Shown here one piece after another: positions 1 to 64,000 of a stretch of DNA of 64,000 nt (within the stretch, counting starts at the first letter, position 1; every line of letters begins with the position of its first letter). This DNA comes from an uncultured Acetobacteroides sp. GTDB taxonomy: Bacteria; Bacteroidota; Bacteroidia; Bacteroidales; ZOR0009. Below the pieces are notes generated by a model. The model saw only the letters and a program-made list of their open reading frames with translations. It was not told the origin of the DNA and did not search any database. The translations under genes were made by a program, and so were the position numbers. The DNA is taken from assembly GCF_963678165.1 (NCBI RefSeq), contig NZ_OY782755.1, positions 1,178,001 through 1,242,000 on the forward strand. The letters run 5' to 3'.

Positions 1-811
1 TGCCAGCCCCAACCGTTAGCACGTTTTTGCCAAGGAGCGTGTACTCCTGGTTCATCATCTTTTGTACAACGGCGGCGGTGTATACGCCTGGCAGGTCGTC
101 GTTCTCGAAGGCGGGCATAAATGGAACCGCGCCTGTTGCCACTACAAGGTAGTCCGCATCGATGTAGTAAATCTCGTTGGTTACGATGTTCTTTACAGCA
201 ATGCGCTTCCCTTCTAGAATATCCCAAACGGTGCTATCGAGGAGAATCCCATCCATGTTGTCGCCGGCAAGGGTCTTGGCAATCTCGAAGCCGCGCATCC
301 CCCCAAACTTCTTCTCCTTCTCGAAGAAGAAGAACTGGTGCGTTTGCATGTTAAACTGACCGCCAATCTTGCTGTTGTTGTCGACCACCAGGTTGGGGAT
401 GCTGTTCTTGAGTAGCAGCTCGCGAGCGGCAAGCCCCGATGGACCTGCACCAATAATGGCTACGGTTGTTCGGAATATCTTCTCCTCTTTTTGAGCCGCT
501 GGCTCCTTGCTCGAAGGGATGTAGTCCTGCGGTATCTCCTGAACTTCCTTTACGCCATCAACAAGGGTTATGCAGATGCGCTTGGCAACGCCATCGACCA
601 GCATCTCGCAGGCACCGCATTTGCCGATGCCGCACTCGAGGCTACGCTCGCGATTGTCGAGGCTGTGGCTGTGAATGGGGTAGCCCGCCCGGTGTAAGGC
701 GGTGGCAATGGTTAATCCTGCTTCCCCTTTAATGATCTTTCCGTCGAAGCGAAATTCAACTTCTTTCCCCTTTGGAATATCCAAAATGGGGTGTACGTCT
801 ACTTTATACAT
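1..811 (-). CDS. 2Fe-2S ferredoxin/FAD-dependent oxidoreductase (3' part outside window)
   Basis: Only the N-terminal 270 residues are present; the gene runs off the left edge. Residues 1-95 form a 2Fe-2S ferredoxin-like domain with Cys60, Cys65, Cys68 and Cys80 (CGIGKCGAC, then RIC). A dinucleotide-binding domain follows, with IIGAGPSG at 119-126 and, further on, VVATGA. This order, ferredoxin domain fused ahead of an FAD/NAD(P) pyridine-nucleotide-disulphide type domain, is known from sarcosine-oxidase-alpha-like and HcnA/HcnB-like dehydrogenases of amino or imino acids. The substrate cannot be told from the part seen. The start is the ATG at 811; a repeat-bearing spacer separates it from the divergent PASTA operon. 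Confidence 0.85.
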   Translation of the reverse strand, partial: MYKVDVHPILDIPKGKEVEFRFDGKIIKGEAGLTIATALHRAGYPIHSHSLDNRERSLECGIGKCGACEMLVDGVAKRICITLVDGVKEVQEIPQDYIPSSKEPAAQKEEKIFRTTVAIIGAGPSGLAARELLLKNSIPNLVVDNNSKIGGQFNMQTHQFFFFEKEKKFGGMRGFEIAKTLAGDNMDGILLDSTVWDILEGKRIAVKNIVTNEIYYIDADYLVVATGAVPFMPAFENDDLPGVYTAAVVQKMMNQEYTLLGKNVLTVGAG

Positions 812-1128
812 AGGTTGGTACTTTTGGTTTACGGTTTAGGTTGTGATTTAGTGCTGCCCAATTTAGTTAAACTTAACTGTCGTTGTATTCGAAAAGACAA
901 GAAAAATGATGGTGGCGTAGTTGTTTTTTAGGATAATAGTGGCGATGGTCGTGTTTTAACAGTACTCCGGTGCATTTTATTCTGTGTTAAAATGCGTGTG
1001 GGCTGCTTTCTGGTACTTGGCGGATTGGCGAAGCCCTCTTTTGTGCTGCTGCCATCCACGCTTAGCTCACGTATATTTCTTTTCAACCTTCAGCTGCAAC
1101 TTTAGGGGACGGAAGCCTTTGCTGGTGC
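812..1128. other. Intergenic stretch without a gene
   Basis: This is the left part of a 930-bp divergent spacer. Reading frames here are short and have no recognisable product. It should hold the promoter of the leftward oxidoreductase, but I see no clear TAnnTTTG element. The 42-bp repeat array begins at 1129. Confidence 0.6.
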
Positions 1129-1464
1129 ATGGCAAAGGAGCATTTATGAAGTGCAAAGCTCATCCGCCGCATGGCAGACGAGCATTTACATCGTGTAAAG
1201 TTCTATCGCCGCACGGCAGACGAGCATTTACATCGTGTAAAGTTCATCCGCCGCATGGCAGACGAGCATTTACATCGTGTAAAGTTCATCCGCCGCATGG
1301 CAGACGAGCATTTACATTGTGTAAAGCTCCTTCGCCGCACGGCAGTGGAGCATTTACATCGTGCAAAGCTCAATCGCCGTATGGCAACGGAGCATTTACG
1401 AAGTGTAAAGCTCAATCGCCGCATGGCAGACGAACATTTACAAAGTGAAAAGCCCTGCGCTTTT
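1129..1464. repeat. 42-bp tandem array, 8 units
   Basis: Eight head-to-tail units of exactly 42 bp begin at 1129, 1171, 1213, 1255, 1297, 1339, 1381 and 1423. The end units are more diverged. Each carries a hairpin-like core, GAGCa-TTTACA-TCG-TGTAAA-GCTC, in which an imperfect palindrome surrounds TCG. A second short palindrome, GCCGCATGGC, lies about 21 bp away, halfway round the unit. Because 42 is a multiple of 3, several frames stay open on both strands, which explains the apparent ORFs; I see no evidence of coding. There are no variable spacers, so it is not CRISPR. The core resembles that of the array at 33085-33252. Confidence 0.9.
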
Positions 1465-1702
1465 ATTGCTCCGTATTGGAGAGGCCGGAAGCGTTGAGCG
1501 TTGATCGTTGGTTGGCAAAGATTGGGGTAAAAACCATTCTTAAAATTTGTTTTGAGACTCGATGCTCGCGTCTCCACCAGTCAGAGTCAGCGTCGCGGGA
1601 TAGAGGCGCATTGCATGCGTCTCGTTGTATTGAAGAATTTGGGTTAAAAGCGAAATCCCTATGTTACCTCCTCTGCATAGCATTACTTCAACCAGATAAT
1701 TT

Positions 1703-1710
1703 TATCTTTG
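1703..1710 (+). promoter_or_regulatory. Promoter -7 element TATCTTTG for the PASTA-rluD-ddl operon
   Basis: TATCTTTG matches the Bacteroidota sigma-ABfr -7 consensus TAnnTTTG. It lies about 35 bp before the PASTA ATG at 1745, giving an inferred leader of about 28 nt. No clear TTTG -33 box is seen at the usual distance. Confidence 0.55.
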
Positions 1711-1744
1711 TCTGAATTTTAGTCGGTTTTTTAAAATTACTGGA

Positions 1745-2647
1745 ATGGATTTCGATAAAATCGCAAAAACGATCAAGGTAAAGGCTAAACGCGCATGGGC
1801 AAATGTTTATAGCCGCCAGCTGATTATAGCATTCGGGTTACTGATTCTGCTGTGGCTGGTTATGTCGCTTTTCTTGAACATTATTACCCAGCATGGGATG
1901 TCGCAGCCTGTTCCCGAGTTTAGGGGCATGATGATTGACGATGCCATTACTAAGGCTGATGATTCGAACTTGGAGATTCAGATTGCCGATTCGATCTACA
2001 TTCCCGGAAGGCAAGCCGGCATGATTATCGACCAAAACCCCAAGCCTAACGTGCAGGTCAAGAAGGGGCGTAAGATATTTGTCACCATCATAACCCGTAC
2101 GCCTAAGCTAAGCAACGTGCCCAACGTGGTTGGCTACTCGCTTCGTCAGGCTAAGGCAATTATTGAATCGCAAGGGTTTGTTGTAGGTCGCCTGGAGTAC
2201 GTAAGCGACATTGCCACCAACAACGTGCTCGAGCAGCGCTTCAACGGGCGAAGCCTGAACTCTAGCGTTAAGATTCCGGTTGGCTCTGCCATCGAGCTGG
2301 TCGTTGGGCTGTCGCAGGGCGATGTTACCGAGGTGCCCAATGTGGTAGGGCAAACCTTTGGAGGAGCCCGTTCGTCGATAGTTGAGTCGTACCTAAATGT
2401 CGGAGAAGCCCGATACGACGAGACCGTTCGCAACTCGATAGATTCGCTCGAGGCCAAGGTTTACTACCAGAATCCATTGGTAGGAACGAAGCTCGGCCTC
2501 GGTAAGAAGGTGAACGTCTACCTGTCGAAGAACACGAAGAAGAAGCCGCAGTCGTGGATGATGGTATCGCCCAATGGCGCCGATACGGTTACTACGGTTG
2601 ATACAGCAACAACCCCCGAGGAGCAATCAACGGAAGAAAATTTATAG
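1745..2647 (+). CDS. Membrane-anchored PASTA-domain protein
   Basis: A 300-residue protein with a short cytoplasmic N-terminus, one membrane helix at about residues 25-46, then three PASTA modules outside the membrane (about 50-115, 118-190 and 195-262). The second and third begin with the typical VPNVVG. A hydrophilic Thr/Glu-rich tail ends the protein. PASTA modules bind peptidoglycan stem peptides or muropeptides in other bacteria. Here there is no kinase or transpeptidase domain, which is the usual form of these stand-alone proteins in Bacteroidota. It precedes rluD by 21 bp and ddl follows, so a role near the cell wall is plausible but inferred. Confidence 0.9.
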   Translation: MDFDKIAKTIKVKAKRAWANVYSRQLIIAFGLLILLWLVMSLFLNIITQHGMSQPVPEFRGMMIDDAITKADDSNLEIQIADSIYIPGRQAGMIIDQNPKPNVQVKKGRKIFVTIITRTPKLSNVPNVVGYSLRQAKAIIESQGFVVGRLEYVSDIATNNVLEQRFNGRSLNSSVKIPVGSAIELVVGLSQGDVTEVPNVVGQTFGGARSSIVESYLNVGEARYDETVRNSIDSLEAKVYYQNPLVGTKLGLGKKVNVYLSKNTKKKPQSWMMVSPNGADTVTTVDTATTPEEQSTEENL

Positions 2648-2668
2648 GAAAATCATTAATCCCGCATA

Positions 2669-3748
2669 ATGAAGGAATACGAAGATCCTGACTTTGTCGA
2701 CGAACAGGAAGAGGAGGAGGAAGATGAGCAGTCGGGGCTGTACGAGCATTTCAGCTTCGGCGTCGATAAGGGACAGGGGATGCTTCGCATCGATAAGTGG
2801 CTTACCAACCGCATGGAGAAGGTGTCGCGCAACCGCATTCAGAGCGCTGCCGATGCCGGAAATATTCTGGTTAACGGGAAGTCGGTAAAGTCGAACTACA
2901 AGGTAAAACCGCTCGACACCATTTCCATTGTGCTTCCATATCCCCGCAGGGAACTGGAGATTATCCCCGAAAACATTCCGCTCAATATCCTTTACGAGGA
3001 TGATGATGTCATTATCATCAACAAGAAGGCAGGTATGGTGGTGCACCCTGGTCATGGCAACTACAACGGAACCTTGGTGAATGCGCTGACCTACCATCTG
3101 AAGGATCTTCCGCTGTTTCAGAGTGGGGATATGCGTGCAGGATTGGTTCACCGTATCGATAAGAATACTTCGGGCATACTTGTTATCGCTAAGAATGAGT
3201 TTGCCCACGCCTATATCGCTAAGCAGTTCTTCGACCATACCACCAAGCGCGTATACACTGCGCTGGTTTGGGGTAATCTACCCGAGGATGAGGGAACCAT
3301 CGTCGGGCATGTTGGTCGTAGCACCAGAGATCGTCTAAAGATGACCGTTTTCCCCGAAGGCGATCAAGGCAAGCATGCCGTAACCCACTATAAGGTGCTG
3401 GAGCGCCTTGGCTACGTAAACCTGATCGAGTGCCGACTCGAAACCGGGCGTACCCATCAGATTCGCGTCCACATGGAGTACCTCAAGCATCCACTGTTTA
3501 ACGACGAGCGCTACGGTGGCGACCAAATTCTTAAGGGAACTACCTTTACCAAGTACAAGCAGTTTGTGAAGAACTGCTTCGATATCTGTCCGCGCCACGC
3601 GCTGCACGCCCGCTCGTTGGGTTTTGTGCATCCCACTACCAAAAAGGAGATGTACTTCGAGAGCGAGCTGCCAAGCGATATGGCGCTGCTGCTTGATCGC
3701 TGGCGTACCTACATTGCCAGCCGTGAGCTGGAACTTGAAGAAGATTAA
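2669..3748 (+). CDS. rluD: Ribosomal large subunit pseudouridine synthase, RluD family
   Basis: A 359-residue RluA/RluD-family enzyme that isomerises specific uridines in 23S rRNA to pseudouridine. An acidic N-terminal extension (about 1-30, with long Glu/Asp runs) is followed by an S4 RNA-binding domain at about 38-95. The catalytic domain carries the signature HRIDKNTSG, with the catalytic aspartate at position 164. The later motif RTHQIRVH is also typical. It sits between the PASTA gene and ddl in a close-packed set on the same strand. The exact target uridines (RluD-type 1911/1915/1917) are inferred from family resemblance only. Confidence 0.93.
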   Translation: MKEYEDPDFVDEQEEEEEDEQSGLYEHFSFGVDKGQGMLRIDKWLTNRMEKVSRNRIQSAADAGNILVNGKSVKSNYKVKPLDTISIVLPYPRRELEIIPENIPLNILYEDDDVIIINKKAGMVVHPGHGNYNGTLVNALTYHLKDLPLFQSGDMRAGLVHRIDKNTSGILVIAKNEFAHAYIAKQFFDHTTKRVYTALVWGNLPEDEGTIVGHVGRSTRDRLKMTVFPEGDQGKHAVTHYKVLERLGYVNLIECRLETGRTHQIRVHMEYLKHPLFNDERYGGDQILKGTTFTKYKQFVKNCFDICPRHALHARSLGFVHPTTKKEMYFESELPSDMALLLDRWRTYIASRELELEED

Positions 3749-3785
3749 CGACAAGGTGCTTGCACCTACAAGAATAACTACCGTT

Positions 3786-4772
3786 ATGAACAAGAAAAAC
3801 ATTGCCATCGTTGCAGGTGGCGACTCGTCGGAAGCCGTCATCTCGTTTAAGAGCGCGCAGCAAATCGCCGAGGTTATCGACCGCGATAGCTACAACGCCT
3901 ACACCATTTTTATAAAGGGAGCCGAATGGACGGTGAAGCAGGAGGGTAAGACCGATATCGCCATCGACAAGAACGACTTCACCTTTGTGGAGAATGGTGC
4001 AAAGGTTGCCTTCGACTGCGTGCTGCTGATGATTCACGGAACTCCAGGGGAGAATGGCATTCTCCAAGCTTACTTTGACCTTATCCGCCTACCATACACC
4101 GGCTGCCGCACCTTTACCTCGGCGCTTACCTTCGATAAGTACACAACCAAGAAGTACCTCGATGGCGAAGGCGTTGATATGGCACGAGGCTTTATGTTTC
4201 GCAAGGGGCAGCAGGTTGATGCCGATGCGCTGGTTGAGGAACTTGGATTACCCATGTTCGTTAAGCCAAACGCAAGCGGTAGCAGCTTCGGCGTAACCAA
4301 GGTAAAGAGCGTAGAGCAGCTCCAGGGTGCCATCGATGCTGCCTTTACCGAGGGCGATGCCATCCTTATCGAGGAGTGCATCAACGGTATTGAACTGGGC
4401 AATGGGCTGATTAAGACTCCAAGCAAGGCTCTTGTATTTCCTGTTACCGAAATCGTTCCTAAAACTGAGTTCTTCGACTTCGAGGCTAAGTACACCTCGG
4501 GCATGTCGGAGGAGATTACCCCAGCCCGTATTTCCGAGGAGGTTACCGAACGGGTTCAGGAGTTGTCGTCGCATATTTATGATGTTTTAGGTTGCCGTGG
4601 CATTGTGCGCGTCGATTACATCTACAGCAACGATAAGCTTTACTTCATCGAGATTAATACCATCCCTGGTATGAGCCAAGCCAGCATCGTACCACAGCAG
4701 GTGCGTACCATGGGGCTTGAACTCCGCGATGTGCTTACCCTCGAAATTGAGGATGCTATTGAGAGATTTTAG
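3786..4772 (+). CDS. ddl: D-alanine--D-alanine ligase
   Basis: A 328-residue ATP-grasp ligase that joins two D-alanines for the peptidoglycan stem peptide in the cytoplasm. Family motifs are visible in order: MIHGTPGENG (the HGxxGEDG loop), FVKPNASGSSFG (ATP-binding lysine and Gly/Ser loop) and the Mg-binding FIEINTIPGMSQASIVPQQ near the end. I chose the ATG at 3786 because the protein then begins MNKKNIAIVAGG, the normal Ddl N-terminus; an upstream in-frame start would lie inside rluD. It is 37 bp downstream of rluD and is followed by a terminator. Confidence 0.95.
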   Translation: MNKKNIAIVAGGDSSEAVISFKSAQQIAEVIDRDSYNAYTIFIKGAEWTVKQEGKTDIAIDKNDFTFVENGAKVAFDCVLLMIHGTPGENGILQAYFDLIRLPYTGCRTFTSALTFDKYTTKKYLDGEGVDMARGFMFRKGQQVDADALVEELGLPMFVKPNASGSSFGVTKVKSVEQLQGAIDAAFTEGDAILIEECINGIELGNGLIKTPSKALVFPVTEIVPKTEFFDFEAKYTSGMSEEITPARISEEVTERVQELSSHIYDVLGCRGIVRVDYIYSNDKLYFIEINTIPGMSQASIVPQQVRTMGLELRDVLTLEIEDAIERF

Positions 4773-4793
4773 ACATTAGATGTTAGATAATAG

Positions 4794-4826
4794 AAAAGGT
4801 CGGCACACTAAGTGTCGACCTTTTTG
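4794..4826 (+). terminator. Rho-independent terminator after ddl
   Basis: A 13-bp stem (AAAAGGTCGGCAC against GTGTCGACCTTTT, one G-T pair) with a five-base loop, followed by a T run, starting about 20 bp after the ddl stop codon. Confidence 0.9.
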
Positions 4827-5035
4827 TTTGTAAGACATTGTATTTTTGGTAGAAACGCTATTAGCCTTGCCTTCTGTTTAGTGTTTATTTGTCATAGTAT
4901 GATACCATTCTTTCAGAGTTACCTTTCTGTGTTAACCAGTGTTATGTTTTGGTCTATATTCGTGTCCTGATTGGGCCTTATATCGCAGATATCGGGCTTC
5001 CGTAAGTTAAACATTCGATTTGTGGAGTTATTAAG

Positions 5036-5992
5036 ATGAAAAGATTTGTTCTGGCACTAAGTTTTCTCGTGGTTTTTGGTGTGGCAAGCGCTCAGCTGGT
5101 GAAAAAGCACGGGGCTTTAAGCGTTAAGGGCACTCAGCTGGTTGACGCAACGGGTAATCCTATCCAGCTACGCGGTGTAAGCTACGGCTGGCACACATTT
5201 TGGCCCCGTTTTTACAACGCTTCGTCGGTAAAGTGGGTGGTTAATGACTGGGGTGCCACGGTTATTCGGGCCGCGATGGGCGTGGAACCCGAAGATGGCT
5301 ATCTGAAAGACTCGGTATGGTCGGAAAAGCTTATCACGACCGTGGTTGATGCTGCCATTAAGAACAACGTTTACGTTATTATCGACTGGCATTGCCATCA
5401 TCTTCAGCTTGATGCTGCCAAGGTCTTCTTTAGGAAGATGGCGACCAAGTATGGGAAGTGTCCAAACGTGATTTATGAGATATTTAACGAGCCAGAGCGC
5501 CAATCGTGGCCCGAGGTTAAGTCCTACTCCGAAGAAGTTATTAAGGTTATCCGTAGCATCGACCCAGATAACGTTATTCTTGTCGGAAATCCCCACTGGG
5601 ATCAGGATCTCGACGTGGTTGCCGACAATCCCATCGTTGGACATACAAATATTATGTACTCACTTCACTTCTACGCCAACACGCATAGGCAGGAGCTGCG
5701 TGCAAAGGGCGATTATGCGCTGTCGAAGGGCATCCCGCTCTTTGTTTCGGAGTGCGCATCCATGGAAGCCTCTGGTGATGGCCCGGTTGACTACACCGAA
5801 TGGCAGAAATGGATCGACTGGATGGAGAAAAATCGCCTAAGCTGGGTTATTTGGTCTATTTCGGACAAGAATGAGACCTGTTCGATGCTTAGTCCTCGTG
5901 CAAAAACGGAAGGAAATTGGGATGATAAGGTGTTAAGGGAGACCGGGAAACTTACTCGTGCAACGGTGCGCAAGTATAATGGTATTCAGTAG
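5036..5992 (+). CDS. Secreted glycoside hydrolase family 5 (endoglucanase-like)
   Basis: A 318-residue protein with a signal peptide (about 1-19, ending ASA-Q). The rest is a single TIM-barrel GH5 domain. RGVSYGWH near residue 46 and IYEIFNEP, with the acid/base Glu152, are typical of the cellulase-like GH5 subfamily. The nucleophile is probably Glu239 in LFVSEC, where many relatives have FVTEWG. The aromatic WVIWSISDK near the end fits the substrate cleft. It likely cleaves beta-1,4-glucans or mannans in the periplasm or outside the cell; the exact substrate is not readable. No carbohydrate-binding module or T9SS tail is present. It stands alone with its own terminator. Confidence 0.88.
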   Translation: MKRFVLALSFLVVFGVASAQLVKKHGALSVKGTQLVDATGNPIQLRGVSYGWHTFWPRFYNASSVKWVVNDWGATVIRAAMGVEPEDGYLKDSVWSEKLITTVVDAAIKNNVYVIIDWHCHHLQLDAAKVFFRKMATKYGKCPNVIYEIFNEPERQSWPEVKSYSEEVIKVIRSIDPDNVILVGNPHWDQDLDVVADNPIVGHTNIMYSLHFYANTHRQELRAKGDYALSKGIPLFVSECASMEASGDGPVDYTEWQKWIDWMEKNRLSWVIWSISDKNETCSMLSPRAKTEGNWDDKVLRETGKLTRATVRKYNGIQ

Positions 5993-6026
5993 CGTTTTTT
6001 TTATGATCGTTTTGTAGTTTGAATTG

Positions 6027-6064
6027 AGGCAGGGGACAACGTTACCGTTGTCCCCTGCCTTTTT
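6027..6064 (+). terminator. Strong rho-independent terminator after the GH5 gene
   Basis: A perfect 15-bp stem, AGGCAGGGGACAACG against CGTTGTCCCCTGCCT, with a four-base TTAC loop and a following TTTT. Confidence 0.93.
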
Positions 6065-6279
6065 ATGCAATTTGCTAAGCGCCGATTGCTCGTGCGCCAA
6101 TTGGTGCCTATGTTTTTCGGCATAGCGCCATGTTTTCGTGCATTTTTCCACTGCCAACGTCAACTTCGGCAATCGCGGAGAAGAGTATTACCTATATATA
6201 TTATGTTATCCTTTAAAAAATGCCGTGACGACAGGGCTGGAGCCGTGGAATGTCTTCGGATATGCTCTCTTTGTTTCGC

Positions 6280-6287
6280 TATCTTTG
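6280..6287 (+). promoter_or_regulatory. Promoter -7 element TATCTTTG for the nuclease gene
   Basis: A match to TAnnTTTG that ends 17 bp before the nuclease ATG at 6305. The rest of the 5993-6304 spacer holds only the preceding terminator. No good -33 box was found. Confidence 0.5.
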
Positions 6288-6304
6288 CAAAATAATATGT
6301 AGAG

Positions 6305-7090
6305 ATGAAAATACGCTACTACTTTTTGCTGCTGCTGCTTCTTAGCCTCTCGGTTTTTGCAGCGCAGAACAACCGGGGAGCCGTAAATGAGGTTAAGTAC
6401 GAGCTGCCCAAGGCCGATTCACGGTCGCAGATTGTGCAGCACACGGGTTATACCCTATCGTATAGCGAGGCGAACGAGCAAGCCTCGTGGGTTGCCTACG
6501 TACTTACAAAGGAGCACGTGGAAACTAGGGGGATTAAGCGTACCAACAAGTTTATTGAAGATCCGCTGGTTAAAACTGGCTCGGCAACCAATGCCGATTA
6601 CGCGCATTCGGGGTACGATCGCGGTCATTTGGCACCTGCTGCCGATATGGGATGGTCGGAAGCCACGATGAGGGAGTCTTTCTTCTTTAGCAATATGAGT
6701 CCGCAGGAGCCCAGCTTCAATCGGGGCGTATGGAAGGAGCTGGAGGAGCAGGTGCGCGCATGGGCTATCGATAACGGGAGGCTTTACATCGCAACAGGAC
6801 CTGTTCTTCGCGCTGGACTTGCCAAAATTGGCTCGGATGGTGTTGCCGTACCCCGTTACTACTATAAGGTTATTCTCGATTACACCGAACCTGGGCTAAA
6901 AGCTATTGGATTTATTATGCCCAACCAGGGTAGCGATCTTCCGGTTAGGCATTTTGCCGTATCGGTTGATAGCGTTGAGCATTTTACGGGCATCAACTTC
7001 TTCTATCAGCTCCCCGATGATGTGGAAAAGCGCCTCGAAGCAAAGGTTGATCCTAATCTTTGGAGCTGGAAGCGTAAGAAATCGCACTAA
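6305..7090 (+). CDS. Secreted DNA/RNA non-specific endonuclease (NucA/Serratia type)
   Basis: A 261-residue protein with a leucine-rich signal peptide (about 1-20). The beta-beta-alpha-metal nuclease core contains DRGHLAPAAD at 105-114, with general-base His108, and the metal-side motif SNMSPQEPSFNRGVWKELE with Asn139 in the position of the conserved Mg-binding Asn. Family members cut double- and single-stranded DNA and RNA outside the cytoplasm, for nutrient recovery or biofilm DNA turnover. Length and motif order are normal for a single-domain member. elbB follows after 84 bp without an obvious terminator, so weak co-transcription is possible. Confidence 0.93.
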   Translation: MKIRYYFLLLLLLSLSVFAAQNNRGAVNEVKYELPKADSRSQIVQHTGYTLSYSEANEQASWVAYVLTKEHVETRGIKRTNKFIEDPLVKTGSATNADYAHSGYDRGHLAPAADMGWSEATMRESFFFSNMSPQEPSFNRGVWKELEEQVRAWAIDNGRLYIATGPVLRAGLAKIGSDGVAVPRYYYKVILDYTEPGLKAIGFIMPNQGSDLPVRHFAVSVDSVEHFTGINFFYQLPDDVEKRLEAKVDPNLWSWKRKKSH

Positions 7091-7174
7091 AGGCCTACTT
7101 ATACCGATGATCTTGGCCACTTTGGTCTTGATTCTTGCATCTTTAATTGATATCTTTTCGAAAAAGAACCTACC

Positions 7175-7825
7175 ATGAAGAAGTTTGCTATAGTACTTTC
7201 AGGATGTGGCGTACAAGATGGCGCCGAGATTCACGAATCCATCATGGCGATGCTTGCCGTTGATATGGCTGGCTGCTCGTACCAGCTGTTTGCTCCCGAT
7301 GTTGAGCAATTTCGTGTGGTAAACCACCTGACGGGCGAGAAAGTTAGCGAAAAGAGAAATGTTCTTGTTGAATCGGCCCGTATTGCCCGTGGAAACATCA
7401 AGCCGCTGGGCGAATACCGTGCGGCTGATTACGACGCGCTGCTCTTCCCCGGCGGATTTGGCGCGGCGCTTAACCTCAGCACCTACGGTAGCGATGGGCA
7501 GCGCATGAAAGTTAACCCCGAGGTGGAGCGAGCCGTTAAGAAGGCCTACGATCAGAAGAAAATGATCGGTGCAATGTGCATCGCTCCCGTTGCTATCGCC
7601 AAAATATTGGGTAAAGGGGTGCTCACCATTGGTTCGGATAGGGGAACTGCTGCCGATATCGAAAGCTTTGGGGCAAAGCACGAGAATTCGGGGAAGGGCG
7701 AGGTTGTGGTAGACGCGAATAATAGGCTATTCACAACGCCATGCTATATGCTGAACTCTACCATTAAGGATATCTTCGAGGGGGCTACCAATTTGGTTGC
7801 CCAAATGGTGAATGCGATGCGGTAA
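7175..7825 (+). CDS. elbB: ElbB-like glyoxalase of the DJ-1/PfpI superfamily
   Basis: A 216-residue cytoplasmic protein beginning MKKFAIVLSGCGVQDGAEIHE, which closely fits ElbB. The nucleophile elbow cysteine is Cys135 in IGAMCIAPVA, with FPGGFGAALN near 91-100. ElbB-type proteins have been described as isoprenoid-biosynthesis-associated or as glyoxalase III-like enzymes; the true cellular substrate is unsettled. It carries its own terminator about 120 bp downstream and does not look to be in an operon with the following regulator. Confidence 0.9.
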   Translation: MKKFAIVLSGCGVQDGAEIHESIMAMLAVDMAGCSYQLFAPDVEQFRVVNHLTGEKVSEKRNVLVESARIARGNIKPLGEYRAADYDALLFPGGFGAALNLSTYGSDGQRMKVNPEVERAVKKAYDQKKMIGAMCIAPVAIAKILGKGVLTIGSDRGTAADIESFGAKHENSGKGEVVVDANNRLFTTPCYMLNSTIKDIFEGATNLVAQMVNAMR

Positions 7826-7942
7826 ATGGCTTCATGCCGCCCGTTGTGCCTTGATATGCGCCCTACCGGTGGGTTGTTTTTCCCTTTTTTCGGTCTTTTG
7901 AGCGTTGCGGTACGCCTGTTTATCCCTTTATGATGGCATAGT

Positions 7943-7983
7943 AGAGCCTATTTTGTGGTTGTTTTACAAATAGGCTCTTTTTA
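7943..7983 (+). terminator. Rho-independent terminator between elbB and the AraC gene
   Basis: An 11-bp perfect stem, AGAGCCTATTT against AAATAGGCTCT, with a 14-base loop and a T run. The spacer 7826-8096 holds nothing else that I can identify apart from a poor promoter match just before the AraC gene. Confidence 0.85.
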
Positions 7984-8096
7984 TTTGCTTACTTTAATTG
8001 AAGTTGGCGATTATGGAGCGCCTATTTACGATAATCATGAGTTGTGCAGCTCTATTTTTCATAATATCTACTATCTTGCGGTAAATTTTGAATCGT

Positions 8097-9290
8097 ATGA
8101 TACACACTTTAGTGGTATCGCTGCCATCGCTGATAACGTTATTTTGGGCAGCCACGCTAACTTTTGATAGGCAAAGGGATAATAGGGCCCGTAGGTTTCT
8201 TCCGGTATTCATGTTCACGGCATTTTTGCTATATGTCTGCTACATTCCCTTTTTCAACGGGCAGATACAGCGCTTTGTATACCTGCTTCCCCTGTACACC
8301 ATGGCCAGTTTGCTGGTTTTTCCGATGTACTACCACTATATCTGCTTGGTGACAACCTATCAGCGCTACCAGCCCCGATTTTTGCTCCACTATCTGCCGG
8401 CTTTCCTGTACTTTATAGCCCTTGGCGTGGGCGTTTTGACGCTTTCGGGGAAAGATTTGGTGATTATCGAGCAAGCAGTGGCAAAAAACCACTTCGCGCA
8501 GCTACTTTTCTCGTCGGGGAGGGCCTCTTTTGTGGCAATTCTGTTCGTTTCCTCGCGAATTGTCTTTGCTGGGCTGGTAATTTTTACGCTTGTCAACAAC
8601 TTTAGGCGCATTCGGGTGTACAATGTCTCCATTCGCGACTTCTTTTCCAACCCCGAGGCCCGTAATATCAACAATCTATCGTTCATTCTCTTCGCGCTAT
8701 CGGTAACTTCCATCCTTAGCATCGTTTTCAATGCCATCGGCTTTCAATTTTTTAGTAAAAGCGACTGGCTGCTGATCATTCCTTCCGGCATTCTTAGCTC
8801 GATGCTCTACCTTATCGGCTTTGTGGGGAATCGGCAGGAGCAGGTTTGCCTTGAAGTTGAGTGCGAGGAGGAGAAATTTATGGAGGAGCAGAAGGTTGAT
8901 GGCGTTGACATCGTCGACGATTCCTTTATTCAGCGGTTCGACGAGTGCTTTTTCGAGAAAGAGCTCTACCTGAAGAAGGATTTGAAGATTTGGGACGTGT
9001 GCGATGCCATCGAATCCAACCGTACCTACATTTCGAACTACATCAACAGGAGCTTTGGCCTTAACTTTTGCTCGTTTGTCAACCAAAAGCGGGTGGAGCA
9101 TGCCATGAAGATGCTTTCCATCGAGGAAAATGACATCTACAGCCTGAACTATATTGCCGAGGAGTCGGGTTTCAGCTCCATGAACTCTTTTTACAGGGCC
9201 TTTGCCAAGGAGTACGGCATGAGCCCCGGTAAGTTTAGGCAGGTTCGCCCGCTTTCGGCCTCCAAGGAGGCTGTTGGAGCCGCATCGTAG
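8097..9290 (+). CDS. Membrane-embedded AraC-family transcriptional regulator
   Basis: A 397-residue protein. The N-terminal half has about seven hydrophobic helices (roughly 5-23, 34-53, 60-82, 95-116, 144-166, 190-215 and 220-240). A linker with an acidic Glu-rich stretch leads to a C-terminal AraC/XylS double helix-turn-helix (about 285-385), including IAEESGFSSMNSFYRAFAKEYGMSPGKFR, the standard second helix-turn-helix and signature. I chose the ATG at 8097 over a TTG nine bases upstream. Such proteins probably sense a signal in or across the inner membrane and bind DNA from there. Neighbouring genes give no clue to its targets. Confidence 0.88.
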   Translation: MIHTLVVSLPSLITLFWAATLTFDRQRDNRARRFLPVFMFTAFLLYVCYIPFFNGQIQRFVYLLPLYTMASLLVFPMYYHYICLVTTYQRYQPRFLLHYLPAFLYFIALGVGVLTLSGKDLVIIEQAVAKNHFAQLLFSSGRASFVAILFVSSRIVFAGLVIFTLVNNFRRIRVYNVSIRDFFSNPEARNINNLSFILFALSVTSILSIVFNAIGFQFFSKSDWLLIIPSGILSSMLYLIGFVGNRQEQVCLEVECEEEKFMEEQKVDGVDIVDDSFIQRFDECFFEKELYLKKDLKIWDVCDAIESNRTYISNYINRSFGLNFCSFVNQKRVEHAMKMLSIEENDIYSLNYIAEESGFSSMNSFYRAFAKEYGMSPGKFRQVRPLSASKEAVGAAS

Positions 9291-10006
9291 CCATAATTCT
9301 GCGGTCCTACCCCTACAGCAGTACTTAAAACATAGCTTATTGCCTTTTACACGAGCCAAATGTGCCTGTGTAAAGGGCAATAAGCATTTCCGCGCACTTT
9401 GGGCGGGTGGCTTACGGTTGTATCCTGCGGCTTTAGCGAGTAGGTAACCTTTTTTGTCAAAAGGTAAATTATGCACCTTATGGCATTAGCATCGTTTGCA
9501 GGGGATGCTTGCCCGCAGTACATTTGTCCAAGCGTTAAGGGAAGCGCTTTTATAGTGTAGTACATTTTTTTCTCCCACATACTAGTGTTTTCAGAAGTTA
9601 GGTTTAGCATTATTGACTAATGTTTTTAATCAAAAAGGTTCTAAAGGGAATTACTATTGTGAAATAGATGAAAGAACTACTTTTGATCTGAAGTTTCAAG
9701 GGCGCACTCGCGAAGAGTCCGCCCTTATTTCGTACTTATACCCGATATCTTTACCGAAAGGGCTAGCTTGCTCGGCCTTTTTACCTCCTTTTCCTCGACA
9801 TTATTTATCTTTTGAAGCTAATATGGCGCTAAGCTGGCTGAATGTGGCACCTCACGCGCTGCTCGGCGCTCTTTCTGGGCGTATTGTATGCGCCTGCTCC
9901 TGCTTTTCGATGGCAGCACCTCGTAGGTGTTCATTAGACAGCCGCTGTAGGCGTAATTGTGCGCGTTTTGGGCGTTGTGCGCTATCCGATGGCACTAATT
10001 GGGCGA
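9291..10006. other. Intergenic region without a supported gene
   Basis: A spacer of about 715 bp between the AraC gene and the terminator of the small leftward gene. It contains the long inverted repeat at 9336-9384. Frames in this stretch read as Cys/Arg-rich low-complexity translation and are not convincing. Confidence 0.6.
9336..9384. repeat. 17-bp inverted repeat with 15-base loop
   Basis: CTTATTGCCTTTTACAC is mirrored by GTGTAAAGGGCAATAAG (one T-G mismatch) about 46 bp after the AraC stop codon. There is no clean T run after it, so it may be a terminator of unusual type or a protein site. Confidence 0.7.
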
Positions 10007-10050
10007 AAACGACGAAGGGCACCTGCTTAAGCAGGTGCCCTTCGTCGTTT
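10007..10050 (-). terminator. Perfect 44-bp palindrome, terminator of the small leftward gene
   Basis: The half-site AAACGACGAAGGGCACCTGC, continued by TT, is followed directly by its exact complement with no spacer, ending CGTCGTTT. It lies 13 bp after the stop of the 10064-10462 gene and has AAA/TTT ends on both sides, so it could stop transcription in both directions. Confidence 0.85.
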
Positions 10051-10063
10051 TATGGGGGGCGCG

Positions 10064-10462
10064 CTATTCCTCTGGATTCTTCTTGTTCTTCGTAACCTTC
10101 TTGGTTGTCTTCTTATTGGTGGTGTAGCTTACGTTGAAGCCCCATTCGGCTAGCACTTTTGGATTCTTTTCGTTGATAACCTTGAGCAGGTTCTTGCTTA
10201 GGCGTAGCGTTTCTGCGATAGGCTCTATGCAGTTGTCTCTTTCGCGGTACTTTGCATCTGTTTTCGCCTTCAACTCCTCTGCTTCTTTCTGCAGCGCCAG
10301 TGCTTTTGGTAAAATGGCCTCCATCTGTGGGATGTTGACGCTCGGAAGCGCATGCAGTGGCGACGATTCTCCTTCGGACTTGTGCTTAGTAATTAATGTT
10401 TGCAGGTTGGTAAGAAGATCAGGCACATTTGTGCTTAATTTAATCTTTGAGTTATTCTCCAT
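10064..10462 (-). CDS. Conserved hypothetical protein with coiled-coil character
   Basis: A 132-residue cytoplasmic protein, highly charged, with no signal peptide or membrane helix. It begins MENNSKIKLSTNVPDLL, has a helical Glu/Lys-rich centre (about 55-110) containing LKAKTDAKYRERDN, then NPKVLAEWGFNVSY and a Lys/Thr-rich tail. I recognise this layout (an N-terminal helix, a short SPL linker, a long helix, then the WGFxV motif) as a small protein type often seen in Bacteroidota, but I know of no assigned function. It is a single gene with its own palindromic terminator, next to the long 21-bp array. Confidence 0.8.
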   Translation of the reverse strand: MENNSKIKLSTNVPDLLTNLQTLITKHKSEGESSPLHALPSVNIPQMEAILPKALALQKEAEELKAKTDAKYRERDNCIEPIAETLRLSKNLLKVINEKNPKVLAEWGFNVSYTTNKKTTKKVTKNKKNPEE

Positions 10463-10982
10463 GGTCGTTTCTTTTTTTAATAAAGTTGTTAATGTTGGTT
10501 CCTTGTTATAGCAAATGTAAATTAATTATGTGTAAAGCGCAATATTTTTCAAAAAAAATATATTCCAGCTAAATGTTTATATGCTATTAAACTAGCTATC
10601 TTTTATTGCCTGTTAGCGAATGGTGTCTCAGCTAAAGTTTGATGCTTGTATTGTTGGCATATTGGCATATATAGCTAATACGCTTGGTGTGTTTCTAAGT
10701 ATATATGCCAAAACACGGGTTAATGTAGGTGAATGTATAGTAAATGTTGGGTGCTGCGGCTAGTATGGTGGTTTATTGCTCGGCTCGGGGCGTTAGCCGC
10801 AGGTGCTACAGGGGTCCAACCTGGGCTACCAATGGAAGAAACATGCGTTTGAGGCTGCTGCGCTTGGGCTGCTTGGGTAAAAGCGGAATGATAGTGGCTG
10901 CTGGCGCTTATGCCGATAGGCTACGCGCCGTATTGGGGTTAAGTGCCTTGCATTTAGGCGGTAATCGAATAGATGCGGGGCC
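10463..10982. other. AT-rich upstream region, no gene seen
   Basis: Upstream of the small leftward gene lies an AT-rich stretch, about 10490-10740, that probably holds its promoter. I could not settle on a convincing element. The rest up to the repeat array shows no supported gene. Confidence 0.5.
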
Positions 10983-11570
10983 TCAAAGTGCGAGAAATTG
11001 GGGGAATTTCACGATAAAATCGCCAGGTTTCACGAGAAAGTTGGCGATTTTATCGTGAAAGCTGCCAATTATCACCATAAAATCGGCGAGCTTATCGTGA
11101 AAGTTGCCAGCTTTCTCGTGAAAATTGGGGGGATTCTTGATCAGCTTGGCGGCTATCTCCAGAAAAATGGAGGGTTGCACGGTAAAGTTGCCGGATGTCA
11201 CATGCCATTTTGGGGGCAATGTCATAAAGTTAAGGAGTCGCTTCCCCTCGGAGTGTCATCACGTGCTTATCTCGGGGGCTAATGGCTGCCCGAAGGGTAT
11301 TTTATAGAATATATTGGGTTCCTCTTTAGATTTCGGGGCAAGTTTGGCATGACAGCGCTGGTTGAGCTCTATGTTTAACCTAATGTCATTGCATTTGGGG
11401 GAGGGCAGACTGGCTCGCTTGCCCCCTGCTTTGTGCTGTATGGCGCTTATCTTGGTAAACCCATCAGCTTTCTGGATGAATCCTTCGGGTTGCGCGAGAA
11501 ACTCGCCAGATATTCTGCTAAAGTTGGGGGATAGCATGGTGCAGGATGGTGGTGACAACCGCTTCGGCAG
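10983..11570. repeat. 21-bp tandem array, about 28 units in register, decayed in the middle
   Basis: Twelve clear 21-bp units run from 10983 to 11234, with cores such as TTTCACGAGAAA, TTTATCGTGAAA and TTTCTCGTGAAA. Five more clear units run from 11445 to 11549. The two blocks are exactly in register: 11445 minus 11004 is 441, or 21 times 21. The stretch between them keeps only faint resemblance. The core is a near-palindrome, TTTCnCGnGAAA. Some units are read better on the opposite strand. Translations give seven-residue repeats in several frames on both strands, as expected from a period divisible by 3, and look non-coding. Confidence 0.85.
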
Positions 11571-12070
11571 TCCGCTTGCATGCTGGGTTGGCGTAGGGGC
11601 GGATGCCCGGAGGCAAAGCTTACGCTAGGGGGCAAATCCTACGCGTGCGGCTGCTCCGCGTTGGTGGCAATTGAGCAAAAGCAGGCGCTTGCTTGGTGGT
11701 TGTGCAGCGCGCTTCCGCCTTCATCGAAAGATATGGCGCCGCAGCGCCCTGCTTGATGCCCATTTTGGGCTCTTTGCGGGGGTAATCGGGCTCCAATTGG
11801 TAAAAGGCTTGAATACGTGGTGCTTACTGATGTTTCAAAAGGTAAATTCTGTACATCTTGACGATAGTAGCGTTAGGAAAATTACACAAACGCCCCTACT
11901 TTTGTATAGAAAGTTTGAAAGGAAGAGTCACACTTTAAATTGACATTCAACCCCACTCTTAGTATGATTAGGTTTAGCTATTAAGGTATACATTAATTGT
12001 AAGGAAGGCGTAAAATGCCAGGTAAGCATTGAGAAAGTATAAAGGACAAGGATCTTTTTAGAAAGAAGAA
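11571..12070. other. Intergenic region without a supported gene
   Basis: About 500 bp between the repeat array and the gcvP terminator. No frame gives a recognisable protein and no RNA gene was recognised. The part after about 11830 is AT-rich. Confidence 0.5.
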
Positions 12071-12096
12071 GAGCGCTCATCGTGAGATGAGCGCTC
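12071..12096 (-). terminator. Terminator after gcvP
   Basis: A perfect 11-bp stem, GAGCGCTCATC against GATGAGCGCTC, with a four-base GTGA loop, 27 bp past the gcvP stop. On the minus strand it is followed by a T-rich tract. Confidence 0.88.
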
Positions 12097-12122
12097 TCTG
12101 TTTTATACGGGGGTGCCCTAAG

Positions 12123-14981
12123 CTAGAGGTAAGACTCTATTGATGCGCAGGTGCAAACAAGATTGCGGTCGCCGTAGCCATTATCAACGCGCGAACATGC
12201 GGGCCAGAACTTATTTTCCTTGATCCATTCGAGCGGATATGCTGCCTTCATTCTATCGTACTTGTGGTTCCATTCGTTGCCGCAAGCTTCTTCGGCAGTA
12301 TGGGGGGCCATCTTGAGTACGTTGTCGTCGGCATCGGCAATTCCTGCCTTAATCTCCTCGCACTCGTTCTTTATGGTGATCATGGCCTCTACAAAGCGGT
12401 CGATTTCCTGAACTGATTCGCTCTCGGTAGGCTCTACCATTAGCGTTTCGTGTACTGGGAACGATAGGGTAGGGGCGTGGAAGCCAAAATCCATCAGTCG
12501 CTTTGCAATATCGGTAGCATCAACGCCGTATTCGCGCTTAAACTGCTGTACATCGATGATGCACTCGTGACCAACACGTCCGGTTTCGCCGGTGTATAGG
12601 GTGCTGTAGTGCTTTTCTAGCTTTTTCGAAAGGTAGTTGGCGTTTAGAATGGCCATTTCGGTAACTTTCTTCAATCCTTCTGCACCTAGCATCTTAATGT
12701 AGCCATAGGTGATAGGCACAACGCTGGCGCTACCAAATGGCGCTGCGGCAACCGAGTTGATGGGCTTATCTCCACCGGTCTTTATCATACTGTGCGAGGG
12801 TAGGAACTGGGCTAGATGCTTTGCCACGCAGATTGGACCAACGCCAGGACCTCCACCGCCGTGAGGGATGGCAAATGTCTTGTGCAGGTTTAGGTGGCAA
12901 ACGTCGGCGCCGATAAATCCAGGGTTGGTAAGGCCAACTTGAGCGTTCATATTGGCACCATCCATGTACACCTGGCCTCCTGCCTCGTGAATAATGTCAA
13001 CCATCTCCCTAATGCGCTTCTCGAACACGCCGTGGGTAGAGGGATAGGTGACCATTAGGCAAGAAAGGTTGTCGCGGTGCTGGTTTGCCTTGTCGCGGAG
13101 GTCGTCTATGTTGATGTTTCCCTTATCGTCGCAGGCAACTACCACTACTTCCATGCCAGCCATGGAAGCTGATGCGGGGTTGGTGCCGTGCGCCGAAGCC
13201 GGAATGATGGCAACGTTGCGATGGCCTTGACCATTATTGATGTGGTGCTGACGGATAACCATCAATCCAGAGTATTCGCCGGCTGCGCCAGAGTTTGGCT
13301 GAAGCGATGTTGCGGCAAAACCGGTGATAATGGCTAAATCCTTCTCCAAATCCTTAAGTAGCTCGTAGTATCCTTCGGCTTGATCGGCAGGAACGAAGGG
13401 ATGCAGGGCTGCGAACTCAGGAAAGCTGAGCGGAAGCATCTCTGCAGCGGCATTTAGCTTCATTGTACACGATCCCAACGAGATCATGCTATGCGTTAGC
13501 GATATATCCTTGCGCTCGAGCTTCTTTATGTAGCGCATCATCTCGGTTTCCGACTGGTACTTGCTAAATACCTTCTCGGTGAGGATGGCTGACGTTCTCT
13601 CGAACTGCTTATCGAAGCAAATGGTGCTACCAATTTCGGTAGATGCCTCGTTTTTCTTGCCAGCGGCAGCGGCAAAGATGTCGAGGATAGCCTTAATCTC
13701 GGCCTCGGTGGTAACTTCGTCGAAGCTCATGCGAACAGTCTTGTCGCAGGGGTAGAAAAAGTTGATCTCTTTGGCAAGTGCAAGGGCCTGGATCTTCTTT
13801 GCGTCGGCAACTTCTACCTCTAGCGTGTCGAAGAAGCTGGCGTTACGCTGCTTGTACCCTAATGCAGCGAGCCCCTTGTTGGCTGTGCAGGCAGAGTTAT
13901 GGGCATGAAGGGCAATTCTGCGAATTCCTTCGGGTCCATGGTATACTGCAAACATTCCGGCCATAGATGCAAGAAGCGCCTGCGCGGTACAGATGTTCGA
14001 TGTTGCCTTTTCGCGCTTAATATGCTGCTCGCGGGTCTGTAGCGCTAGTCGGAGCGACTGCTTTCCAAGTCGATCAACCGATACGCCGATGATTCTGCCG
14101 GGCATGTTGCGCTTGTACTCGTCTTTGGTTGCCATGTAGCCAGCGTGAGGCCCCCCAAATCCCATCGGAACGCCAAATCGCTGGGTAGATCCAACGGCAA
14201 TATCGGCGCCCCACTCGGCTGGAGCCTTCACAAGGGTAAGGCTAAGGATGTCGCATGCGGCTGTAACGAGAATTTCCTTCTCGTGGCACCTTGCGGCGAA
14301 TGCGCTATAGTCTTTTAGCTTGCCCGATGCGGTTGGGTACTGAACAATTGCCCCAAACATCCTGTCGGTAAGCTCTATTTCCTCAAATTTGCCAACCACA
14401 ACCTCAATATTTCGTGGTGTGGAGCGAAGTTTTATAACATCCAGCGTCTGAGGGAAGATATCTTCGTCAACAAACAGGACATTCTTGCCAGCTTTCACGG
14501 ACGCCCTCGACCGTGCACCGAGCATCATGGTCATTGCTTCGGCCGCGGCGGTAGCTTCGTCGAGCAGCGAGCAGTTGCTAATCTCCATGCCGGTAAGGCT
14601 AAGGACCACCGTCTGGAAATTAAGCAGCGCCTCTAGTCTTCCCTGAGAGATTTCTGCTTGGTAAGGGGTGTAGGAGGTGTACCAGCTGGGGTTTTCGAAG
14701 ATATTTCGCTGAATAACAGCTGGCGTGTAGGTGGGGTAGTATCCCATGCCGATAAAGCTGCGGAAAAGCTTGTTCTTGGAGGCAATTTGTTTGACCTTTT
14801 GGGCAAATTCGTACTCGCTGATCTCCTTTTCTAGGCCTAGCGGTTCCTTTAGTCTGATATCTTCAGGTACAACCTGGTTGATTAGCTCATCTACCGAAGC
14901 AACGCCTATGGTTTTAAGCATTTCTTCCGTCTCATGCTGACGTGGACCATTGTGTCTTTCGACAAAATTATCGTTTGCCAT
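12123..14981 (-). CDS. gcvP: Glycine dehydrogenase (decarboxylating), P-protein of the glycine cleavage system
   Basis: A 952-residue fused P-protein, the usual full length. It decarboxylates glycine with pyridoxal phosphate and passes the aminomethyl group to the lipoyl arm of GcvH in the cytoplasm. The PLP lysine is Lys701 in NLHKTFAIPHGGGGPG. The N-terminal half carries GMGYYPTYTPAVIQRN and the glycine-rich GFGGPHAGYMA. Both halves of the fused alpha/beta form are present, without frameshift. GcvH and GcvT are not in this window, so the system is dispersed. The start ATG gives MANDNFVERHNGP, typical of the family. A near-consensus TATATTTA lies about 45 bp upstream and may be the promoter. 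Confidence 0.97.
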   Translation of the reverse strand: MANDNFVERHNGPRQHETEEMLKTIGVASVDELINQVVPEDIRLKEPLGLEKEISEYEFAQKVKQIASKNKLFRSFIGMGYYPTYTPAVIQRNIFENPSWYTSYTPYQAEISQGRLEALLNFQTVVLSLTGMEISNCSLLDEATAAAEAMTMMLGARSRASVKAGKNVLFVDEDIFPQTLDVIKLRSTPRNIEVVVGKFEEIELTDRMFGAIVQYPTASGKLKDYSAFAARCHEKEILVTAACDILSLTLVKAPAEWGADIAVGSTQRFGVPMGFGGPHAGYMATKDEYKRNMPGRIIGVSVDRLGKQSLRLALQTREQHIKREKATSNICTAQALLASMAGMFAVYHGPEGIRRIALHAHNSACTANKGLAALGYKQRNASFFDTLEVEVADAKKIQALALAKEINFFYPCDKTVRMSFDEVTTEAEIKAILDIFAAAAGKKNEASTEIGSTICFDKQFERTSAILTEKVFSKYQSETEMMRYIKKLERKDISLTHSMISLGSCTMKLNAAAEMLPLSFPEFAALHPFVPADQAEGYYELLKDLEKDLAIITGFAATSLQPNSGAAGEYSGLMVIRQHHINNGQGHRNVAIIPASAHGTNPASASMAGMEVVVVACDDKGNINIDDLRDKANQHRDNLSCLMVTYPSTHGVFEKRIREMVDIIHEAGGQVYMDGANMNAQVGLTNPGFIGADVCHLNLHKTFAIPHGGGGPGVGPICVAKHLAQFLPSHSMIKTGGDKPINSVAAAPFGSASVVPITYGYIKMLGAEGLKKVTEMAILNANYLSKKLEKHYSTLYTGETGRVGHECIIDVQQFKREYGVDATDIAKRLMDFGFHAPTLSFPVHETLMVEPTESESVQEIDRFVEAMITIKNECEEIKAGIADADDNVLKMAPHTAEEACGNEWNHKYDRMKAAYPLEWIKENKFWPACSRVDNGYGDRNLVCTCASIESYL

Positions 14982-15092
14982 TGTTTATGTTGTTACAAGG
15001 TTAAGTTCTGAATCGGAGCTTAAAAGTAAATATACACTTTTAATATCTAATCTCTTTTCCGTAAAAATGCAGCAGCATGTAATCTTTTAACA

Positions 15093-15749
15093 TTACAGCT
15101 CAAACGGGTGTTCGTTTACAAAAGGATTGTAGCGGCGCTCGTGTCCAAGGGTGCTGCTCTCACCATGTCCCGAGTAGTACTTAACTTCGTCGCCAAGCGG
15201 CAGCAAATTCTTGATGATGCTACGGATAATCGTCTCATAGTTCCCTCCCGGCAGGTCGGTTCTCCCAATGCTACCTCTAAAAAGGGTGTCGCCAACCATG
15301 ATGATCTGCTGTTCGTCGTTGTAGAACCCAACTCCGCCCTTGGTATGCCCGGGTAGGTCGATAACTTTTAGCGTCGAGCTGCCAAAAGTGATAATGTTAC
15401 CGCCTTCAATGAAGTTTACCTTGCAGGTAGGCAGCTGAATGTTGAATCCCCATGCGGCACCCATCGTTGCCGACCTAGTAATATTGTCTACATCATCGGC
15501 ATGCAGGTAAAGTTCTACTCCATACTTCTTGCTTAGGTGCTCTATGCCGGCAATGTGGTCGATATGCCCGTGCGTGTTGAGCAGCTTAACGGGCTTTAGG
15601 CTATTTTCCGCAATAAAGCTGTCGATGTTTTCCTGCTCCTCTGGTCCGTAGCAGCCTGCATCCACAATTACGCATTCTTTGGTCTCGTCGTATAGGATGT
15701 AGGTGTTCTCCTGAAAGGGATTGCAGATAAAAGTTTTTACGCTGATCAT
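15093..15749 (-). CDS. MBL-fold hydrolase, glyoxalase II-like
   Basis: A 218-residue metallo-beta-lactamase-fold protein. The metal site is seen as NTHGHIDHIAG (His60, His62, Asp64, His65), then LPGHTKGGVG, VGDTLFRGSIGRTDL with the bridging Asp, and the late YSGHGESS. This set fits the glyoxalase II/YcbL-like group, which hydrolyses thioesters such as S-lactoylglutathione or bacillithiol/coenzyme conjugates; the substrate is not determined. I chose the ATG at 15749 (MISVKTFICNPFQENTYIL) because a longer form would overlap the upstream pcm gene. The gap to pcm is 16 bp, so the two form an operon. Confidence 0.9.
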   Translation of the reverse strand: MISVKTFICNPFQENTYILYDETKECVIVDAGCYGPEEQENIDSFIAENSLKPVKLLNTHGHIDHIAGIEHLSKKYGVELYLHADDVDNITRSATMGAAWGFNIQLPTCKVNFIEGGNIITFGSSTLKVIDLPGHTKGGVGFYNDEQQIIMVGDTLFRGSIGRTDLPGGNYETIIRSIIKNLLPLGDEVKYYSGHGESSTLGHERRYNPFVNEHPFEL

Positions 15750-15765
15750 ATAATAATGGTGTGTG

Positions 15766-16428
15766 TTAGCGATTATTGGTTCCTTTGAGCATAGGAACGA
15801 AAACAAAGTACCCATGCTCGCGTACATTTACCTGTGTTGATGATACTTTGTCGATGGTAGTCATCACTTGGAGGTCCTCGGCGCCAATCGGGATGACCAT
15901 TCTGCCTCCTACGGCCAGCTGCTCAACCAAAACTTGGGGAATTTCGGGCGCTCCTGCCGTCACAATGATCTTGTCGTAGGGCGCATAGGTCGGTTTTCCA
16001 AGATATCCATCACCAAAAAAGTAAAGAGGGTTGTAACCGAGCATCTTTAGCAGATGCTGGCAGCCTTGGAATAGATCTTTTTGGCGTTCGATGGTGTAAA
16101 CCTTGCCCCCCAGCTCCGAAAGGATGGCTGTTTGGTAGCCTGAGCCGGTCCCAACTTCAAAAACCTTGTCATGTGGTTTAATATTGAGGAGCTCAGTCAT
16201 AAATGCCACGGTATATGGCTGCGAAATGGTCTGCCCAGCAGCAATTGGGAATGCTTTATCCTGATAGGCGAACTCAACAAAGCTGCTATCCATGAACAAA
16301 TGCCGAGGAACTTTGTCAATAGCATTCAAAACACGCTCGTCACGTATGCCTTTTCGGCGAAGCTCGTCAATTAGCTTGCGCCTTAGCCCCTTGTGCCTGT
16401 AGCTATCTTCAAAATTTACGATTTCCAT
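15766..16428 (-). CDS. pcm: Protein-L-isoaspartate O-methyltransferase
   Basis: A 220-residue SAM-dependent methyltransferase that methylates isoaspartyl residues in damaged proteins and so starts their repair. Motif I is EVGTGSGYQTAILSELG and post-I is YTIERQ. GQTISQPYTVAFMTELL is the family-specific substrate region, and the C-terminal GGRMVIPIG is also typical. The ATG at 16428 (MEIVNFEDSYRHKGLRRKL) is preferred to one 45 bp upstream because it gives the usual N-terminus. It is the first gene of a two-gene leftward unit with the MBL hydrolase. Confidence 0.95.
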   Translation of the reverse strand: MEIVNFEDSYRHKGLRRKLIDELRRKGIRDERVLNAIDKVPRHLFMDSSFVEFAYQDKAFPIAAGQTISQPYTVAFMTELLNIKPHDKVFEVGTGSGYQTAILSELGGKVYTIERQKDLFQGCQHLLKMLGYNPLYFFGDGYLGKPTYAPYDKIIVTAGAPEIPQVLVEQLAVGGRMVIPIGAEDLQVMTTIDKVSSTQVNVREHGYFVFVPMLKGTNNR

Positions 16429-16574
16429 GGTTTGCGCTTTGTGCAAATATACCGAATGGCGCTGGTTTGTCAATCTCTTTAGCCGGATTTGGGCCGGCTG
16501 TTAATAACTTTATCGCGCTACGGAGGTGCGTGCGTGCTCTTTTCTGCTATGTTTGTAGTAAAACAGGTAATACT

Positions 16575-17402
16575 ATGCTTATTGGACTTTTTGAAGACTC
16601 TAAACCTGCCCTTTACGAGTTGATGAATGGTCTATCAATGGAGTTAGGGTTCGATTTGAAGGTGTTAGGGTGCGTCGATGACGTGACAGATGAGAAATTA
16701 GACGGACTTATTGTTGATAATGAGTTTAAATCCTCAACATCTATCGCCGAAATCCTGAAGCAGTTTAAGAATATTCTACTGCTCGACCCGTTGCAGGCAT
16801 CGGAGATCGTTAATCAGGAGCTCTTGATCATTTGCGAGGAGGCCAATGTCGACCTGATGGTTGCTGGTCCTGCAGTAAACCCTCATATCTTCGATTTTAT
16901 CCGTAAGTATGCGAGCGATCCCTACTATGTTAGGGTTATTCACGAGGAAGATACCATGGGTGTCAGCTTTGATGTCTTGTATAGATCCCTTTACTGGAAT
17001 GGTTTTTTCTCCGATGGCGATATTCGTAGGGCAAAGGTGAATGCGTTGCCTTCGGTGAACGATAAAGGCATCGTTTTTTATGGAAAGACCGAGTCGGCGA
17101 AGAGCATTCCTGTCGATACATGGTTTACCAACCTCGGATTTAGCAAAGTTCAATTGGTAAAGGTGTTCTCGCAGACAAACGTAGTTGAACTCGACTGCAA
17201 TACTTGGACATTTAAGATGAAGGATACGAGTATGGAGGTGGTAGATAACTATAAGGATGGTGGAAATTCTCAGGAACCTTTCGTCCGTTCGTTTATCGAG
17301 CAGCTTCTTGGCGAAGATGTCCGTCCACTAAACATGTCGATATCCAATTTTTTAAAGATAAAGGAGCTATATGCGATGGCTCTGCAAAAGTTGGCGCTAT
17401 AA
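16575..17402 (+). CDS. Hypothetical protein, possibly a degenerate Gfo/Idh/MocA-like protein
   Basis: A 275-residue soluble protein starting MLIGLFEDSKPAL. I do not recognise it with confidence. Its layout recalls a Gfo/Idh/MocA oxidoreductase. ILLLDPLQASEIVNQELLIICEEANVDLMVAGP sits where those enzymes have the EKP segment plus helix, and NSQEPFVRSFIEQLLGEDVRPLNMS near the end resembles their C-terminal helix region. The N-terminal GxGxxG nucleotide loop and the EKP lysine are absent, so NAD-dependent catalysis would be unlikely. The gene is single and is followed by a shared bidirectional terminator. Another reading is a Bacteroidota-specific protein of unrelated fold. Confidence 0.7.
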   Translation: MLIGLFEDSKPALYELMNGLSMELGFDLKVLGCVDDVTDEKLDGLIVDNEFKSSTSIAEILKQFKNILLLDPLQASEIVNQELLIICEEANVDLMVAGPAVNPHIFDFIRKYASDPYYVRVIHEEDTMGVSFDVLYRSLYWNGFFSDGDIRRAKVNALPSVNDKGIVFYGKTESAKSIPVDTWFTNLGFSKVQLVKVFSQTNVVELDCNTWTFKMKDTSMEVVDNYKDGGNSQEPFVRSFIEQLLGEDVRPLNMSISNFLKIKELYAMALQKLAL

Positions 17403-17444
17403 ATATTAAAAAGGCTGTACTAATTAGCACAGCCTTTTTAATAT
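17403..17444. terminator. Bidirectional terminator between two convergent genes
   Basis: A perfect 16-bp stem, ATATTAAAAAGGCTGT against ACAGCCTTTTTAATAT, with a ten-base loop. It begins directly after the stop codon of the rightward gene and ends 15 bp before the rpmH stop codon. The A/T runs flanking the GC block let it work for both strands. Confidence 0.92.
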
Positions 17445-17458
17445 CTTGAAAGCAAATA

Positions 17459-17617
17459 CTAGTATTTACCTCTTGATTCGTCAGATACACTAAGTTTCTT
17501 ACGACCTTTTGCTCTTCTAGAAGCTAGAACTCTACGTCCATTGGCAGTAGACATTCTCTCTCTAAAGCCGTGTTTGTTTCTTCTCTTCCTCTTCGATGGT
17601 TGAAATGTCCTTTTCAT
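17459..17617 (-). CDS. rpmH: 50S ribosomal protein L34
   Basis: A 52-residue, strongly basic protein beginning [20 protein letters not shown] and continuing [22 protein letters not shown], the full L34 signature. L34 is among the smallest ribosomal proteins and sits in the 50S subunit. The gene is in its own transcription unit here, away from the dnaA/rnpA neighbourhood it occupies in many bacteria. It has a well-formed promoter upstream and a shared terminator downstream. Confidence 0.97.
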
Positions 17618-17670
17618 TGGGAGACGCTTTAAACTATATTATTAACTTGTTACTCCTTTTTTTCGAACTG

Positions 17671-17700
17671 CAAAAATAGCCTTTTTTTTCTTCTCGCAAA
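17671..17700 (-). promoter_or_regulatory. rpmH promoter with both -33 and -7 elements
   Basis: On the minus strand TTTG (17700-17697) is followed after 18 bp by TATTTTTG (17678-17671), close to the Bacteroidota consensus TTTG-N19-TAnnTTTG. The inferred leader to the rpmH ATG is about 45 nt and AT-rich. Confidence 0.75.
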
Positions 17701-17749
17701 TAATGTTTACTCAAAATATCACATGTAGGTAACGAATTTTAGACTTTTG

Positions 17750-18370
17750 CTAGCGTTGAAGGTATACAACCTTTTTTGTTTCAAAGAATTCGTCGTCAAA
17801 AAACTCTGGGATGTCATACACAACACGGGGGTACGGTATGGTGCTAAGTTCTTCAGTTAAGTCGCCACCTTTAAGGTAAAGGATACCGTTAGGAAGCGCG
17901 TTTTTCCCTTTTGGCGTAATCCTTTTCCATACCCACGAGCAAAAAGTTTTGATGTCGGTAACGGCGCGGCTCACCACAAAATCGTAGTTCTCGGGAAGTT
18001 GTTCTGCCCTAGTTTGCATCGCCTTTACATTTTTAAGCCCAATGCTGTTTGCTACGTTTTGAACAACTGTAATTTTCTTACCAATTGAGTCGACAAGGGT
18101 AAAGTTCACCTTTGAAAACAAAATGGCTAAAGGAATGCCGGGGAATCCTCCACCAGTTCCTACATCTAAAATCTTGGTTCCATCTTTAAATGAGATGACC
18201 TTTGCAATGGCAAGCGAGTGGAGTATATGCTTGGTGTAGATGTTGTCAATGTCTTTTCTGGAGATAACGTTTATCTTTTCGTTCCATTCAGTGTATAACT
18301 CTTTCAGCATCCCAAATTGTCGCTTTTGCTCGTCGGTTAGGTTTGGGAAGTATTTTTCAATGGTTTCCAT
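17750..18370 (-). CDS. rsmG: 16S rRNA (guanine-527-N7) methyltransferase RsmG
   Basis: A 206-residue class I methyltransferase (GidB) that methylates G527 in the 530 loop of 16S rRNA. Motif I is DVGTGGGFPGIPLAI, with LVDSIGKK after it and VSRAV further on, the typical RsmG signature. Length is normal. Its start codon overlaps the stop of the sigma factor gene by one base (TAATG), so it is translationally coupled and the last gene of a three-gene leftward operon. Loss of this enzyme gives low-level streptomycin resistance in other bacteria; nothing in the sequence suggests it is defective here. Confidence 0.96.
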   Translation of the reverse strand: METIEKYFPNLTDEQKRQFGMLKELYTEWNEKINVISRKDIDNIYTKHILHSLAIAKVISFKDGTKILDVGTGGGFPGIPLAILFSKVNFTLVDSIGKKITVVQNVANSIGLKNVKAMQTRAEQLPENYDFVVSRAVTDIKTFCSWVWKRITPKGKNALPNGILYLKGGDLTEELSTIPYPRVVYDIPEFFDDEFFETKKVVYLQR

Positions 18371-18978
18371 TAAAGTGGGTTGTCTTTATTGTTTTTCATA
18401 TAGGTCGAAAGGAGTTCTTTCGCCCTGAAAAGTTGCGCCTTTACGGTGCCAATCGGTAATTCAAGTTCTTCTGCAATCTCCTCGTAGGAATACTCCTTAA
18501 AGTAGCGGAGTTCTAGTAGGCGGCGATATCGAGGCTTTAACTTAGACACTAAGTCCTGTATCAGTTTTGCATTTTGCTCCTTTATCATCGATTCCTCGGG
18601 ATCTGGAGTGCTTGCCGCAATGTCTACATGAGGGGAGAAAGAGTCCTCAGTGTCATTTTGCTGGTCTATAGATATAACGTTTGCCTTATTCTTTCTGATA
18701 AAGTCGATGCAGTTGTTGGTGGCAATCTTAAACAGCCAGGTGCTAAAGGCAAAGTTTGGTGTGTAAAGGTGTATGTTGCGAAATGCTTTTCCAAAAGCTT
18801 CGATGGTAAGGTCTTCCGCATCAATTTTATTATTTACCATCTTTAGCAGCAGAAAGAAAAGAGCATCCTTGTACCTATCCATTAATTCGGCGTACGCCTT
18901 TTGATCTCCCCAAAGAGCTAGTTGTACAAGCTTATAGTCGTACTTCGCTTTTTCCGATAGATTATCATCTAGCTCCAT
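18370..18978 (-). CDS. ECF-type RNA polymerase sigma factor
   Basis: A 202-residue sigma-70 family protein with regions 2 and 4 only, so of the extracytoplasmic-function group. Region 2 contains WGDQKAYAELMDRYKDALF, DAEDLTIEAFGKAF and WLFKIATNNCIDFIR. A variable linker rich in Asp and Ser follows, then region 4 with LELRYFKEYSYEEIAEELEL and PIGTVKAQLFRAKELL, the DNA-binding helix. No anti-sigma factor gene is adjacent, which is unusual for a classical ECF pair. The gene overlaps the end of the glycosyltransferase gene by 10 bp and abuts rsmG, so it is made together with them. Confidence 0.92.
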   Translation of the reverse strand: MELDDNLSEKAKYDYKLVQLALWGDQKAYAELMDRYKDALFFLLLKMVNNKIDAEDLTIEAFGKAFRNIHLYTPNFAFSTWLFKIATNNCIDFIRKNKANVISIDQQNDTEDSFSPHVDIAASTPDPEESMIKEQNAKLIQDLVSKLKPRYRRLLELRYFKEYSYEEIAEELELPIGTVKAQLFRAKELLSTYMKNNKDNPL

Positions 18979-20117
18979 TGTTGCCTCTTAGGTGTAAATT
19001 TGCGCTTGAGGTAGAACGCAAGATACAAAACAGGCGAAATAATATCAAACAGAATCATTGGAAACCAGAGCCCTTTTTCTTGGAGTTTATTGATGCCTGT
19101 TTTGAAGCAAATTGTTACTGCTACTAATCTGACAAAGATGAAGCCAAGAGCAATATATGGAATTGGCAATAGAAATATTAGCACTATAGCGGTTGCTAGA
19201 AACGCTATTCTGCTAACCATTTCGAACGAAATATTGAATTTTGATCCAAACCTGTAATGCTTAAAGGTTGAACCATGTCTTGTTTTCTGCTGAATCCATG
19301 AATCCCATGTAGTTCTAGGTTCAGTGGTTAGCAAAGAATCTTTGGAAATGCAGACGCTGGTATTGCTGCCAGTTGCCACTTCGTTGATGAACAAATCATC
19401 GTCGCCTGATACGAGCGTATGATGGTTGGCAAATCCACGATTTTTGAAAAATAGATCTTTCTTGTATGAAAGGTTGCGTCCAACACCCATGTACGGGGCT
19501 TTGCTCAATGCCAAACCGAGGTAGTTTAGTCCGATGAAAAAGGCATCACATCTGATTAATTTATTTAGCCAGCCTTTATTGCGCTCGTATCCACAGTAAC
19601 CTAAAACGACTTCGGTTTCTGATTCGTACGAATTAACCATCTGCTTAATCCATTGGTTCGTTTTGGGCGTGCAGTCGGCATCGGTAAAAATGATGATCTC
19701 GTTAATGGCCGATTTTATTCCAACTGTAACAGCAAGTTTTTTGCCATGCCAGAATTTCTCATCCTTCTTAATAAAGGTTTGGCGAAGGTGAGGGTATTTC
19801 GCCTTTAAAGATTTTAGGATGTAGTGGGTGTCGTCGTCAGAACAGTCATCTACTACAATAATCTCGTAGTTGGGGTAATCTTGTTCTGCAATAACAGGTA
19901 TGTTTTTATGAAGGTTGTCTTGTTCGTTTCGGGCGCAAATCACCACAGAGACTGGAGGCCATTGACTGCGCAATTCATCGATTTTCACCTGTTTAAACCT
20001 TCCAACTTTTCCGTAAATGAAAATGTAATATACGAGTTGGATCAAAAATGTGATTGCTAAAAAGGCTAGTAATGCTTGCTGGTAAATCGCTAATTCGCTG
20101 AAGAAAGTGTACTCCAT
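18969..20117 (-). CDS. Membrane-anchored family 2 glycosyltransferase
   Basis: A 382-residue inner-membrane protein. One helix at about 12-33 precedes the GT-A catalytic domain with VSVVICARNEQDNL, VVDDCSDDDT, TDADCTP (the DxD-like metal motif), a GDDD segment and QQKTRHG in place of the QxxRW motif. Two or three membrane helices follow at about 300-370. It probably adds a sugar from a nucleotide donor to a lipid-linked or extracytoplasmic glycan; donor and acceptor cannot be told. It is the first gene of the operon with the sigma factor and rsmG, and diverges from tgt across a 180-bp spacer. Confidence 0.9.
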   Translation of the reverse strand: MEYTFFSELAIYQQALLAFLAITFLIQLVYYIFIYGKVGRFKQVKIDELRSQWPPVSVVICARNEQDNLHKNIPVIAEQDYPNYEIIVVDDCSDDDTHYILKSLKAKYPHLRQTFIKKDEKFWHGKKLAVTVGIKSAINEIIIFTDADCTPKTNQWIKQMVNSYESETEVVLGYCGYERNKGWLNKLIRCDAFFIGLNYLGLALSKAPYMGVGRNLSYKKDLFFKNRGFANHHTLVSGDDDLFINEVATGSNTSVCISKDSLLTTEPRTTWDSWIQQKTRHGSTFKHYRFGSKFNISFEMVSRIAFLATAIVLIFLLPIPYIALGFIFVRLVAVTICFKTGINKLQEKGLWFPMILFDIISPVLYLAFYLKRKFTPKRQQWS

Positions 20118-20266
20118 TGTTATGCTAAAAAATAATCGGCAATTTTATCAAAGTTTTTCGGCATTCTCAGCTGTCGTTCACATTTTATGTGTTTGTTGTA
20201 AGTTACTTAACATTTACAGCAACAATTTATTGCGTAGAACGAGGTAGTTTTCGATGTATAATTAGT

Positions 20267-20274
20267 TATTTTTG
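20267..20274 (+). promoter_or_regulatory. Promoter -7 element TATTTTTG for tgt
   Basis: TATTTTTG fits TAnnTTTG and ends 25 bp before the tgt ATG. The 20118-20299 spacer must also hold the leftward promoter of the glycosyltransferase operon, for which I see no clear match. Confidence 0.55.
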
Positions 20275-20299
20275 CGCTCATTTTCAATAAAAGAGGTCA

Positions 20300-21430
20300 A
20301 TGAAGTTCGACTTAACTGCCACAGATGTGCATTCGAAGGCTCGTGTTGGTGTAATAACTACCGACCATGGGCAAATACATACGCCAATATTTATGCCTGT
20401 TGGAACGGTTGCAACCGTAAAGGGGGTTTTTCATCGAGATCTAAAGGAAGAGGTAAACGCAGAGATTATATTGGGGAATACCTACCATTTGTACCTTAGG
20501 CCAGGTTTAGAAGTGCTTAAGGCTGCTGGTGGATTACATAAGTTCAGTGCTTGGGATCGTCCGATTCTTACCGATAGCGGTGGATATCAAGTTTTTTCTT
20601 TAGCAGAAAATCGAAAGTTAACTACCGAAGGGTGTACTTTCCGTTCGCATATTGATGGATCAAAGCATATGTTTACTCCCGAAAACGTAATGGATATCCA
20701 GCGCGTTATTGGCGCCGATATTATTATGGCTTTCGATGAGTGCCCTCCAGGAACAGCAACCTATGAGTATGCCAGCAAATCTTTAGACCTTACTCAAGGT
20801 TGGCTTGAGCGATGCGTAAAGCGTTTTGACGAAACCGAAGGACTTTACGGCTATTCGCAAACGTTGTTCCCAATTGTTCAAGGATGTGTTTATCCCGACT
20901 TACGTAGAAAGGCTGCTGAGCATGCTGCTACGCTCGATAGGGAGGGGTATGCTATTGGTGGTTTGGCCGTTGGAGAACCCGCGGAGCAGATGTACGAGAT
21001 GATAGAGCTGGTAAATGAGATTCTGCCAGAAACAAAACCTCGCTATTTGATGGGAGTTGGTACTCCTGTAAACATTCTTGAAGGCATTTCGCGTGGTGTA
21101 GATATGTTCGATTGCGTTATGCCAACTCGGAACGGAAGAAATGGGATGCTCTTTACTAGCGAGGGCATAATCAACATCCGTAATCTAAAGTGGAGAAATG
21201 ATTTTTCTGCTATTGATTCCAATGGTGTGGCATTTGTTGATACCACCTACACTAAAGCCTACCTTCGACATTTGTTTGTCTCTGACGAAATGCTTGGTGC
21301 ACAGATTGCCTCTATGCATAATTTAGCCTTCTACCTATGGCTGGTAAGGGAGGCGCGCACACATATCCTTGCGGGGGATTTTGCGCAATGGAAGGAGATG
21401 ATGGTGCCGAAGTTGTCAACGCGACTGTAA
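20300..21430 (+). CDS. tgt: tRNA-guanine transglycosylase (queuine/preQ1 exchange)
   Basis: A 376-residue TIM-barrel enzyme that exchanges guanine 34 in GUN-anticodon tRNAs for preQ1. Typical segments are TPIFMPVGTVATVKG, LTDSGGYQVFSL (with the Asp of the active site), GGLAVGEP and FDCVMPTRNGRNGMLFT. In the usual bacterial zinc-binding segment (CxCxxC...H) the cysteines are missing: the protein reads IDSNGVAFVDTTYTKAYLRHLF. I believe this cysteine-free form is common in Bacteroidota Tgt. An LptF/G-type permease gene follows after 77 bp. Confidence 0.96.
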   Translation: MKFDLTATDVHSKARVGVITTDHGQIHTPIFMPVGTVATVKGVFHRDLKEEVNAEIILGNTYHLYLRPGLEVLKAAGGLHKFSAWDRPILTDSGGYQVFSLAENRKLTTEGCTFRSHIDGSKHMFTPENVMDIQRVIGADIIMAFDECPPGTATYEYASKSLDLTQGWLERCVKRFDETEGLYGYSQTLFPIVQGCVYPDLRRKAAEHAATLDREGYAIGGLAVGEPAEQMYEMIELVNEILPETKPRYLMGVGTPVNILEGISRGVDMFDCVMPTRNGRNGMLFTSEGIINIRNLKWRNDFSAIDSNGVAFVDTTYTKAYLRHLFVSDEMLGAQIASMHNLAFYLWLVREARTHILAGDFAQWKEMMVPKLSTRL

Positions 21431-21507
21431 TTCGTGTAGAACAAATCATACAAATTAACGTAGTTCTTCTTTCGCTTTTGTAATTTTGAAAGCATAAATA
21501 AAAAGAG

Positions 21508-22599
21508 ATGAAGGTTAAACTTTTTAAGCGCCTCGACATATATATTATCAAGAAGTTTATTGGAACTTATTTCTTTGCGCTTCTTATTATTATTGGTATT
21601 GCTGTAGTTTTTGATGCAGCAGAAAAAATAGATGACTTCATGGAGAAGAATGCTCCGCTAAGAGCGATTATCTTCGACTACTATATGAACTTTATCCCCT
21701 ACTTTGCTAGCCTTTTTAGCTCGCTCTTTACTTTCGTAGCGGTAATATTCTTTACATCTAAAATGGCCAGCAATACAGAGATTGTTGCAATTTTAGCGAG
21801 TGGGGTTAGCTTTAAGCGGTTACTATACCCTTACTTTGTTGCTGCGTTGTTTATTGCTGTGCTTAACTTTTTATTGGTTGGCTTTATTATTCCCCGAGCT
21901 AACGAGGTTAAGATCGACTTTGAAAATAAGTATGTAAAGAAGCAGTACCAAAATACAGAAACGAACATCCATAGGCAGCTTACTCCGAATACGTTTGTGT
22001 ACATGGAGAACTTTATGGTAATTGGCAAAATTGCCTCTAAATTTTCGTTGGAAAAATTTGATGGCAACCAGCTTAAGTCTAAGTTGATCTCCGACTATGC
22101 TGTATGGGATTCGACTAGTGGAAAGTGGACTGCTTACAACTACTACGTTAGAGAGATGTTTAACGGGAAAGAGGTTATTAAGCGCGGGGAGAAGATCGAT
22201 ACGCTTATTGACCTTAGCGGTAAGGAACTTTCGCAGCGATCGAATGTGGTAGAGACAATGAACTTGGTTGAACTTTCCAGGCAAATTGTAAAGCAGAAGC
22301 AGCGTGGTGCTGATGATGTTCAGTTCTTGCAGGCAGAACGTAATAAGCGCTACGCATATCCTTTAAGCACCTTTATTCTAACCTTGATTGGGGTGTCGTT
22401 TGCATCTCGCAAGGTGAGAGGCGGCATCGGGCTTCATATTGGATTAGGCTTTCTTATAGGCTTTTCTTACCTTCTGTTTATGCGCTTTAGCGAAATGTTT
22501 GCGATAGGGGGGCTAATTTCTGCAAATGTTGCAATATGGGTGCCTAACGTACTTTACGCTTTCATTGCGCTGTATCTGTATTGGAAAACACCTAAATAG
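21508..22599 (+). CDS. LptF/LptG-family LPS export permease
   Basis: A 363-residue inner-membrane protein of the YjgP/YjgQ family. LptF and LptG form the membrane part of the LptB2FG transporter, which pulls lipopolysaccharide out of the inner membrane. About three helices lie in the first 130 residues (for example FFALLIIIGIAVVFDA and FVAALFIAVLNFLLVGFII). A periplasmic jellyroll domain spans about 140-270, and three further helices follow from about 285. RYAYPLSTFILTLIGVSFASRKVRGG is a typical family segment. Which of the two paralogues it is cannot be decided from sequence alone. It follows tgt on the same strand. Confidence 0.93.
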   Translation: MKVKLFKRLDIYIIKKFIGTYFFALLIIIGIAVVFDAAEKIDDFMEKNAPLRAIIFDYYMNFIPYFASLFSSLFTFVAVIFFTSKMASNTEIVAILASGVSFKRLLYPYFVAALFIAVLNFLLVGFIIPRANEVKIDFENKYVKKQYQNTETNIHRQLTPNTFVYMENFMVIGKIASKFSLEKFDGNQLKSKLISDYAVWDSTSGKWTAYNYYVREMFNGKEVIKRGEKIDTLIDLSGKELSQRSNVVETMNLVELSRQIVKQKQRGADDVQFLQAERNKRYAYPLSTFILTLIGVSFASRKVRGGIGLHIGLGFLIGFSYLLFMRFSEMFAIGGLISANVAIWVPNVLYAFIALYLYWKTPK

Positions 22600-22785
22600 G
22601 ACGCCCATTTAGGTCGTTAATGCCTTTTACTTTCCTTAAAAAAATGCCTAACGTGTGAAAAACTGGTGTTAAAGTTATCACAGTAATTCGCAATTTAGGA
22701 ATAGAATAGCTAGACTTGTAGCTTGAATTTGATGTGGATGTTGGAATATTCTGCATTTTAGTTATCAACTAACACAAGAAAACAC

Positions 22786-24330
22786 ATGCCTTTGAAAAAG
22801 AAAATTCTTGAGCTTAAGAAGCGCAAGGAGGAAGTACTACAAGGAGGTGGCCCAAAAGCGATTGCTAAGCAGCAAGCGATGGGAAAAATGACCGCACGCG
22901 AGCGTATTCTCGCCCTACTAGATGAAAGTTCATTCCACGAGTATGACCTTTTCGTTGAGCACTCTGCTCGCGAATTTGGAATGGATGGTAAAGTGCTCGC
23001 CGGGGATGGTGTGGTAATTGGAACAGGTACAATATTTGGTTCACCTGTAGCAATATTTGCTCAGGACTTTACCGTTATGGGTGGTTCGCTAGGCCTTATG
23101 CATGCTCGCAAAATCACCAAAATTATGGACTACGCAATCAAGATGCGTATGCCTCTTATCGGAATTAACGACTCGGGTGGTGCTCGTATTCAGGAAGGCG
23201 TTAACTCGCTTGCCGGATACGGCGAAATTTTCTACCGCAACACCATCGCCAGTGGCGTAATTCCTCAAATCTCTGTAATTCTTGGTCCATGTGCTGGTGG
23301 AGCCGTTTACTCTCCAGCGCTAACCGACTTCGTTTTCGTGGTGGACAACATCTCTAAGATGTTTATTACAGGACCTGAAGTTATCAAGTCGGTACTTGGC
23401 GAGGAAATTACCCAGGAGGAGCTTGGTGGTGCTCGCGTTCACTGCGAAATTACCGGTAACGCTCACTTCTTTGCCAAGAGCGAGGCTGAGTGCTTCGATC
23501 AGATCAAGAAACTCATCACCTTTATCCCTTGGAACAACAGCAAGAAGGCGCTACGCTTCGAGCCTAAGCATCCAAAGCCTCAGTACAAGATCGAGGATAT
23601 CGTTCCTGAAAATCCTAACAAGCCATACGACGTTCGCGATGTAATTCGTGCCGTTGTTGACGATTCTGACTTCTTCGAAATTCAGGAGATGTGGGCTCAA
23701 AACATCGTTATTGGTTTTGGCCGCCTGAATGGCGATACCATTGGTTTCGTTGCCAACCAGCCTAAGGTGGTTGCCGGAGTGCTTGACTGCGACTCATCTG
23801 ACAAGGCTGCTCGCTTCATCCGCTTCTGCGATGCGTTTAACATCCCACTCGTTACCCTTGAGGACCTTCCAGGCTACCTTCCAGGTGTAGACCAGGAGCA
23901 CCAAGGCGTTATCCGCCACGGCGCAAAGATGCTTTACGCTTACAGCGAGGCTACCGTGCCTAGAATTACCGTTATCCTTCGTAAGGCATACGGTGGTGGG
24001 TACATTGCCATGAACTCGCGCCACCTGCAGGCCGACTTCGTATTTGCTTGGCCTCTGGCCGAGATTGCGGTTATGGGGCCAGAGGGTGCTGCTAACATCA
24101 TCTTCCGTAAGGAGATCATGGAGGCTGAGAACCCCGACGAAATGCGCAAGCTGAAGGTTGAAGAGTACAAGGAGAAGTTCGCTAACCCCTACGTTGCCGC
24201 TTCGAGGGGCTACGTTGATACCGTTATCGAGCCTTCGGAAACTCGCCGCTTCCTGATCCACGCCCTAGAGGTGTCGCTGGAGAAGGTTGTTGAGCGTCCA
24301 TCGCGTAAGCACGGAATTCCTCCATTTTAA
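22786..24330 (+). CDS. Acyl-CoA carboxylase carboxyltransferase subunit (propionyl/methylmalonyl-CoA type)
   Basis: A 514-residue carboxyltransferase of the PccB/MmdA family. It transfers CO2 between biotin and an acyl-CoA. The N-terminal part holds GKMTARERILALLDESSFHE and VFAQDFTVMGGSLGLMHARK-type text; the C-terminal part holds GYLPGVDQEHQGVIRHGAKM and RKAYGGGYIAMNSR, forming the two crotonase-like halves. It could serve propionyl-CoA carboxylation or the reverse methylmalonyl-CoA decarboxylation of the succinate-propionate route. The biotin carrier gene follows after 10 bp. No biotin carboxylase or sodium-pump subunit is present here. Confidence 0.95.
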   Translation: MPLKKKILELKKRKEEVLQGGGPKAIAKQQAMGKMTARERILALLDESSFHEYDLFVEHSAREFGMDGKVLAGDGVVIGTGTIFGSPVAIFAQDFTVMGGSLGLMHARKITKIMDYAIKMRMPLIGINDSGGARIQEGVNSLAGYGEIFYRNTIASGVIPQISVILGPCAGGAVYSPALTDFVFVVDNISKMFITGPEVIKSVLGEEITQEELGGARVHCEITGNAHFFAKSEAECFDQIKKLITFIPWNNSKKALRFEPKHPKPQYKIEDIVPENPNKPYDVRDVIRAVVDDSDFFEIQEMWAQNIVIGFGRLNGDTIGFVANQPKVVAGVLDCDSSDKAARFIRFCDAFNIPLVTLEDLPGYLPGVDQEHQGVIRHGAKMLYAYSEATVPRITVILRKAYGGGYIAMNSRHLQADFVFAWPLAEIAVMGPEGAANIIFRKEIMEAENPDEMRKLKVEEYKEKFANPYVAASRGYVDTVIEPSETRRFLIHALEVSLEKVVERPSRKHGIPPF

Positions 24331-24340
24331 TCGTTGGGCT

Positions 24341-24670
24341 ATGAGCAATACCGAGGAGCTAAAACCTGAGTATACCTCGTTTGTTGTTGACGAAACTACG
24401 TATGAGACAATAGTCCCTGCGAAGATTGCCAACCGCAAGGCGTGGGAGAGGCCAAACCCTAACATGATTACCTCGTTTCTTCCGGGTACCATCCTAGAGA
24501 TGTACGTTAAGGAGGGCGATGTTGTTAAGGCTGGCGACAAGCTGCTTCTGTTTGAAGCAATGAAGATGCACACACTAGTCAATGCTCCTTTTGATGCAAC
24601 CGTTAAGGCGATTGTTGTATCGGAAGGGGGAAAGGTTCCCAAAGGGGAGTTGCTGATTGAGCTAAAGTAA
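24341..24670 (+). CDS. Biotin carboxyl carrier protein
   Basis: A 109-residue protein whose C-terminal 70 residues form a biotinyl domain with the biotin attachment motif FEAMKMHTLV (Lys75). An N-terminal 40-residue extension precedes it. The start ATG at 24341 (MSNTEELKPEYTSF) avoids overlap with the carboxyltransferase gene. It acts as the swinging arm that carries carboxybiotin to the upstream carboxyltransferase subunit. A strong terminator follows, so this is the end of the transcription unit. Confidence 0.95.
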   Translation: MSNTEELKPEYTSFVVDETTYETIVPAKIANRKAWERPNPNMITSFLPGTILEMYVKEGDVVKAGDKLLLFEAMKMHTLVNAPFDATVKAIVVSEGGKVPKGELLIELK

Positions 24671-24675
24671 CCATA

Positions 24676-24710
24676 GAGGGGGAGGGCGAAAGCCTTCCCC
24701 CTTTCTTTTT
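24676..24710 (+). terminator. Rho-independent terminator after the biotin carrier gene
   Basis: A GC-rich stem, GAGGGGGAGGGC against GCCTTCCCCCTTT (one G-T pair), closed by a GAAA tetraloop and followed by CTTTTT. Confidence 0.93.
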
Positions 24711-24845
24711 CGCCAGGTGTCCGCTTGGCGAGGGGCTGCTGGTTCAGCGTTTGGCGCTTGGGCCTTCGGTGCAGCGCCGCCGGTGGGGGATATCCGCTTT
24801 TGTTGATTCGAAGGGCTCCCCATTGGGCTTGAATAAACTTCTTTT

Positions 24846-25172
24846 CGGATTGCAACCCGCCCTCTTCGGATTCAAATTCCCGCTATTTTGATCGGGAATG
24901 CGGCTCTTTTGATTCAGATTCCCATTATTTCGATCGAAAAAGCCTCTCTTTGAATCGAAATACTCATTCTTTCGATCGAAAGAGGGTCTCTTTGAATTCA
25001 GATTCCCATTATTTTGATTGAAAGAGGGTCTCTTTTGATTCAAATACTCATTATTTTGATCGAAAGAGCCTCTCTTTGAATCGAAATTCCCATTATTTCA
25101 ATTGAAAAAGCCGCTTTTTTGATTCAAATGCTGGCTATTTCGGCTGGGAAGGCGGCTTTTTGAATCGGCATT
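24846..25172. repeat. 42-bp tandem array with inner 21-bp phasing and palindromic cores
   Basis: Seven units in exact 42-bp register (reference positions 24890, 24932, 24974, 25016, 25058, 25100, 25142), plus a decayed unit on the left. The main core is TTTCGATCGAAA, or its variants TTTTGATCGAAA and TTTCAATTGAAA. A second core, TTTGAATTCAGA and variants, sits 21 bp away, so palindrome centres occur every 21 bp. It lies between the convergent biotin carrier and CARDB genes, both of which have terminators, so it should be largely untranscribed. Seven-residue peptide repeats in the translation are a by-product of the period. Confidence 0.9.
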
Positions 25173-25269
25173 TTCCCTTTTTTACTCGAAGGAGGCGGTA
25201 TGCCTGCCGGAGGAGCGGCTCTTCGAGGCGGGAGTGGCGATATTGGGGCTTCGAGCCCAAGGGCTTTAA

Positions 25270-25319
25270 CGCGCAAAGGGCGAGAGCCTCCTTGGTGGAG
25301 GTCCTCGCCCTTTGGCGTT
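25270..25319 (-). terminator. Terminator of the CARDB giant gene
   Basis: A long stem, AAAGGGCGAG...CCTCC against GGAGG...CTCGCCCTTT, with a two-base internal mismatch and a five-base loop, 20 bp past the stop codon on the minus strand. Confidence 0.85.
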
Positions 25320-25338
25320 CGCTGTGGCTGCGGCTAAG

Positions 25339-28300
25339 CTACCTGGCGATGATTAGCAGCTTGGCGACTTTCTTATCCTTGGTTCGGGCTACTACGGGGT
25401 AGCTGCCCGATTCGAGGTGGCTGACGTCGTAGCTGCTCAGCTTGGTGATGTTTTCGGGGGTCAGCGGCATCGATTCGAGCAGCATGCCGTGGGCGGAGTA
25501 GATGTCGACGGTTATTTCGCTGTCGGTGTTGATGGCTGCGACGATGCTGACCTGCGTTGAGGCCGGGTTGGGGTAGATGCTGAGCTGCAGCGTGAGGGCT
25601 TCGGCGCCCCGCTTGACCTCTACGGTGTCGGATGCCGAGCATTGGTTCTTGCTGGTTACCGATACCCAGTACTTCCCTTCGGCATTAACGATGATGCTGT
25701 TCGTTTTTTCGCCGGTGCTCCACAGGTAGGCATACTCGCTGGAGAGGTTAACCGTGAGCGCGGTCGGAAGCGGGCGGTAGAGCACGTCGCTGCCTAGGCT
25801 GACGGTAGGAGCGGGGTAGATCTCGAACTGCGACGTCTTGACGGGGCTCTTTATGCCGCCAACTTCGGTGGATCCGGTGATGGTGTGCTTGCCGGCAATC
25901 CCTTCGACCATGTTGGGCGCCTGCTTGCCCTGCGCGAGCATGTTGTCGAAACTGTAGGCGATGCTCTGGGTTGGCTTCAGGTCGGCGCTGAGCTTTACGG
26001 TGCCGCTAAAGCTGTACTCTACGGTTTTACCATCAGCCTTGGCGATCTGGTAGCTGCACGATACCTTCACGTCGGTTCCGGTTGGTACGGTAATGTTCTG
26101 GCTTTCGTTAACCAGCTTCACCTCGAAGGCTGCCTTTTTGCCGTCGTAGCACTTGGTTTGGCTTACTGCGGGGTACAGCGTGATGAAGTTGGTTGCCTTG
26201 GGCGTCAGGTAGTCGATGGCGATCTCCTTTATCAGGATGCAGCCGTCGGCATTGGTTCCGGTTACCTTGTATAGGCTATTCTCGTACACGGTAATATCCT
26301 TGGTGGCGGCGCCATTTGACCAGAGGTAGGTTAAGGTGGTGTTGCTGCCCGACAGCGTTGCCGAGCTTTTGTCGGCTGCTGTTTTGGTATCGATGCTAAA
26401 GGTTGGGTTGGCCACCACCTTAAACGTTTTGCTCACCGCTGGGTTGTTCGGGTTGACGTCGTACTGGTAGCTAACGCTCACCTCCGCCGTCACGGTGGCA
26501 CCTGCGGTAGCGGCTGGGATGCCGGTTGCCGTGGTAAGGGTGATGGTGGTCGTCGATTTGGGCAGCAGGTCCTCGGCGAGCACGTAGCTCTCCGTCTTGA
26601 CGGTGCCGTTCGCCTTCACCGAAACGGTAATGGTTTCTCCCTTGGCTATTGGCGTGTCGCCATCGTTGCCAATCACCAGCGAAAGGGGGACTGGGCGGCC
26701 CGACTGGCACATCTTCTCGTTGTTGACGATGGATTGGAGCACGAGGTCGCCGCCCTTAAACTGCACCTTGATCGATGCTTCGGCGGAGCAGCCCTTATCG
26801 TTGGTCACCTTAAGGGTATAGGTTCCCGATAGGGTGACGGTGATCGTCCTATCCTGCGAAACGCTTACCCCATCCTTCGTCCATGCGTATGATGCCATCC
26901 CCGCAGGCCCGTCGATAGTCTCCTTGGCGTTGGATGAGACGATGTCGGCTGGCAGGGTGAACGTTGGGCTTGGGTTTACGGTAACCGTGGCGTCCGTTTT
27001 ATTGTTGGCGGTATTGGATTCGCCGGTTAGGGCGGCAATGGTTACGGATACGGGATACTGTCCGGCCGTAGCTCTAGGAAGCGTGGCCGCTAGGGTTACC
27101 GTGGTGCTGGCTTGGGGGGCGAGGTCGGCGCTCAGCAGCGTCTCCTCGCTAAAGCTGGTGCCGTTGATGGTGCCGCTGACCTTCAGCGGGGTGTTTTTTG
27201 CGATTGTCTTGCCCGATTTGTTGGCCACTGTTAGCGTTAGCGGTTCGGCGGCGGTGCCCTGGCAGAGCGCGGTGCTGACTACCGACGTAAGCTCGATGTC
27301 GGGGGTAAACAGCACCTGCGTTGTTTGCGCCGACGAGCAGCCGTTGGCGTCGGTAACGGTGAGCGTGTAGCTGCCATCCTGGGTTGCCGTGATGCTTTGG
27401 GTCTCGGCTCCGGTGCTCCACACGTATTTGGTCATGCCGGCAGGCCCTGCGATGGCTACTTGGGCCTCGTTGCTGGTAATTGGGTTGGCAAGCGTAAACG
27501 TGGGGGCGGGGTTAACCTTAAAGCTGCCTGTAAGCGTGTTGTTGGCGGCAATGCCGTCGTCGGCAAAGGTGGCTGTAGCCGAAATCGAGTAGCTGCCAGC
27601 CGCCAGCGCAGGCAGCTTTTGGGTAAAGGTGTAGGCTATTGTTTTGCCGACGGCCATGGGCTCGGCAAGGGTGGTCTCTTCGGAAACGGTATTGCCGTTA
27701 AACGTGTACGATAGCGTAAACTTTGTTCCTGTAGCGATGTTTTCCATGCCCGAGTTCTTGACGCTCATGGCCACGACATGGCCTTCGGGAGCCGCGCAGA
27801 AGTCTTTAGGGCTATCGATGGCGGCCACGGCAATATCCTTTCGGTTAAAGTTGACCATCACCTCGTCCGAGGTCGAGCAGCCCTGGTTGGTTGCCGTTAG
27901 CGTGTAGGCTCCCGAGTTGGTTACCGTCAGCGTCTTCGACGTGGCGGCGGTACTCCACAGGTAGGTGTTCGATGCCAGATCGGGGGTTACGGTGGGCACA
28001 ATGGTGTAGCTCGATTCGGTTGAGGCGATGTCGTCGCCCAAGCTCACCGTAGGCGTTTGGTTTACCGTAACGCTGATCACCTTGCTGAAGTTGTTGGTGA
28101 GGTCTAGGTCGTCGAGGGTAATCATTGCCGAAACGCCCGTTGGCTGAGCCGTTGTAAAGGTTGCCTTCTTGGCGAAGGTGTATTCGATGCTCGCGTTGGG
28201 CGCAAGATCGTTGGCCAGCGTTATAACCTCGCTCACCTCCACGCTTCCGACCTTAAAGGTAACGGGTATGGTTGTCCCGGCCTTGGGCGTGTCGTTGCCA

Positions 28301-31300
28301 ACGTTGGTTATCTTGACGGATACCGGGTATTCGGTGGTGCCGGTGCAGACGGTGCTGCTGGTTCCGTAGGTCGAGGTTAAATCGATGGACAAATCGTTCT
28401 TGATGAAGGCCACCTGCGTGCTGAAGATGCTGGAGCACTTGTTGGCATCGGTGATTTTAACATCGTACTTGCCATCTTTCGATACCAGAATGGTTTGGGT
28501 GATGTCGCTCGTGCTCCATTTGTAGTCGGTAAAGCCGGCTCCGGCATCAAGGGTCACCTCTACGTCTTTGGTAGTTATCGTAGGCGGAAGGCTCGACTGG
28601 GGTAGCCCGTAGGTTTCTGCCGCTACCGTTTGCGCATTGTTGTCCGCCACCAGGTCGCCGGCGAGTTTCGCCACAATGGCTACGGTGTAGGCTCCCTTGG
28701 CCGAGATATCGATCGGATTATTTAGGATGATGTCGGCCGAAGCTCCGGGAGCCAGTGCCGCCGTAAGCGTATAGCTGTCGGTGCTGGTGGCTCCGTTTTT
28801 CGTAACCTCGAATGAGATAGCCGTTCCGCTGGGGATGGTAACGTTACCCCTGTTTTCGATGGTCAGCGAGGGCTTCATCGTAGGCTCGTGCGTACAGGCC
28901 GTTTGAATATTATTGATCGACTTTACGGCGACATCCTTTACGGCAAAGGTGATGGTGGCTTCCGACTTGGTGCTGCAGCCATGCTCATCGGTTACCGTAC
29001 ACCAAACCTTGCTGTCGGCGGGTCCGGGGAAAATCACCTTGTTCGTCTTCAGCGTGGTCTTGTCGTACCACTCGTACGACTTGTAGGCCAGCGAAGGATC
29101 GGCGTCGTAGGTGTACTCGAGCGCATTTACCGTTTGCGTTTGTGGGGTCAGCGTAAACGCTGGGAACCCGTACGACTCTATGGTGGCCGCTAGGTTGTCG
29201 GCCGTGTTGATATCGTACGGAATGGTAGCCGAAACCTCGATGGGGTAGGTGCCTTTGGCCGACATGTCGAAGGTTTCGGGGAAGATGTAGTCAAACGACT
29301 CGCCAGCGGCAAGGTCTTTGACGGTCGTGGTCTTGTGCACGGGCTGAAGCGCTCCCTTATACTTTAGGCGAAGCGTAACTTCGGTTCCCGCCTTGATGAC
29401 ATCAATAGCCTGCCCCTTGTTGGTAACCTTAACGGTGATGGCCTGAGCCTTGTCGAGGCTACACTTGTTGGCGGGCGACACCACCGCTTCGGCGACAACG
29501 TTGGGGTTGAGCTTGTACACGTCGGCGGTGCTGCTAACGCTACATTTGGCCGGCGTATTATCGGTAAGGGTTACCTTGAAGGATATCTTATTGTTGGGGC
29601 TTACAAACTCCGCCGATGTAATCGCCTGCTTGTAGCCGTTGTTGGCGAGCTCTCCCCATATGCCTTCGCCAATTTTCTTCTCCCACTTGATGGTGTAGCC
29701 GAAACCATCGGCGTCCGTGGTGATGTCGAATTCGTGGTTATTCGGATTAAGCGGATCCGATGGGGTCGGAAGCCCAAGTATTACGGTTGGACCGAGGTCT
29801 ACCGTTGGCTTTTTTACCTCTACCATCTGAACTTTCTTGTCGTTGTCCGTCTTGTAGAAATATTCGGGGTTGTCGATGTTTGTTACCGTAATGTTGTAGA
29901 ATCCGCCGCGATTCATGTCGATGGTTTTGGAGGTGACGAGCTGCACCTCGCTGCCCACGGGCAGGTCATTGGGCAGGTTGTAGGTCTCCTCGAATTCCTC
30001 GGTACGGCTTACGGTGCCGCCATTGGTTCGCGAGTACTCCGATTTGAAGGATACCTTTACGGGTGCGCCCTTCTTGGCCGTTTTTATGCCGCAGTTCTTT
30101 ACCTTAAAGGTGATGTTCTCCTTATCGGTGAAGCCTCCGCACACTTCGGCTCCGGTAAGCGTTACCGGCTTAACGATTCCGGAGATCCCGAAGTCGTCTG
30201 GAGCCTCCTTTATGGCAAATCCGTTCAGCCCAAACCCGCTGAAGAAGCCGTTCGTGGCGTCGCTGGTAAACTCGAAGCGGAATTTCACCCCGGTAGCCCC
30301 GTTTAGGCCTGCGGGCAGCAGGTGGCTGATGGTCTGCCAGCCGTTGCTGTTACCCGTAAAGCCGATTTTGCCCGACGAGGCAATGGAGGCCTGATCCTTC
30401 CAGCCCCAGAAGTCGTCCCAGAGGTCGCCGTTTTTGCCAACGGGCTGCCAGGTGGCGCCGTTGTCGGTGGAGTAGGATAGGGTTACGCCGTCTTTGTTCA
30501 ACTCGGTGATGTAGTTGGCCTTGATTTCGAGCATTGGCTTTTCGAGGCCTATAATATCGAAGCAGGGGCTGGTGAGTATTGCCTTGGCGTTGTTGTCGTA
30601 GTTACCGTTGAGGTTGGTAATCCACATCTTATCCGTTTGGCTATCTCCAGAAATGTTGGGTGCGGTAGACACGCCGTGCATCCAGTTGTAGCCGGTCTTC
30701 GTCCAGTCGTCCGGGGTGTCGAAGCTGGTGGTGTATGGGGTTTTGTACGTCTTCGAAATGTGTACGTTGACGCTGGCTGTGTCGTTCACGTTATCCTCAT
30801 CTCCGGGGAGCAGCGTTGTTGCCAGCACCTTCAGGTCGCCGTAGAGGCCTGCGGGGAAGGTTTTGCTGAGGGTTACCGTTGCTTCGGCACCTGGGGCTAT
30901 GTTTTGGGTGATGTTGTCGTCGATGGTGGACCCTCCGTTAATGGTAATCTTGACGGGGATGGGGGCAACGGCCTCCTTCGATCCGGCATTCCTTACCTTA
31001 AGGGTGATGGGCTGGCTGGTGCCGTCGCTTCCGCAGGTGCTGGTGGGACTCACGACCTGGACCATGGCCAAATCCTTCTCCATGAAGTTGCCCACCACCG
31101 AAACGTCGTCGATGTTCCATCCGGTGAACTCCCTATCGCCGTTGGTGTAGGAGAGGGTGTAGCGGAGCTTGATGTTGTGGGCGCGGTCGAACTCGGCGGG
31201 GAAGGCCACCGAAGCGGACTGCCAGCTATCGTCGAGGGTGTAGTCGGTATTCTTCCAAAGTGTGGCCCACGTGGCGCCGTTATCCTTGCTTGCCTGAATC

Positions 31301-32658
31301 TTTACGGTGTCGTACATGTCAACGTTCAGCCATCGCTTGAAGTTTAGCACCAATCCTTTGTAGAAAAGCGCGTCGAAGCTGGGCGATGTGGCGGTGTAGG
31401 GTGCCGACGAGGGGATGTTGGCATCGTAAACCCCATCTTTGGTGAGGTCGTTTCCGAGGACTTTGCTACCGCTTACTGCATTCTCGGGGTCGGGGTTGCC
31501 GTATGCCCCCGATTTGCCCATTGGCGCGGCAATTTCGAAATCGTTGGATAGGCTCCATCCCTTGTCGGTCTCAAAGTCGTCGAAGAACAGGTTCTGCTTG
31601 ATTATTCGGTTGCCGCCCGAGTTGATGGTGGCGTTGGCAAACGCGGTTCCGTTGACGGTTATGCCGCTTGCCGGAATTTCGGCATCGACGGTGTTGCCGC
31701 TTTTGGCGTCGGAGGCGATGTCGTAGGTGGCCCATAGGTAGGTGTAGCCGGTTGGTAGGCTGTAGCTGGCGGTAAGAACGGCGGAGCTGCCGCTTAGGGT
31801 GCCGCTGGCTATGGGGGTGGAGGTGTTGAATTCGGGATCCTGCGTGGCGTAAAGCGTTACACGGGTGATATCGGTTAGTTTGGTGGCGATGGCGTTTACC
31901 TTTACGCTGCTGAGAATAGCATCGCCGGTGTTGCCGGTTACCTTTAGGCGCGAGCAGAGGATTGGGTTGTTGGTCGTGCCGTTGGGGATGATGTCGGTGG
32001 TTACCCCTTCGGGGGTTGCCTCGACAAGCGACTTGGCCTGCGAGCCGGTCTCCTCGAGTTTCACCTCGTCGAGGCAGATACCCATACCCCAGCGGCTGAG
32101 CCCTTCGAAGGCGAGGTAAACGTCCTTTTGAAGCGCGTCGGAGGGGAGGTTCAGCTGGAAGTCGCGCCACTCGTTCTGCACGAAGTTGTAGGTTTGCAGG
32201 AGCCTCCATCCTCCGCTAAAGCCCACCTTATAGTAGATGCGCAGGATGTCGTTGTTTACCCCTGTTGGAACCCTCCATTCGTAGATGGTTAGCCAGAACT
32301 TTAGGGTCGGCAATACTGCGAACTTAAGGTTAAGGGGCGGGGTTATCAGCCGGGTTTGCTCCCTTCCGAAGCCTTGGGTGAAGTACCAGGCGTTGTAGGT
32401 GCCAGCCTTAGCCTTGTCGGGGTTACGGAACATGTCGTACGTTGCAGCAGGCTTCAGCAGGTTGGGGTCGGCGGGGTTGTACCCCCCATTCCGGTAGCGC
32501 CAGGGGACGCTTCCTACTACCGCTTCTTCTGTCCAGCCGTCGGGCTTTCTGCCCAGCTCAAAGCCTTCTTTTAGGTAAACTGTTTGAGCCTTTAGCTCGA
32601 TGGTAGAACAAACCAATAGGATGATGTACAGCATCATCCTTCTCATCCCTCTTTTCAT
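25339..32658 (-). CDS. Giant CARDB-repeat secreted protein with T9SS type A sorting domain
   Basis: A 2439-residue protein with a signal peptide (about 1-25, ending ELKAQ). The first 1000 residues contain MAM/jellyroll-like segments, recognisable by FEGLSRWGMGICLDEV and GWNIDDVSV. About nine CARDB-like modules follow, each beginning with phrases such as KDVAVKSI, NDLSIDL, KDIAVAAI or GDLVLQSI plus a single cysteine. Most are followed by an Ig-like segment ending YxWSTG...GxYTLTVTDANGCS. The last 80 residues (LSIYPNPASTQVSI to the end, VAKLLIIAR) are a T9SS type A sorting domain, so it should be exported and anchored on the cell surface. It probably works as an adhesin or fibre; no enzyme site is seen. 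Confidence 0.88.
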   Translation of the reverse strand: MKRGMRRMMLYIILLVCSTIELKAQTVYLKEGFELGRKPDGWTEEAVVGSVPWRYRNGGYNPADPNLLKPAATYDMFRNPDKAKAGTYNAWYFTQGFGREQTRLITPPLNLKFAVLPTLKFWLTIYEWRVPTGVNNDILRIYYKVGFSGGWRLLQTYNFVQNEWRDFQLNLPSDALQKDVYLAFEGLSRWGMGICLDEVKLEETGSQAKSLVEATPEGVTTDIIPNGTTNNPILCSRLKVTGNTGDAILSSVKVNAIATKLTDITRVTLYATQDPEFNTSTPIASGTLSGSSAVLTASYSLPTGYTYLWATYDIASDAKSGNTVDAEIPASGITVNGTAFANATINSGGNRIIKQNLFFDDFETDKGWSLSNDFEIAAPMGKSGAYGNPDPENAVSGSKVLGNDLTKDGVYDANIPSSAPYTATSPSFDALFYKGLVLNFKRWLNVDMYDTVKIQASKDNGATWATLWKNTDYTLDDSWQSASVAFPAEFDRAHNIKLRYTLSYTNGDREFTGWNIDDVSVVGNFMEKDLAMVQVVSPTSTCGSDGTSQPITLKVRNAGSKEAVAPIPVKITINGGSTIDDNITQNIAPGAEATVTLSKTFPAGLYGDLKVLATTLLPGDEDNVNDTASVNVHISKTYKTPYTTSFDTPDDWTKTGYNWMHGVSTAPNISGDSQTDKMWITNLNGNYDNNAKAILTSPCFDIIGLEKPMLEIKANYITELNKDGVTLSYSTDNGATWQPVGKNGDLWDDFWGWKDQASIASSGKIGFTGNSNGWQTISHLLPAGLNGATGVKFRFEFTSDATNGFFSGFGLNGFAIKEAPDDFGISGIVKPVTLTGAEVCGGFTDKENITFKVKNCGIKTAKKGAPVKVSFKSEYSRTNGGTVSRTEEFEETYNLPNDLPVGSEVQLVTSKTIDMNRGGFYNITVTNIDNPEYFYKTDNDKKVQMVEVKKPTVDLGPTVILGLPTPSDPLNPNNHEFDITTDADGFGYTIKWEKKIGEGIWGELANNGYKQAITSAEFVSPNNKISFKVTLTDNTPAKCSVSSTADVYKLNPNVVAEAVVSPANKCSLDKAQAITVKVTNKGQAIDVIKAGTEVTLRLKYKGALQPVHKTTTVKDLAAGESFDYIFPETFDMSAKGTYPIEVSATIPYDINTADNLAATIESYGFPAFTLTPQTQTVNALEYTYDADPSLAYKSYEWYDKTTLKTNKVIFPGPADSKVWCTVTDEHGCSTKSEATITFAVKDVAVKSINNIQTACTHEPTMKPSLTIENRGNVTIPSGTAISFEVTKNGATSTDSYTLTAALAPGASADIILNNPIDISAKGAYTVAIVAKLAGDLVADNNAQTVAAETYGLPQSSLPPTITTKDVEVTLDAGAGFTDYKWSTSDITQTILVSKDGKYDVKITDANKCSSIFSTQVAFIKNDLSIDLTSTYGTSSTVCTGTTEYPVSVKITNVGNDTPKAGTTIPVTFKVGSVEVSEVITLANDLAPNASIEYTFAKKATFTTAQPTGVSAMITLDDLDLTNNFSKVISVTVNQTPTVSLGDDIASTESSYTIVPTVTPDLASNTYLWSTAATSKTLTVTNSGAYTLTATNQGCSTSDEVMVNFNRKDIAVAAIDSPKDFCAAPEGHVVAMSVKNSGMENIATGTKFTLSYTFNGNTVSEETTLAEPMAVGKTIAYTFTQKLPALAAGSYSISATATFADDGIAANNTLTGSFKVNPAPTFTLANPITSNEAQVAIAGPAGMTKYVWSTGAETQSITATQDGSYTLTVTDANGCSSAQTTQVLFTPDIELTSVVSTALCQGTAAEPLTLTVANKSGKTIAKNTPLKVSGTINGTSFSEETLLSADLAPQASTTVTLAATLPRATAGQYPVSVTIAALTGESNTANNKTDATVTVNPSPTFTLPADIVSSNAKETIDGPAGMASYAWTKDGVSVSQDRTITVTLSGTYTLKVTNDKGCSAEASIKVQFKGGDLVLQSIVNNEKMCQSGRPVPLSLVIGNDGDTPIAKGETITVSVKANGTVKTESYVLAEDLLPKSTTTITLTTATGIPAATAGATVTAEVSVSYQYDVNPNNPAVSKTFKVVANPTFSIDTKTAADKSSATLSGSNTTLTYLWSNGAATKDITVYENSLYKVTGTNADGCILIKEIAIDYLTPKATNFITLYPAVSQTKCYDGKKAAFEVKLVNESQNITVPTGTDVKVSCSYQIAKADGKTVEYSFSGTVKLSADLKPTQSIAYSFDNMLAQGKQAPNMVEGIAGKHTITGSTEVGGIKSPVKTSQFEIYPAPTVSLGSDVLYRPLPTALTVNLSSEYAYLWSTGEKTNSIIVNAEGKYWVSVTSKNQCSASDTVEVKRGAEALTLQLSIYPNPASTQVSIVAAINTDSEITVDIYSAHGMLLESMPLTPENITKLSSYDVSHLESGSYPVVARTKDKKVAKLLIIAR

Positions 32659-33084
32659 AATCCAACAGATTCTTATAGCTTTTCGTTGTGAAATATAGCT
32701 TAATAATTCAATAAATCGGAGGGGGGGACGTCTCGTAGCGCCAGCAGGAATTAAATTGCGACCCTGTTCTGCCTAGTAATTAGGCAGAAAAAGCAATATC
32801 GCCACAGGTTTAATAAAGCTAAATGTTTCGAAACTGCTTCTCGAAACCCCGTACGCGATAAAAAATCACCGCAAAAAAAATCGCACTTGCTTTGTTAATC
32901 ATCTTGAAATTTCTACATTAGGCATCGGTAAAGATTGTTTTTAGTAGCATTCTTTAGGCCAGCAAAAATATCAGTTAACGCATAACATTACGGGCTATTC
33001 AGCCAAATCGGGCCCAATAGCCAGCAAAGATTTCCAATTTTTAATCGTAGCACGAGCTGTAGCCAATGCGTGAAACCTCGGGTA
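32659..33084. other. Upstream region of the CARDB gene, no coding gene seen
   Basis: An AT-rich stretch beside the CARDB start, with a near-consensus TATATTTC at 32697-32690 on the minus strand as a possible promoter. A small hairpin follows at 32767-32789. No gene is supported before the repeat array. Confidence 0.5.
32767..32789. other. 9-bp hairpin upstream of the CARDB gene
   Basis: TTCTGCCTA, a five-base GTAAT loop, then TAGGCAGAA. It could be an operator or leader structure about 110 bp before the CARDB start; the function is unknown. Confidence 0.6.
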
Positions 33085-33252
33085 GAGCTTTCACCAAGGG
33101 AGAAGTTCCGTCGGAGGACGCGGATTGAGCTTTTACCTAAGGAAAAGCTTCGTCGGAGGTCGCGGACAGAGCTTTTACCTAAGGAAAAGCTCTATCGGAA
33201 TGCGCGGATTGAACTTTCACCTATCGAAAAGCGCCATCGCCATTCGGCAGGA
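33085..33252. repeat. 42-bp tandem array, 4 units
   Basis: Four units start at 33085, 33127, 33169 and 33211. The core GAGCTTTTACCTAAGGAAAAGC is an inverted repeat, perfect over eight bases in the third unit (GAGCTTTT against AAAAGCTC). The first half of the unit resembles the array at 1129-1464 closely (GAGC, then TTTAC, then AAAG), while the second half differs. It lies in the divergent spacer between the CARDB gene and the DUF6261-like gene. Confidence 0.88.
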
Positions 33253-33329
33253 AAGCTACAGCACGTGCAACTGGCGGTATAGCCCTTGTAGTAGCTTGCG
33301 TTAGGGGTATTCGACCTTGCCTTAAGCAA

Positions 33330-34160
33330 GTGGTGCAAAACCAATCAGCCGTTAAACCAAAACCTAATATCGATGGAAGAATTAGCAATGACCAACCTTG
33401 CGTAGCCGACGTGGGTGCTGTTGCAACAGTTATCAAGGAGGAGGTTGTGGGCACTACCCTCAAGGAGGTGAAGGAGTCGGCAGCCTACCAGGAGGTGGTG
33501 AGCGAGCAGCTGAGCTACGACGACTCCATGGCTCGCGTGCGTAAAAGCGAGAACACGCTGAGCAAGAACGAGGCCGACAAGCGCCGCGACGATGCCTACG
33601 TGGGTACGCGCAAGGCTATCGACTCACTCACCTACTCGCCCGACGAAGCGATTCGGGGTAAAGCCACCAAGCTCTTCAGCATTATGAACATGTACAGCTC
33701 GGGTGTCGAAAAGCTGCCCGACTCGAAGGAGAGTGAGTACCTGAAGATCATCATCAGCCGCATGAAGGAGCCCGAGAACTACCAGATGGCCACCGAAATC
33801 GGCATCAAGGCATTCGTGGACAACATGGACAAGTGCGAGAGCGATTTTCGTTCGGATTGGGGCGAGATGGAGAACGATAAGGAGGAGTACCGGAACAGCC
33901 AATCGGCCACGAATAGCCGCCGGAAGCTGGAGGATGCCATCAACGCGTTCTACGCCTACCTAGCCTACAACGCCAAGTACAACGCCAGCAAGGAGCAGTT
34001 TGCCCAGCTGCAGCGCGCCATCTACAGCCGCTACCTGAGCATCCGCCAGAAGTACATCGAGCGGAAGAAGAAGGAGGCCGATAAAAAGGATGGCGACAAG
34101 AAGGATTCCGACAAGAAGGACACCACCCCCAAAACCGATGGCGGCTCGGAAAAGAAGTAG
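33330..34160 (+). CDS. DUF6261-like protein, N-terminus possibly frameshifted
   Basis: Up to 276 residues from a GTG start, without signal peptide or membrane helix. The body (SENTLSKNEADKRRDDAYVG, ATKLFSIMNMYSSGVEKLP, YLSIRQKYIERKKKEADKK) is mostly helical and ends in a Lys/Asp-rich tail. The pattern resembles the Bacteroidota DUF6261 family, whose function is unknown. The start is uncertain. An ATG at 33373 in another frame gives MEELAMTNLA and then stops, which looks like a family N-terminus that has lost its frame at about 33400. No in-frame ATG exists before 33528. A terminator follows. Confidence 0.75.
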   Translation: MVQNQSAVKPKPNIDGRISNDQPCVADVGAVATVIKEEVVGTTLKEVKESAAYQEVVSEQLSYDDSMARVRKSENTLSKNEADKRRDDAYVGTRKAIDSLTYSPDEAIRGKATKLFSIMNMYSSGVEKLPDSKESEYLKIIISRMKEPENYQMATEIGIKAFVDNMDKCESDFRSDWGEMENDKEEYRNSQSATNSRRKLEDAINAFYAYLAYNAKYNASKEQFAQLQRAIYSRYLSIRQKYIERKKKEADKKDGDKKDSDKKDTTPKTDGGSEKK

Positions 34161-34178
34161 CCTTGGAAGTACGATGCT

Positions 34179-34209
34179 AAGCCCACCTCGTAAAAAGGTG
34201 GGCTTTTTT
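34179..34209 (+). terminator. Rho-independent terminator after the DUF6261-like gene
   Basis: A 10-bp stem, AAGCCCACCT against AGGTGGGCTT, with a seven-base loop and a T run. Confidence 0.92.
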
Positions 34210-34641
34210 GTTTTATAGATATGGTAGCACCAATAACGGATGGAGGAGGTCCCGTCAGGCCTAAGCGCGCTGCTTCTGCTGCTACTGGACGTTTCCCCTT
34301 TTTTATTCCGCCTTAGCCTGAAGGCTTTGGGCAACACCTCCGGTGTGCGCGATTGAGTCCGGCAGCGAGGGATGTCTCTTCCCCCATATATAATAGGGGC
34401 GCCTATACCGCTTACTCGTGGTGGAGATGAGGCTTGCTGTGCAACTTTTGTTTTGCGAATAACGGCTTGTAAATGTAGCGGGTAACATTTGTAGAAACTT
34501 TTTTTGAGTACGAAGTGTTTATTTTTCGAAATCTATGTTTTTTTTAAAATAAATGTTTTCTTTCTTTAAGGTGTGAAATGGGGGGGATAATGGGCATGTT
34601 GTAATGCCCTTAAGCTTTAGTTATAAAATTGGCTGTTGGTT
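34210..34641. other. Intergenic leader region of the PKD giant gene
   Basis: About 430 bp without a supported gene. The part from about 34490 is AT-rich and should hold the promoter, but no clean TAnnTTTG is present. A small hairpin, GGGCAT-GTTGTA-ATGCCC at 34592-34609, lies 32 bp before the ATG and may sit in the mRNA leader. Confidence 0.5.
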
Positions 34642-37600
34642 ATGAAGGTAAAGGCTGTATTTAATCCTTTTAGGGGCATATTGCTGTTGCTCCTATTTAC
34701 GGTTTGTGGACTGAAATCTTTCGCGCAAACGGATACTGAATTTTGGTTTGTCATTCCCGATATTACTTACGAGCATCAGATTCCAGGAGGTGAGCCTGCC
34801 AAATTCACCTTTTCTACATTCGACATGCCCAGCACCGTTACGGTGAGCATGCCGGCCAATCCATCGTTTACCCCAATCATTATAAACATTCCTGCAGGAT
34901 CGGCATACAACCTGTCCATGGATAATTATATCAATACGGCGATTAACGCCAGCAGGGCAGGGAATCCCGATGCAGAGAACCAGTATAAAACGTTACCAAC
35001 TCCCACAAACCCATCTGGGGCAAACAAGTGTGGGCTAAAGATTACGGCTACAACCCCAATTACGGCCTACTACCAGGATGCCAACATCAACAATACCGAG
35101 CTCTATGCGCTGAAGGGGAAGAATGCCCTAGGCAATCATTTCTTTGTTCCGTTTCAAAATCAGCGAACCAACCACGGGTTTTCCAATACCAATCCTGCAT
35201 ACTCCTCCATTAACATTGTGGCCACCAAGGATAATACGGTGATCCACATAAAGCCGAGCCAGGATGCCTACATGCATGGAACGTCGATTCCTGCCAATGC
35301 AGACAAGACGGTAACGCTGATGGCGGGAGAGGCAATTTGCGTTGTTCCAAAGCTCGTTGGTGGGCAGCCCGATAGGTCTGCTGCTGGGCACCTTGCCGGT
35401 ACCGAGATCTCCTCGAGCGAGGATGTTGCCATTACCATTAACGACGACTCCGTTCATGGCGATGGGGGGGGCAACTACGATATTATTGGCGACCAGCTGG
35501 TGAATATGGCTTCGCTGGGGCTTAAGTATGTAGTTCTTCGAACCAAGGCGCAGACCGATGACGACCGCATATACGTAACCGCAACAGAAGATAATACCAC
35601 GGTAAAGTTCTACAATAACAATGGTAACACTTTTTCGACAAAGGTGATAAACGCAGGGGAACAATGCGATATTGGTACGGTTGGCGACTTCTGTATTGTT
35701 GATGTAGATAAGAAGGTTACCGTGCTCCATGTTGGTGGTTATGGCGGCGAGCTTGGTGGCGCCATTCTTCCTGCCATTGATAAGTGTACGGGTAGCACCC
35801 AGGTGGCTTTTAATAAGCTGAATGATGGTGGAAAGACCTTCAATACGAATGTAATGGTGCGTACCAATGGTAAAAACGAGTTTTACCTGAATGGAGTAAA
35901 GGTAAACATGGAAGCCGCCGCTGGAAAAACGTGGACACAGCTTCCTGGTACCGACTGGTGGTTTATGCAGGTGCTCGATTGGAATACGGGCAAGTTTCCC
36001 TCCCTTAAGCAAGGTCAGGGAAATATCCTTACCAATAAGGGTGACCTCTTCCACCTTGGAGTCTTCTACGGAGCCAGTAGCGGAGGTTGTAACTACGGCT
36101 TCTTCTCGGACTTCAACGAGCTAAAGATTGATGCCAACGTTGCAGGTGTAGAAGCTGGCGAAACCAAGGTTTGCTTTGGCGCCCCAATTCAGCTTTATGC
36201 CAAAGGGGGTACAACGTATAAGTGGACTCCTGTCGATTATCTAAGCGATCCTGCCGTATTCAACCCAATTGCCAACATCCCGTTTCAAGGGGTGAAGCAG
36301 TACCAGGTTGAGGTTTCAGGAGCATGTAACATGAAGGAGGTTAAAACCATTAACCTCCAGATCTTGCCTCCGGTTAAGGCCAACTTCTCCGTCGACAACA
36401 TTACTGGATGTTCACCCCTTACGGTTAACTTTACCAATACCTCCCTGAATGCGGCCGAGTTACGCTGGAGCTTTGGCGATACCAAGGATACGGTTTCGAA
36501 TATGTTTAAGGCCACAGGCTTGGTGGAAAAGTTTAGCCATCTATACGTAAACAATACCGATACCCCCATAACCTACACCGTTCAGCTCATCGTAAAGAGC
36601 GAGTCGGGCTGTGGCGATGTTATAGAAAAGCAAATTACGGTGTACCCATCGGTGGAGGCAAAGATGAATCGAATCGATCCTACTCCGTCCTACTGTTCGC
36701 CACGTAGCCTTACCTTCGAGAACGTATCGCCGCCAACGGCGTTGCCAGCCAGCGATATTACCTATATCTGGGATTTTGGTGATGGGGGAAGCGTTAATAC
36801 CAGCGATCCAACCGTAAAGCACGACTTTTCCGCTCTAAACAAGGATAAACTGCGTTACGATGTGTCGTTGACCATGATCAACAAGTTTGGCTGTAAGTCG
36901 ATTGCGAAAGATACCATCGATGTTTACGGAAAGGTGGATGCATCCTTTTCGCTCGATAAGATAAGCGGATGTCCCGATCCAACATTTAACGCCGTGCTAA
37001 CCGATGGATCAACAGGTCCTATTAAGAAAAGGACTTGGGATTGGAGTGGCTTCTCGCAGACCCCAAGCGCCACCCTTGCCAATGCTTACGATATCTCTAC
37101 CACAAGTACTTCGGCTACTACGGTTACCCGTACTATAAAGTTGGATGTTGAAGGTGCTGGTGGATGTAAGGATTCGTATAAACAAGATGTGACAATTTAT
37201 CCGTATGTCAACGCTACCTTCTCGTTTAATGGAGGAACCGACCTCTGCGATGGGGAGATGCTTAACATAAGCAAGTTTTCGTCAGGTGGCGCTACCGATT
37301 TTCTTTGGGAATTCGGTGATGGATCCACTTCTACAGAGGCAACACCTGCGGTGGCGCACCTTTACAATAATGCTAGCTATGCTACCGCAACGTACGATGT
37401 TAGGCTTACGGTTAAATCTTCCGAGGGAGGTTGCCAAAGTACCTACGTTTCACCTACTAAGGTAAAGGTCTTTTCGCGTATCGATCCCGATTTTTCCATA
37501 AAAGATCTCGGAGGGTGTGCTCCTTTTAATGCCACCATACTAAACGTCTCTAAAGGTAATGCGTCGAATAAGTACGAGTGGAACTTTAAGGATGGTTCGG

Positions 37601-40600
37601 CTCCTGTTGTTGAAAATACGCTAGTTGCTAGCCGACAACACTTATTCACCAATAGTACAACCCTCCCCGAAAAGCATTTCGTAGAGCTTACGGTTACCAA
37701 CGAGGGTGGCTGTTTTAAGACTGTTTCTCGTTTGGCAACCGTTTATCCACAGCCAGTCGCCGACTTTACGGTTGATAACTCCATTGGTTGTAATCCGTTG
37801 CCAGTTGCCTTTACTGCTTCAACCAGTGCTAAGGAGTACGATTACCAATGGTCGTTTGATGATGGGGCTACGGGATCGCAGCCTGCCATCTCGCATACCT
37901 ACAACAACTTCGATTTTACAAATGATGCAACCTTTAATCCAACGCTCGAGGTTAGTTCTATATATGGATGTAAGGCATCTATAACAAAGCCGATAAAGGT
38001 GCATCCTTTCCTGAAGGCTGCATTTACGGTTCAGCAGTTATCTGCTTGTGCTCCTTTCGATGTTAAGGTTACTCCCAACTCGTTAGGCGCAACCTCTTAT
38101 GCTTGGGATTATGGAGATGGAAGAACCGCTACTAAGACAACAGGGGATTCGTTTACCATCAGCTACGACAATACAGGGGCAACATCTGCAACGTACCCCA
38201 TTAGCTTGGTGGCTACCAACTCTGGTGGTGCCTGTCAGTCTACCGCAAGTACTGTTCCTGTGGTGGTCGACCCTCGGGTAGTGGCTAACGGAACATTTAC
38301 AGTAGTTGACAAGTGTACGGGTGCGATTACCTTTAATAATACTTCAACAGGTGCCACCTCCTATACTTGGGACTTTGGCGATGGGCAATCGGCCAGTGTG
38401 GCCAGCACGGCTGCTCAGCAGCACACCTACGAAAATAGGACTGCATCGATAAAAACTTATACGGCAACGCTAACTGCCGAAAATGCTAAGGGGTGTAAAG
38501 CCACAAAAACGTTCAGTATAGATGTAGTTCCTCGTGTAGAATCGTCGTTTACCTACGATGTAGTCGAGAAGTGTACTCCTATGAAGATTCACATTATCAA
38601 TACCTCGTTGAATGGAACTGAATTTCAGTGGGACTACGGGCATACCGTTGGTGGTGTTGCTCAGCAGGATGTTAAAACGGTAAAGGATGCCTTTGACAGA
38701 ATTATTGATAGCGAAGATCCATCTCAGGTAAAAACCTATACCCTTAAGTTAACTACATTGGATAAATCATCGGGCTGTTCTGCGGTTTCTACAAAGGATA
38801 TTAGCGTATATCCAAGGGTAAAACCTTCTTTCACCAGCTCTATTATTGATAAGTGTACAGGAAAACTATCCTTCCAAAATGCGACTACTGGTGCAATAAC
38901 ATATACATGGAATTTTGGGGATATGAGCTCTTCGTACACAACAGATAAGCTAGATCCTGTTGCACATACCTACTTGAATAGGAGTGGTATTAATGCAACA
39001 TTTAACGCTAAGTTAATTGCTAGTAACTCTATAGGATGTTCTGCTGAATTTGCTCAGGATATTTCTATTGTTCCTCTTGTTGAGTCTAGTTTTACCATGG
39101 AGGAGTTAGAAAAGTGTACCCCAGTTAAGGTTAAGTTAACCAATACCTCGTTGAATGGTAGTGAGTTTAAATGGGATTATGGGCATACTATTGGAGGAAT
39201 TGCACAACAGGAGACTAGGGCAACAAAGGATGCTTTCGAGAAGATAATTGATAGCGAAAATCTCAATCAGATTTTGACCTACCAAATAAAGTTAACCACC
39301 CTAGATAAGGTGTCAGGTTGCTTTGCTGTCTCCTCTAAGGATTTGACCGTATATCCAAAAGTATTACCATCTTTTACCAGCGCCGTTGTTGATAAGTGTA
39401 GCGGGAAGATGTCTTTCCAAAATGCGACAACGGGTGCCACAACTTATACTTGGTTCTTTGGAGATCCAAGTTCGGCGTACTCTACAGATAAGCTAGATCC
39501 TGTATCTCATACCTATCTGAATAGAAATGCAACCAATGCAACTTTTATTGCTAAGATTGTTGCTAGCAATGCTATTGGATGTTCTGCTGAGGCTGTGAAG
39601 GATATTTCGATTGTTCCTAGAGTAGAATCGAGTTTTACGTTGGAGGAGTTGGAGGTTTGTACCCCAGTGAAGGTTAAGCTCACCAATACTTCGCTCAATG
39701 GACAGCAGTTTACGTGGAATTATGGTCATACTATTGGGGGTGCATCCCAAGTTGATGTTAAGACTGATAAAATTGCTTTTGAGAAGATTATCGATAGTGA
39801 ATCAGCTAACACAGTAGTGAACTATCCTATTAAGTTGGCGGTGCTTGACAAAAATACGCTCTGTGCCGACGATTCAACAATTAGTCTTACGGTTCACCCA
39901 AGATTGATACCTTCGTTTACTTCCGATAAAGCTGTTGGTTGTTCAGACCTACCTGTCGTACTAACTAATACATCTACAGGAGGGAATCTCTCCTTTAATT
40001 GGGACTTTAACGACGGACAGTCGGTAAAATCTTCAGATGTTACGGAGACAGTGGCTCATACATTCGTCAATAGGAATTCTGTTACGAAGAATTATAGCGT
40101 GGTACTAACCGCAACTAACGCAAAGGGGTGTAAAGCTACTGCATCTAAGTCCATAGGTGTATACCCCAAGGTTGAGGCTGCCTTCACCTTTGTTCAGTCT
40201 TCGAAGTGTACCCCATTCCCGATTGATATTGCCAACAGTTCACTTAATGGAACTGAATATTCTTGGGATTTTGGGCATGTAGTAAATGGAAATAAGCGAG
40301 ATACTCTTACAATAACAAAGGCTGGATTTAGAACATACATCTATAATGGCAATAGTTCGAACGCTCAAACATACACGTTAACGCTTACTGCTCGTGATGC
40401 TGCAACGGGATGTAATGATGTTATAACTAAAACTGTTGATGCTCAACCTGAGGTTAAATCTAGTTTTAGTTTGAGTACGGACAAGGGGTGTAATCCACTT
40501 ACAGTTTCGTTTACCAATTCGTCTACAGGTTCTTCTGCATACACCTGGAACTTTGGAAATAATACCTCTTCGGCAAGTGTTACACCTGCATCAATGGTAT

Positions 40601-42837
40601 TTACCAATAGTGATACTGTTAGCATTAAAACCTATAATATTGTGCTAACCTCTAAAAACCAAGATGGATGTACCAATGTTTCTACCAAGCGTGTAGATGT
40701 TTATCCAAAGATGTTGGCTGATTTTAGTTTAGACAAGGTAAATGGATGTACGCCTTTAACTGTTAAGGTTGCTAATGCATATCCATCTTCGGCATATCGT
40801 TACGAGTGGTCCTTAGGTTCGAACGGAACTAGCACTTCACAGCAAATTCCTGATTTGAACTTTATAAATTCGACTACGGATTATACTATTCAAACCGAAA
40901 ATTTAAAGTTAAAGGTATTCTATAAGGGAGACGCGACCTGCTATAAGGAGGTTGAGCGTTCGGTAGATATTTATCCTGGAACACGAAGCGATTTTGCAAT
41001 GGATGTTACAGAAGCTTGCAATCCATTGGTCATAAACTTTACAAACGAAACAAAGTCGTACAACAACTCTGCTTCTTATAGATGGAACTTTGGTAGCCTA
41101 GGTGGTTCTGGAGATGTTAATCCTAAGTATACATTTACTAACCTGTCAAAAACCGAGAGGGTTACGTATGCTGTTAAGCTAAAGTCCACTTCTATCCACG
41201 GATGTAGTGACTCAACGACTAAGACGGTTGTGGTTCGTCCTATCCCTAAGGCTCAAATGGCAATAAATACGGCCTCGGGTTGTGCTCCATTTAACGTGGA
41301 TGTACAGAATCTCTCTATAGGTTCTATGCCAACATACACCTTTTGGCTTGATAATGATAGAACGACATCTGTGGTAAGAAATGGTAATTCTAATGTTCAG
41401 TTTAACGTTGATAATCTTGCTGATACTCCTAAAATGACGGAGGTGTGGCTAAAGACGGTTAGCGATTTTGGTTGTAAAGACAGTATTTCTCAGAAGGTGT
41501 ATACATATCCTCATGTTACATCAGCCTTTACTTTTACACCTTCGGATGCAGGATGTAATCCGTTGACGGTGAATTTCGCGAATACCTCAAAGAATGCAAT
41601 TTACTACACTTGGGATTTTGATGATGGGGTTACTGCTCACGTTAGCTCACCTAGCCATGTGTTCCAAAATTTCAAGGAGCAGGATAGGGTGTATAATGTT
41701 AAGCTTAAAGCTAAATCGGAATATGGTTGTGAGCATGTGTCATCGAAAGATTTTACGGTATTCTCGGCTCCTATTGCCTACTTTACCATAGATCCACCTT
41801 TGCGTACTTTCCCAGATGCTTCGTTCCTGTTTAACAACCAGACAACTCCAAAGGCAATAAATTGGAACTACGAATGGACTTTTGGAGATGGAGGCAAGTA
41901 CATTGGCGTAGATCCTCCTGTATATACTTATAAGACATGGGGCGATCAGGGAAATGACTATAAGTACAATGTAACGCTGAAGGTGTCGAATGGAAACTGT
42001 AAGGATGAGATGACACAGTTCCTTTATCTAAAGCCTGCTATTCCTGTTTCTATTTTCTCGTCTAGCGTTGGTAGTAGCTGTTCTCCTTTGGAAACTCAGT
42101 TTGTTCATCAGGCGAAGTTCTATAAGTCTATTGAGTGGAATTTCGGAGATGGAACAACTTCAACTGAGGATAGCCCATATCACGTGTTCAGAACTCCTGG
42201 AAAGTATCACGTTCAGTTAACCGTAAAAGGTGACGGTGGTAATTCTTACTCTTATACTACATTGGAGGTCTTCCCTAATCCTGTAGCAAGTTTTAAACTT
42301 GCTCCTGGCGAGGCAATGCTGCCCGAGGCTCGTGTACAGTTCTATAATACGTCAATCGAAGGAAAAGATTACGCTTGGGATTTTGGAGATGTGCTAGGTA
42401 CGTCAACGGAGAAGAACCCTACATACAGCTATAAGAAGTTGGGTAACTACAATGTGCGCCTAAAGGTGACTTCCGAGAATGGTTGTGTGGACGATACGTT
42501 GGTAAAAGCTGCGGTTAAGGTAGTAGGCGAGGGTGTACTTAAATTCCCCAATGCTTTCATTCCGAACCTCTACGGGGGGAATGGCGGTACCTACGAGGTG
42601 CCCGACTACAAAAACGAGGTATTCCATCCTACGAGCGAGGGTGTGGTTGTATACAAACTATTGATCTATAATCGTTGGGGTGAGAAGTTGTTCGAAAGCG
42701 ATGAGATCGGCAAAGGCTGGGATGGCTACTACAAGGGTAAACTCTGTGAGCAGGGTGTATACGTGTACAGAGCTACGGGCCGATTTACCAACGGAAAGAC
42801 GTTCGACCTTAGAGGTGACGTTACGCTACTTCGATAG
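34642..42837 (+). CDS. Giant PKD-repeat surface protein with T9SS type B sorting domain
   Basis: A 2731-residue protein. A signal peptide (about 1-28, ending KSFAQ) is followed by a 480-residue N-terminal region similar to IgGFc-binding-protein-like domains (TDTEFWFVIP, VTATEDNTTVKFYNN). More than twenty PKD modules come next, each with a WDFGDG-type motif and one or two cysteines. Residues about 1299-1660 contain a near-exact tandem duplication with a 181-residue period. The last 90 residues (FPNAFIPN, YNRWGEKLFESDEIGKGWDGYYKG, QGVYVYRATG) are the gliding-motility/T9SS type B C-terminal domain. I used the ATG at 34642, not a TTG two codons earlier. PorP/SprF is encoded 12 bp downstream, as is usual for type B cargo. 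Confidence 0.9.
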   Translation: MKVKAVFNPFRGILLLLLFTVCGLKSFAQTDTEFWFVIPDITYEHQIPGGEPAKFTFSTFDMPSTVTVSMPANPSFTPIIINIPAGSAYNLSMDNYINTAINASRAGNPDAENQYKTLPTPTNPSGANKCGLKITATTPITAYYQDANINNTELYALKGKNALGNHFFVPFQNQRTNHGFSNTNPAYSSINIVATKDNTVIHIKPSQDAYMHGTSIPANADKTVTLMAGEAICVVPKLVGGQPDRSAAGHLAGTEISSSEDVAITINDDSVHGDGGGNYDIIGDQLVNMASLGLKYVVLRTKAQTDDDRIYVTATEDNTTVKFYNNNGNTFSTKVINAGEQCDIGTVGDFCIVDVDKKVTVLHVGGYGGELGGAILPAIDKCTGSTQVAFNKLNDGGKTFNTNVMVRTNGKNEFYLNGVKVNMEAAAGKTWTQLPGTDWWFMQVLDWNTGKFPSLKQGQGNILTNKGDLFHLGVFYGASSGGCNYGFFSDFNELKIDANVAGVEAGETKVCFGAPIQLYAKGGTTYKWTPVDYLSDPAVFNPIANIPFQGVKQYQVEVSGACNMKEVKTINLQILPPVKANFSVDNITGCSPLTVNFTNTSLNAAELRWSFGDTKDTVSNMFKATGLVEKFSHLYVNNTDTPITYTVQLIVKSESGCGDVIEKQITVYPSVEAKMNRIDPTPSYCSPRSLTFENVSPPTALPASDITYIWDFGDGGSVNTSDPTVKHDFSALNKDKLRYDVSLTMINKFGCKSIAKDTIDVYGKVDASFSLDKISGCPDPTFNAVLTDGSTGPIKKRTWDWSGFSQTPSATLANAYDISTTSTSATTVTRTIKLDVEGAGGCKDSYKQDVTIYPYVNATFSFNGGTDLCDGEMLNISKFSSGGATDFLWEFGDGSTSTEATPAVAHLYNNASYATATYDVRLTVKSSEGGCQSTYVSPTKVKVFSRIDPDFSIKDLGGCAPFNATILNVSKGNASNKYEWNFKDGSAPVVENTLVASRQHLFTNSTTLPEKHFVELTVTNEGGCFKTVSRLATVYPQPVADFTVDNSIGCNPLPVAFTASTSAKEYDYQWSFDDGATGSQPAISHTYNNFDFTNDATFNPTLEVSSIYGCKASITKPIKVHPFLKAAFTVQQLSACAPFDVKVTPNSLGATSYAWDYGDGRTATKTTGDSFTISYDNTGATSATYPISLVATNSGGACQSTASTVPVVVDPRVVANGTFTVVDKCTGAITFNNTSTGATSYTWDFGDGQSASVASTAAQQHTYENRTASIKTYTATLTAENAKGCKATKTFSIDVVPRVESSFTYDVVEKCTPMKIHIINTSLNGTEFQWDYGHTVGGVAQQDVKTVKDAFDRIIDSEDPSQVKTYTLKLTTLDKSSGCSAVSTKDISVYPRVKPSFTSSIIDKCTGKLSFQNATTGAITYTWNFGDMSSSYTTDKLDPVAHTYLNRSGINATFNAKLIASNSIGCSAEFAQDISIVPLVESSFTMEELEKCTPVKVKLTNTSLNGSEFKWDYGHTIGGIAQQETRATKDAFEKIIDSENLNQILTYQIKLTTLDKVSGCFAVSSKDLTVYPKVLPSFTSAVVDKCSGKMSFQNATTGATTYTWFFGDPSSAYSTDKLDPVSHTYLNRNATNATFIAKIVASNAIGCSAEAVKDISIVPRVESSFTLEELEVCTPVKVKLTNTSLNGQQFTWNYGHTIGGASQVDVKTDKIAFEKIIDSESANTVVNYPIKLAVLDKNTLCADDSTISLTVHPRLIPSFTSDKAVGCSDLPVVLTNTSTGGNLSFNWDFNDGQSVKSSDVTETVAHTFVNRNSVTKNYSVVLTATNAKGCKATASKSIGVYPKVEAAFTFVQSSKCTPFPIDIANSSLNGTEYSWDFGHVVNGNKRDTLTITKAGFRTYIYNGNSSNAQTYTLTLTARDAATGCNDVITKTVDAQPEVKSSFSLSTDKGCNPLTVSFTNSSTGSSAYTWNFGNNTSSASVTPASMVFTNSDTVSIKTYNIVLTSKNQDGCTNVSTKRVDVYPKMLADFSLDKVNGCTPLTVKVANAYPSSAYRYEWSLGSNGTSTSQQIPDLNFINSTTDYTIQTENLKLKVFYKGDATCYKEVERSVDIYPGTRSDFAMDVTEACNPLVINFTNETKSYNNSASYRWNFGSLGGSGDVNPKYTFTNLSKTERVTYAVKLKSTSIHGCSDSTTKTVVVRPIPKAQMAINTASGCAPFNVDVQNLSIGSMPTYTFWLDNDRTTSVVRNGNSNVQFNVDNLADTPKMTEVWLKTVSDFGCKDSISQKVYTYPHVTSAFTFTPSDAGCNPLTVNFANTSKNAIYYTWDFDDGVTAHVSSPSHVFQNFKEQDRVYNVKLKAKSEYGCEHVSSKDFTVFSAPIAYFTIDPPLRTFPDASFLFNNQTTPKAINWNYEWTFGDGGKYIGVDPPVYTYKTWGDQGNDYKYNVTLKVSNGNCKDEMTQFLYLKPAIPVSIFSSSVGSSCSPLETQFVHQAKFYKSIEWNFGDGTTSTEDSPYHVFRTPGKYHVQLTVKGDGGNSYSYTTLEVFPNPVASFKLAPGEAMLPEARVQFYNTSIEGKDYAWDFGDVLGTSTEKNPTYSYKKLGNYNVRLKVTSENGCVDDTLVKAAVKVVGEGVLKFPNAFIPNLYGGNGGTYEVPDYKNEVFHPTSEGVVVYKLLIYNRWGEKLFESDEIGKGWDGYYKGKLCEQGVYVYRATGRFTNGKTFDLRGDVTLLR

Positions 42838-42849
42838 TTTTGGAGGGAT

Positions 42850-43833
42850 ATGATGATGTTAAGGAAATATTTGCTTGTATTATTTGTTGGGTTTGGTGTT
42901 TTGTTTGCAAAGGCGCAAGATCCACAGTTTACGCAGTTTTATGCTAACTCGCTATACCTGTCGCCATCTTTTGCTGGTGCGATAAAGGATTCTCGTATAA
43001 CGGCTAGCTATCGTAACCAGTGGACTGGCTTAAGCAAATCGTTTAATACCTATAATGTTGCTGTTGACCATTACTTCTACAATTTGAAAAGTGGAGTAGG
43101 TTTGATAGCGTTTCGTGATGTTGCCGGATCATTGAACCTTGCAAATACCTATTTGGGACTGCTATATTCCTATAATATTCCGATAAACTTTGAGTGGTAT
43201 GTTCGACCTGGTGCTGGTTTCTACTATAATCAGCGTTCGATTGATTACTCAAATCTTATCCTCGGAGACCAACTTTCATCAGGAGGTCAGAATAGCTCGA
43301 TCTCTAATCTGAAGGGAAATGCATCTAATCGCGAATTCGACTTCTCTGCATCTTCTCTTCTAGTTGGTCCCAATGTATGGTTAGGATTGGCCTTTGATCA
43401 CCTGCTTCGTCCTGATCGGTCATTGCTTGGGTCGGAGAATCGGGTTCCTATTAAGATATCGTTGCATGGGGGATATCGTTTTGTATTGCAAGGCTATTAC
43501 CTTAGACCCGTTGATGAAAGCGTAACGGCTGCTTTTAACTACAGGCAGCAGGGAATTTATCATCAGTTTGACCTCGGGCTGTACTGGTATAAGCGTCCAT
43601 TAATGGTTGGTGTATGGTATAGAGGGATTCCTGTTGCTAAGAATTCGGGAACCGATGCGCTTGCATTTCTTATAGGCATAAAGGTGCCAAACTTTAATAT
43701 TGCCTATAGCTACGATCTTACTGTTTCCAATTTTGGGGTAGATTCGGGAGGTGCTCACGAAATATCGTTAACCTACGAGTTTAGCACTCAAGGAAGGAAA
43801 AAGTGGAAGGCCGTTCCTTGTCCTGAGTTTTAA
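42850..43833 (+). CDS. PorP/SprF family T9SS-associated outer-membrane protein
   Basis: A 327-residue protein with a signal peptide (about 1-23, ending FAKAQ) and DPQFTQFYANSLYLSPSFAGA, the family N-terminal motif. The remainder alternates in beta-strand fashion, as expected for an outer-membrane barrel, with YRNQWTGL and IGIKVPNFNIAYSYDLTVSN near its end. PorP/SprF proteins are needed for secretion or surface attachment of type B cargo. Its gene is 12 bp after the PKD giant, so the two are co-transcribed and probably form a cargo-anchor pair. Confidence 0.93.
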   Translation: MMMLRKYLLVLFVGFGVLFAKAQDPQFTQFYANSLYLSPSFAGAIKDSRITASYRNQWTGLSKSFNTYNVAVDHYFYNLKSGVGLIAFRDVAGSLNLANTYLGLLYSYNIPINFEWYVRPGAGFYYNQRSIDYSNLILGDQLSSGGQNSSISNLKGNASNREFDFSASSLLVGPNVWLGLAFDHLLRPDRSLLGSENRVPIKISLHGGYRFVLQGYYLRPVDESVTAAFNYRQQGIYHQFDLGLYWYKRPLMVGVWYRGIPVAKNSGTDALAFLIGIKVPNFNIAYSYDLTVSNFGVDSGGAHEISLTYEFSTQGRKKWKAVPCPEF

Positions 43834-43922
43834 CCTGTTATTGCAAGTTGAAGATGCTTATTTGATGCTCTGGGGATGTCGTATTTTTACATGTATCATG
43901 TGAGTGCGTAAATAAATTAGTA

Positions 43923-43930
43923 TATATTTG
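43923..43930 (+). promoter_or_regulatory. Promoter -7 element TATATTTG for the OmpH-like gene
   Basis: An exact TAnnTTTG match, 27 bp before the ATG at 43958. No -33 TTTG is evident. Confidence 0.55.
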
Positions 43931-43957
43931 CATTGAACACGAAAACAAAAAACTTTT

Positions 43958-44551
43958 ATGAAAAAAGGAGCATTAATTTTTTATATCGCTATCTCAGCTG
44001 CAGTTATTGGCCTTTACATCATGTTCTTCGTTTCGAAAGGAAGCCAAGAGAAGATTGTTGCAGGGACTCCTGCTGCATCTAAGAATGTGATTGCTTACGT
44101 TAATATTGATACTGTTTTAGCAAAGTACGATATGGCAGCCGATCTGAACAAGTCGTTACAGGATAAGACTAAGAAGATCGAAGGCGAATTTGGATCAAGA
44201 GTTCAAAGCTTCCAACGCGAGGCGGTAGACTTTCAGGATAAAGCTCAAAAGGGGTTGATTACCCGTTCGCAGGCAGAAGATATGCAAGGGAAACTTCAGC
44301 AGAAGCAGCAGTCGCTTTCTCAGCAAGAGAATCAGTACCGCATGCAGCTTGCCGAAGAGCAACAGGTTGCCCTTCGTAACATCCATACTAAAATTGTTGA
44401 TTTCCTTAAGGAATACAACAAGACCAAGGGGTATTCGGTAATCATTAGCACCACTTTGTATGGTGGGCCTGTACTAGTTGGCAACGAGGCTATCGATATT
44501 ACCAAAGATGTGATTAAAGGATTGAACGATTCTTACACTCCTGGAAAGTAG
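43958..44551 (+). CDS. OmpH/Skp family periplasmic chaperone-like protein
   Basis: A 197-residue protein with an uncleaved-looking N-terminal helix (ALIFYIAISAAVIGLYIMFF). The motif VIAYVNIDTVLAKYDMAADL follows, then a long coiled coil (about 65-150, rich in Gln, Lys and Glu). The end has GYSVIISTTLYGGPVL and DITKDVIKGLNDSY, all typical of the OmpH/Skp family. Skp-like proteins hold outer-membrane proteins unfolded in the periplasm. The gene is monocistronic, with its own promoter and terminator. Confidence 0.93.
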   Translation: MKKGALIFYIAISAAVIGLYIMFFVSKGSQEKIVAGTPAASKNVIAYVNIDTVLAKYDMAADLNKSLQDKTKKIEGEFGSRVQSFQREAVDFQDKAQKGLITRSQAEDMQGKLQQKQQSLSQQENQYRMQLAEEQQVALRNIHTKIVDFLKEYNKTKGYSVIISTTLYGGPVLVGNEAIDITKDVIKGLNDSYTPGK

Positions 44552-44578
44552 CGTATTTTGTACTTTAAATAACAAGTT

Positions 44579-44608
44579 AAGGGCTACCGAAATTCGGTAG
44601 CCCTTTTT
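44579..44608 (+). terminator. Rho-independent terminator after the OmpH-like gene
   Basis: AAGGGCTACCGAA and TTCGGTAGCCCTT form a perfect stem around a single A (the closing pairs probably open into a small loop), followed by a T run. Confidence 0.93.
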
Positions 44609-44689
44609 GCATGCGGTTAAACGGGCTTTTGCTTGGTTTAATTTAAGGAATAGCCTACTTTAGGGAAACGTATTTCTAAAGAGTGAGAA

Positions 44690-47383
44690 ATGGAAGAAAA
44701 ATCAACTAGAAGCTGGCATAGCATAAGCAGCGATGATGCGCTTAAGGCTTTGTCTTCTGATAAGATGGGCTTGTCTGCTGATGAGGCGGCTCGGCGCCTT
44801 GAAGAGTATGGTAAAAACGAGCTGGCAGCAGAGGAAAAGTCATCGTTGCTGTCCATCTTTCTATCGCAGTTTGCCAACGTGCTGATAGCGGTACTTCTTG
44901 TTTCCGCTACCATATCGCTTATACTCGGGAAGCAAGTTGAATCGATATCCATATTTGTTATTGTGGCGTTGGCTGCAATTCTGGGAACATTACAGGAGTT
45001 TCAGGCAGGAAAAGCGCTTGAGGTACTTCGTAAGATGGCTTCACCGTCGGCAACCGTACTTCGAGATGGCGAAGCAGCCGAAATTCCTTCTTCGAATCTT
45101 GTTCCGGGGGATGTGGTTGTTATCACCTACGGCAATAAAGTTCCTGCCGATATTCGTCTATTCGAAAGTAACAACCTACAAATTGAGGAGGCTGCCCTTA
45201 CCGGTGAATCGCTGCCGGTTGAGAAGATCTCCGAGACTATCGAGGGCGATAGCATACCGCTTGGCGATCGAAAGAACTTGCTGTTTATGGGAACATCTGT
45301 TTCGAACGGTAGGGGGAAGGGCGTTGTGGTAGGAACTGGCTCTAACACCGAGTTCGGGAAGATTGCCACCATGCTGCAGAATACTAAAACCGAGCAAACG
45401 CCGCTTCAAAAGAACCTCGATAAGCTGGGTCGCAATATCGGTATCATTGCTATTGTTGTTGCGCTTCTTCTTTCGGTTGTTTCCTACCTCCTTAATGGGG
45501 GAACCATTCTAGATGCCTTTATTTGGGCGGTTGCGCTGGCGGTTGCCATTATCCCCGAGGCGCTACCTGCCGTTGTTACCATCGGCTTGGCGCTAGGTGT
45601 TCAGCGTATGGTTAGAAGGAAGGCGCTTATCCGGAAGCTGCCAGCGGTTGAAACGCTCGGCGCCGTAAACGTTGTGTGCACCGATAAAACGGGTACGCTT
45701 ACCAAAGACGAAATGACGATCAGAAGGGTATACGCCGATTCGACCACCTTTGATGTGGATGGAAGCGGCTACTCTCCCGAAGGAAATATCATCCTAAATG
45801 GACATAAGGTAAGGCACGATATGAATTCCATCCTTACAAAAGTGCTTTCCTACGGTGTGCTTTGCAGCGATGCCGAGCTGAAGTTCACCGACGAAGGGTG
45901 GAGCATTCTTGGCGATCCGACCGAAGGCGCCATTGTTACCGCAGCCCAAAAGGCAAAGATTGATACGGATGCCATCAGAAAGAATAATGTGCGTGTAGAG
46001 GAGATTCCGTTTTCCTCGGATAAGAAGTATATGGCTACTGCGCATATCACTGCTGACGGTAAAATGGTAATCCTTAAGGGAGCCTTTGAGGTGGTGATGG
46101 CGAAGTGCTCGATGGTGGATGCTTCGGATGGTGCTCAGCCGTTATCTTCGGAAATGGAAATGAGCATTTCCGATACGGTTGCCGGTTTTGCCGCCAATGC
46201 TCTCCGTGTTATTTCTGTTGCCTATAAGATGGTAGACAATAGCGAGCCGCTAGCAGACAAGATGCTTACGGATATGGTCTTGGCTGGCTTTGTGGCTATG
46301 ATCGACCCTCCGCGCGAGGAGGTGAAGCCCGCCATTGCCACCTGCAAGAGGGCTGGAATACGTACCATCATGATTACGGGCGACCATAAGGCTACCGCTT
46401 TTGCCATTGCCAAGGAACTGAAGATTGCCCACGACGAGTCGCAGGTGTACTCTGGTTCAGATGTTGAAAAGATGGACCAGGTTGAGCTGGATGCTGCCGT
46501 AAATAAGGCTTCGGTATTTGCACGTATTGCTCCCGAGCATAAACTGCGTATCGTGGAATCGCTCATGAAGCAGGGTAATGTTGCTGCTATGACGGGCGAT
46601 GGGGTTAACGATGCTCCGGCGCTTAAAAAGGCAAATATCGGCGTTGCTATGGGCATTACGGGAACCGACGTAAGCAAGGAGGCTGCCGATATGATCCTTA
46701 CCGATGACAACTTCGTAACCATCGTGGCGGCGGTGGAGGAGGGGCGTACCATCTTCGAAAACATCAAGAAGTTTCTCATCTTCCTGCTTAGCGGAAATGC
46801 CGGAACCGTGTTTGCCATAATGATTGCATTTGGGTTTGGGCTGGCTCTGCCGCTGACTGCCGTTCAAATCCTATTTATTAACTTTATAATGGACGGGCTT
46901 ATTGCCATTGCCATAAGCTTGGAACCTGCCGAGGAGGGCATCATGCACCGTAAGCCCCGTACCGTAAGCGAGGGAATTATCACCCGAATGGGGCTGCTGC
47001 GCATCATGTCGCTGGGGATGGCCATTGCGCTGGTAACCTTTGCGGTTTACTACGTTGGGGTTGTTGTGCTGAAGCTGCCGCTAATCGAGGCGCAGACTAT
47101 GTTCTTCCTAACGCTGATCTTTGCAAGGCTGTTCAACAGCTTAAACAACCGATCGCTGAACGCATCAGCATTTAGGTCGAAGCTGCTGGGGAATATTCCT
47201 CTGGTTGTTTCGAGCGTTGCGGGCCTTGCCATTGTTTGGGCCACTACCAAGATCGGGGTGCTCCAAGCCGCGTTTGGAAATGTTGACATCAGCATTAACG
47301 GATGGCTGGTGGCCATCGGAGCCGGTTCGCTGGTGCTGCTCTTTGGGGAGATCTTTAAGATGATATCGAGGGGCAAACTGTAG
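44690..47383 (+). CDS. P-type IIA calcium-transporting ATPase
   Basis: An 897-residue inner-membrane cation pump. Motifs are seen in order: EEAALTGESLPVEK (actuator domain), IPEALPAVVTIGLALG (ion-binding helix 4), CTDKTGTLTKDEM with phosphorylated Asp332, MITGDHKATA and MTGDGVNDAPALKKA. It has an N-terminal cation-ATPase domain (residues 1-70) and about ten membrane helices, and ends with the C-terminal bundle. The type resembles SERCA/PMR1, so Ca2+ or Mn2+ export is likely. The gene is single and shares a bidirectional terminator with the convergent DivIC-like gene. Confidence 0.94.
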   Translation: MEEKSTRSWHSISSDDALKALSSDKMGLSADEAARRLEEYGKNELAAEEKSSLLSIFLSQFANVLIAVLLVSATISLILGKQVESISIFVIVALAAILGTLQEFQAGKALEVLRKMASPSATVLRDGEAAEIPSSNLVPGDVVVITYGNKVPADIRLFESNNLQIEEAALTGESLPVEKISETIEGDSIPLGDRKNLLFMGTSVSNGRGKGVVVGTGSNTEFGKIATMLQNTKTEQTPLQKNLDKLGRNIGIIAIVVALLLSVVSYLLNGGTILDAFIWAVALAVAIIPEALPAVVTIGLALGVQRMVRRKALIRKLPAVETLGAVNVVCTDKTGTLTKDEMTIRRVYADSTTFDVDGSGYSPEGNIILNGHKVRHDMNSILTKVLSYGVLCSDAELKFTDEGWSILGDPTEGAIVTAAQKAKIDTDAIRKNNVRVEEIPFSSDKKYMATAHITADGKMVILKGAFEVVMAKCSMVDASDGAQPLSSEMEMSISDTVAGFAANALRVISVAYKMVDNSEPLADKMLTDMVLAGFVAMIDPPREEVKPAIATCKRAGIRTIMITGDHKATAFAIAKELKIAHDESQVYSGSDVEKMDQVELDAAVNKASVFARIAPEHKLRIVESLMKQGNVAAMTGDGVNDAPALKKANIGVAMGITGTDVSKEAADMILTDDNFVTIVAAVEEGRTIFENIKKFLIFLLSGNAGTVFAIMIAFGFGLALPLTAVQILFINFIMDGLIAIAISLEPAEEGIMHRKPRTVSEGIITRMGLLRIMSLGMAIALVTFAVYYVGVVVLKLPLIEAQTMFFLTLIFARLFNSLNNRSLNASAFRSKLLGNIPLVVSSVAGLAIVWATTKIGVLQAAFGNVDISINGWLVAIGAGSLVLLFGEIFKMISRGKL

Positions 47384-47410
47384 GGTTTGCTTGCGAGAGG
47401 CTAGAAAATA

Positions 47411-47440
47411 AAAGGCGGGCACGTTGTGGTGTCCGCCTTT
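47411..47440. terminator. Bidirectional terminator between ATPase and DivIC-like genes
   Basis: AAAGGCGGGCAC against GTGTCCGCCTTT (one G-T pair) with a six-base loop. A-rich flanks on the left and T-rich flanks on the right suit both directions. Confidence 0.88.
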
Positions 47441-47442
47441 CT

Positions 47443-47811
47443 TTATTGCTTTACGATGAAAATCTTCTCATCGGCCTTCTTCATCAGGTACTGCTCGCGC
47501 GCGTACTTCTCCAGATTCTCGTTGTTGGTGGTCAACTCCTTTATCCGGGTGCTATCCTCGGTAATCTTGGTCTTGTAGTACTCCTTTTCGTCCTTCATCT
47601 CGCGAATGGCCGATGCGTTGGTCATCATGTCAACCAGGTTGTAGCGGTCGAAAAAGGTGAGCCATACCAGAAAAACTACGATGGTAAGCACGTACTTATT
47701 CCGCAATACAACGAGCGACTGCACGAGGTAGTACTTTACGGGATGCTCGCTCTTCTGCTTGCCCGTCATTCCTTTAGCGTCTTTTTCTTCGGCTTCTTTC
47801 ATGGATTGCAT
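47443..47811 (-). CDS. FtsB/DivIC-like septum formation protein
   Basis: A 122-residue bitopic protein with a charged cytoplasmic N-terminus (about 1-37), one membrane helix (VLTIVVFLVWLTFF, about 42-56) and a periplasmic coiled coil (about 65-105). It ends with YLMKKADEKIFIVKQ, the usual C-terminus of DivIC/FtsB proteins. These form the FtsQLB-type divisome link that activates septal peptidoglycan synthesis. The ATG at 47802 (MKEAEEKD) is an alternative start. The gene is single. Confidence 0.9.
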   Translation of the reverse strand: MQSMKEAEEKDAKGMTGKQKSEHPVKYYLVQSLVVLRNKYVLTIVVFLVWLTFFDRYNLVDMMTNASAIREMKDEKEYYKTKITEDSTRIKELTTNNENLEKYAREQYLMKKADEKIFIVKQ

Positions 47812-47869
47812 CTAATAATGCGAATATAGCAAGAAACCGCGTAAAAAGTTATGCGCAATTAAAGAACAT

Positions 47870-47995
47870 GAAGCCGCTTGGTGGAATACTGATTTGCTGG
47901 TGAAAATTAAAGATTGGCGGGTAAACGTGGCTGTTTTGTTTGGGAAATCGATAGGTTTGTTGGTGAAAGTCACAAATTGGTGTGCAGTATAATCG
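47870..47995. repeat. 21-bp tandem array, about 6 units
   Basis: Units start at 47870, 47891, 47912, 47933, 47954 and 47975. Cores such as TTTGCTGGTGAAA and TTTGTTGGTGAAA match the GTGAAA half of the larger array at 10983-11570. The first and last units are weak. Two copies of an AAAACGATTTGT motif lie 22 bp apart just after it. Confidence 0.75.
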
Positions 47996-48054
47996 AAAAA
48001 ACGATTTGTATCGATTTTAAAAACGATTTGTGATAGAACGCACGCATATAAGCC

Positions 48055-48081
48055 AAGGGCGCCTAGTTAATGGGCGCCCTT
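48055..48081 (-). terminator. Terminator of the secreted hypothetical gene, overlapping its stop codon
   Basis: AAGGGCGCC, an eight- or nine-base loop, then GGCGCCCTT. The right arm lies in the last codons of the 48063-49013 gene and the stop codon begins the loop. Confidence 0.8.
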
Positions 48082-49013
48082 GTTATTGCTATGCTTGCTG
48101 TGCCTTTACGGACGTCTGCGGTGAGTTTAATTTCATCCGTATTGTGATAACTTGTAATTACTCCTGGCTTGCTAAAGTCGGCTAACCTTAGGTTGTTATA
48201 CCAATAGTCGATGTACAACTTAACAACTAATTCAAAGTCCCCACTAACGGTCAACTTGCTCACCTTGGGCTTACGATCCTTGCTGTAAAAGAAGTCAGTA
48301 TATAAAAGCCTCTTCGTACCCATTCTATTCTCATAAACCGTTCTTTGCCCATTCCCCAACTCTTTTACACCCGTCGGGTTTAGATTTAGGCCTTCTGGTG
48401 TTTGCAAAAAAGCATCGAGAAGACCGCTAACTTCGATATAGTCTTCTCCTCCAAAAGTAGTTCCCAATTTATGGGGAAATGTTGCCCTCAAATTATGAAT
48501 ACTATCCTCCTTTGCACGTTGGGGAGTAGATGCAACAAACGCCTCCTTTCCTGCCTGTTGTTGGGATTCTATTTTAGCAATTCTAATACTATCTGAGACC
48601 AATCGTTCTCTTTCTGCCTTTAGGATGTTAGCATTTGAAATAAGGTCATTGCACTTTTCATAGAACGCCAACTCCGATTTATAAGATTCAATATTTATCT
48701 TACCTGCAAACTTCTTACAATCGCCAGTTAAGGCATTATTTAAATCGCGAATCTGTTCATTTAAAGAATATTCTCCAATCAAATCAGCCCTTACACCTTT
48801 ACTGATGGACTCTTGGCATTTATCCAATGCAATATCAAGGTAATATACAGCGCGATGCAAGTTTGGTTTCGCCTTTTCTAAACTAGGCAGTAAATCCTTA
48901 TTATGGCGATTGTATTGAAGGGTGTCAGAGCCAAAAACAAAGACTCCTTTAGCATTTTGAGCATGGAGCGAATAGCTTAATCCTATGAGTAATAAAAATA
49001 CAATGTTTTTCAT
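48063..49013 (-). CDS. Secreted hypothetical protein
   Basis: A 316-residue protein with a signal peptide (about 1-18, ending SLHAQ). Residues 35-150 look helical, with several cysteines and an Arg/Glu-rich stretch (LKAERERLVSDSIRIAK). Residues 180-316 look beta-rich (YIEVSGLLDAFL, RMGTKRLLYTDFFYSKD, KLTVSGDFELVVKLYIDYWYNNLRLADF). I do not recognise a family. It is the last plausible host gene before the prophage genes and has its own promoter (TACATTTG at 49038-49031) and terminator. It could also be cargo next to the integration site. Confidence 0.8.
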   Translation of the reverse strand: MKNIVFLLLIGLSYSLHAQNAKGVFVFGSDTLQYNRHNKDLLPSLEKAKPNLHRAVYYLDIALDKCQESISKGVRADLIGEYSLNEQIRDLNNALTGDCKKFAGKINIESYKSELAFYEKCNDLISNANILKAERERLVSDSIRIAKIESQQQAGKEAFVASTPQRAKEDSIHNLRATFPHKLGTTFGGEDYIEVSGLLDAFLQTPEGLNLNPTGVKELGNGQRTVYENRMGTKRLLYTDFFYSKDRKPKVSKLTVSGDFELVVKLYIDYWYNNLRLADFSKPGVITSYHNTDEIKLTADVRKGTASIAITRAPIN

Positions 49014-49030
49014 TTCGCTAAAGTTTGATT

Positions 49031-49038
49031 CAAATGTA
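49031..49038 (-). promoter_or_regulatory. Promoter -7 element TACATTTG for the secreted hypothetical gene
   Basis: On the minus strand, TACATTTG fits TAnnTTTG and lies 17 bp upstream of the ATG. Confidence 0.5.
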
Positions 49039-49190
49039 GTAAATCGGTAAATATTTAACTCTATTTCTACGTCATTATTTTAATGTCAACTATATAACAC
49101 CCGCATAACTCACCATAACTCTATTGATCGCAATGCCGTTGGAAGTGGCTTATTGATTGTCCACCTTTGAATAAACAAAAACGCAACAAC

Positions 49191-49361
49191 ATGAAAGAGA
49201 TTGACAAAAAGAAAACTACTGAGGCAATAAAAGAACTAAACAAGGCAGTTTCTACATTATACGAACAGTGCGCATACGACAGCAACTTACTTAGAACAGT
49301 AGATAAACTTTACGATCAGATTTACGAAATAAGCTACAAACTAAGGAAAAGAGGGTGCTAA
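49191..49361 (+). CDS. Small helical protein at the prophage edge
   Basis: A 56-residue, highly charged helical protein (MKEIDKKKTTEAIKELNKAV, ending KLRKRGC). I do not recognise it. The ATG at 49191 is preferred to a TTG eight codons earlier. Its stop codon overlaps the stop of the convergent methyltransferase by four bases, inside a shared hairpin terminator. It is the only rightward protein gene in the prophage part and could be a regulator or anti-defence protein, but there is no direct evidence. Confidence 0.65.
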   Translation: MKEIDKKKTTEAIKELNKAVSTLYEQCAYDSNLLRTVDKLYDQIYEISYKLRKRGC

Positions 49362-49373
49362 ACACCCTCTTTT
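49347..49373. terminator. Bidirectional terminator containing two overlapping stop codons
   Basis: AAAAGAGGGTG, loop CTAAA, then CACCCTCTTTT: a perfect 11-bp stem with A and T runs at its ends. Its loop contains the stop codons of the two convergent genes. Confidence 0.92.
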
Positions 49374-50161
49374 GTTATATCATAGTTCGCCGTTAAAACC
49401 TCCACCTTCCTTTTCCTCTTTTCAAGCGTATTTCCATTCCCTGCGCTCAACGCCTTATCCACACTAATCGAATACCATCCGTTTTTGGCTATATACTCGT
49501 CTAAAATTTCACTCGGATATGAGCTAAGCAGGAATTTACCCTTAACCTTGATTAAAACGTCTAAATCGCGCCTAAAATGTTCCTCTTCGTATCCTCCGTA
49601 ATGACCTTGGTTGGAACCCACATAGGGAGGATCGACGTAGTGAAAGGTGCTTTCGGTATCTCTGCTCAATATGACCTTATGCGCTTCATTACATTCTATT
49701 TGAACATACTTCATGCGCTCCGATAAATCTTCGTTGAAGGAGTCTATCTTATTTTGCACGGTTCTAGCCCGCTTATCTCTGTCGTAACCCCACGTGCCTA
49801 TCTTGCACGAAAAGCCTTGGTTGGTCACTACAAAAAACGCCCAGGCGCGGATAACAGGATCGTCGGCAAAGAGCTCTGGCGTTGAATAAATAATCATGGC
49901 CTTCTTGTAGGTTTCGCGGCTATGAAGAGTTGCTTCTATCCGTTTACGGAGGGAGAAGTAATCGTGCTTTAAAACATCGTAAAAATTGACAATATTCATA
50001 TTCGCATCGTTAACGACCTCGCAACGGCTTGGCTCTTTAGCCCAGAATACAGCTCCTCCTCCGAAAAAACTTTCAGTGTAAATGGTGTGTTCCGGTATTA
50101 GCGGTAAGATATTTGGCAACAGCTGCTGTTTACCTCCGTAATAACTAATCGGTGTTTTCAT
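49358..50161 (-). CDS. Phage DNA adenine-N6 methyltransferase (Dam-like)
   Basis: A 267-residue D12-class N6-adenine methyltransferase. It starts MKTPISYYGGKQQLLPNI (SAM motif FxGxG-like, with the YGGK form), has TYTESFFGGGAVFWAK, a catalytic VDPPYVGS, and FLLSSYPSEIL near the end. It methylates adenine in DNA; the recognition sequence is unknown. No restriction endonuclease is next to it, so it is likely an orphan phage enzyme protecting phage DNA or controlling expression. The gene is preceded by the repeated ATTTAAA leader shared with other prophage genes. Confidence 0.92.
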   Translation of the reverse strand: MKTPISYYGGKQQLLPNILPLIPEHTIYTESFFGGGAVFWAKEPSRCEVVNDANMNIVNFYDVLKHDYFSLRKRIEATLHSRETYKKAMIIYSTPELFADDPVIRAWAFFVVTNQGFSCKIGTWGYDRDKRARTVQNKIDSFNEDLSERMKYVQIECNEAHKVILSRDTESTFHYVDPPYVGSNQGHYGGYEEEHFRRDLDVLIKVKGKFLLSSYPSEILDEYIAKNGWYSISVDKALSAGNGNTLEKRKRKVEVLTANYDITKEGV

Positions 50162-50191
50162 GATTTAAAATGGTTTTAAATGGTATTTCAA
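50162..50191 (-). promoter_or_regulatory. ATTTAAA leader element before the methyltransferase gene
   Basis: Minus-strand text AAATACCATTTAAA, then ACCATTTTAAAT, ends just before the ATG. The 14-mer AAATACCATTTAAA recurs in inverted orientation at 56122-56140. It resembles an operator or leader motif specific to this phage. Confidence 0.45.
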
Positions 50192-50192
50192 C

Positions 50193-50200
50193 TATCTTTG
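50193..50200 (+). promoter_or_regulatory. Rightward promoter -7 element TATCTTTG for a small RNA
   Basis: An exact TAnnTTTG match. Transcription would start about 50206, at the left edge of the 18-bp outer stem at 50204-50221. Confidence 0.5.
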
Positions 50201-50203
50201 TAG

Positions 50204-50338
50204 CCTCTCACAGATATAAAATAAATGCGCAAGCATTCCCATCAGAAGGCTTTGGGGCCATCGGCGGGGATGCTTGCGCATTTTTTGTGTTTTATATCTG
50301 TGAGAGGATTGAAATACGGGCCGATGGCCTTTTTTTTG
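50204..50338 (+). ncRNA. Candidate structured small RNA with nested stems and pseudoknot
   Basis: Outer stem: CCTCTCACAGATATAAAA (50204-50221) pairs perfectly with TTTTATATCTGTGAGAGG (50290-50307). Inner stem: 50225-50240 pairs with 50266-50281 over 16 bp (ATGCGCAAGCA... with ...TGCTTGCGCAT, one G-U). The 25-base inner loop ends GGCCATCGGC (50256-50265), which is complementary over ten bases to GCCGATGGCC (50320-50329) in the tail, as in an H-type pseudoknot. A run of eight to nine T follows, to about 50338. A promoter motif lies just upstream. The frames through it look accidental. Confidence 0.6.
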
Positions 50339-50668
50339 CTAGCTAGTCATCGTATAGCTATAACCTTTCTTGAGATCGGTTACCTCTACCGTCGAAAACT
50401 TCGTTCGCTGAATTACGGATAGCCCTATTGCGGTTACAAATGGCATGGTGGGCTTACTTACAACCGACAGCCCTACCGATGCAAGTTTAAAGCTGCTTTC
50501 TGGGTAGCGGTCGTAAGGCGTAATAACCGATAGCGAAGCAGCCCCCAACAAAGGAGGCTTCAATCCCTGATTAATTACCGACAGGCCAACCGATGACAGC
50601 CTAAAGCTGCTCTCAGGAAAAATCCCGTAGTTGGTAAGTACTGAAAAGGAAAGTCCCGCTATCTGCAT
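50339..50668 (-). CDS. Phage hypothetical protein with internal duplication
   Basis: A 109-residue protein made largely of two related copies of about 40 residues, marked by FPESSFRLSSVGLSV and YPESSFKLASVGLSV with GLSFSV and ASLSVI before them. It has no signal peptide and no charged domain and is rich in Ser, Leu and Val, suggesting short repeated beta-strands. It is the most distal gene of the tail/fibre cluster, 4 bp after the large fibre gene, so it may be a fibre tip or accessory protein. I do not recognise the family. Confidence 0.7.
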   Translation of the reverse strand: MQIAGLSFSVLTNYGIFPESSFRLSSVGLSVINQGLKPPLLGAASLSVITPYDRYPESSFKLASVGLSVVSKPTMPFVTAIGLSVIQRTKFSTVEVTDLKKGYSYTMTS

Positions 50669-50672
50669 GATG

Positions 50673-52349
50673 CTAGTTGTATTTTGTTATGGCAAGACGA
50701 AGAATCACCCACCTTGCCGCAATTAGGAACTTAGCCCTAGACGAGTTTGCAGCGCTGTAGAACTCAGGGTGGGCACTCGTTAATGGTTTGCCATCAGTTC
50801 CAACGTCAAGCGCTCCAGTTATTAGGTTTCCAACTCTTAGACATCGCATACCAATTGCATCATCCGTATTAGCACCTGACGAGTGGTTGCTCTTACAATC
50901 GATCCAAGGGTAGGCAACATCGTTGGTCATGAAATCCGCAGGACAATCGCGAGACTCAGCAATTTTCATCTTAACGCCATTCCAAATAGTTGGGCGGTAA
51001 ATAGGGTGAAGTGTTGCCGTGTCGCCAGCCGACTTATAGCAAAGGGTTGTGCTATCAACGGCCGTAATTACCGAGCCTCCTTGGTAGGTATTGCCTGCAT
51101 AGGTGACGTATGCGCTACCAGCCTTTACGAAGTACGATACGCCAGCCAATAACGGAACACCCGATACCGTTGGGGTAATCTTAGCACCTTCGCTAAAGTC
51201 GATGGAATCATCAAAAGGAGTAATCAGCACTCCATTCTTTTCGGTATCGGGGATTAGGCTAAGGTTGATATTGTTGAAGTTAGTACCCATTGGCACAGGC
51301 ATTGGCTTTGACAGCAACACGCACCCCGCAAAATCGGAAGCAAGGCCAAGACGCTCGCCTATTATTACCACCTTATCGGTTGGCTTAACCTCAATCTCGA
51401 ATGGCGATGAGGTAAGATCGGCGGTTGCCTTAAACGCTATTTTCATCGCAGGTGGGAATGGACCAATGTGCTTACCGCTATCCATATAGCATGCAGGATA
51501 GTTATCTTTATCTCCATATATTAGCGAATAGTCGAAGTTGTATCCATCCGTATCTCCATCTGGCTTATTAAATATTCTGTTATCGGTTATCTTACAGTTA
51601 GCCCAAGAAATCTTTGAATATCCAGATAGAATAATCCCATTTGACATCCAATTCATAATGGCTGCAAATTTCTGAGCAGCTGTTTGCCCATCAGCATCTA
51701 TACGAATATCTCCAGTATTATCTGATTTCCTTGCCCAAAATGTGCAATTAACTCTAAAAATACAGGTGTCGAACTTAGGTAAAACACTAGATCGGCCTAC
51801 ATCAAGAAATACCTTACAATTGTCATAAATAGACTTTGACATAATTACTTCTCCGCACGATGGCCTTGCTGAGTTTGTTATATTTAAGTAAGCAGCCCCG
51901 GTTGTATTAGAATAGAAAATATATGGGGAACCAACAGTGCCTACTAAAGTATCATAGATAGAATAACTCGAAGATTGCCCATAATTATCTCCTTTTGTAT
52001 TAACTAGAATAGAATTAGAAATCACACCAAAGGCGGACGATAAAGGACAAATGTTCGCAATTATTAATCTGATACAACTAGGGGTATTTATGGTGTAAAT
52101 GTTTTTCCCGTCAAAAATCGCGTCTCCCAAGAAATCTGAACTATATGATCTACCTGAAACGCTCACCTGCTCCGAGAAATATCCTTTCAAAACTAAGTTC
52201 CCGCTTTTAAGCACCGCTTTGTTAATGGTTTGGTAAGGCTTATCAGCGCTACCATCGCCAAGCAAGTCATCACCTCCCCAACTATCAACGTAAACGTATC
52301 CTGCCCCTGTGGTTTTCCACGTTCTCTTATATGCCAACGAAAATGCCAT
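50673..52349 (-). CDS. Large phage fibre/tailspike-like protein
   Basis: A 558-residue protein, probably a receptor-binding or appendage protein. The N-terminal 40 residues (GYVYVDSWGGDDLLGDGSADKPYQTINKAV) match the start of right-handed beta-helix (pectate-lyase-like) proteins, where DGS(x)xxPY(x)TIxxAV is common. A long Ser/Asn/Ile-rich segment suited to a beta-helix follows, ending in a C-terminal head. No catalytic residues are evident. It lies at the end of the tail operon, where adhesins usually are. Confidence 0.75.
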   Translation of the reverse strand: MAFSLAYKRTWKTTGAGYVYVDSWGGDDLLGDGSADKPYQTINKAVLKSGNLVLKGYFSEQVSVSGRSYSSDFLGDAIFDGKNIYTINTPSCIRLIIANICPLSSAFGVISNSILVNTKGDNYGQSSSYSIYDTLVGTVGSPYIFYSNTTGAAYLNITNSARPSCGEVIMSKSIYDNCKVFLDVGRSSVLPKFDTCIFRVNCTFWARKSDNTGDIRIDADGQTAAQKFAAIMNWMSNGIILSGYSKISWANCKITDNRIFNKPDGDTDGYNFDYSLIYGDKDNYPACYMDSGKHIGPFPPAMKIAFKATADLTSSPFEIEVKPTDKVVIIGERLGLASDFAGCVLLSKPMPVPMGTNFNNINLSLIPDTEKNGVLITPFDDSIDFSEGAKITPTVSGVPLLAGVSYFVKAGSAYVTYAGNTYQGGSVITAVDSTTLCYKSAGDTATLHPIYRPTIWNGVKMKIAESRDCPADFMTNDVAYPWIDCKSNHSSGANTDDAIGMRCLRVGNLITGALDVGTDGKPLTSAHPEFYSAANSSRAKFLIAARWVILRLAITKYN

Positions 52350-52353
52350 AGCT

Positions 52354-52692
52354 CTACTGTTTTAAGGTTACTGTAAATTGTTCGTTATCCAGCCTCCAGT
52401 TGGTAGCCTGCTCTATGTAGGTACGCTCAACCATGATGGAGTAGGTTCCTTTGTCTATTACCAGTACCCGTGGGCGTGCCCACCTGTCGAAGGTAGTTTT
52501 GTTGTTGCCGCTTGTAATGGTTTCTTCTTGGGCAAGGCTACCTGCCGATGCCACCTTCATCTTTAGCTCGTAGGGAGGCTCAAATAGCCCCTCGCTATAG
52601 CAGGTATCAATAACCGTCTGTTTTACCTCATCGGTTTGTTCTGCGAATGCTTTAGTTTCGTCAAAAGCAATATTGCCATTTAACTGTATCAT
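52354..52692 (-). CDS. Phage hypothetical tail protein
   Basis: A 112-residue protein beginning MIQLNGNIAFDETKAFAEQ. An N-terminal helix, a central Glu/Lys stretch and a beta-like C-terminal half (RVLVIDKGTYSIMVERTYIEQ, RLDNEQFTVTLKQ) are seen. The ATG at 52692 avoids overlap with the upstream gene; a longer form would overlap it by about 60 bp. No known family is recognised. It sits between the tail fibre genes. Confidence 0.7.
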   Translation of the reverse strand: MIQLNGNIAFDETKAFAEQTDEVKQTVIDTCYSEGLFEPPYELKMKVASAGSLAQEETITSGNNKTTFDRWARPRVLVIDKGTYSIMVERTYIEQATNWRLDNEQFTVTLKQ

Positions 52693-52702
52693 GCTGTTTG
52701 TT

Positions 52703-53518
52703 TTAGTTGTAACTTCCTTCAATAAGTAGGCTCCCAATTGTTTTGCCAGTGGCAAAGGCAATCTTTAAGTTTAGAGCGGAACCTGCTGCTACCGCTATTG
52801 AGATGGTATTACCGTTAGTAATTGTCGATGCAGTTCCTACACCCGCTTGTACGGATGTAAAGAGGGAAGCATCCCACGATAGCTTCTTAATGGTTGCTGC
52901 TGCAGGGAATGAAATGTTTGCCTCCTGCGCATCAGAAAAGCAAACCGAAAGCAGTATTACCTTGGCGTTGCTATCAATAAGATTTTTAAGAACTCTTCCC
53001 TGATTGGCAGAAAGCGGCTTATTGGCAGCAGTAGAAAGTAAATCGTCAACGATATCGCTGATATTTACCTTGCTGGTAGATATTGTGTCGATTACAGTCT
53101 TGTTGCTTTTGATGAATGCAACAATCTCCTGCACCGTGTCGAGGGTAACATCATCGGATTGTAGTATCGTTAAAATTGTTTGCAGTTGAGCGTACAACTT
53201 GGCAAGCGTATCACCTGCAGGAGCAACGCCATCGCGGAGCGTGGTTATAATGCTGCTAGCCTCCTCTATTGCCTGCTGTGCTTTTAGATCGGCAGCGCCG
53301 GCCTGCTGCGACACGGTTGCTACGCTTTGCGACAGCGTTTCAACATCCGACTTTTCAGCCTTACCGTTTATGGCTTCAGCCAATCCATCCACCGAACCAA
53401 CGGGAATCTTATCTTCCCTATGAAAGAACGAATCCAACCAGTCGCCAAACTGCGATTCGGTGGGGTACATCCCTTTTTTAAACCAACTCTTAAGCTGCTG
53501 TATGCTTCGTAGTGCCAT
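52703..53518 (-). CDS. Phage tail fibre protein
   Basis: A 271-residue protein starting MALRSIQQLKSWFKKGMYPTESQFGDWLDSFFHREDKIP, a typical start for Bacteroidota phage fibre proteins that bind the baseplate. A helical/coiled section (about 45-150) with many Ala, Gln and Ser residues follows, then TAANKPLSANQGRVLKNLID, a motif known from tail fibre trimers. The last 80 residues look like a beta-sandwich head. It is the middle gene of the fibre cluster. Confidence 0.78.
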   Translation of the reverse strand: MALRSIQQLKSWFKKGMYPTESQFGDWLDSFFHREDKIPVGSVDGLAEAINGKAEKSDVETLSQSVATVSQQAGAADLKAQQAIEEASSIITTLRDGVAPAGDTLAKLYAQLQTILTILQSDDVTLDTVQEIVAFIKSNKTVIDTISTSKVNISDIVDDLLSTAANKPLSANQGRVLKNLIDSNAKVILLSVCFSDAQEANISFPAAATIKKLSWDASLFTSVQAGVGTASTITNGNTISIAVAAGSALNLKIAFATGKTIGSLLIEGSYN

Positions 53519-53534
53519 TTTGCTCTATTTTAAG

Positions 53535-54488
53535 TTATCCCAAACGCATTATATAGGCCATCACGTAGTATGGAGGGCGGTTCTCGTGCGACTCGCCACC
53601 ACCAGCCTCTTTTGATTTATAATTTCTAGCCTCAGAAGAGTTTGAATCTCCAGAAACTCGTATGCCTGCTGCACTTTCATCGGAATCTGTGTATACTCCT
53701 ACTGAGTCGCCTTTTAACCTATTGCCAAGAAACAAATGGAAATGTTTAGCAAGTTGGGCAACCGTTAAAGTCACCGATTTTAAGCCTCCTTTTTTTGCAA
53801 TGGCATCATAGTCTTCATCATTAGGATCAAAGCCAACAACAAATCTGCTTTTTAAGTCTGGAAGATTAAAAAAACCTTGTCCTACTGCTGATGGCGTGTG
53901 CAGCCTACCAATCTTTGCGTATAGCCCTGGATAATCAGTAGCCGAAAGCGTAGAGCCGTCGCACAAGGCGTAACCTGCAGGAATTGCTTCAGGAGTACAG
54001 TATCCCGCCCAAATCTGCGCGATGCCAAGCGGTGGAGGTGCCAGCAGCGCAATGGCTTCCTCGAGCACCTTTGCCTTAGCCTCCAACTCAACGTTAGTCT
54101 TGATCGATTTAAAGTCTGCCCAAGCAAACTTCTCGTTCCCGGTTCCTGCAGCCAGCGAACGGCGGGTGTAGGCAGTTGGGTAGGAGTTGCCCTGGGCGTC
54201 TACTGATATCGACTCGGTTTTTACGTAAAGCCCGGCGCTTACCGCTCCACCGTCAAAGCGAAGAATCTCACCTTGCGGAAAAGCCTGAGTCTTGACAAAT
54301 ACGTAACCCTCCGAGCGATTTGCACCACCATTGGTTAGGTCGCATCCTGCAAGGATTATCTTATCCCCACCGATATTTCCCAGCATGGCGAGCATGGCTG
54401 CGTTGCCCTGTATGTAGTCCAGCGTCTCCGCATCGAGTGGAAAATCGCGGTTTGCTTGATTCAAATAGTTACCTAAAATTTTATCCAT
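53535..54488 (-). CDS. Phage tail collar domain protein
   Basis: A 317-residue protein. The C-terminal half holds the tail-collar domain: PPPLGIAQIWAGYCTPEAIPAGYALCDGS followed by YPGLYAKIG, FNLPDLKSRFVVGFDPND, LTVAQLAKHFHLF and PPYYVMAYIMRLG. The N-terminal part carries its own beta-rich domain, starting MDKILGNYLNQANRDFPLDAETLDYIQG. Collar domains are found at the tips of phage short fibres and in contractile injection systems. It lies 2 bp after the next upstream gene. Confidence 0.9.
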   Translation of the reverse strand: MDKILGNYLNQANRDFPLDAETLDYIQGNAAMLAMLGNIGGDKIILAGCDLTNGGANRSEGYVFVKTQAFPQGEILRFDGGAVSAGLYVKTESISVDAQGNSYPTAYTRRSLAAGTGNEKFAWADFKSIKTNVELEAKAKVLEEAIALLAPPPLGIAQIWAGYCTPEAIPAGYALCDGSTLSATDYPGLYAKIGRLHTPSAVGQGFFNLPDLKSRFVVGFDPNDEDYDAIAKKGGLKSVTLTVAQLAKHFHLFLGNRLKGDSVGVYTDSDESAAGIRVSGDSNSSEARNYKSKEAGGGESHENRPPYYVMAYIMRLG

Positions 54489-54490
54489 AG

Positions 54491-54985
54491 CTATACATAA
54501 TTGATGGCGTAGCGCTTGCTCGCCAGTTTGTAGGTGTTGGTTATTGCCCTAAGGCGAGATTCATCCAAGCCTTTAAGATCGATGGGCAGGTTTACCATGA
54601 AGTCGAAGCCCGTTGTTCCCGAAAACCCTCGTCGCGAAATCAGCAGAGCACCCTCACCACGCCGCTTCAGCATTTTAAACTTGCTCTCCGAACGCTGGTA
54701 AATGAAAACTGCCGCACCTGAAATATCACCGTCGGTAACGGTGATCCGTCGGCTTGTTGGATCAAAGGCATCGTTAAGCACGGCGCGGAGGTAGCACGTT
54801 TGCCCGTTGTGGTATAACCGGTAGTTGGTCTCATCCCTAAACTGCATAAACGAGCGGTACAGGCTAACCACCGGAGAAATCATTGCATTCGCAATGGCTA
54901 CCAGCAGCGGCTTACGCAGCATGGTGGGTAGCAGCATTAACACCAGCTTCTTGTGCGATATGTCGTAGATTCTACTACTGCTCAT
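54491..54985 (-). CDS. Phage hypothetical protein (between baseplate J and collar)
   Basis: A 164-residue protein starting MSSSRIYDISHKKLVLMLLP. The first 60 residues are helical and partly hydrophobic, and the rest looks like a small beta-domain with YRLYHNGQTCYLRAVLNDAFDPTSRRI and GFDFMVNLPIDL. It overlaps the baseplate J-like gene by 11 bp, so it is coupled to it. I do not recognise a family; position suggests a baseplate wedge partner in the role of gpI. Confidence 0.75.
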   Translation of the reverse strand: MSSSRIYDISHKKLVLMLLPTMLRKPLLVAIANAMISPVVSLYRSFMQFRDETNYRLYHNGQTCYLRAVLNDAFDPTSRRITVTDGDISGAAVFIYQRSESKFKMLKRRGEGALLISRRGFSGTTGFDFMVNLPIDLKGLDESRLRAITNTYKLASKRYAINYV

Positions 54986-55817
54986 AAGGCTTCATGGTAA
55001 AGGTGGAACTCTTCAGCACAAAGTATCCAGCGGCAGGAACCTTCACAGCATCGATAGCCTCGGTGGTATCGACGCCAGCCTCCTTGCTCGATGATTCGCG
55101 TAGCTCCACCACCTTAACGCCATCAACCTTTTGAAGGGTGTCCACCAAATCCATGTTGGTGTACATACCGTTAAATGGCAGGTTTTCGATGTAGCTTTTA
55201 ACCGCATCGATACAGGCATTCTGCACATTTTCGGGTAGTAGCATCGGGTTGTAGTAGATGTCGCACGAAAGGTTGAACTCGTCCGGAGCAATGTTTACAA
55301 GGTTGATTCTTACGCCAGCGTCCTTGATCTCGTAGATGTAGGCATCCAACTGCACTTCCACTTCTTTTGGCAATGGGGTACGGATTCCATTAGTTTCTCC
55401 TGCTACCTTAATGGTAAGTATCGAAGCATCCTTATTCTCGGTAGCAACCGCATGCTTTACGACCCTTGCGGCTTCAATATCGTTTACGCTCATCAACGAG
55501 GAGTCGTAGTAGTCCTTGTCCGGAACAAGCGTTTTGTTTACCATAAAGGCTAGCACCTTGTCGCGATACCACTTTGGGCGGTGGGCAATAATCTCATCTA
55601 TCCGGGTACTAACATCCGATCGAAAGCGGTCGAACAGCGTCTCCAGAGTCCAAATGCAAACGGCCACCGTGTAGAAAAGAATGCTCTCAACGGACACCGT
55701 GCTGAATGTGGCGTTAAAGTCATCGCCCACCTTAAAGCGGTAGATGGCTGCCGCCGATTCGTTGCCCATAAACTCAGCGCAAATGGTGTGCTTTATTTCT
55801 GCTATGCTTCGTGCCAT
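54975..55817 (-). CDS. Baseplate J-like protein
   Basis: A 280-residue protein, shorter than the full Mu gp47/P2 gpJ but with the right layout. It has an N-terminal helix (MARSIAEIKHTICAEFM), a section with IWTLETLFDRFRSDVSTRIDEI, a central GETNGIRTPLPKEVEVQLDAYIYEIKDAGVR and the C-terminal VDTLQKVDGVKVVELRE. It would form part of the baseplate wedge that fixes the tail fibres. I used the ATG at 55817, which abuts the stop of the upstream gene. Confidence 0.8.
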   Translation of the reverse strand: MARSIAEIKHTICAEFMGNESAAAIYRFKVGDDFNATFSTVSVESILFYTVAVCIWTLETLFDRFRSDVSTRIDEIIAHRPKWYRDKVLAFMVNKTLVPDKDYYDSSLMSVNDIEAARVVKHAVATENKDASILTIKVAGETNGIRTPLPKEVEVQLDAYIYEIKDAGVRINLVNIAPDEFNLSCDIYYNPMLLPENVQNACIDAVKSYIENLPFNGMYTNMDLVDTLQKVDGVKVVELRESSSKEAGVDTTEAIDAVKVPAAGYFVLKSSTFTMKPYEQ

Positions 55818-55818
55818 A

Positions 55819-56115
55819 CTAGGATACAATAAAATCGATTTCTATTCCCATAAAGTTGATTCCTCCAACGGGATGCTGGGTTAAATCATCTACGGTTGGT
55901 GCAGTAAAAGGAACTATTCCTTTATTCGAGTAATAATCGACGATATCCGAGTCAACTATCGGCTCACTTCCAAGCAGCGAATCGTAAGGGTTTAGATCGT
56001 CAGTAATTGACAGCCCATTGCTTAAAGCCAAATCAAAAACCGATTCAATCCCACCTGAATGCTGTACAGCAACATCCAGCATCGACTGCCGTTCATATAC
56101 TTTTAAATTCGCCAT
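55819..56115 (-). CDS. Tail protein X/LysM-like protein
   Basis: A 98-residue protein with KVYERQSMLDVAVQHSGGIESVFDLALSNGLSITDDLNPY, the pattern of a degenerate LysM or gpX-like domain that joins hub to baseplate in contractile tails. Its C-terminal part (QHPVGGINFMGIEIDFIVS) is a short beta-extension. It starts a transcription or translation unit behind an ATTTAAA leader and is followed immediately by baseplate J. Confidence 0.78.
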   Translation of the reverse strand: MANLKVYERQSMLDVAVQHSGGIESVFDLALSNGLSITDDLNPYDSLLGSEPIVDSDIVDYYSNKGIVPFTAPTVDDLTQHPVGGINFMGIEIDFIVS

Positions 56116-56142
56116 TACTACCGTTTAAATACCATTTAAAGG
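56116..56142 (-). promoter_or_regulatory. ATTTAAA leader element before the LysM-like gene
   Basis: Plus-strand GTTTAAATACCATTTAAA fills the 27-bp gap. It shares the 14-mer AAATACCATTTAAA with the leader of the methyltransferase gene, in opposite orientation. Confidence 0.45.
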
Positions 56143-56661
56143 TTACTTTACCACCCTAAATCGTTTAAGCACAAAGTAGGCTAGTACAACAAGTCCAAGT
56201 GAAATAATTATAGCCATCCACGTAAATGCTGCGGGAGGCTTGGTTTTGGTTTTCGAATCAGATGATGTTTTAGCATTCGCATCCGATTTTGACTTATTGC
56301 TTTCGTTAGTGGCACTTGCTACCTCGCTCAACTTCCCTGTTTTTTCGGTGATGTTGGAATTCGTTTTGCGATTCGTTTTTTCCTGCGAAACCGTTTGCTC
56401 AACCGGGTATTGTTTCCCCGAACTATCAGGCTGAGAGTATTTGGTTGTAGTAGTTGTTCGGGTGGTTACCTCGTCTACTACCGACTTATCAACCTTCGTT
56501 GTGGAGTCCTTTTCAACCGCTTTGGCTGTGGACGATTTAGCCAAATCAACAACACTTGATGTTTTCGACGTAACATCTTCCGATGTTACAATCTTTGACG
56601 TTCGACATCCGAAAAGGAGGATGCTAAAAATCAATCCCGTTATCAGTAAGAAGTTTTTCAT
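56143..56661 (-). CDS. Lipoprotein with C-terminal membrane helix, candidate unimolecular spanin
   Basis: A 172-residue protein. A lipoprotein signal ends in LLFGCRTSK (lipidated Cys19), followed by a 120-residue Ser/Thr/Lys-rich, probably extended, periplasmic segment (VDEVTTRTTTTTKYSQPDSS). A C-terminal membrane helix follows at about 146-166 (WMAIIISLGLVVLAYFV), with a basic tail KRFRVVK. A protein fixed in the outer membrane by lipid and in the inner membrane by a helix is the plan of the phage T1-type u-spanin, which fuses the two membranes at lysis. It starts inside the preceding gene, 38 bp before its end, directly after the endolysin and coiled-coil genes. Confidence 0.7.
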   Translation of the reverse strand: MKNFLLITGLIFSILLFGCRTSKIVTSEDVTSKTSSVVDLAKSSTAKAVEKDSTTKVDKSVVDEVTTRTTTTTKYSQPDSSGKQYPVEQTVSQEKTNRKTNSNITEKTGKLSEVASATNESNKSKSDANAKTSSDSKTKTKPPAAFTWMAIIISLGLVVLAYFVLKRFRVVK

Positions 56662-56962
56662 ACTTTGCTATTGTTTTTTCGAGTTGCTCAATTTTCTTAT
56701 TGCGTTTGGCATGCAAGGCTATCTCATCGCGAAGTTTCGCGATTTCTTCTTTTAACTCGTCGTTTTCTTTTGATAGCGCATCTACCTTGGTTAGCAGGGT
56801 GTCTACTCTTTTTTCCAACGAATCGACCACCTTTTGCCAAGTTTCGAGAGCCATGTCAATATTTTCGATATTCTGCCGCTTACGGCCGAAGATCCACCCT
56901 CCAAAAGATCCGGCCAAACCAGTACCAAGGGCAATTACTATCGTTGATGCTACTTCGTTCAT
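56624..56962 (-). CDS. Small membrane coiled-coil protein of the lysis cassette
   Basis: A 112-residue protein with one N-terminal helix (TIVIALGTGLAGSFGGWIFG, about 7-26) and a long coiled coil (about 35-105, ELKEEIAKLRDEIALHAKRN). The form resembles a holin of the one-helix type or an inner-membrane i-spanin. Its ATG overlaps the endolysin stop by four bases and its own end overlaps the start of the lipoprotein gene. Which of the two roles it has cannot be told from sequence. Confidence 0.7.
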   Translation of the reverse strand: MNEVASTIVIALGTGLAGSFGGWIFGRKRQNIENIDMALETWQKVVDSLEKRVDTLLTKVDALSKENDELKEEIAKLRDEIALHAKRNKKIEQLEKTIAKYEKLLTDNGIDF

Positions 56963-57501
56963 ACAATGAATTTTTTAGCCAGTTCGTAAAGTCTCTTCCT
57001 ATCATCCAACCCATTCGTTCCACCATTAATGCGCTTCGAAATCGTGACGATATCATCAGCATCAGCAAAAGCATTTAGCCCATTGGTAGTCCAAAACCAG
57101 CATGCAGATTTCACAGCATTGTCCGGTTGTTCTAGCAACGCGGGGTTACTAAGCAAGGAAAGGTTGCCGAAAAGGGCTTTGCTGCATCGTTCATAGTTTG
57201 CTTTGCCTGTGACCTGAATTAGACCTCGGCCCTTGTATTTCTGCCCGTCGCCATCAGCCTCTGGAGTGTTACCAAGCTTAACAGCCAATCTTCCGGTGTC
57301 GTAGGCGCTACCGCTGGCTATTTCTCTGACATAGTTGAAGCACCCCGATTCGTGGGCCACCTGTGCGATGAAATGTCTTTTCCTTTGTGGGGTATTTATT
57401 CCATACTGCTCCATCCACCTGTTTAATGGATCTACGAATGGCTGTAGTACACCTGTTCTTGTTAAGGGACAAACCCCCTTTAGCTGGTTAATGGTTATCA
57501 T
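56959..57501 (-). CDS. GH19-type endolysin
   Basis: A 180-residue protein of the lysozyme-like GH19 chitinase/endolysin family. FIAQVAHESGCFNYVREIA contains the catalytic Glu, and YKGRGLIQVTGKANYERCSKAL is the second family signature. INGGTNGLDDRKRLYELA ends the fold. It would cut peptidoglycan glycan strands at the end of infection. There is no signal peptide, so it needs a holin. It overlaps the gp25-like gene and the membrane coiled-coil gene by four bases each. Confidence 0.9.
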   Translation of the reverse strand: MITINQLKGVCPLTRTGVLQPFVDPLNRWMEQYGINTPQRKRHFIAQVAHESGCFNYVREIASGSAYDTGRLAVKLGNTPEADGDGQKYKGRGLIQVTGKANYERCSKALFGNLSLLSNPALLEQPDNAVKSACWFWTTNGLNAFADADDIVTISKRINGGTNGLDDRKRLYELAKKFIV

Positions 57502-57809
57502 AATGGTTTAGTGTTAATGGTTACACTCAGCTTATTGCTATAATCGTCGTAGTTGATGCTTGCACGAGCGAAGTGGGCTCGAATCCTTTTCTCAATCTTT
57601 GATGGGCTATACTTTCCCCTAACGAACTGCGTCAGGCCACAACCCAATAGCGGATCTTCCTTCAGATCACCTTGAGACATGCTCAATACTAAAGCGGCAC
57701 ACTGATCGGTATTGTCGCCAACAGCCACCCCTTGTGTTATGATACCATTCCCATCTCTTTCGATAGAAACGGCTAAATCAAATTCAGTATCGAGCATTAA
57801 TCCTCTCAT
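57498..57809 (-). CDS. gp25/GPW-like baseplate wedge protein
   Basis: A 103-residue protein with the layout of the gp25 lysozyme-like baseplate wedge family: VAVGDNTDQCAALVLSMSQGDLKEDPLLGCGL, FVRGKYSPSKIEKRIRAHFARASINY and a beta-ending (KLSVTINTKPL). These form the baseplate wedge core near the sheath. Its stop overlaps the endolysin start, so lysis genes are inserted between this and the rest of the baseplate set. Confidence 0.72.
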   Translation of the reverse strand: MRGLMLDTEFDLAVSIERDGNGIITQGVAVGDNTDQCAALVLSMSQGDLKEDPLLGCGLTQFVRGKYSPSKIEKRIRAHFARASINYDDYSNKLSVTINTKPL

Positions 57810-57810
57810 G

Positions 57811-58326
57811 TCAGTGTTTTATGGTTGTATCTTCGATTTTATCGAAAGATTCCTTGTCTGTTATTTTAGCCAACTCTACTCGGAGAAGTCCTAAAAGTGC
57901 GGTACCACCATCTTGAGGCGTTGCCACTACTTTAGGGCTGTTTATTGCATCGATGAGACCATCAACCCTTTTGGATAGTTTTTCGAGTTGTGTCTTCAGC
58001 TCTGGAACAACGGCCAATCCTCCATTCTTTCCCCCGTTGAATTCTATTAATTCTACTTCATCGGCCATTACCAGAAATGCGGTTGCTTCATCTCCCTCTA
58101 TCTTTGCAATAAGGCAATCTGTATCCTTCCTCGGTTTTACAGACATCGATCCAACGCCAAGCAGTACATCATAGTAAGGAAGATCATCTTCATCAATTGC
58201 GGTCATTGTCTTGTTTACCCAGTCTATTTCACCTGCAGTAACCCAAACCAACGTCGCTTTAACGGCTCCATTTAAATGGTGCTTGAACAACATTCCAAAC
58301 TGATCTAACTCACTTTTAAGCGTCAT
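57811..58326 (-). CDS. Baseplate assembly protein, gpV/Mu gp45-like
   Basis: A 171-residue protein with an OB-fold-like region (VWVTAGEIDWVNKTMTAIDEDDLPYYDVLLGVG, then DTDCLIAKIEGDEATAFLVMADEVELIEFNGG) and a helical end. It would form part of the central spike. It overlaps the hub gene by four bases. Its early coding sequence also holds a perfect CCATTTAAATGG palindrome at 58268-58279. Confidence 0.7.
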   Translation of the reverse strand: MTLKSELDQFGMLFKHHLNGAVKATLVWVTAGEIDWVNKTMTAIDEDDLPYYDVLLGVGSMSVKPRKDTDCLIAKIEGDEATAFLVMADEVELIEFNGGKNGGLAVVPELKTQLEKLSKRVDGLIDAINSPKVVATPQDGGTALLGLLRVELAKITDKESFDKIEDTTIKH

Positions 58327-59279
58327 ACAGCCTTATCTCCTAGTTTACAAACCTGACGAAATCCACCTCCATCAAATGTTTTGGTAACAGCATCGATGTA
58401 GTAAAGACCATTCTTTTCGGGGTACAGCCAGCTGCATAATTCCATTCTCATACCATGCTGAACTCTTGGATTCCCAAATAGCGTAACATCACCATCCAAA
58501 CCGGGTACCTTTACAGCATGGTATATCTTTTTTGCCTCAGCCATCATTTCTGCTTCGCTAAGGTTTATACCGCTAAGAGTTCTGTGAATTGTTTTCCCGG
58601 CACCTTTGTCCCCGTATTCAACCTTCAACTTTTTACCCTTCTTCCTTATCAAGCTAATAGTCACTAGCGTATTTTCTATTGACTTTTGCTTAAGGCTTTC
58701 TGCTGCACACTTTTCAATGACAACTTTTACTGCAGGAATGCTGCTTTTTGCAATTGATGCAGCGTGTAACACTTTACCTTCGAACCAGGAGTGAATGCCC
58801 GTTTTTTTAAGTTCATCCAAAATGGCACTTGCAGCCATCTTGGAGAATCGAACAGTACCAAGCATTTTAGTCTCGTCGCACTGTATCTCGTAACCAGGTG
58901 CGATTGTCTGAAGCAATTTTTTCAAAGAGCAATTCTGAAGGCTTATGCTAACTGTTTTGCGTTTCAGTTTATACATCTCATCCTCCAGTTCCAGAACAAG
59001 AGGTATTCCCACAGGAACTTTTGCGATATAACCGCTAAACTCAAGCGTAAACTTGTCGTTACATCCAAGCCATATTTCAACCGGATCTCCCTCCCTAAAC
59101 CAATCGGTAACGCGAAACCTGTTAAAATCTCTTGTCTTTCGAGGTAGCGTGATTTCTGCAGTATCTGTTAGCGATTGCCAACTCGTTTCAATCTTAACAG
59201 CGCTAAACCTTCGTATTTTGAATCCCTGCCTCCCGTTGTTGGCAGGGAATTTTAATTCTCCATATAGTGTGTATGCCAT
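58323..59279 (-). CDS. Phage late control D/gpP-like baseplate hub protein
   Basis: A 318-residue protein matching the gpD/gp44-type hub. An N-terminal beta-region with DTAEITLPRKTRDFNRFRVTDWFREGDPVEIWLG and FSGYIAKV is followed by SLQNCSLKKLLQTIAPGYEI and, at the end, a segment with NPRVQHGMRMELCS, all typical of the hub fold. The hub caps the tail tube and carries the spike. It overlaps the spike gene by four bases. Confidence 0.82.
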   Translation of the reverse strand: MAYTLYGELKFPANNGRQGFKIRRFSAVKIETSWQSLTDTAEITLPRKTRDFNRFRVTDWFREGDPVEIWLGCNDKFTLEFSGYIAKVPVGIPLVLELEDEMYKLKRKTVSISLQNCSLKKLLQTIAPGYEIQCDETKMLGTVRFSKMAASAILDELKKTGIHSWFEGKVLHAASIAKSSIPAVKVVIEKCAAESLKQKSIENTLVTISLIRKKGKKLKVEYGDKGAGKTIHRTLSGINLSEAEMMAEAKKIYHAVKVPGLDGDVTLFGNPRVQHGMRMELCSWLYPEKNGLYYIDAVTKTFDGGGFRQVCKLGDKAV

Positions 59280-59282
59280 ACC

Positions 59283-59999
59283 CTAAACCATTGTTAGCAT
59301 ATCTTCATCGCTTACAGCCTCTATGCTATACTGCATCATATTAGGCTTACCCTGAACAGGCGTAAACGTTAGGCTTTCGGTAACAATGCTGACGATGTTT
59401 CTATCAGCGAAAATTTGGCCTTCTACACCAATGCTACTTGCAATCTCATGGAACTTCTGAATGGCATCCATTTGCCCGCGTACCGATCTAAATGCAGGCG
59501 GGTTATTCTCATCAGGAAGAATTATCCCATTAATGGTGATATTCCAATCCTCCAGCGAAAAGATTTCCTTTACCGATCCTATCCCTCCAACAGTAGATGT
59601 CTTTACAACTGTTTTTGGCCTGCTAAAATCAACTATTGTTGCCACTGGCATTAAGAACCTAGAATACCTGTAGTCCTTCAGAGTTCCATCAGCCTCATAC
59701 TTCTTGTATGAACCTTCTTTAATCCAAAATGCTCCAAAAACCTTGTTCCCAAACCGAACAGGAGCATCGTCGTATTCTGGATCTTCTTCCCTTAACTTGA
59801 TGTCAGGATATGAACCAGCCTTAAACTCCCTAGCTTGCCACCATGTTGGCAGATAGATTGGGCTTTCAACTCCAAACACATCGGAGAGCAGCTTTCCTAC
59901 AAAGGCAACATCTATAGTCGGCACAGCCTTCTTTAGGTCGCCTTTGTAGTCAGCGGCTATCTTCTCTTTGTTAATATTTTCAGTTAATGGGTTATACAT
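59283..59999 (-). CDS. Phage tail protein, DUF6046-like
   Basis: A 238-residue protein with YLPTWWQAREFKAGSYPDIK, VATIVDFSRPKTVVKTSTVGGIGSVKEIFSLEDWNITINGI and FHEIASSIGVEGQIF. I associate this with the DUF6046 family of Bacteroidota phages. The position, between tape measure and hub, is where P2/Mu-like phages have a tube-initiator protein, so that role is likely but inferred. It abuts both neighbours. Confidence 0.72.
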   Translation of the reverse strand: MYNPLTENINKEKIAADYKGDLKKAVPTIDVAFVGKLLSDVFGVESPIYLPTWWQAREFKAGSYPDIKLREEDPEYDDAPVRFGNKVFGAFWIKEGSYKKYEADGTLKDYRYSRFLMPVATIVDFSRPKTVVKTSTVGGIGSVKEIFSLEDWNITINGIILPDENNPPAFRSVRGQMDAIQKFHEIASSIGVEGQIFADRNIVSIVTESLTFTPVQGKPNMMQYSIEAVSDEDMLTMV

Positions 60000-60000
60000 A

Positions 60001-61971
60001 TTAATTAGCGGAAACTATTACACCATCCCTTAGCTTGTCGTTAATAACTCTTACAACTTTTTCGGCTATGCTTTCAAAATCTGATTTGTCAGCATCAGCA
60101 CTTATAGTAAAGTAGTTCTTGATATCAATCCTTTGAGAAATGCTTTTTATGGAAGCGCCTCCGCTACCCTTCATTTCACTTGTTCCATTCCCTTTACCCT
60201 TGCTCAGATCGGAGGTGGTTAGCTTTGTGGTCGGCTTTTTAATCTCAAGCGTTTTGCTTTTTGCGCCTGCATGCGAAGTATTCGGACGCTTGTCCGGATT
60301 ATCTTCGTAGAAGCTTTCCTCTCCCTGCTTTTTACCATCGCCGTAAGCCTTTGATAAATCACGCCCAAACTTCTTGGCTGCACCTACTATTTTGTCAAAT
60401 CCGTCGCTAAACTTGTAGTTCTTGTCGAACCAGTTGGCCGGGTTGAATACCCCTTTTATTAGGTGCCATATACCTTTAAATACATCACCAATAAAAGATG
60501 CAACTCCCGTGAAGAATGTTTTAATGAAGTTCCAAACTCCCATAAGGACGCCTCTAAACGTAGCCGATGTTTTGTAGAAGTAGGTTCCAAGCGCGATTAA
60601 CCCAGCGATAATGGCGGCAATCCATCCGATTATTGGAATGTTCATAATGGCAACACCCGCCATTTTTGCTCCTGCAGAGATCATCTTAAACCCTGCGCTT
60701 GCAATGGTAGATCCCCACGTTACCAACTTGCCCACAACAGGCATTGTTTTTAGGGTATTGAAGAGCATTACAACTCCAGTTCTAGCGTTAGCTAGGTTTG
60801 CCATCACTACCACTGTTCCTGCAAGTCCATCAATAAATGGGGTGATTTTTGATGTCACATCAAACATTCCAATCTTAAGATCGGTGAACCAAACCTTAAC
60901 CTTATTCATACGTTCAGTCCAACCGCTCATAATGGTATCGGCCTGCTCAGTTGCCGTATTGGTACCTGTTATAGCCTTTGTCATTTTATCCTGGGCGTCG
61001 ATGGAATCTACCATAATGTTTGCTGCCGCGCTATTCTCTGTTCCGAACATTTGGGCAAACAGCGTTGCATCAGCCTGTGCCTTTTTCAGCTCGCGTAAGC
61101 GGGTGGTAAGAGGAAGCGTCTTATTTGATACGATATCATAGTTAACGCCAAGAGCCTTTAGTTTCTCTTGAGCGTCCTTTGGAATAACATCGATACCTGC
61201 CATTTTCCCAAGAATGTTGCGAAGCGCTGTTCCTGCTTGCTCTCCATACTTACCACCTTGTGCAAGCGCTTGCAGGGCAGAGTTACCTTCTTCGAATGAT
61301 ACTTTTGCATTCTTGATTTCAACCCCTGCAACCTTATAGGCAGCACTTACGCTTGGTACTTCAGCGGCACCATACTTTGCACCAGCTGCCATAACGTTCA
61401 TCATCCGCGTCATTTCCTGAGCAGCCTCCATTGGGTTACTTAGGTCAACGCCCATTTGCAGCATCGAGGTGGTTAAGGCATCCATCGCACCAACAGCGTC
61501 GTTACCCATAGTTTTGCTGAGGGTAGCTACATTTCGCCCCATCAAGTCGAGCGCCTTTTGGTCGTTTGCTATGTCAGGGCCTAAGCGCGATAGGATAGAC
61601 TTGTAGCTTTCCATCATGTCAGATGCGTCACCTCCAAAATCCTTAGCCGTTTTTCGGGCTTTACTGCCTAAATCGTCAAGAGCGGAGCCTGTAACTCCTG
61701 TTATGGCTTCCACCTCTTTCATCTGAGCGTTAAACCTAGCACCTGGCTCGTTTAACGCGTCAAACTTGTTGGCAAGATTCTCCACGCTATCGGCGACAGC
61801 GTAGAGATCTATTGCCGACATCTTCTTAATCTTCTCCTTGCTGCCTTCGGCTTTGGTTCCAACGCCCTCAACCTTCTCTGCCGCTTCATCTGCCGCACCG
61901 ATGACGTTCTTCATCGGTGCGGTCAGCTTATCCACTAGCTCAAGAATCCATTGTGTCGTTGTTGTTGCCAT
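60001..61971 (-). CDS. Phage tail tape measure protein
   Basis: A 656-residue protein starting MATTTTQWILELVDKLTAPM. The TP901-type core domain is seen in LDDLGSKARKTAKDFGGDASDMMESYKSILSRLG, with the helical section after it. At about residues 380-510 there are hydrophobic segments (PIIGWIAAIIAGLIALGTYF), as usual in tape measures. I chose the ATG at 61971 because a TTG nine codons upstream would lie further inside the -1-frame extension of the chaperone gene. At roughly 1.5 angstrom per residue the tail would be about 100 nm. Confidence 0.93.
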   Translation of the reverse strand: MATTTTQWILELVDKLTAPMKNVIGAADEAAEKVEGVGTKAEGSKEKIKKMSAIDLYAVADSVENLANKFDALNEPGARFNAQMKEVEAITGVTGSALDDLGSKARKTAKDFGGDASDMMESYKSILSRLGPDIANDQKALDLMGRNVATLSKTMGNDAVGAMDALTTSMLQMGVDLSNPMEAAQEMTRMMNVMAAGAKYGAAEVPSVSAAYKVAGVEIKNAKVSFEEGNSALQALAQGGKYGEQAGTALRNILGKMAGIDVIPKDAQEKLKALGVNYDIVSNKTLPLTTRLRELKKAQADATLFAQMFGTENSAAANIMVDSIDAQDKMTKAITGTNTATEQADTIMSGWTERMNKVKVWFTDLKIGMFDVTSKITPFIDGLAGTVVVMANLANARTGVVMLFNTLKTMPVVGKLVTWGSTIASAGFKMISAGAKMAGVAIMNIPIIGWIAAIIAGLIALGTYFYKTSATFRGVLMGVWNFIKTFFTGVASFIGDVFKGIWHLIKGVFNPANWFDKNYKFSDGFDKIVGAAKKFGRDLSKAYGDGKKQGEESFYEDNPDKRPNTSHAGAKSKTLEIKKPTTKLTTSDLSKGKGNGTSEMKGSGGASIKSISQRIDIKNYFTISADADKSDFESIAEKVVRVINDKLRDGVIVSAN

Positions 61972-62188
61972 TGCCAAAAATCTCCACAACAGCAGCACAA
62001 ACTGCCGTCTTAAGGTTTAAGAAGTTTACTTTGTTTAAATGGAGTGATTCTGCGTAAAGCTTGCACCATTCGTCATCATGTAGCTTATCCGGATCGATAT
62101 GGAAATAATGGCGAATGGATGCATCGCCCTCCCTTATATAATCTCCCTCTTCGGAAATCTCGTGCTGCTTTACGCCTTCGATAAAAAA
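61940..62188 (-). CDS. Start-less -1-frame extension of the tail assembly chaperone
   Basis: After the slippery site the -1 frame reads open for about 82 codons (FIEGVKQHEISEEGDYIREG, then DASIRHYFHIDPDKLHDDEW, ending NGNNNDTMDS). It stops at 61940-61942, inside the first codons of the tape measure. It has no ATG, GTG or TTG start near its beginning, so it can only be made as a fusion to the chaperone, as in lambda G/GT. Confidence 0.75.
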   Translation of the reverse strand, partial: FFIEGVKQHEISEEGDYIREGDASIRHYFHIDPDKLHDDEWCKLYAESLHLNKVNFLNLKTAVCAAVVEIFGNGNNNDTMDS

Positions 62189-62820
62189 CTTTCGTAGGGA
62201 GCAATCAGCTCTTGAAGCTGCTGAACTACGCCCATAAAGACTAGGCCATCCTCCAAGGCATCCATATCACCAGCAACCACCAAGTTCTTTACCCCTTTTT
62301 CAGAAAACTCGTCCAGCTTCTTTTGCTGGGCCAGCGGCATAAGCATCTTAATTAATCCCCTGTCTGGACGTCTAACCGCAAACTGATACTTTTCGCCTTC
62401 GTCGACCACTTTACCCGATGCAATGCTCCTTATCTTATCCTTTGCCGACTCGTCTTTTTCGCTATCGTTTAGTGATGCCGTTACGGATGATAGCCGTTGT
62501 TCCAGTGATAGGCTTTTGTTAGTTAGTAGGAGCGTGTCTACCCCTTGCGATTTTAGGTATTGAAGCTGATCTGAAGTAAGTATGTCGATATCGTACTCCT
62601 CAGGCTCAACAATCACCGTAATTATTTTGATCTGCCCGTACTTTACCTTCATTTCTTGAATGACTTCAGGGGTTAGCTTTGCGCTGAATATGGCCGCAGG
62701 AGCCAGCGCATAAATGGTATTTTGTAGAGCACCTCCATCGGCATGAGCAACCGCACCTGCAGTTAAAACAAACGCTAGTAGCGTGAATAATCCGAGCAAA
62801 ATGGCTTTTGAGTTTTTCAT
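62170..62820 (-). CDS. Tail assembly chaperone with signal-like N-terminus
   Basis: A 216-residue protein. Residues about 48-80 (LTPEVIQEMKVKYGQIKIIT) and 140-216 (YQFAVRRPDRGLIKMLM, then FMGVVQQLQELIAPYESFL) together look like a tail assembly chaperone split by a 60-residue charged insert. The N-terminus MKNSKAILLGLFTLLAFVLT reads as a signal peptide or anchor, with AHADGG after it, which is unexpected for a cytoplasmic chaperone. I keep the ATG at 62820 because it directly follows the phage ATTTAAA leader. The gene carries the frameshift site near its end. Confidence 0.75.
   Translation of the reverse strand: MKNSKAILLGLFTLLAFVLTAGAVAHADGGALQNTIYALAPAAIFSAKLTPEVIQEMKVKYGQIKIITVIVEPEEYDIDILTSDQLQYLKSQGVDTLLLTNKSLSLEQRLSSVTASLNDSEKDESAKDKIRSIASGKVVDEGEKYQFAVRRPDRGLIKMLMPLAQQKKLDEFSEKGVKNLVVAGDMDALEDGLVFMGVVQQLQELIAPYESFLSKA
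62182..62188 (-). promoter_or_regulatory. -1 programmed frameshift heptamer T TTT TTA
   Basis: In the chaperone frame the codons are AGT TTT TTA, so T TTT TTA is in the standard X XXY YYZ phase. It lies ten bases before the chaperone stop codon at 62170-62172. Confidence 0.75.
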
Positions 62821-62842
62821 TTAAATGCTATTTAAAATGGTT
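62821..62842 (-). promoter_or_regulatory. ATTTAAA leader element before the chaperone gene
   Basis: Minus-strand AACCATTTTAAATAGCATTTAA fills the gap between the tube stop and the chaperone ATG in two overlapping copies of the motif. AACCATTTTAAAT also occurs before the methyltransferase gene. Confidence 0.45.
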
Positions 62843-63280
62843 TTACAATACGGACCAGCCGATATGGCTTACCACAAGTTCTAGCTTGTTGGCGATGGTC
62901 TTGTCGCCTTGCTTTACCGCAATCGAACGGCCTTTGAACTGGCAGTTATGGATTCTATCCTTAACCTTAAAATCGTTGTACTCGTACTCGACAACAATAT
63001 CGAATGGAGCAATGTCAGATAGTCGTTTACCCGGAGGTAGCGATCGTTGAATGGCATTTACCTCTTCTACGTATAGGGTAACCGAGGCTTTTGCCTCATA
63101 GTTGCCTTCACCTCTCCCGCAAGGATACTTACCTTGCCCTTTAGCATTCTCCAACTCAACACTATCGTCATACTCCAGTTCGGTAATTCCTTCAACGTCT
63201 CTGCCAAGAAGGTTGACAGTAATGGAGTTCCATCCTGTCATCTTTCCAAACTTGTTAATTAGCGTACTTGCTGTTGACAT
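62843..63280 (-). CDS. Phage tail tube protein
   Basis: A 145-residue protein (MSTASTLINKFGKMTGWNSI start) with ELEYDDSVELENAKGQGKYPCGRGEGNYEAKASVTLYVEE, a beta-rich single domain like the FII/tube family of contractile tails. It lies right after the sheath gene and before the chaperone, the expected position of the tube gene. Confidence 0.85.
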   Translation of the reverse strand: MSTASTLINKFGKMTGWNSITVNLLGRDVEGITELEYDDSVELENAKGQGKYPCGRGEGNYEAKASVTLYVEEVNAIQRSLPPGKRLSDIAPFDIVVEYEYNDFKVKDRIHNCQFKGRSIAVKQGDKTIANKLELVVSHIGWSVL

Positions 63281-63283
63281 ATC

Positions 63284-64000
63284 CTAAAGTTTTTCGGTTA
63301 AACCTAAATCCACGTCAAACTCGTGGACAATTTTCCCAACCACAACAAGCGCCTTTATCTTCAACGGGGTGGTTTCGCTTGGGGCCTGAACCTCGCTAAT
63401 CGAAACATCCTTTCCATCGATATTGCCAGAGGCTTCCATCGCGCTCAATGCGCTTAGGCAAGCAGCTTCCAGTCCCGACACCCAGGTACTTTTCAGGTAT
63501 CCGGTTGTTGGATCAGTTGGTGCTTTGGAGCGCACCCTTGGGATTAGCGTATTGCGAATAATCCTTGCTGCCTTATTCCAAATGCAGTTAAGGTTGAAGT
63601 ACGCATAATCGCTATTGGCGCTTACTGCTGTTGGGCAACCGTTGAAGTAGAACCCTCCATAGTTGGCAAATGAGCCTACGTACATGTAACCCTTAGCCGT
63701 CAGCGCCTTTTGTTCTTGTGGAGTTAGGCTGGCGAATTTCTTGCCATCCGATAACGAGGCAGATAGCCAACGTCCGGTTTGCTCATCGCTTAGCGAATAA
63801 TTCTCCTCTCCTCGGCGTGATCGTGGCTTCTCTTCAATATCCACGCTCCCGATATCCTCGTGAATGCGCCTTACCGCAACGGAACCAAGGGCAGTACCAA
63901 CAGCAGCACGCTTGGCGTAACCAGCCTTTAATGCAGCCATGACAGGATCTTGTGCCACAACGTAGGTTACGTTAGGAGCAGTCACCGTTCTTAAGTCGGG
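63284..64000 (-). CDS. Tail sheath protein, DUF2586-like (5' part outside the window)
   Basis: The visible C-terminal 238 residues include AALKAGYAKRAAVGTALGSVAVRRIHEDIG, GYMYVGSFANYGGFYFNGCPT, IIRNTLIPRVRS and PTTGYLKSTWVSGLEAACLSALSAM, which match the C-terminal part of DUF2586/subtilisin-like sheath proteins of Bacteroidota phages. The reading frame continues unbroken to the window edge, so the start lies beyond 64000. It would contract to drive the tail tube. Confidence 0.85.
   Translation of the reverse strand, partial: PDLRTVTAPNVTYVVAQDPVMAALKAGYAKRAAVGTALGSVAVRRIHEDIGSVDIEEKPRSRRGEENYSLSDEQTGRWLSASLSDGKKFASLTPQEQKALTAKGYMYVGSFANYGGFYFNGCPTAVSANSDYAYFNLNCIWNKAARIIRNTLIPRVRSKAPTDPTTGYLKSTWVSGLEAACLSALSAMEASGNIDGKDVSISEVQAPSETTPLKIKALVVVGKIVHEFDVDLGLTEKL

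Follow-up and report, generated by a model that had tools for sequence, protein, structure and literature searches.

Tandem arrays in the window

The stretch of DNA analysed here (the window) comprises 64,000 nucleotides from an uncultured Acetobacteroides sp. and carries five tandem-repeat arrays, the fourth of which lies beside a gene of the DUF6261 family:

Array 1, 1127..1464, no strand: roughly eight units of 42 bp bearing a GAGC-TTTAC/GTAAA-GCTC dyad; a solo array
Array 2 core, 10983..11160, no strand: 21-bp units, adjacent ones oppositely oriented (TTTCACGA/TCGTGAAA)
Array 2 tail, 11161..11570, no strand: decayed 21-bp periodicity
Array 3, 24846..25172, no strand: 42-bp units with two dyads offset by 21 bp
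Array 4, 33085..33252, no strand: four 42-bp units immediately 5' of the DUF6261 gene
DUF6261 gene (PF19775), 33330..34160, + strand: 276 aa, array-linked family; predicted mostly helical in a low-confidence model
Array 5, 47870..47995, no strand: degenerate 21-bp array, under the Tandem Repeats Finder threshold

Periodicity was measured as the combined match at lags 21, 42 and 63 and compared with shuffles, with periods 12-35 scanned. The combined match was 0.465 in array 1 (z 15.1), 0.569 in the array 2 core at 10983-11160 (z 15.0), 0.588 in array 3 (z 21.9), 0.397 in array 4 (z 6.8) and 0.452 in array 5 (z 6.5), while the array 2 tail at 11161-11570 gave 0.312 (z 4.3), equalled by 1 of 1000 shuffles over periods 12-35. 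A preliminary description had reported five stretches between genes, periodic at 21 or 42 bp. Both points are borne out: periodicity exceeds chance in all five (z 4.3-21.9), with 21 the best period among 12-35 in each, and all are intergenic relative to called genes, a gene call at 10983-11201 that overlaps array 2 having been set aside before placement was scored. Tandem Repeats Finder recovers arrays 1-4 (1127-1460, 11022-11125, 24862-25167 and 33085-33239) and does not report array 5 in the window. A CRISPR array consists of near-identical repeats with unique spacers between them; in the window arrays one unit follows another head to tail with no spacer, and this reading was rejected.

A genome-wide population

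The observation made in the window is confirmed, and the class lies mostly elsewhere in the genome. In a sample of 1.484 Mb of the 4.30-Mb genome, 99 arrays of at least 80 bp resemble those of the window, a density of about 67 per Mb by the criteria of this analysis, mostly with minimum periods of 21 (41 arrays), 42 (31), 41 (9), 43 (6) or 22 bp (5). Among arrays of at least 80 bp of any period in this sample, 95 of 110 have a minimum period of 20-23 or 41-43; periods around 21 and 42 are thus far commoner than neighbouring and other ones in the comparison that the preliminary description had proposed. Outside the detected arrays, a further 27 segments of 150 bp exceed z 4, with a best period of 21 in 18, and the top six lags of the intergenic autocorrelation are all multiples of 21, without exception. 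The spacing of 8-15 kb noted in the window agrees with the mean array density, and the arrays are spread evenly on the chromosome (chi2 8.1, df 9; 85 arrays, 61 stretches).

Nor do the arrays lie mostly inside genes, so that neither of the two outcomes named as refuting the preliminary description occurred: none of the 82 arrays of at least 100 bp is gene-internal, a count made after removal of 12 gene calls consisting largely of array sequence and including five arrays at stretch edges. The median distance from array to gene start is 242 bp and to gene end 113 bp; convergent regions are over-represented (30 of 77, compared with 55 of 277 among intergenic regions at least 250 bp long), and between tandem gene pairs the array is closer to the gene 3' end in 24 of 33 cases. 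Coding repeats, in which 21 and 42 nt would represent 7 and 14 codons, find some encouragement in the presence of at least one open frame in 82 of 96 arrays, compared with 64.1 in unit-permuted arrays, an excess that shrinks against dinucleotide shuffles (3.48 versus 3.22 open frames per 42-bp unit). That reading is nevertheless scarcely credible, as a codon-position pattern of variation is absent (p<=0.05 in 1 of 96 arrays), periods of 41, 43 and 22 are not divisible by 3, and multiple frames on both strands are open simultaneously.

Symmetry without a common sequence

The family is defined by pitch and dyads rather than by sequence, as had been suggested. The 129 arrays from three species fall into 84 sequence groups, and 55 have no relative within the sample, while dyad scores average 5.97 against 4.10 in shuffles, with p<=0.05 for 29 of 80 arrays. 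Units of 42 bp have 47% self-identity at a shift of 21, compared with 23-29% at shifts 1-20 (79 units). The TTT...AAA core attributed to most units is enriched (22 of 124 unit consensuses, where shuffles predict 7.7) but belongs to a minority. Of 76 double changes within arrays 40 retain pairing, as do 47 of 81 between related arrays, where one third would be 27 and the pairs, counted in both directions, are not independent. Dyad symmetry is thus enriched and partly maintained through compensatory change.

Transcribed hairpin arrays, serving as 3' UTR stabilisers, terminators or sponges, would fit these dyads and the proximity to gene 3' ends in tandem pairs. Mismatches on the sense strand are even (49 G-T and 55 A-C), without the G-U excess expected of RNA, a balance more in keeping with DNA than with RNA; no Rfam family matches in the window at gathering thresholds, and the hairpin reading is very unlikely. 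As for terminator hairpins as seeds of arrays, a terminator-like hairpin judged by eye in L185 is separate from the array, and the candidate was dropped.

A common 21-bp motif initially seemed strong, with an alignment score of 312.2 against 267.6 (sd 4.7) for permuted units; it did not stand up when compared with real intergenic 21-mers (425.3 and 437.3 versus 409.7, sd 8.9), nor in held-out arrays (2.415 versus 2.375 for control intergenic DNA, sd 0.30, n=24). Intrinsic bending through phased A-tracts, raised in the preliminary description, was not upheld: the power of A/T content inside units at 10.5 bp is 0.69 of that in control intergenic DNA (z -2.4), and curved A-tract DNA was rejected. 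Purine content at 10.5 bp is mildly raised (z 3.0), and A/T content has a 7-bp harmonic. The 120 control 42-mers containing N were excluded from the motif tests against intergenic DNA and retained in the A/T harmonic test. There is no support for a coding, RNA-hairpin, shared-motif or A-tract-curvature reading. The same description placed every core on one face of the helix, which would be impossible along an entire 22-, 41- or 43-bp array; such periods drift by 0.5-1 bp with every 21 bp, and a geometric requirement, if there is one, would apply only between neighbours.

Turnover between species

Of 16 places comparable in the sister species G002, eight have an array whose period class is unchanged but whose units differ, and the other eight lack an array. 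Array 1 is retained at the same place (L137:14493-14781), at the place of array 3 the period is again 42 bp but most of the unit differs (L136:3691-4136), and the counterpart of array 4 lies at L135:15406-15678. Where an array is kept, place and period class persist as units are rewritten. Five empty sites were viewed, and neither clean insertion nor target duplication was evident.

Such turnover, together with private array sequences, would be expected of neutral satellites, that is, functionless arrays made and rewritten by an error of replication or repair peculiar to this lineage. The error would be slippage or template switching where hairpins form, constrained by the pitch of the helix, and quasi-palindrome correction would preserve the dyads. 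The distance from gene starts and the enrichment of convergent regions agree with this account, as does the lower identity of units to their consensus at array ends (0.846, against 0.865-0.877 elsewhere), which unequal exchange predicts. Slippage alone leaves the tight range of periods unexplained, and the account does not predict that arrays should be linked to a single gene family and only 5' of it, as described below; we regard neutral satellites as a real but less likely possibility. Among candidate generators, reverse transcriptase was rejected because RVT_1 has no match in G000, G001, G002 or G031. Loss of the hairpin nuclease SbcCD was set aside because SbcD is above cut-off in these four genomes, and SbcD as array maker because G041 has arrays and no SbcD match.

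Linkage to DUF6261 and HTH genes

The neighbour of array 4 scores 67 bits against PF19775 (Pfam cut-off 27), and all 21 aligned paralogues match that family at E<=1. The link of array 4 to this most array-linked family is absent from the preliminary description. Among 98 gene families examined within this genus, DUF6261 ranks first, with a 5' array at 16 of 21 called genes (p 1.4e-17) and a 3'-side array at none of the 21. Restricted to genes with a 5' gap of at least 250 bp, the counts are 16 of 20 against 64 of 491; taking the own genome by itself gives 10 of 13, compared with 58 of 1094. The 42-bp type accounts for 15 of 16 DUF6261-linked arrays and 47 of 113 others. Five array-bearing genomes hold 38, 33, 18, 12 and 7 copies of DUF6261, compared with 0-1 in seven others, so that copy number largely tracks array presence. 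Small Cro/C1-type HTH genes are also array-linked, more weakly than DUF6261: five of six HTH_26 genes have an array, or five of eight in a looser search.

Several observations weigh against a pairing of DUF6261 with the arrays. Of the 99 own-genome arrays, only 10 adjoin a DUF6261 gene; relatives elsewhere exist for 10 of 16 DUF6261-linked arrays and 64 of 113 others (p 0.79); isoelectric points range from 5.3 to 9.7; G040 has a 43-bp array and no DUF6261; and G004 has one DUF6261 gene, its sole repeat being of 21/51 bp. Among paralogues, protein identity is unrelated to unit similarity (117 pairs, Spearman 0.05, p 0.60) and to period (p 0.23). Sequence comparison of DUF6261 revealed no resemblance to a known DNA-binding fold, and the single-sequence structure model of the window protein (mean pLDDT 42.7) is inadequate for fold search.

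Alternatively, DUF6261 could belong to a mobile or copying module of the RAYT/REP kind, in which the protein helps to make or spread its array and so gives rise to the solo ones. This would match two own-genome searches in which one of three and one of four places adjoin a catalogued DUF6261 gene, the rest being solo. The absence of nuclease or transposase similarity in sequence comparison, the empty sites viewed in the sister species and the arrays lacking relatives in the sample argue against such a module, which appears improbable. Mobile-DNA origin was likewise rejected, as the window DUF6261 protein has no relatives in the viral contigs or plasmids searched.

Relation to known repeat systems

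REP/BIME elements with RAYT genes (REPINs) are extragenic palindromes that share a tag sequence; some copies adjoin a protein gene, and others stand alone. The arrays resemble them in all of this except the tag, and differ in having long head-to-tail runs at fixed pitch, DUF6261 as partner and no common tag. Membership was rejected on the shared tag, given the 84 groups and the failure of the 21-bp motif, and on the Y1_Tnp transposase (PF01797), which has no match in array-bearing G001, compared with seven in G000 and three in G002; RAYT as generator was dropped on the same absence.

A prokaryotic satellite is a tandem repeat of four or more units of 10-200 nt. The arrays belong to this class as non-coding head-to-tail repeats, and at least four units are seen in window arrays 1-4. 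In Subirana and Messeguer 2019 (PMC6749651), satellites are non-coding tandem repeats dispersed through genomes, mutually unrelated in species such as Methanobrevibacter ruminantium, and few in most bacteria, the densest bacterial entry listed in Table 1 having 23 per Mb. Their repeat length varies, coding often making it a multiple of 3. The present arrays are similarly scattered and non-coding, but reach about 67 per Mb (each study by its own differing criteria), keep a pitch near 21 bp and are linked to a gene family. Borg tandem repeats (PMC9879509) have an own unit per array, fast evolution, independent origin and often an intergenic position, like the present arrays in their array-specific, fast-evolving units; the units of Borgs, however, are perfect and A-rich and differ in length, which is divisible by three in only 14-38% of the intergenic ones, whereas those here are imperfect, dyad-rich and of a single pitch. 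The heptamer repeats in prokaryote intergenic DNA treated in the SPADE paper (PMC6344855) recall the present arrays in their intergenic position, and 7 bp is both a third of 21 and the period of the A/T harmonic; here, however, arrays of at least 80 bp include no 28-, 35- or 56-bp class, and units are not 7-bp repeats. A literature search with subscription journals outside its coverage found no description of such arrays and, for DUF6261, only a mention in one unrelated paper.

Interpretation and significance

The interpretation offered in the preliminary description receives partial support overall. Array spacing and DUF6261 linkage hint at an unfamiliar DNA-organising or regulatory system, and on gene linkage an operator- or partition-type protein-bound array is a candidate class. 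The reading we tentatively favour, at somewhat less than even confidence, is that the arrays are packed dyad sites whose partners are DUF6261 or HTH proteins, with further copies standing alone and protein binding putative. The dyad sites are closely packed at about 21 bp centre to centre, two helical turns, and two dyad kinds often alternate, giving a full repeat of 42 bp. Each linked protein, or a complex containing it, may line the array upstream of its gene with adjacent dimers and control that gene, and may also occupy same-family solo arrays elsewhere, which mostly lie between gene ends. Within an array, units would be homogenised by unequal exchange, so that sequence drifts fast, and contact among adjacent dimers would maintain the dyad and the two-turn pitch.

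With more doubt, multi-copy DUF6261 and some small HTH proteins, each with a private two-turn dyad array and solo arrays, might form a private network of conserved geometry and free sequence, an undescribed bacterial system. Tandem repeats are usually classed by sequence, with variable unit length; here length and symmetry are constant and sequence changes, even at orthologous places. The arrays therefore provide a natural data set on what determines repeat length, be it the footprint of a protein, the pitch of the helix or the behaviour of a polymerase, and DUF6261, uncharacterised and highly amplified (38 copies in one genome), gains a first testable partner. If the network reading is true, the conserved property would be the geometry of private arrays, not their sequence.

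Periodicity of the arrays in the window and across the genome

The preliminary description had assigned the intergenic arrays of the window a unit of exactly 21 or 42 bp, and when each was tested separately, the best period was indeed 21 bp in 5/5. Degenerate though they are, array 5 and the array 2 tail are significantly periodic.

1127..1464, array 1
10983..11570, array 2 (core to 11160, tail from 11161)
24846..25172, array 3
33085..33252, array 4
33330..34160 (+), DUF6261 (PF19775) gene, 276 aa
47870..47995, array 5

The host genome is a single contig of 4,298,710 bp, of which 71 stretches of 20 kb were sampled together with the window (1.484 Mb). With any period admitted, the minimum period was 20-23 or 41-43 in 95 of 110 arrays of at least 80 bp, so that the proposed prevalence of 21/42 bp over other periods extends to the genome sample. 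The 21-bp series comprises 99 arrays covering 25,433 bp of this sample, which extrapolates to about 290 in the whole genome. In the intergenic DNA (255 kb) of the first 1.264 Mb sampled, the strongest autocorrelation lags were 42, 84, 126, 21, 63 and 105 (z 11.8 to 5.3), followed in seventh place by lag 6 (z 3.5). Additionally, 18/27 further periodic segments located outside the detected arrays had a best period of 21.

Genomic placement and coding potential

The described position between genes was upheld: none of 82 arrays of at least 100 bp lay inside genes called with a simple caller made for this analysis, 12 mostly-array gene calls having been dropped beforehand. These arrays occupy tandem (33), convergent (30) and divergent (14) gene intervals or stretch edges (5), at a median of 113 bp from array edge to gene end and 242 bp to gene start. 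Since 21 and 42 are both divisible by three, coding was tested; variation followed no codon-position pattern, with 1 of 96 arrays at the p<=0.05 level. Open frames were somewhat more frequent than in permuted arrays (82/96 vs 64.1), and their excess over dinucleotide shuffles was small.

Near arrays 3 and 4, positions 25339-32637 and 34642-42837 of the window encode very large, secreted-type proteins bearing tails for type IX secretion (Por_Secre_tail; CHU_C with PKD repeats). A run of minus-strand genes at 48063-63985, one of which (60001-61971) encodes a PhageMin_Tail protein, has the appearance of a prophage segment.

Unit anatomy and its rewriting

Unit sequences are mostly unrelated between arrays, 129 arrays forming 84 groups, 55 of them single. 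Dyad symmetry reached p<=0.05 in 29/80 arrays, and 42-bp units show 47% self-identity at shift 21. Several array families retain one stable dyad, the second being rewritten but still palindromic; the related arrays L014, L167, L182 and L146 have TAATCGGAACCG in common, and the partner dyad is CCCGA/TCGGG, CTACCGTA/TACGGTAG or CTTCCGTA/TACGGAAG. Pairing was kept in 40/76 double changes within arrays and in 47/81 between related arrays, where the cases are not independent; both shares exceed one third. G-T and A-C mismatches are about equally frequent on the sense strand (49:55), and therefore nothing points to RNA.

A/T content within units has additional harmonics at 7 bp (z 5.1) and 3.5 bp (z 4.1). 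The own genome also contains intergenic TTAGAC-type 7/14-bp microsatellites (e.g. L009:14895-14925 and L011:6360-6391), with a minimum period of 14 in 16 short-period arrays and 7 in 5 (1.264 Mb); a link between these and the 7-bp harmonic is possible.

In the sister species G002, 8/16 comparable places hold an array of equal period class with altered units, most clearly at the counterpart of array 3, and 8/16 hold none. The matching classes are 22-22, 41-41, 43-series with 43-series, and 42 or 21 with 42 or 84. In the further species G001, the single comparable place holds no array.

Distribution in other genomes

The genus of the host includes two other sequenced species: G002, with 24 arrays in 500 kb sampled, and G001, with 6 in 200 kb, one of them a 7-bp microsatellite scoring at 21 too. 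Judged by its carboxyltransferase gene, the closest named record is Perlabentimonas gracilis (84%); in Perlabentimonas, 43 kb held no array of at least 60 bp. Among 80 other records (1.35 Mb around one gene), only L036 (MAG.294) bears an array; its genome, G041, contains several more in 121 kb, on contigs picked partly for holding matches. Eight more-distant genomes were sampled over 400 kb in total; the 80 kb from G031 contained arrays with periods of 41, 22/43 and 24/46 bp, and a single 43-bp array came from G040. The trait is therefore recurrent in the order yet uncommon, with a pitch spread of 20.5-24 bp.

Linkage to DUF6261 genes

Array 4 lies directly on the 5' side of a DUF6261 gene. 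This family has 38 copies in the own genome (G000), 33 in G002, 18 in G001, 12 in G041, 7 in G031 and 1 in G004, and none in G040, G026, G033, G017, G009 and G042. Of the 22 DUF6261 genes that a local profile located in the stretches of the three species, 16 lie within 501 bp of an array, which is on the 5' side of the gene in 16/16. Among the six array-less genes, two show sub-threshold upstream periodicity of 20-21 bp (L259, z 7.3; L248, z 6.2), signals at 24 or 28 bp (z 5.2-5.4) precede three others, including L157, which has a 21-bp signal too (z 5.1), and one shows no upstream periodicity. The 28-bp signals precede L157:11717 (z 5.4) and L147:14197 (z 5.2), where 21/42-bp arrays would be expected.

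DUF6261 was not chosen blindly, being prompted by array 4, but its rank in an open linkage test of 98 gene families (1616 called genes) was blind: it came first (16/21, p 1.4e-17), followed by a small Cro/C1-type HTH family (5/6, p 2.1e-6) and, third, by a family of 155-aa proteins whose arrays lie on the 3' side (4/4, p 5.4e-5, with a likely orthologous pair among them). The genes of the last family (L135:1367, L143:6579, L159:8207 and L242:16548) have no Pfam match and end in a Lys-rich tail. DUF6261 linkage persisted with a long-upstream-gap control (16/20 vs 64/491) and in the own genome alone (10/13 vs 58/1094, p 9.8e-11). The main rival explanation, a neutral mutational process under helical constraint that makes arrays, would require a separate reason for this gene linkage.

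A possible mode of action

A linked DUF6261 or HTH protein could act on its own upstream array, although most arrays (89/99) have no DUF6261 neighbour, DUF6261 paralogue similarity predicts neither unit nor period, and DUF6261-linked arrays are no richer in relatives than others. Furthermore, DUF6261 orthologues are 80-82% identical, yet their units are just 48-60% alike, a discrepancy that speaks against tight recognition of sequence and would suit recognition of shape or pitch, or absence of recognition. Were the linked protein to act on its array, dimers adjacent on DNA at two-turn spacing would fix pitch and dyad and leave the sequence free, provided that sequence demands were weak or quickly co-evolving, and units could be rewritten jointly via unequal exchange. 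On this model, DUF6261 and HTH genes would have a self-control site in their 5' array, and arrays without such a neighbour may be further targets.
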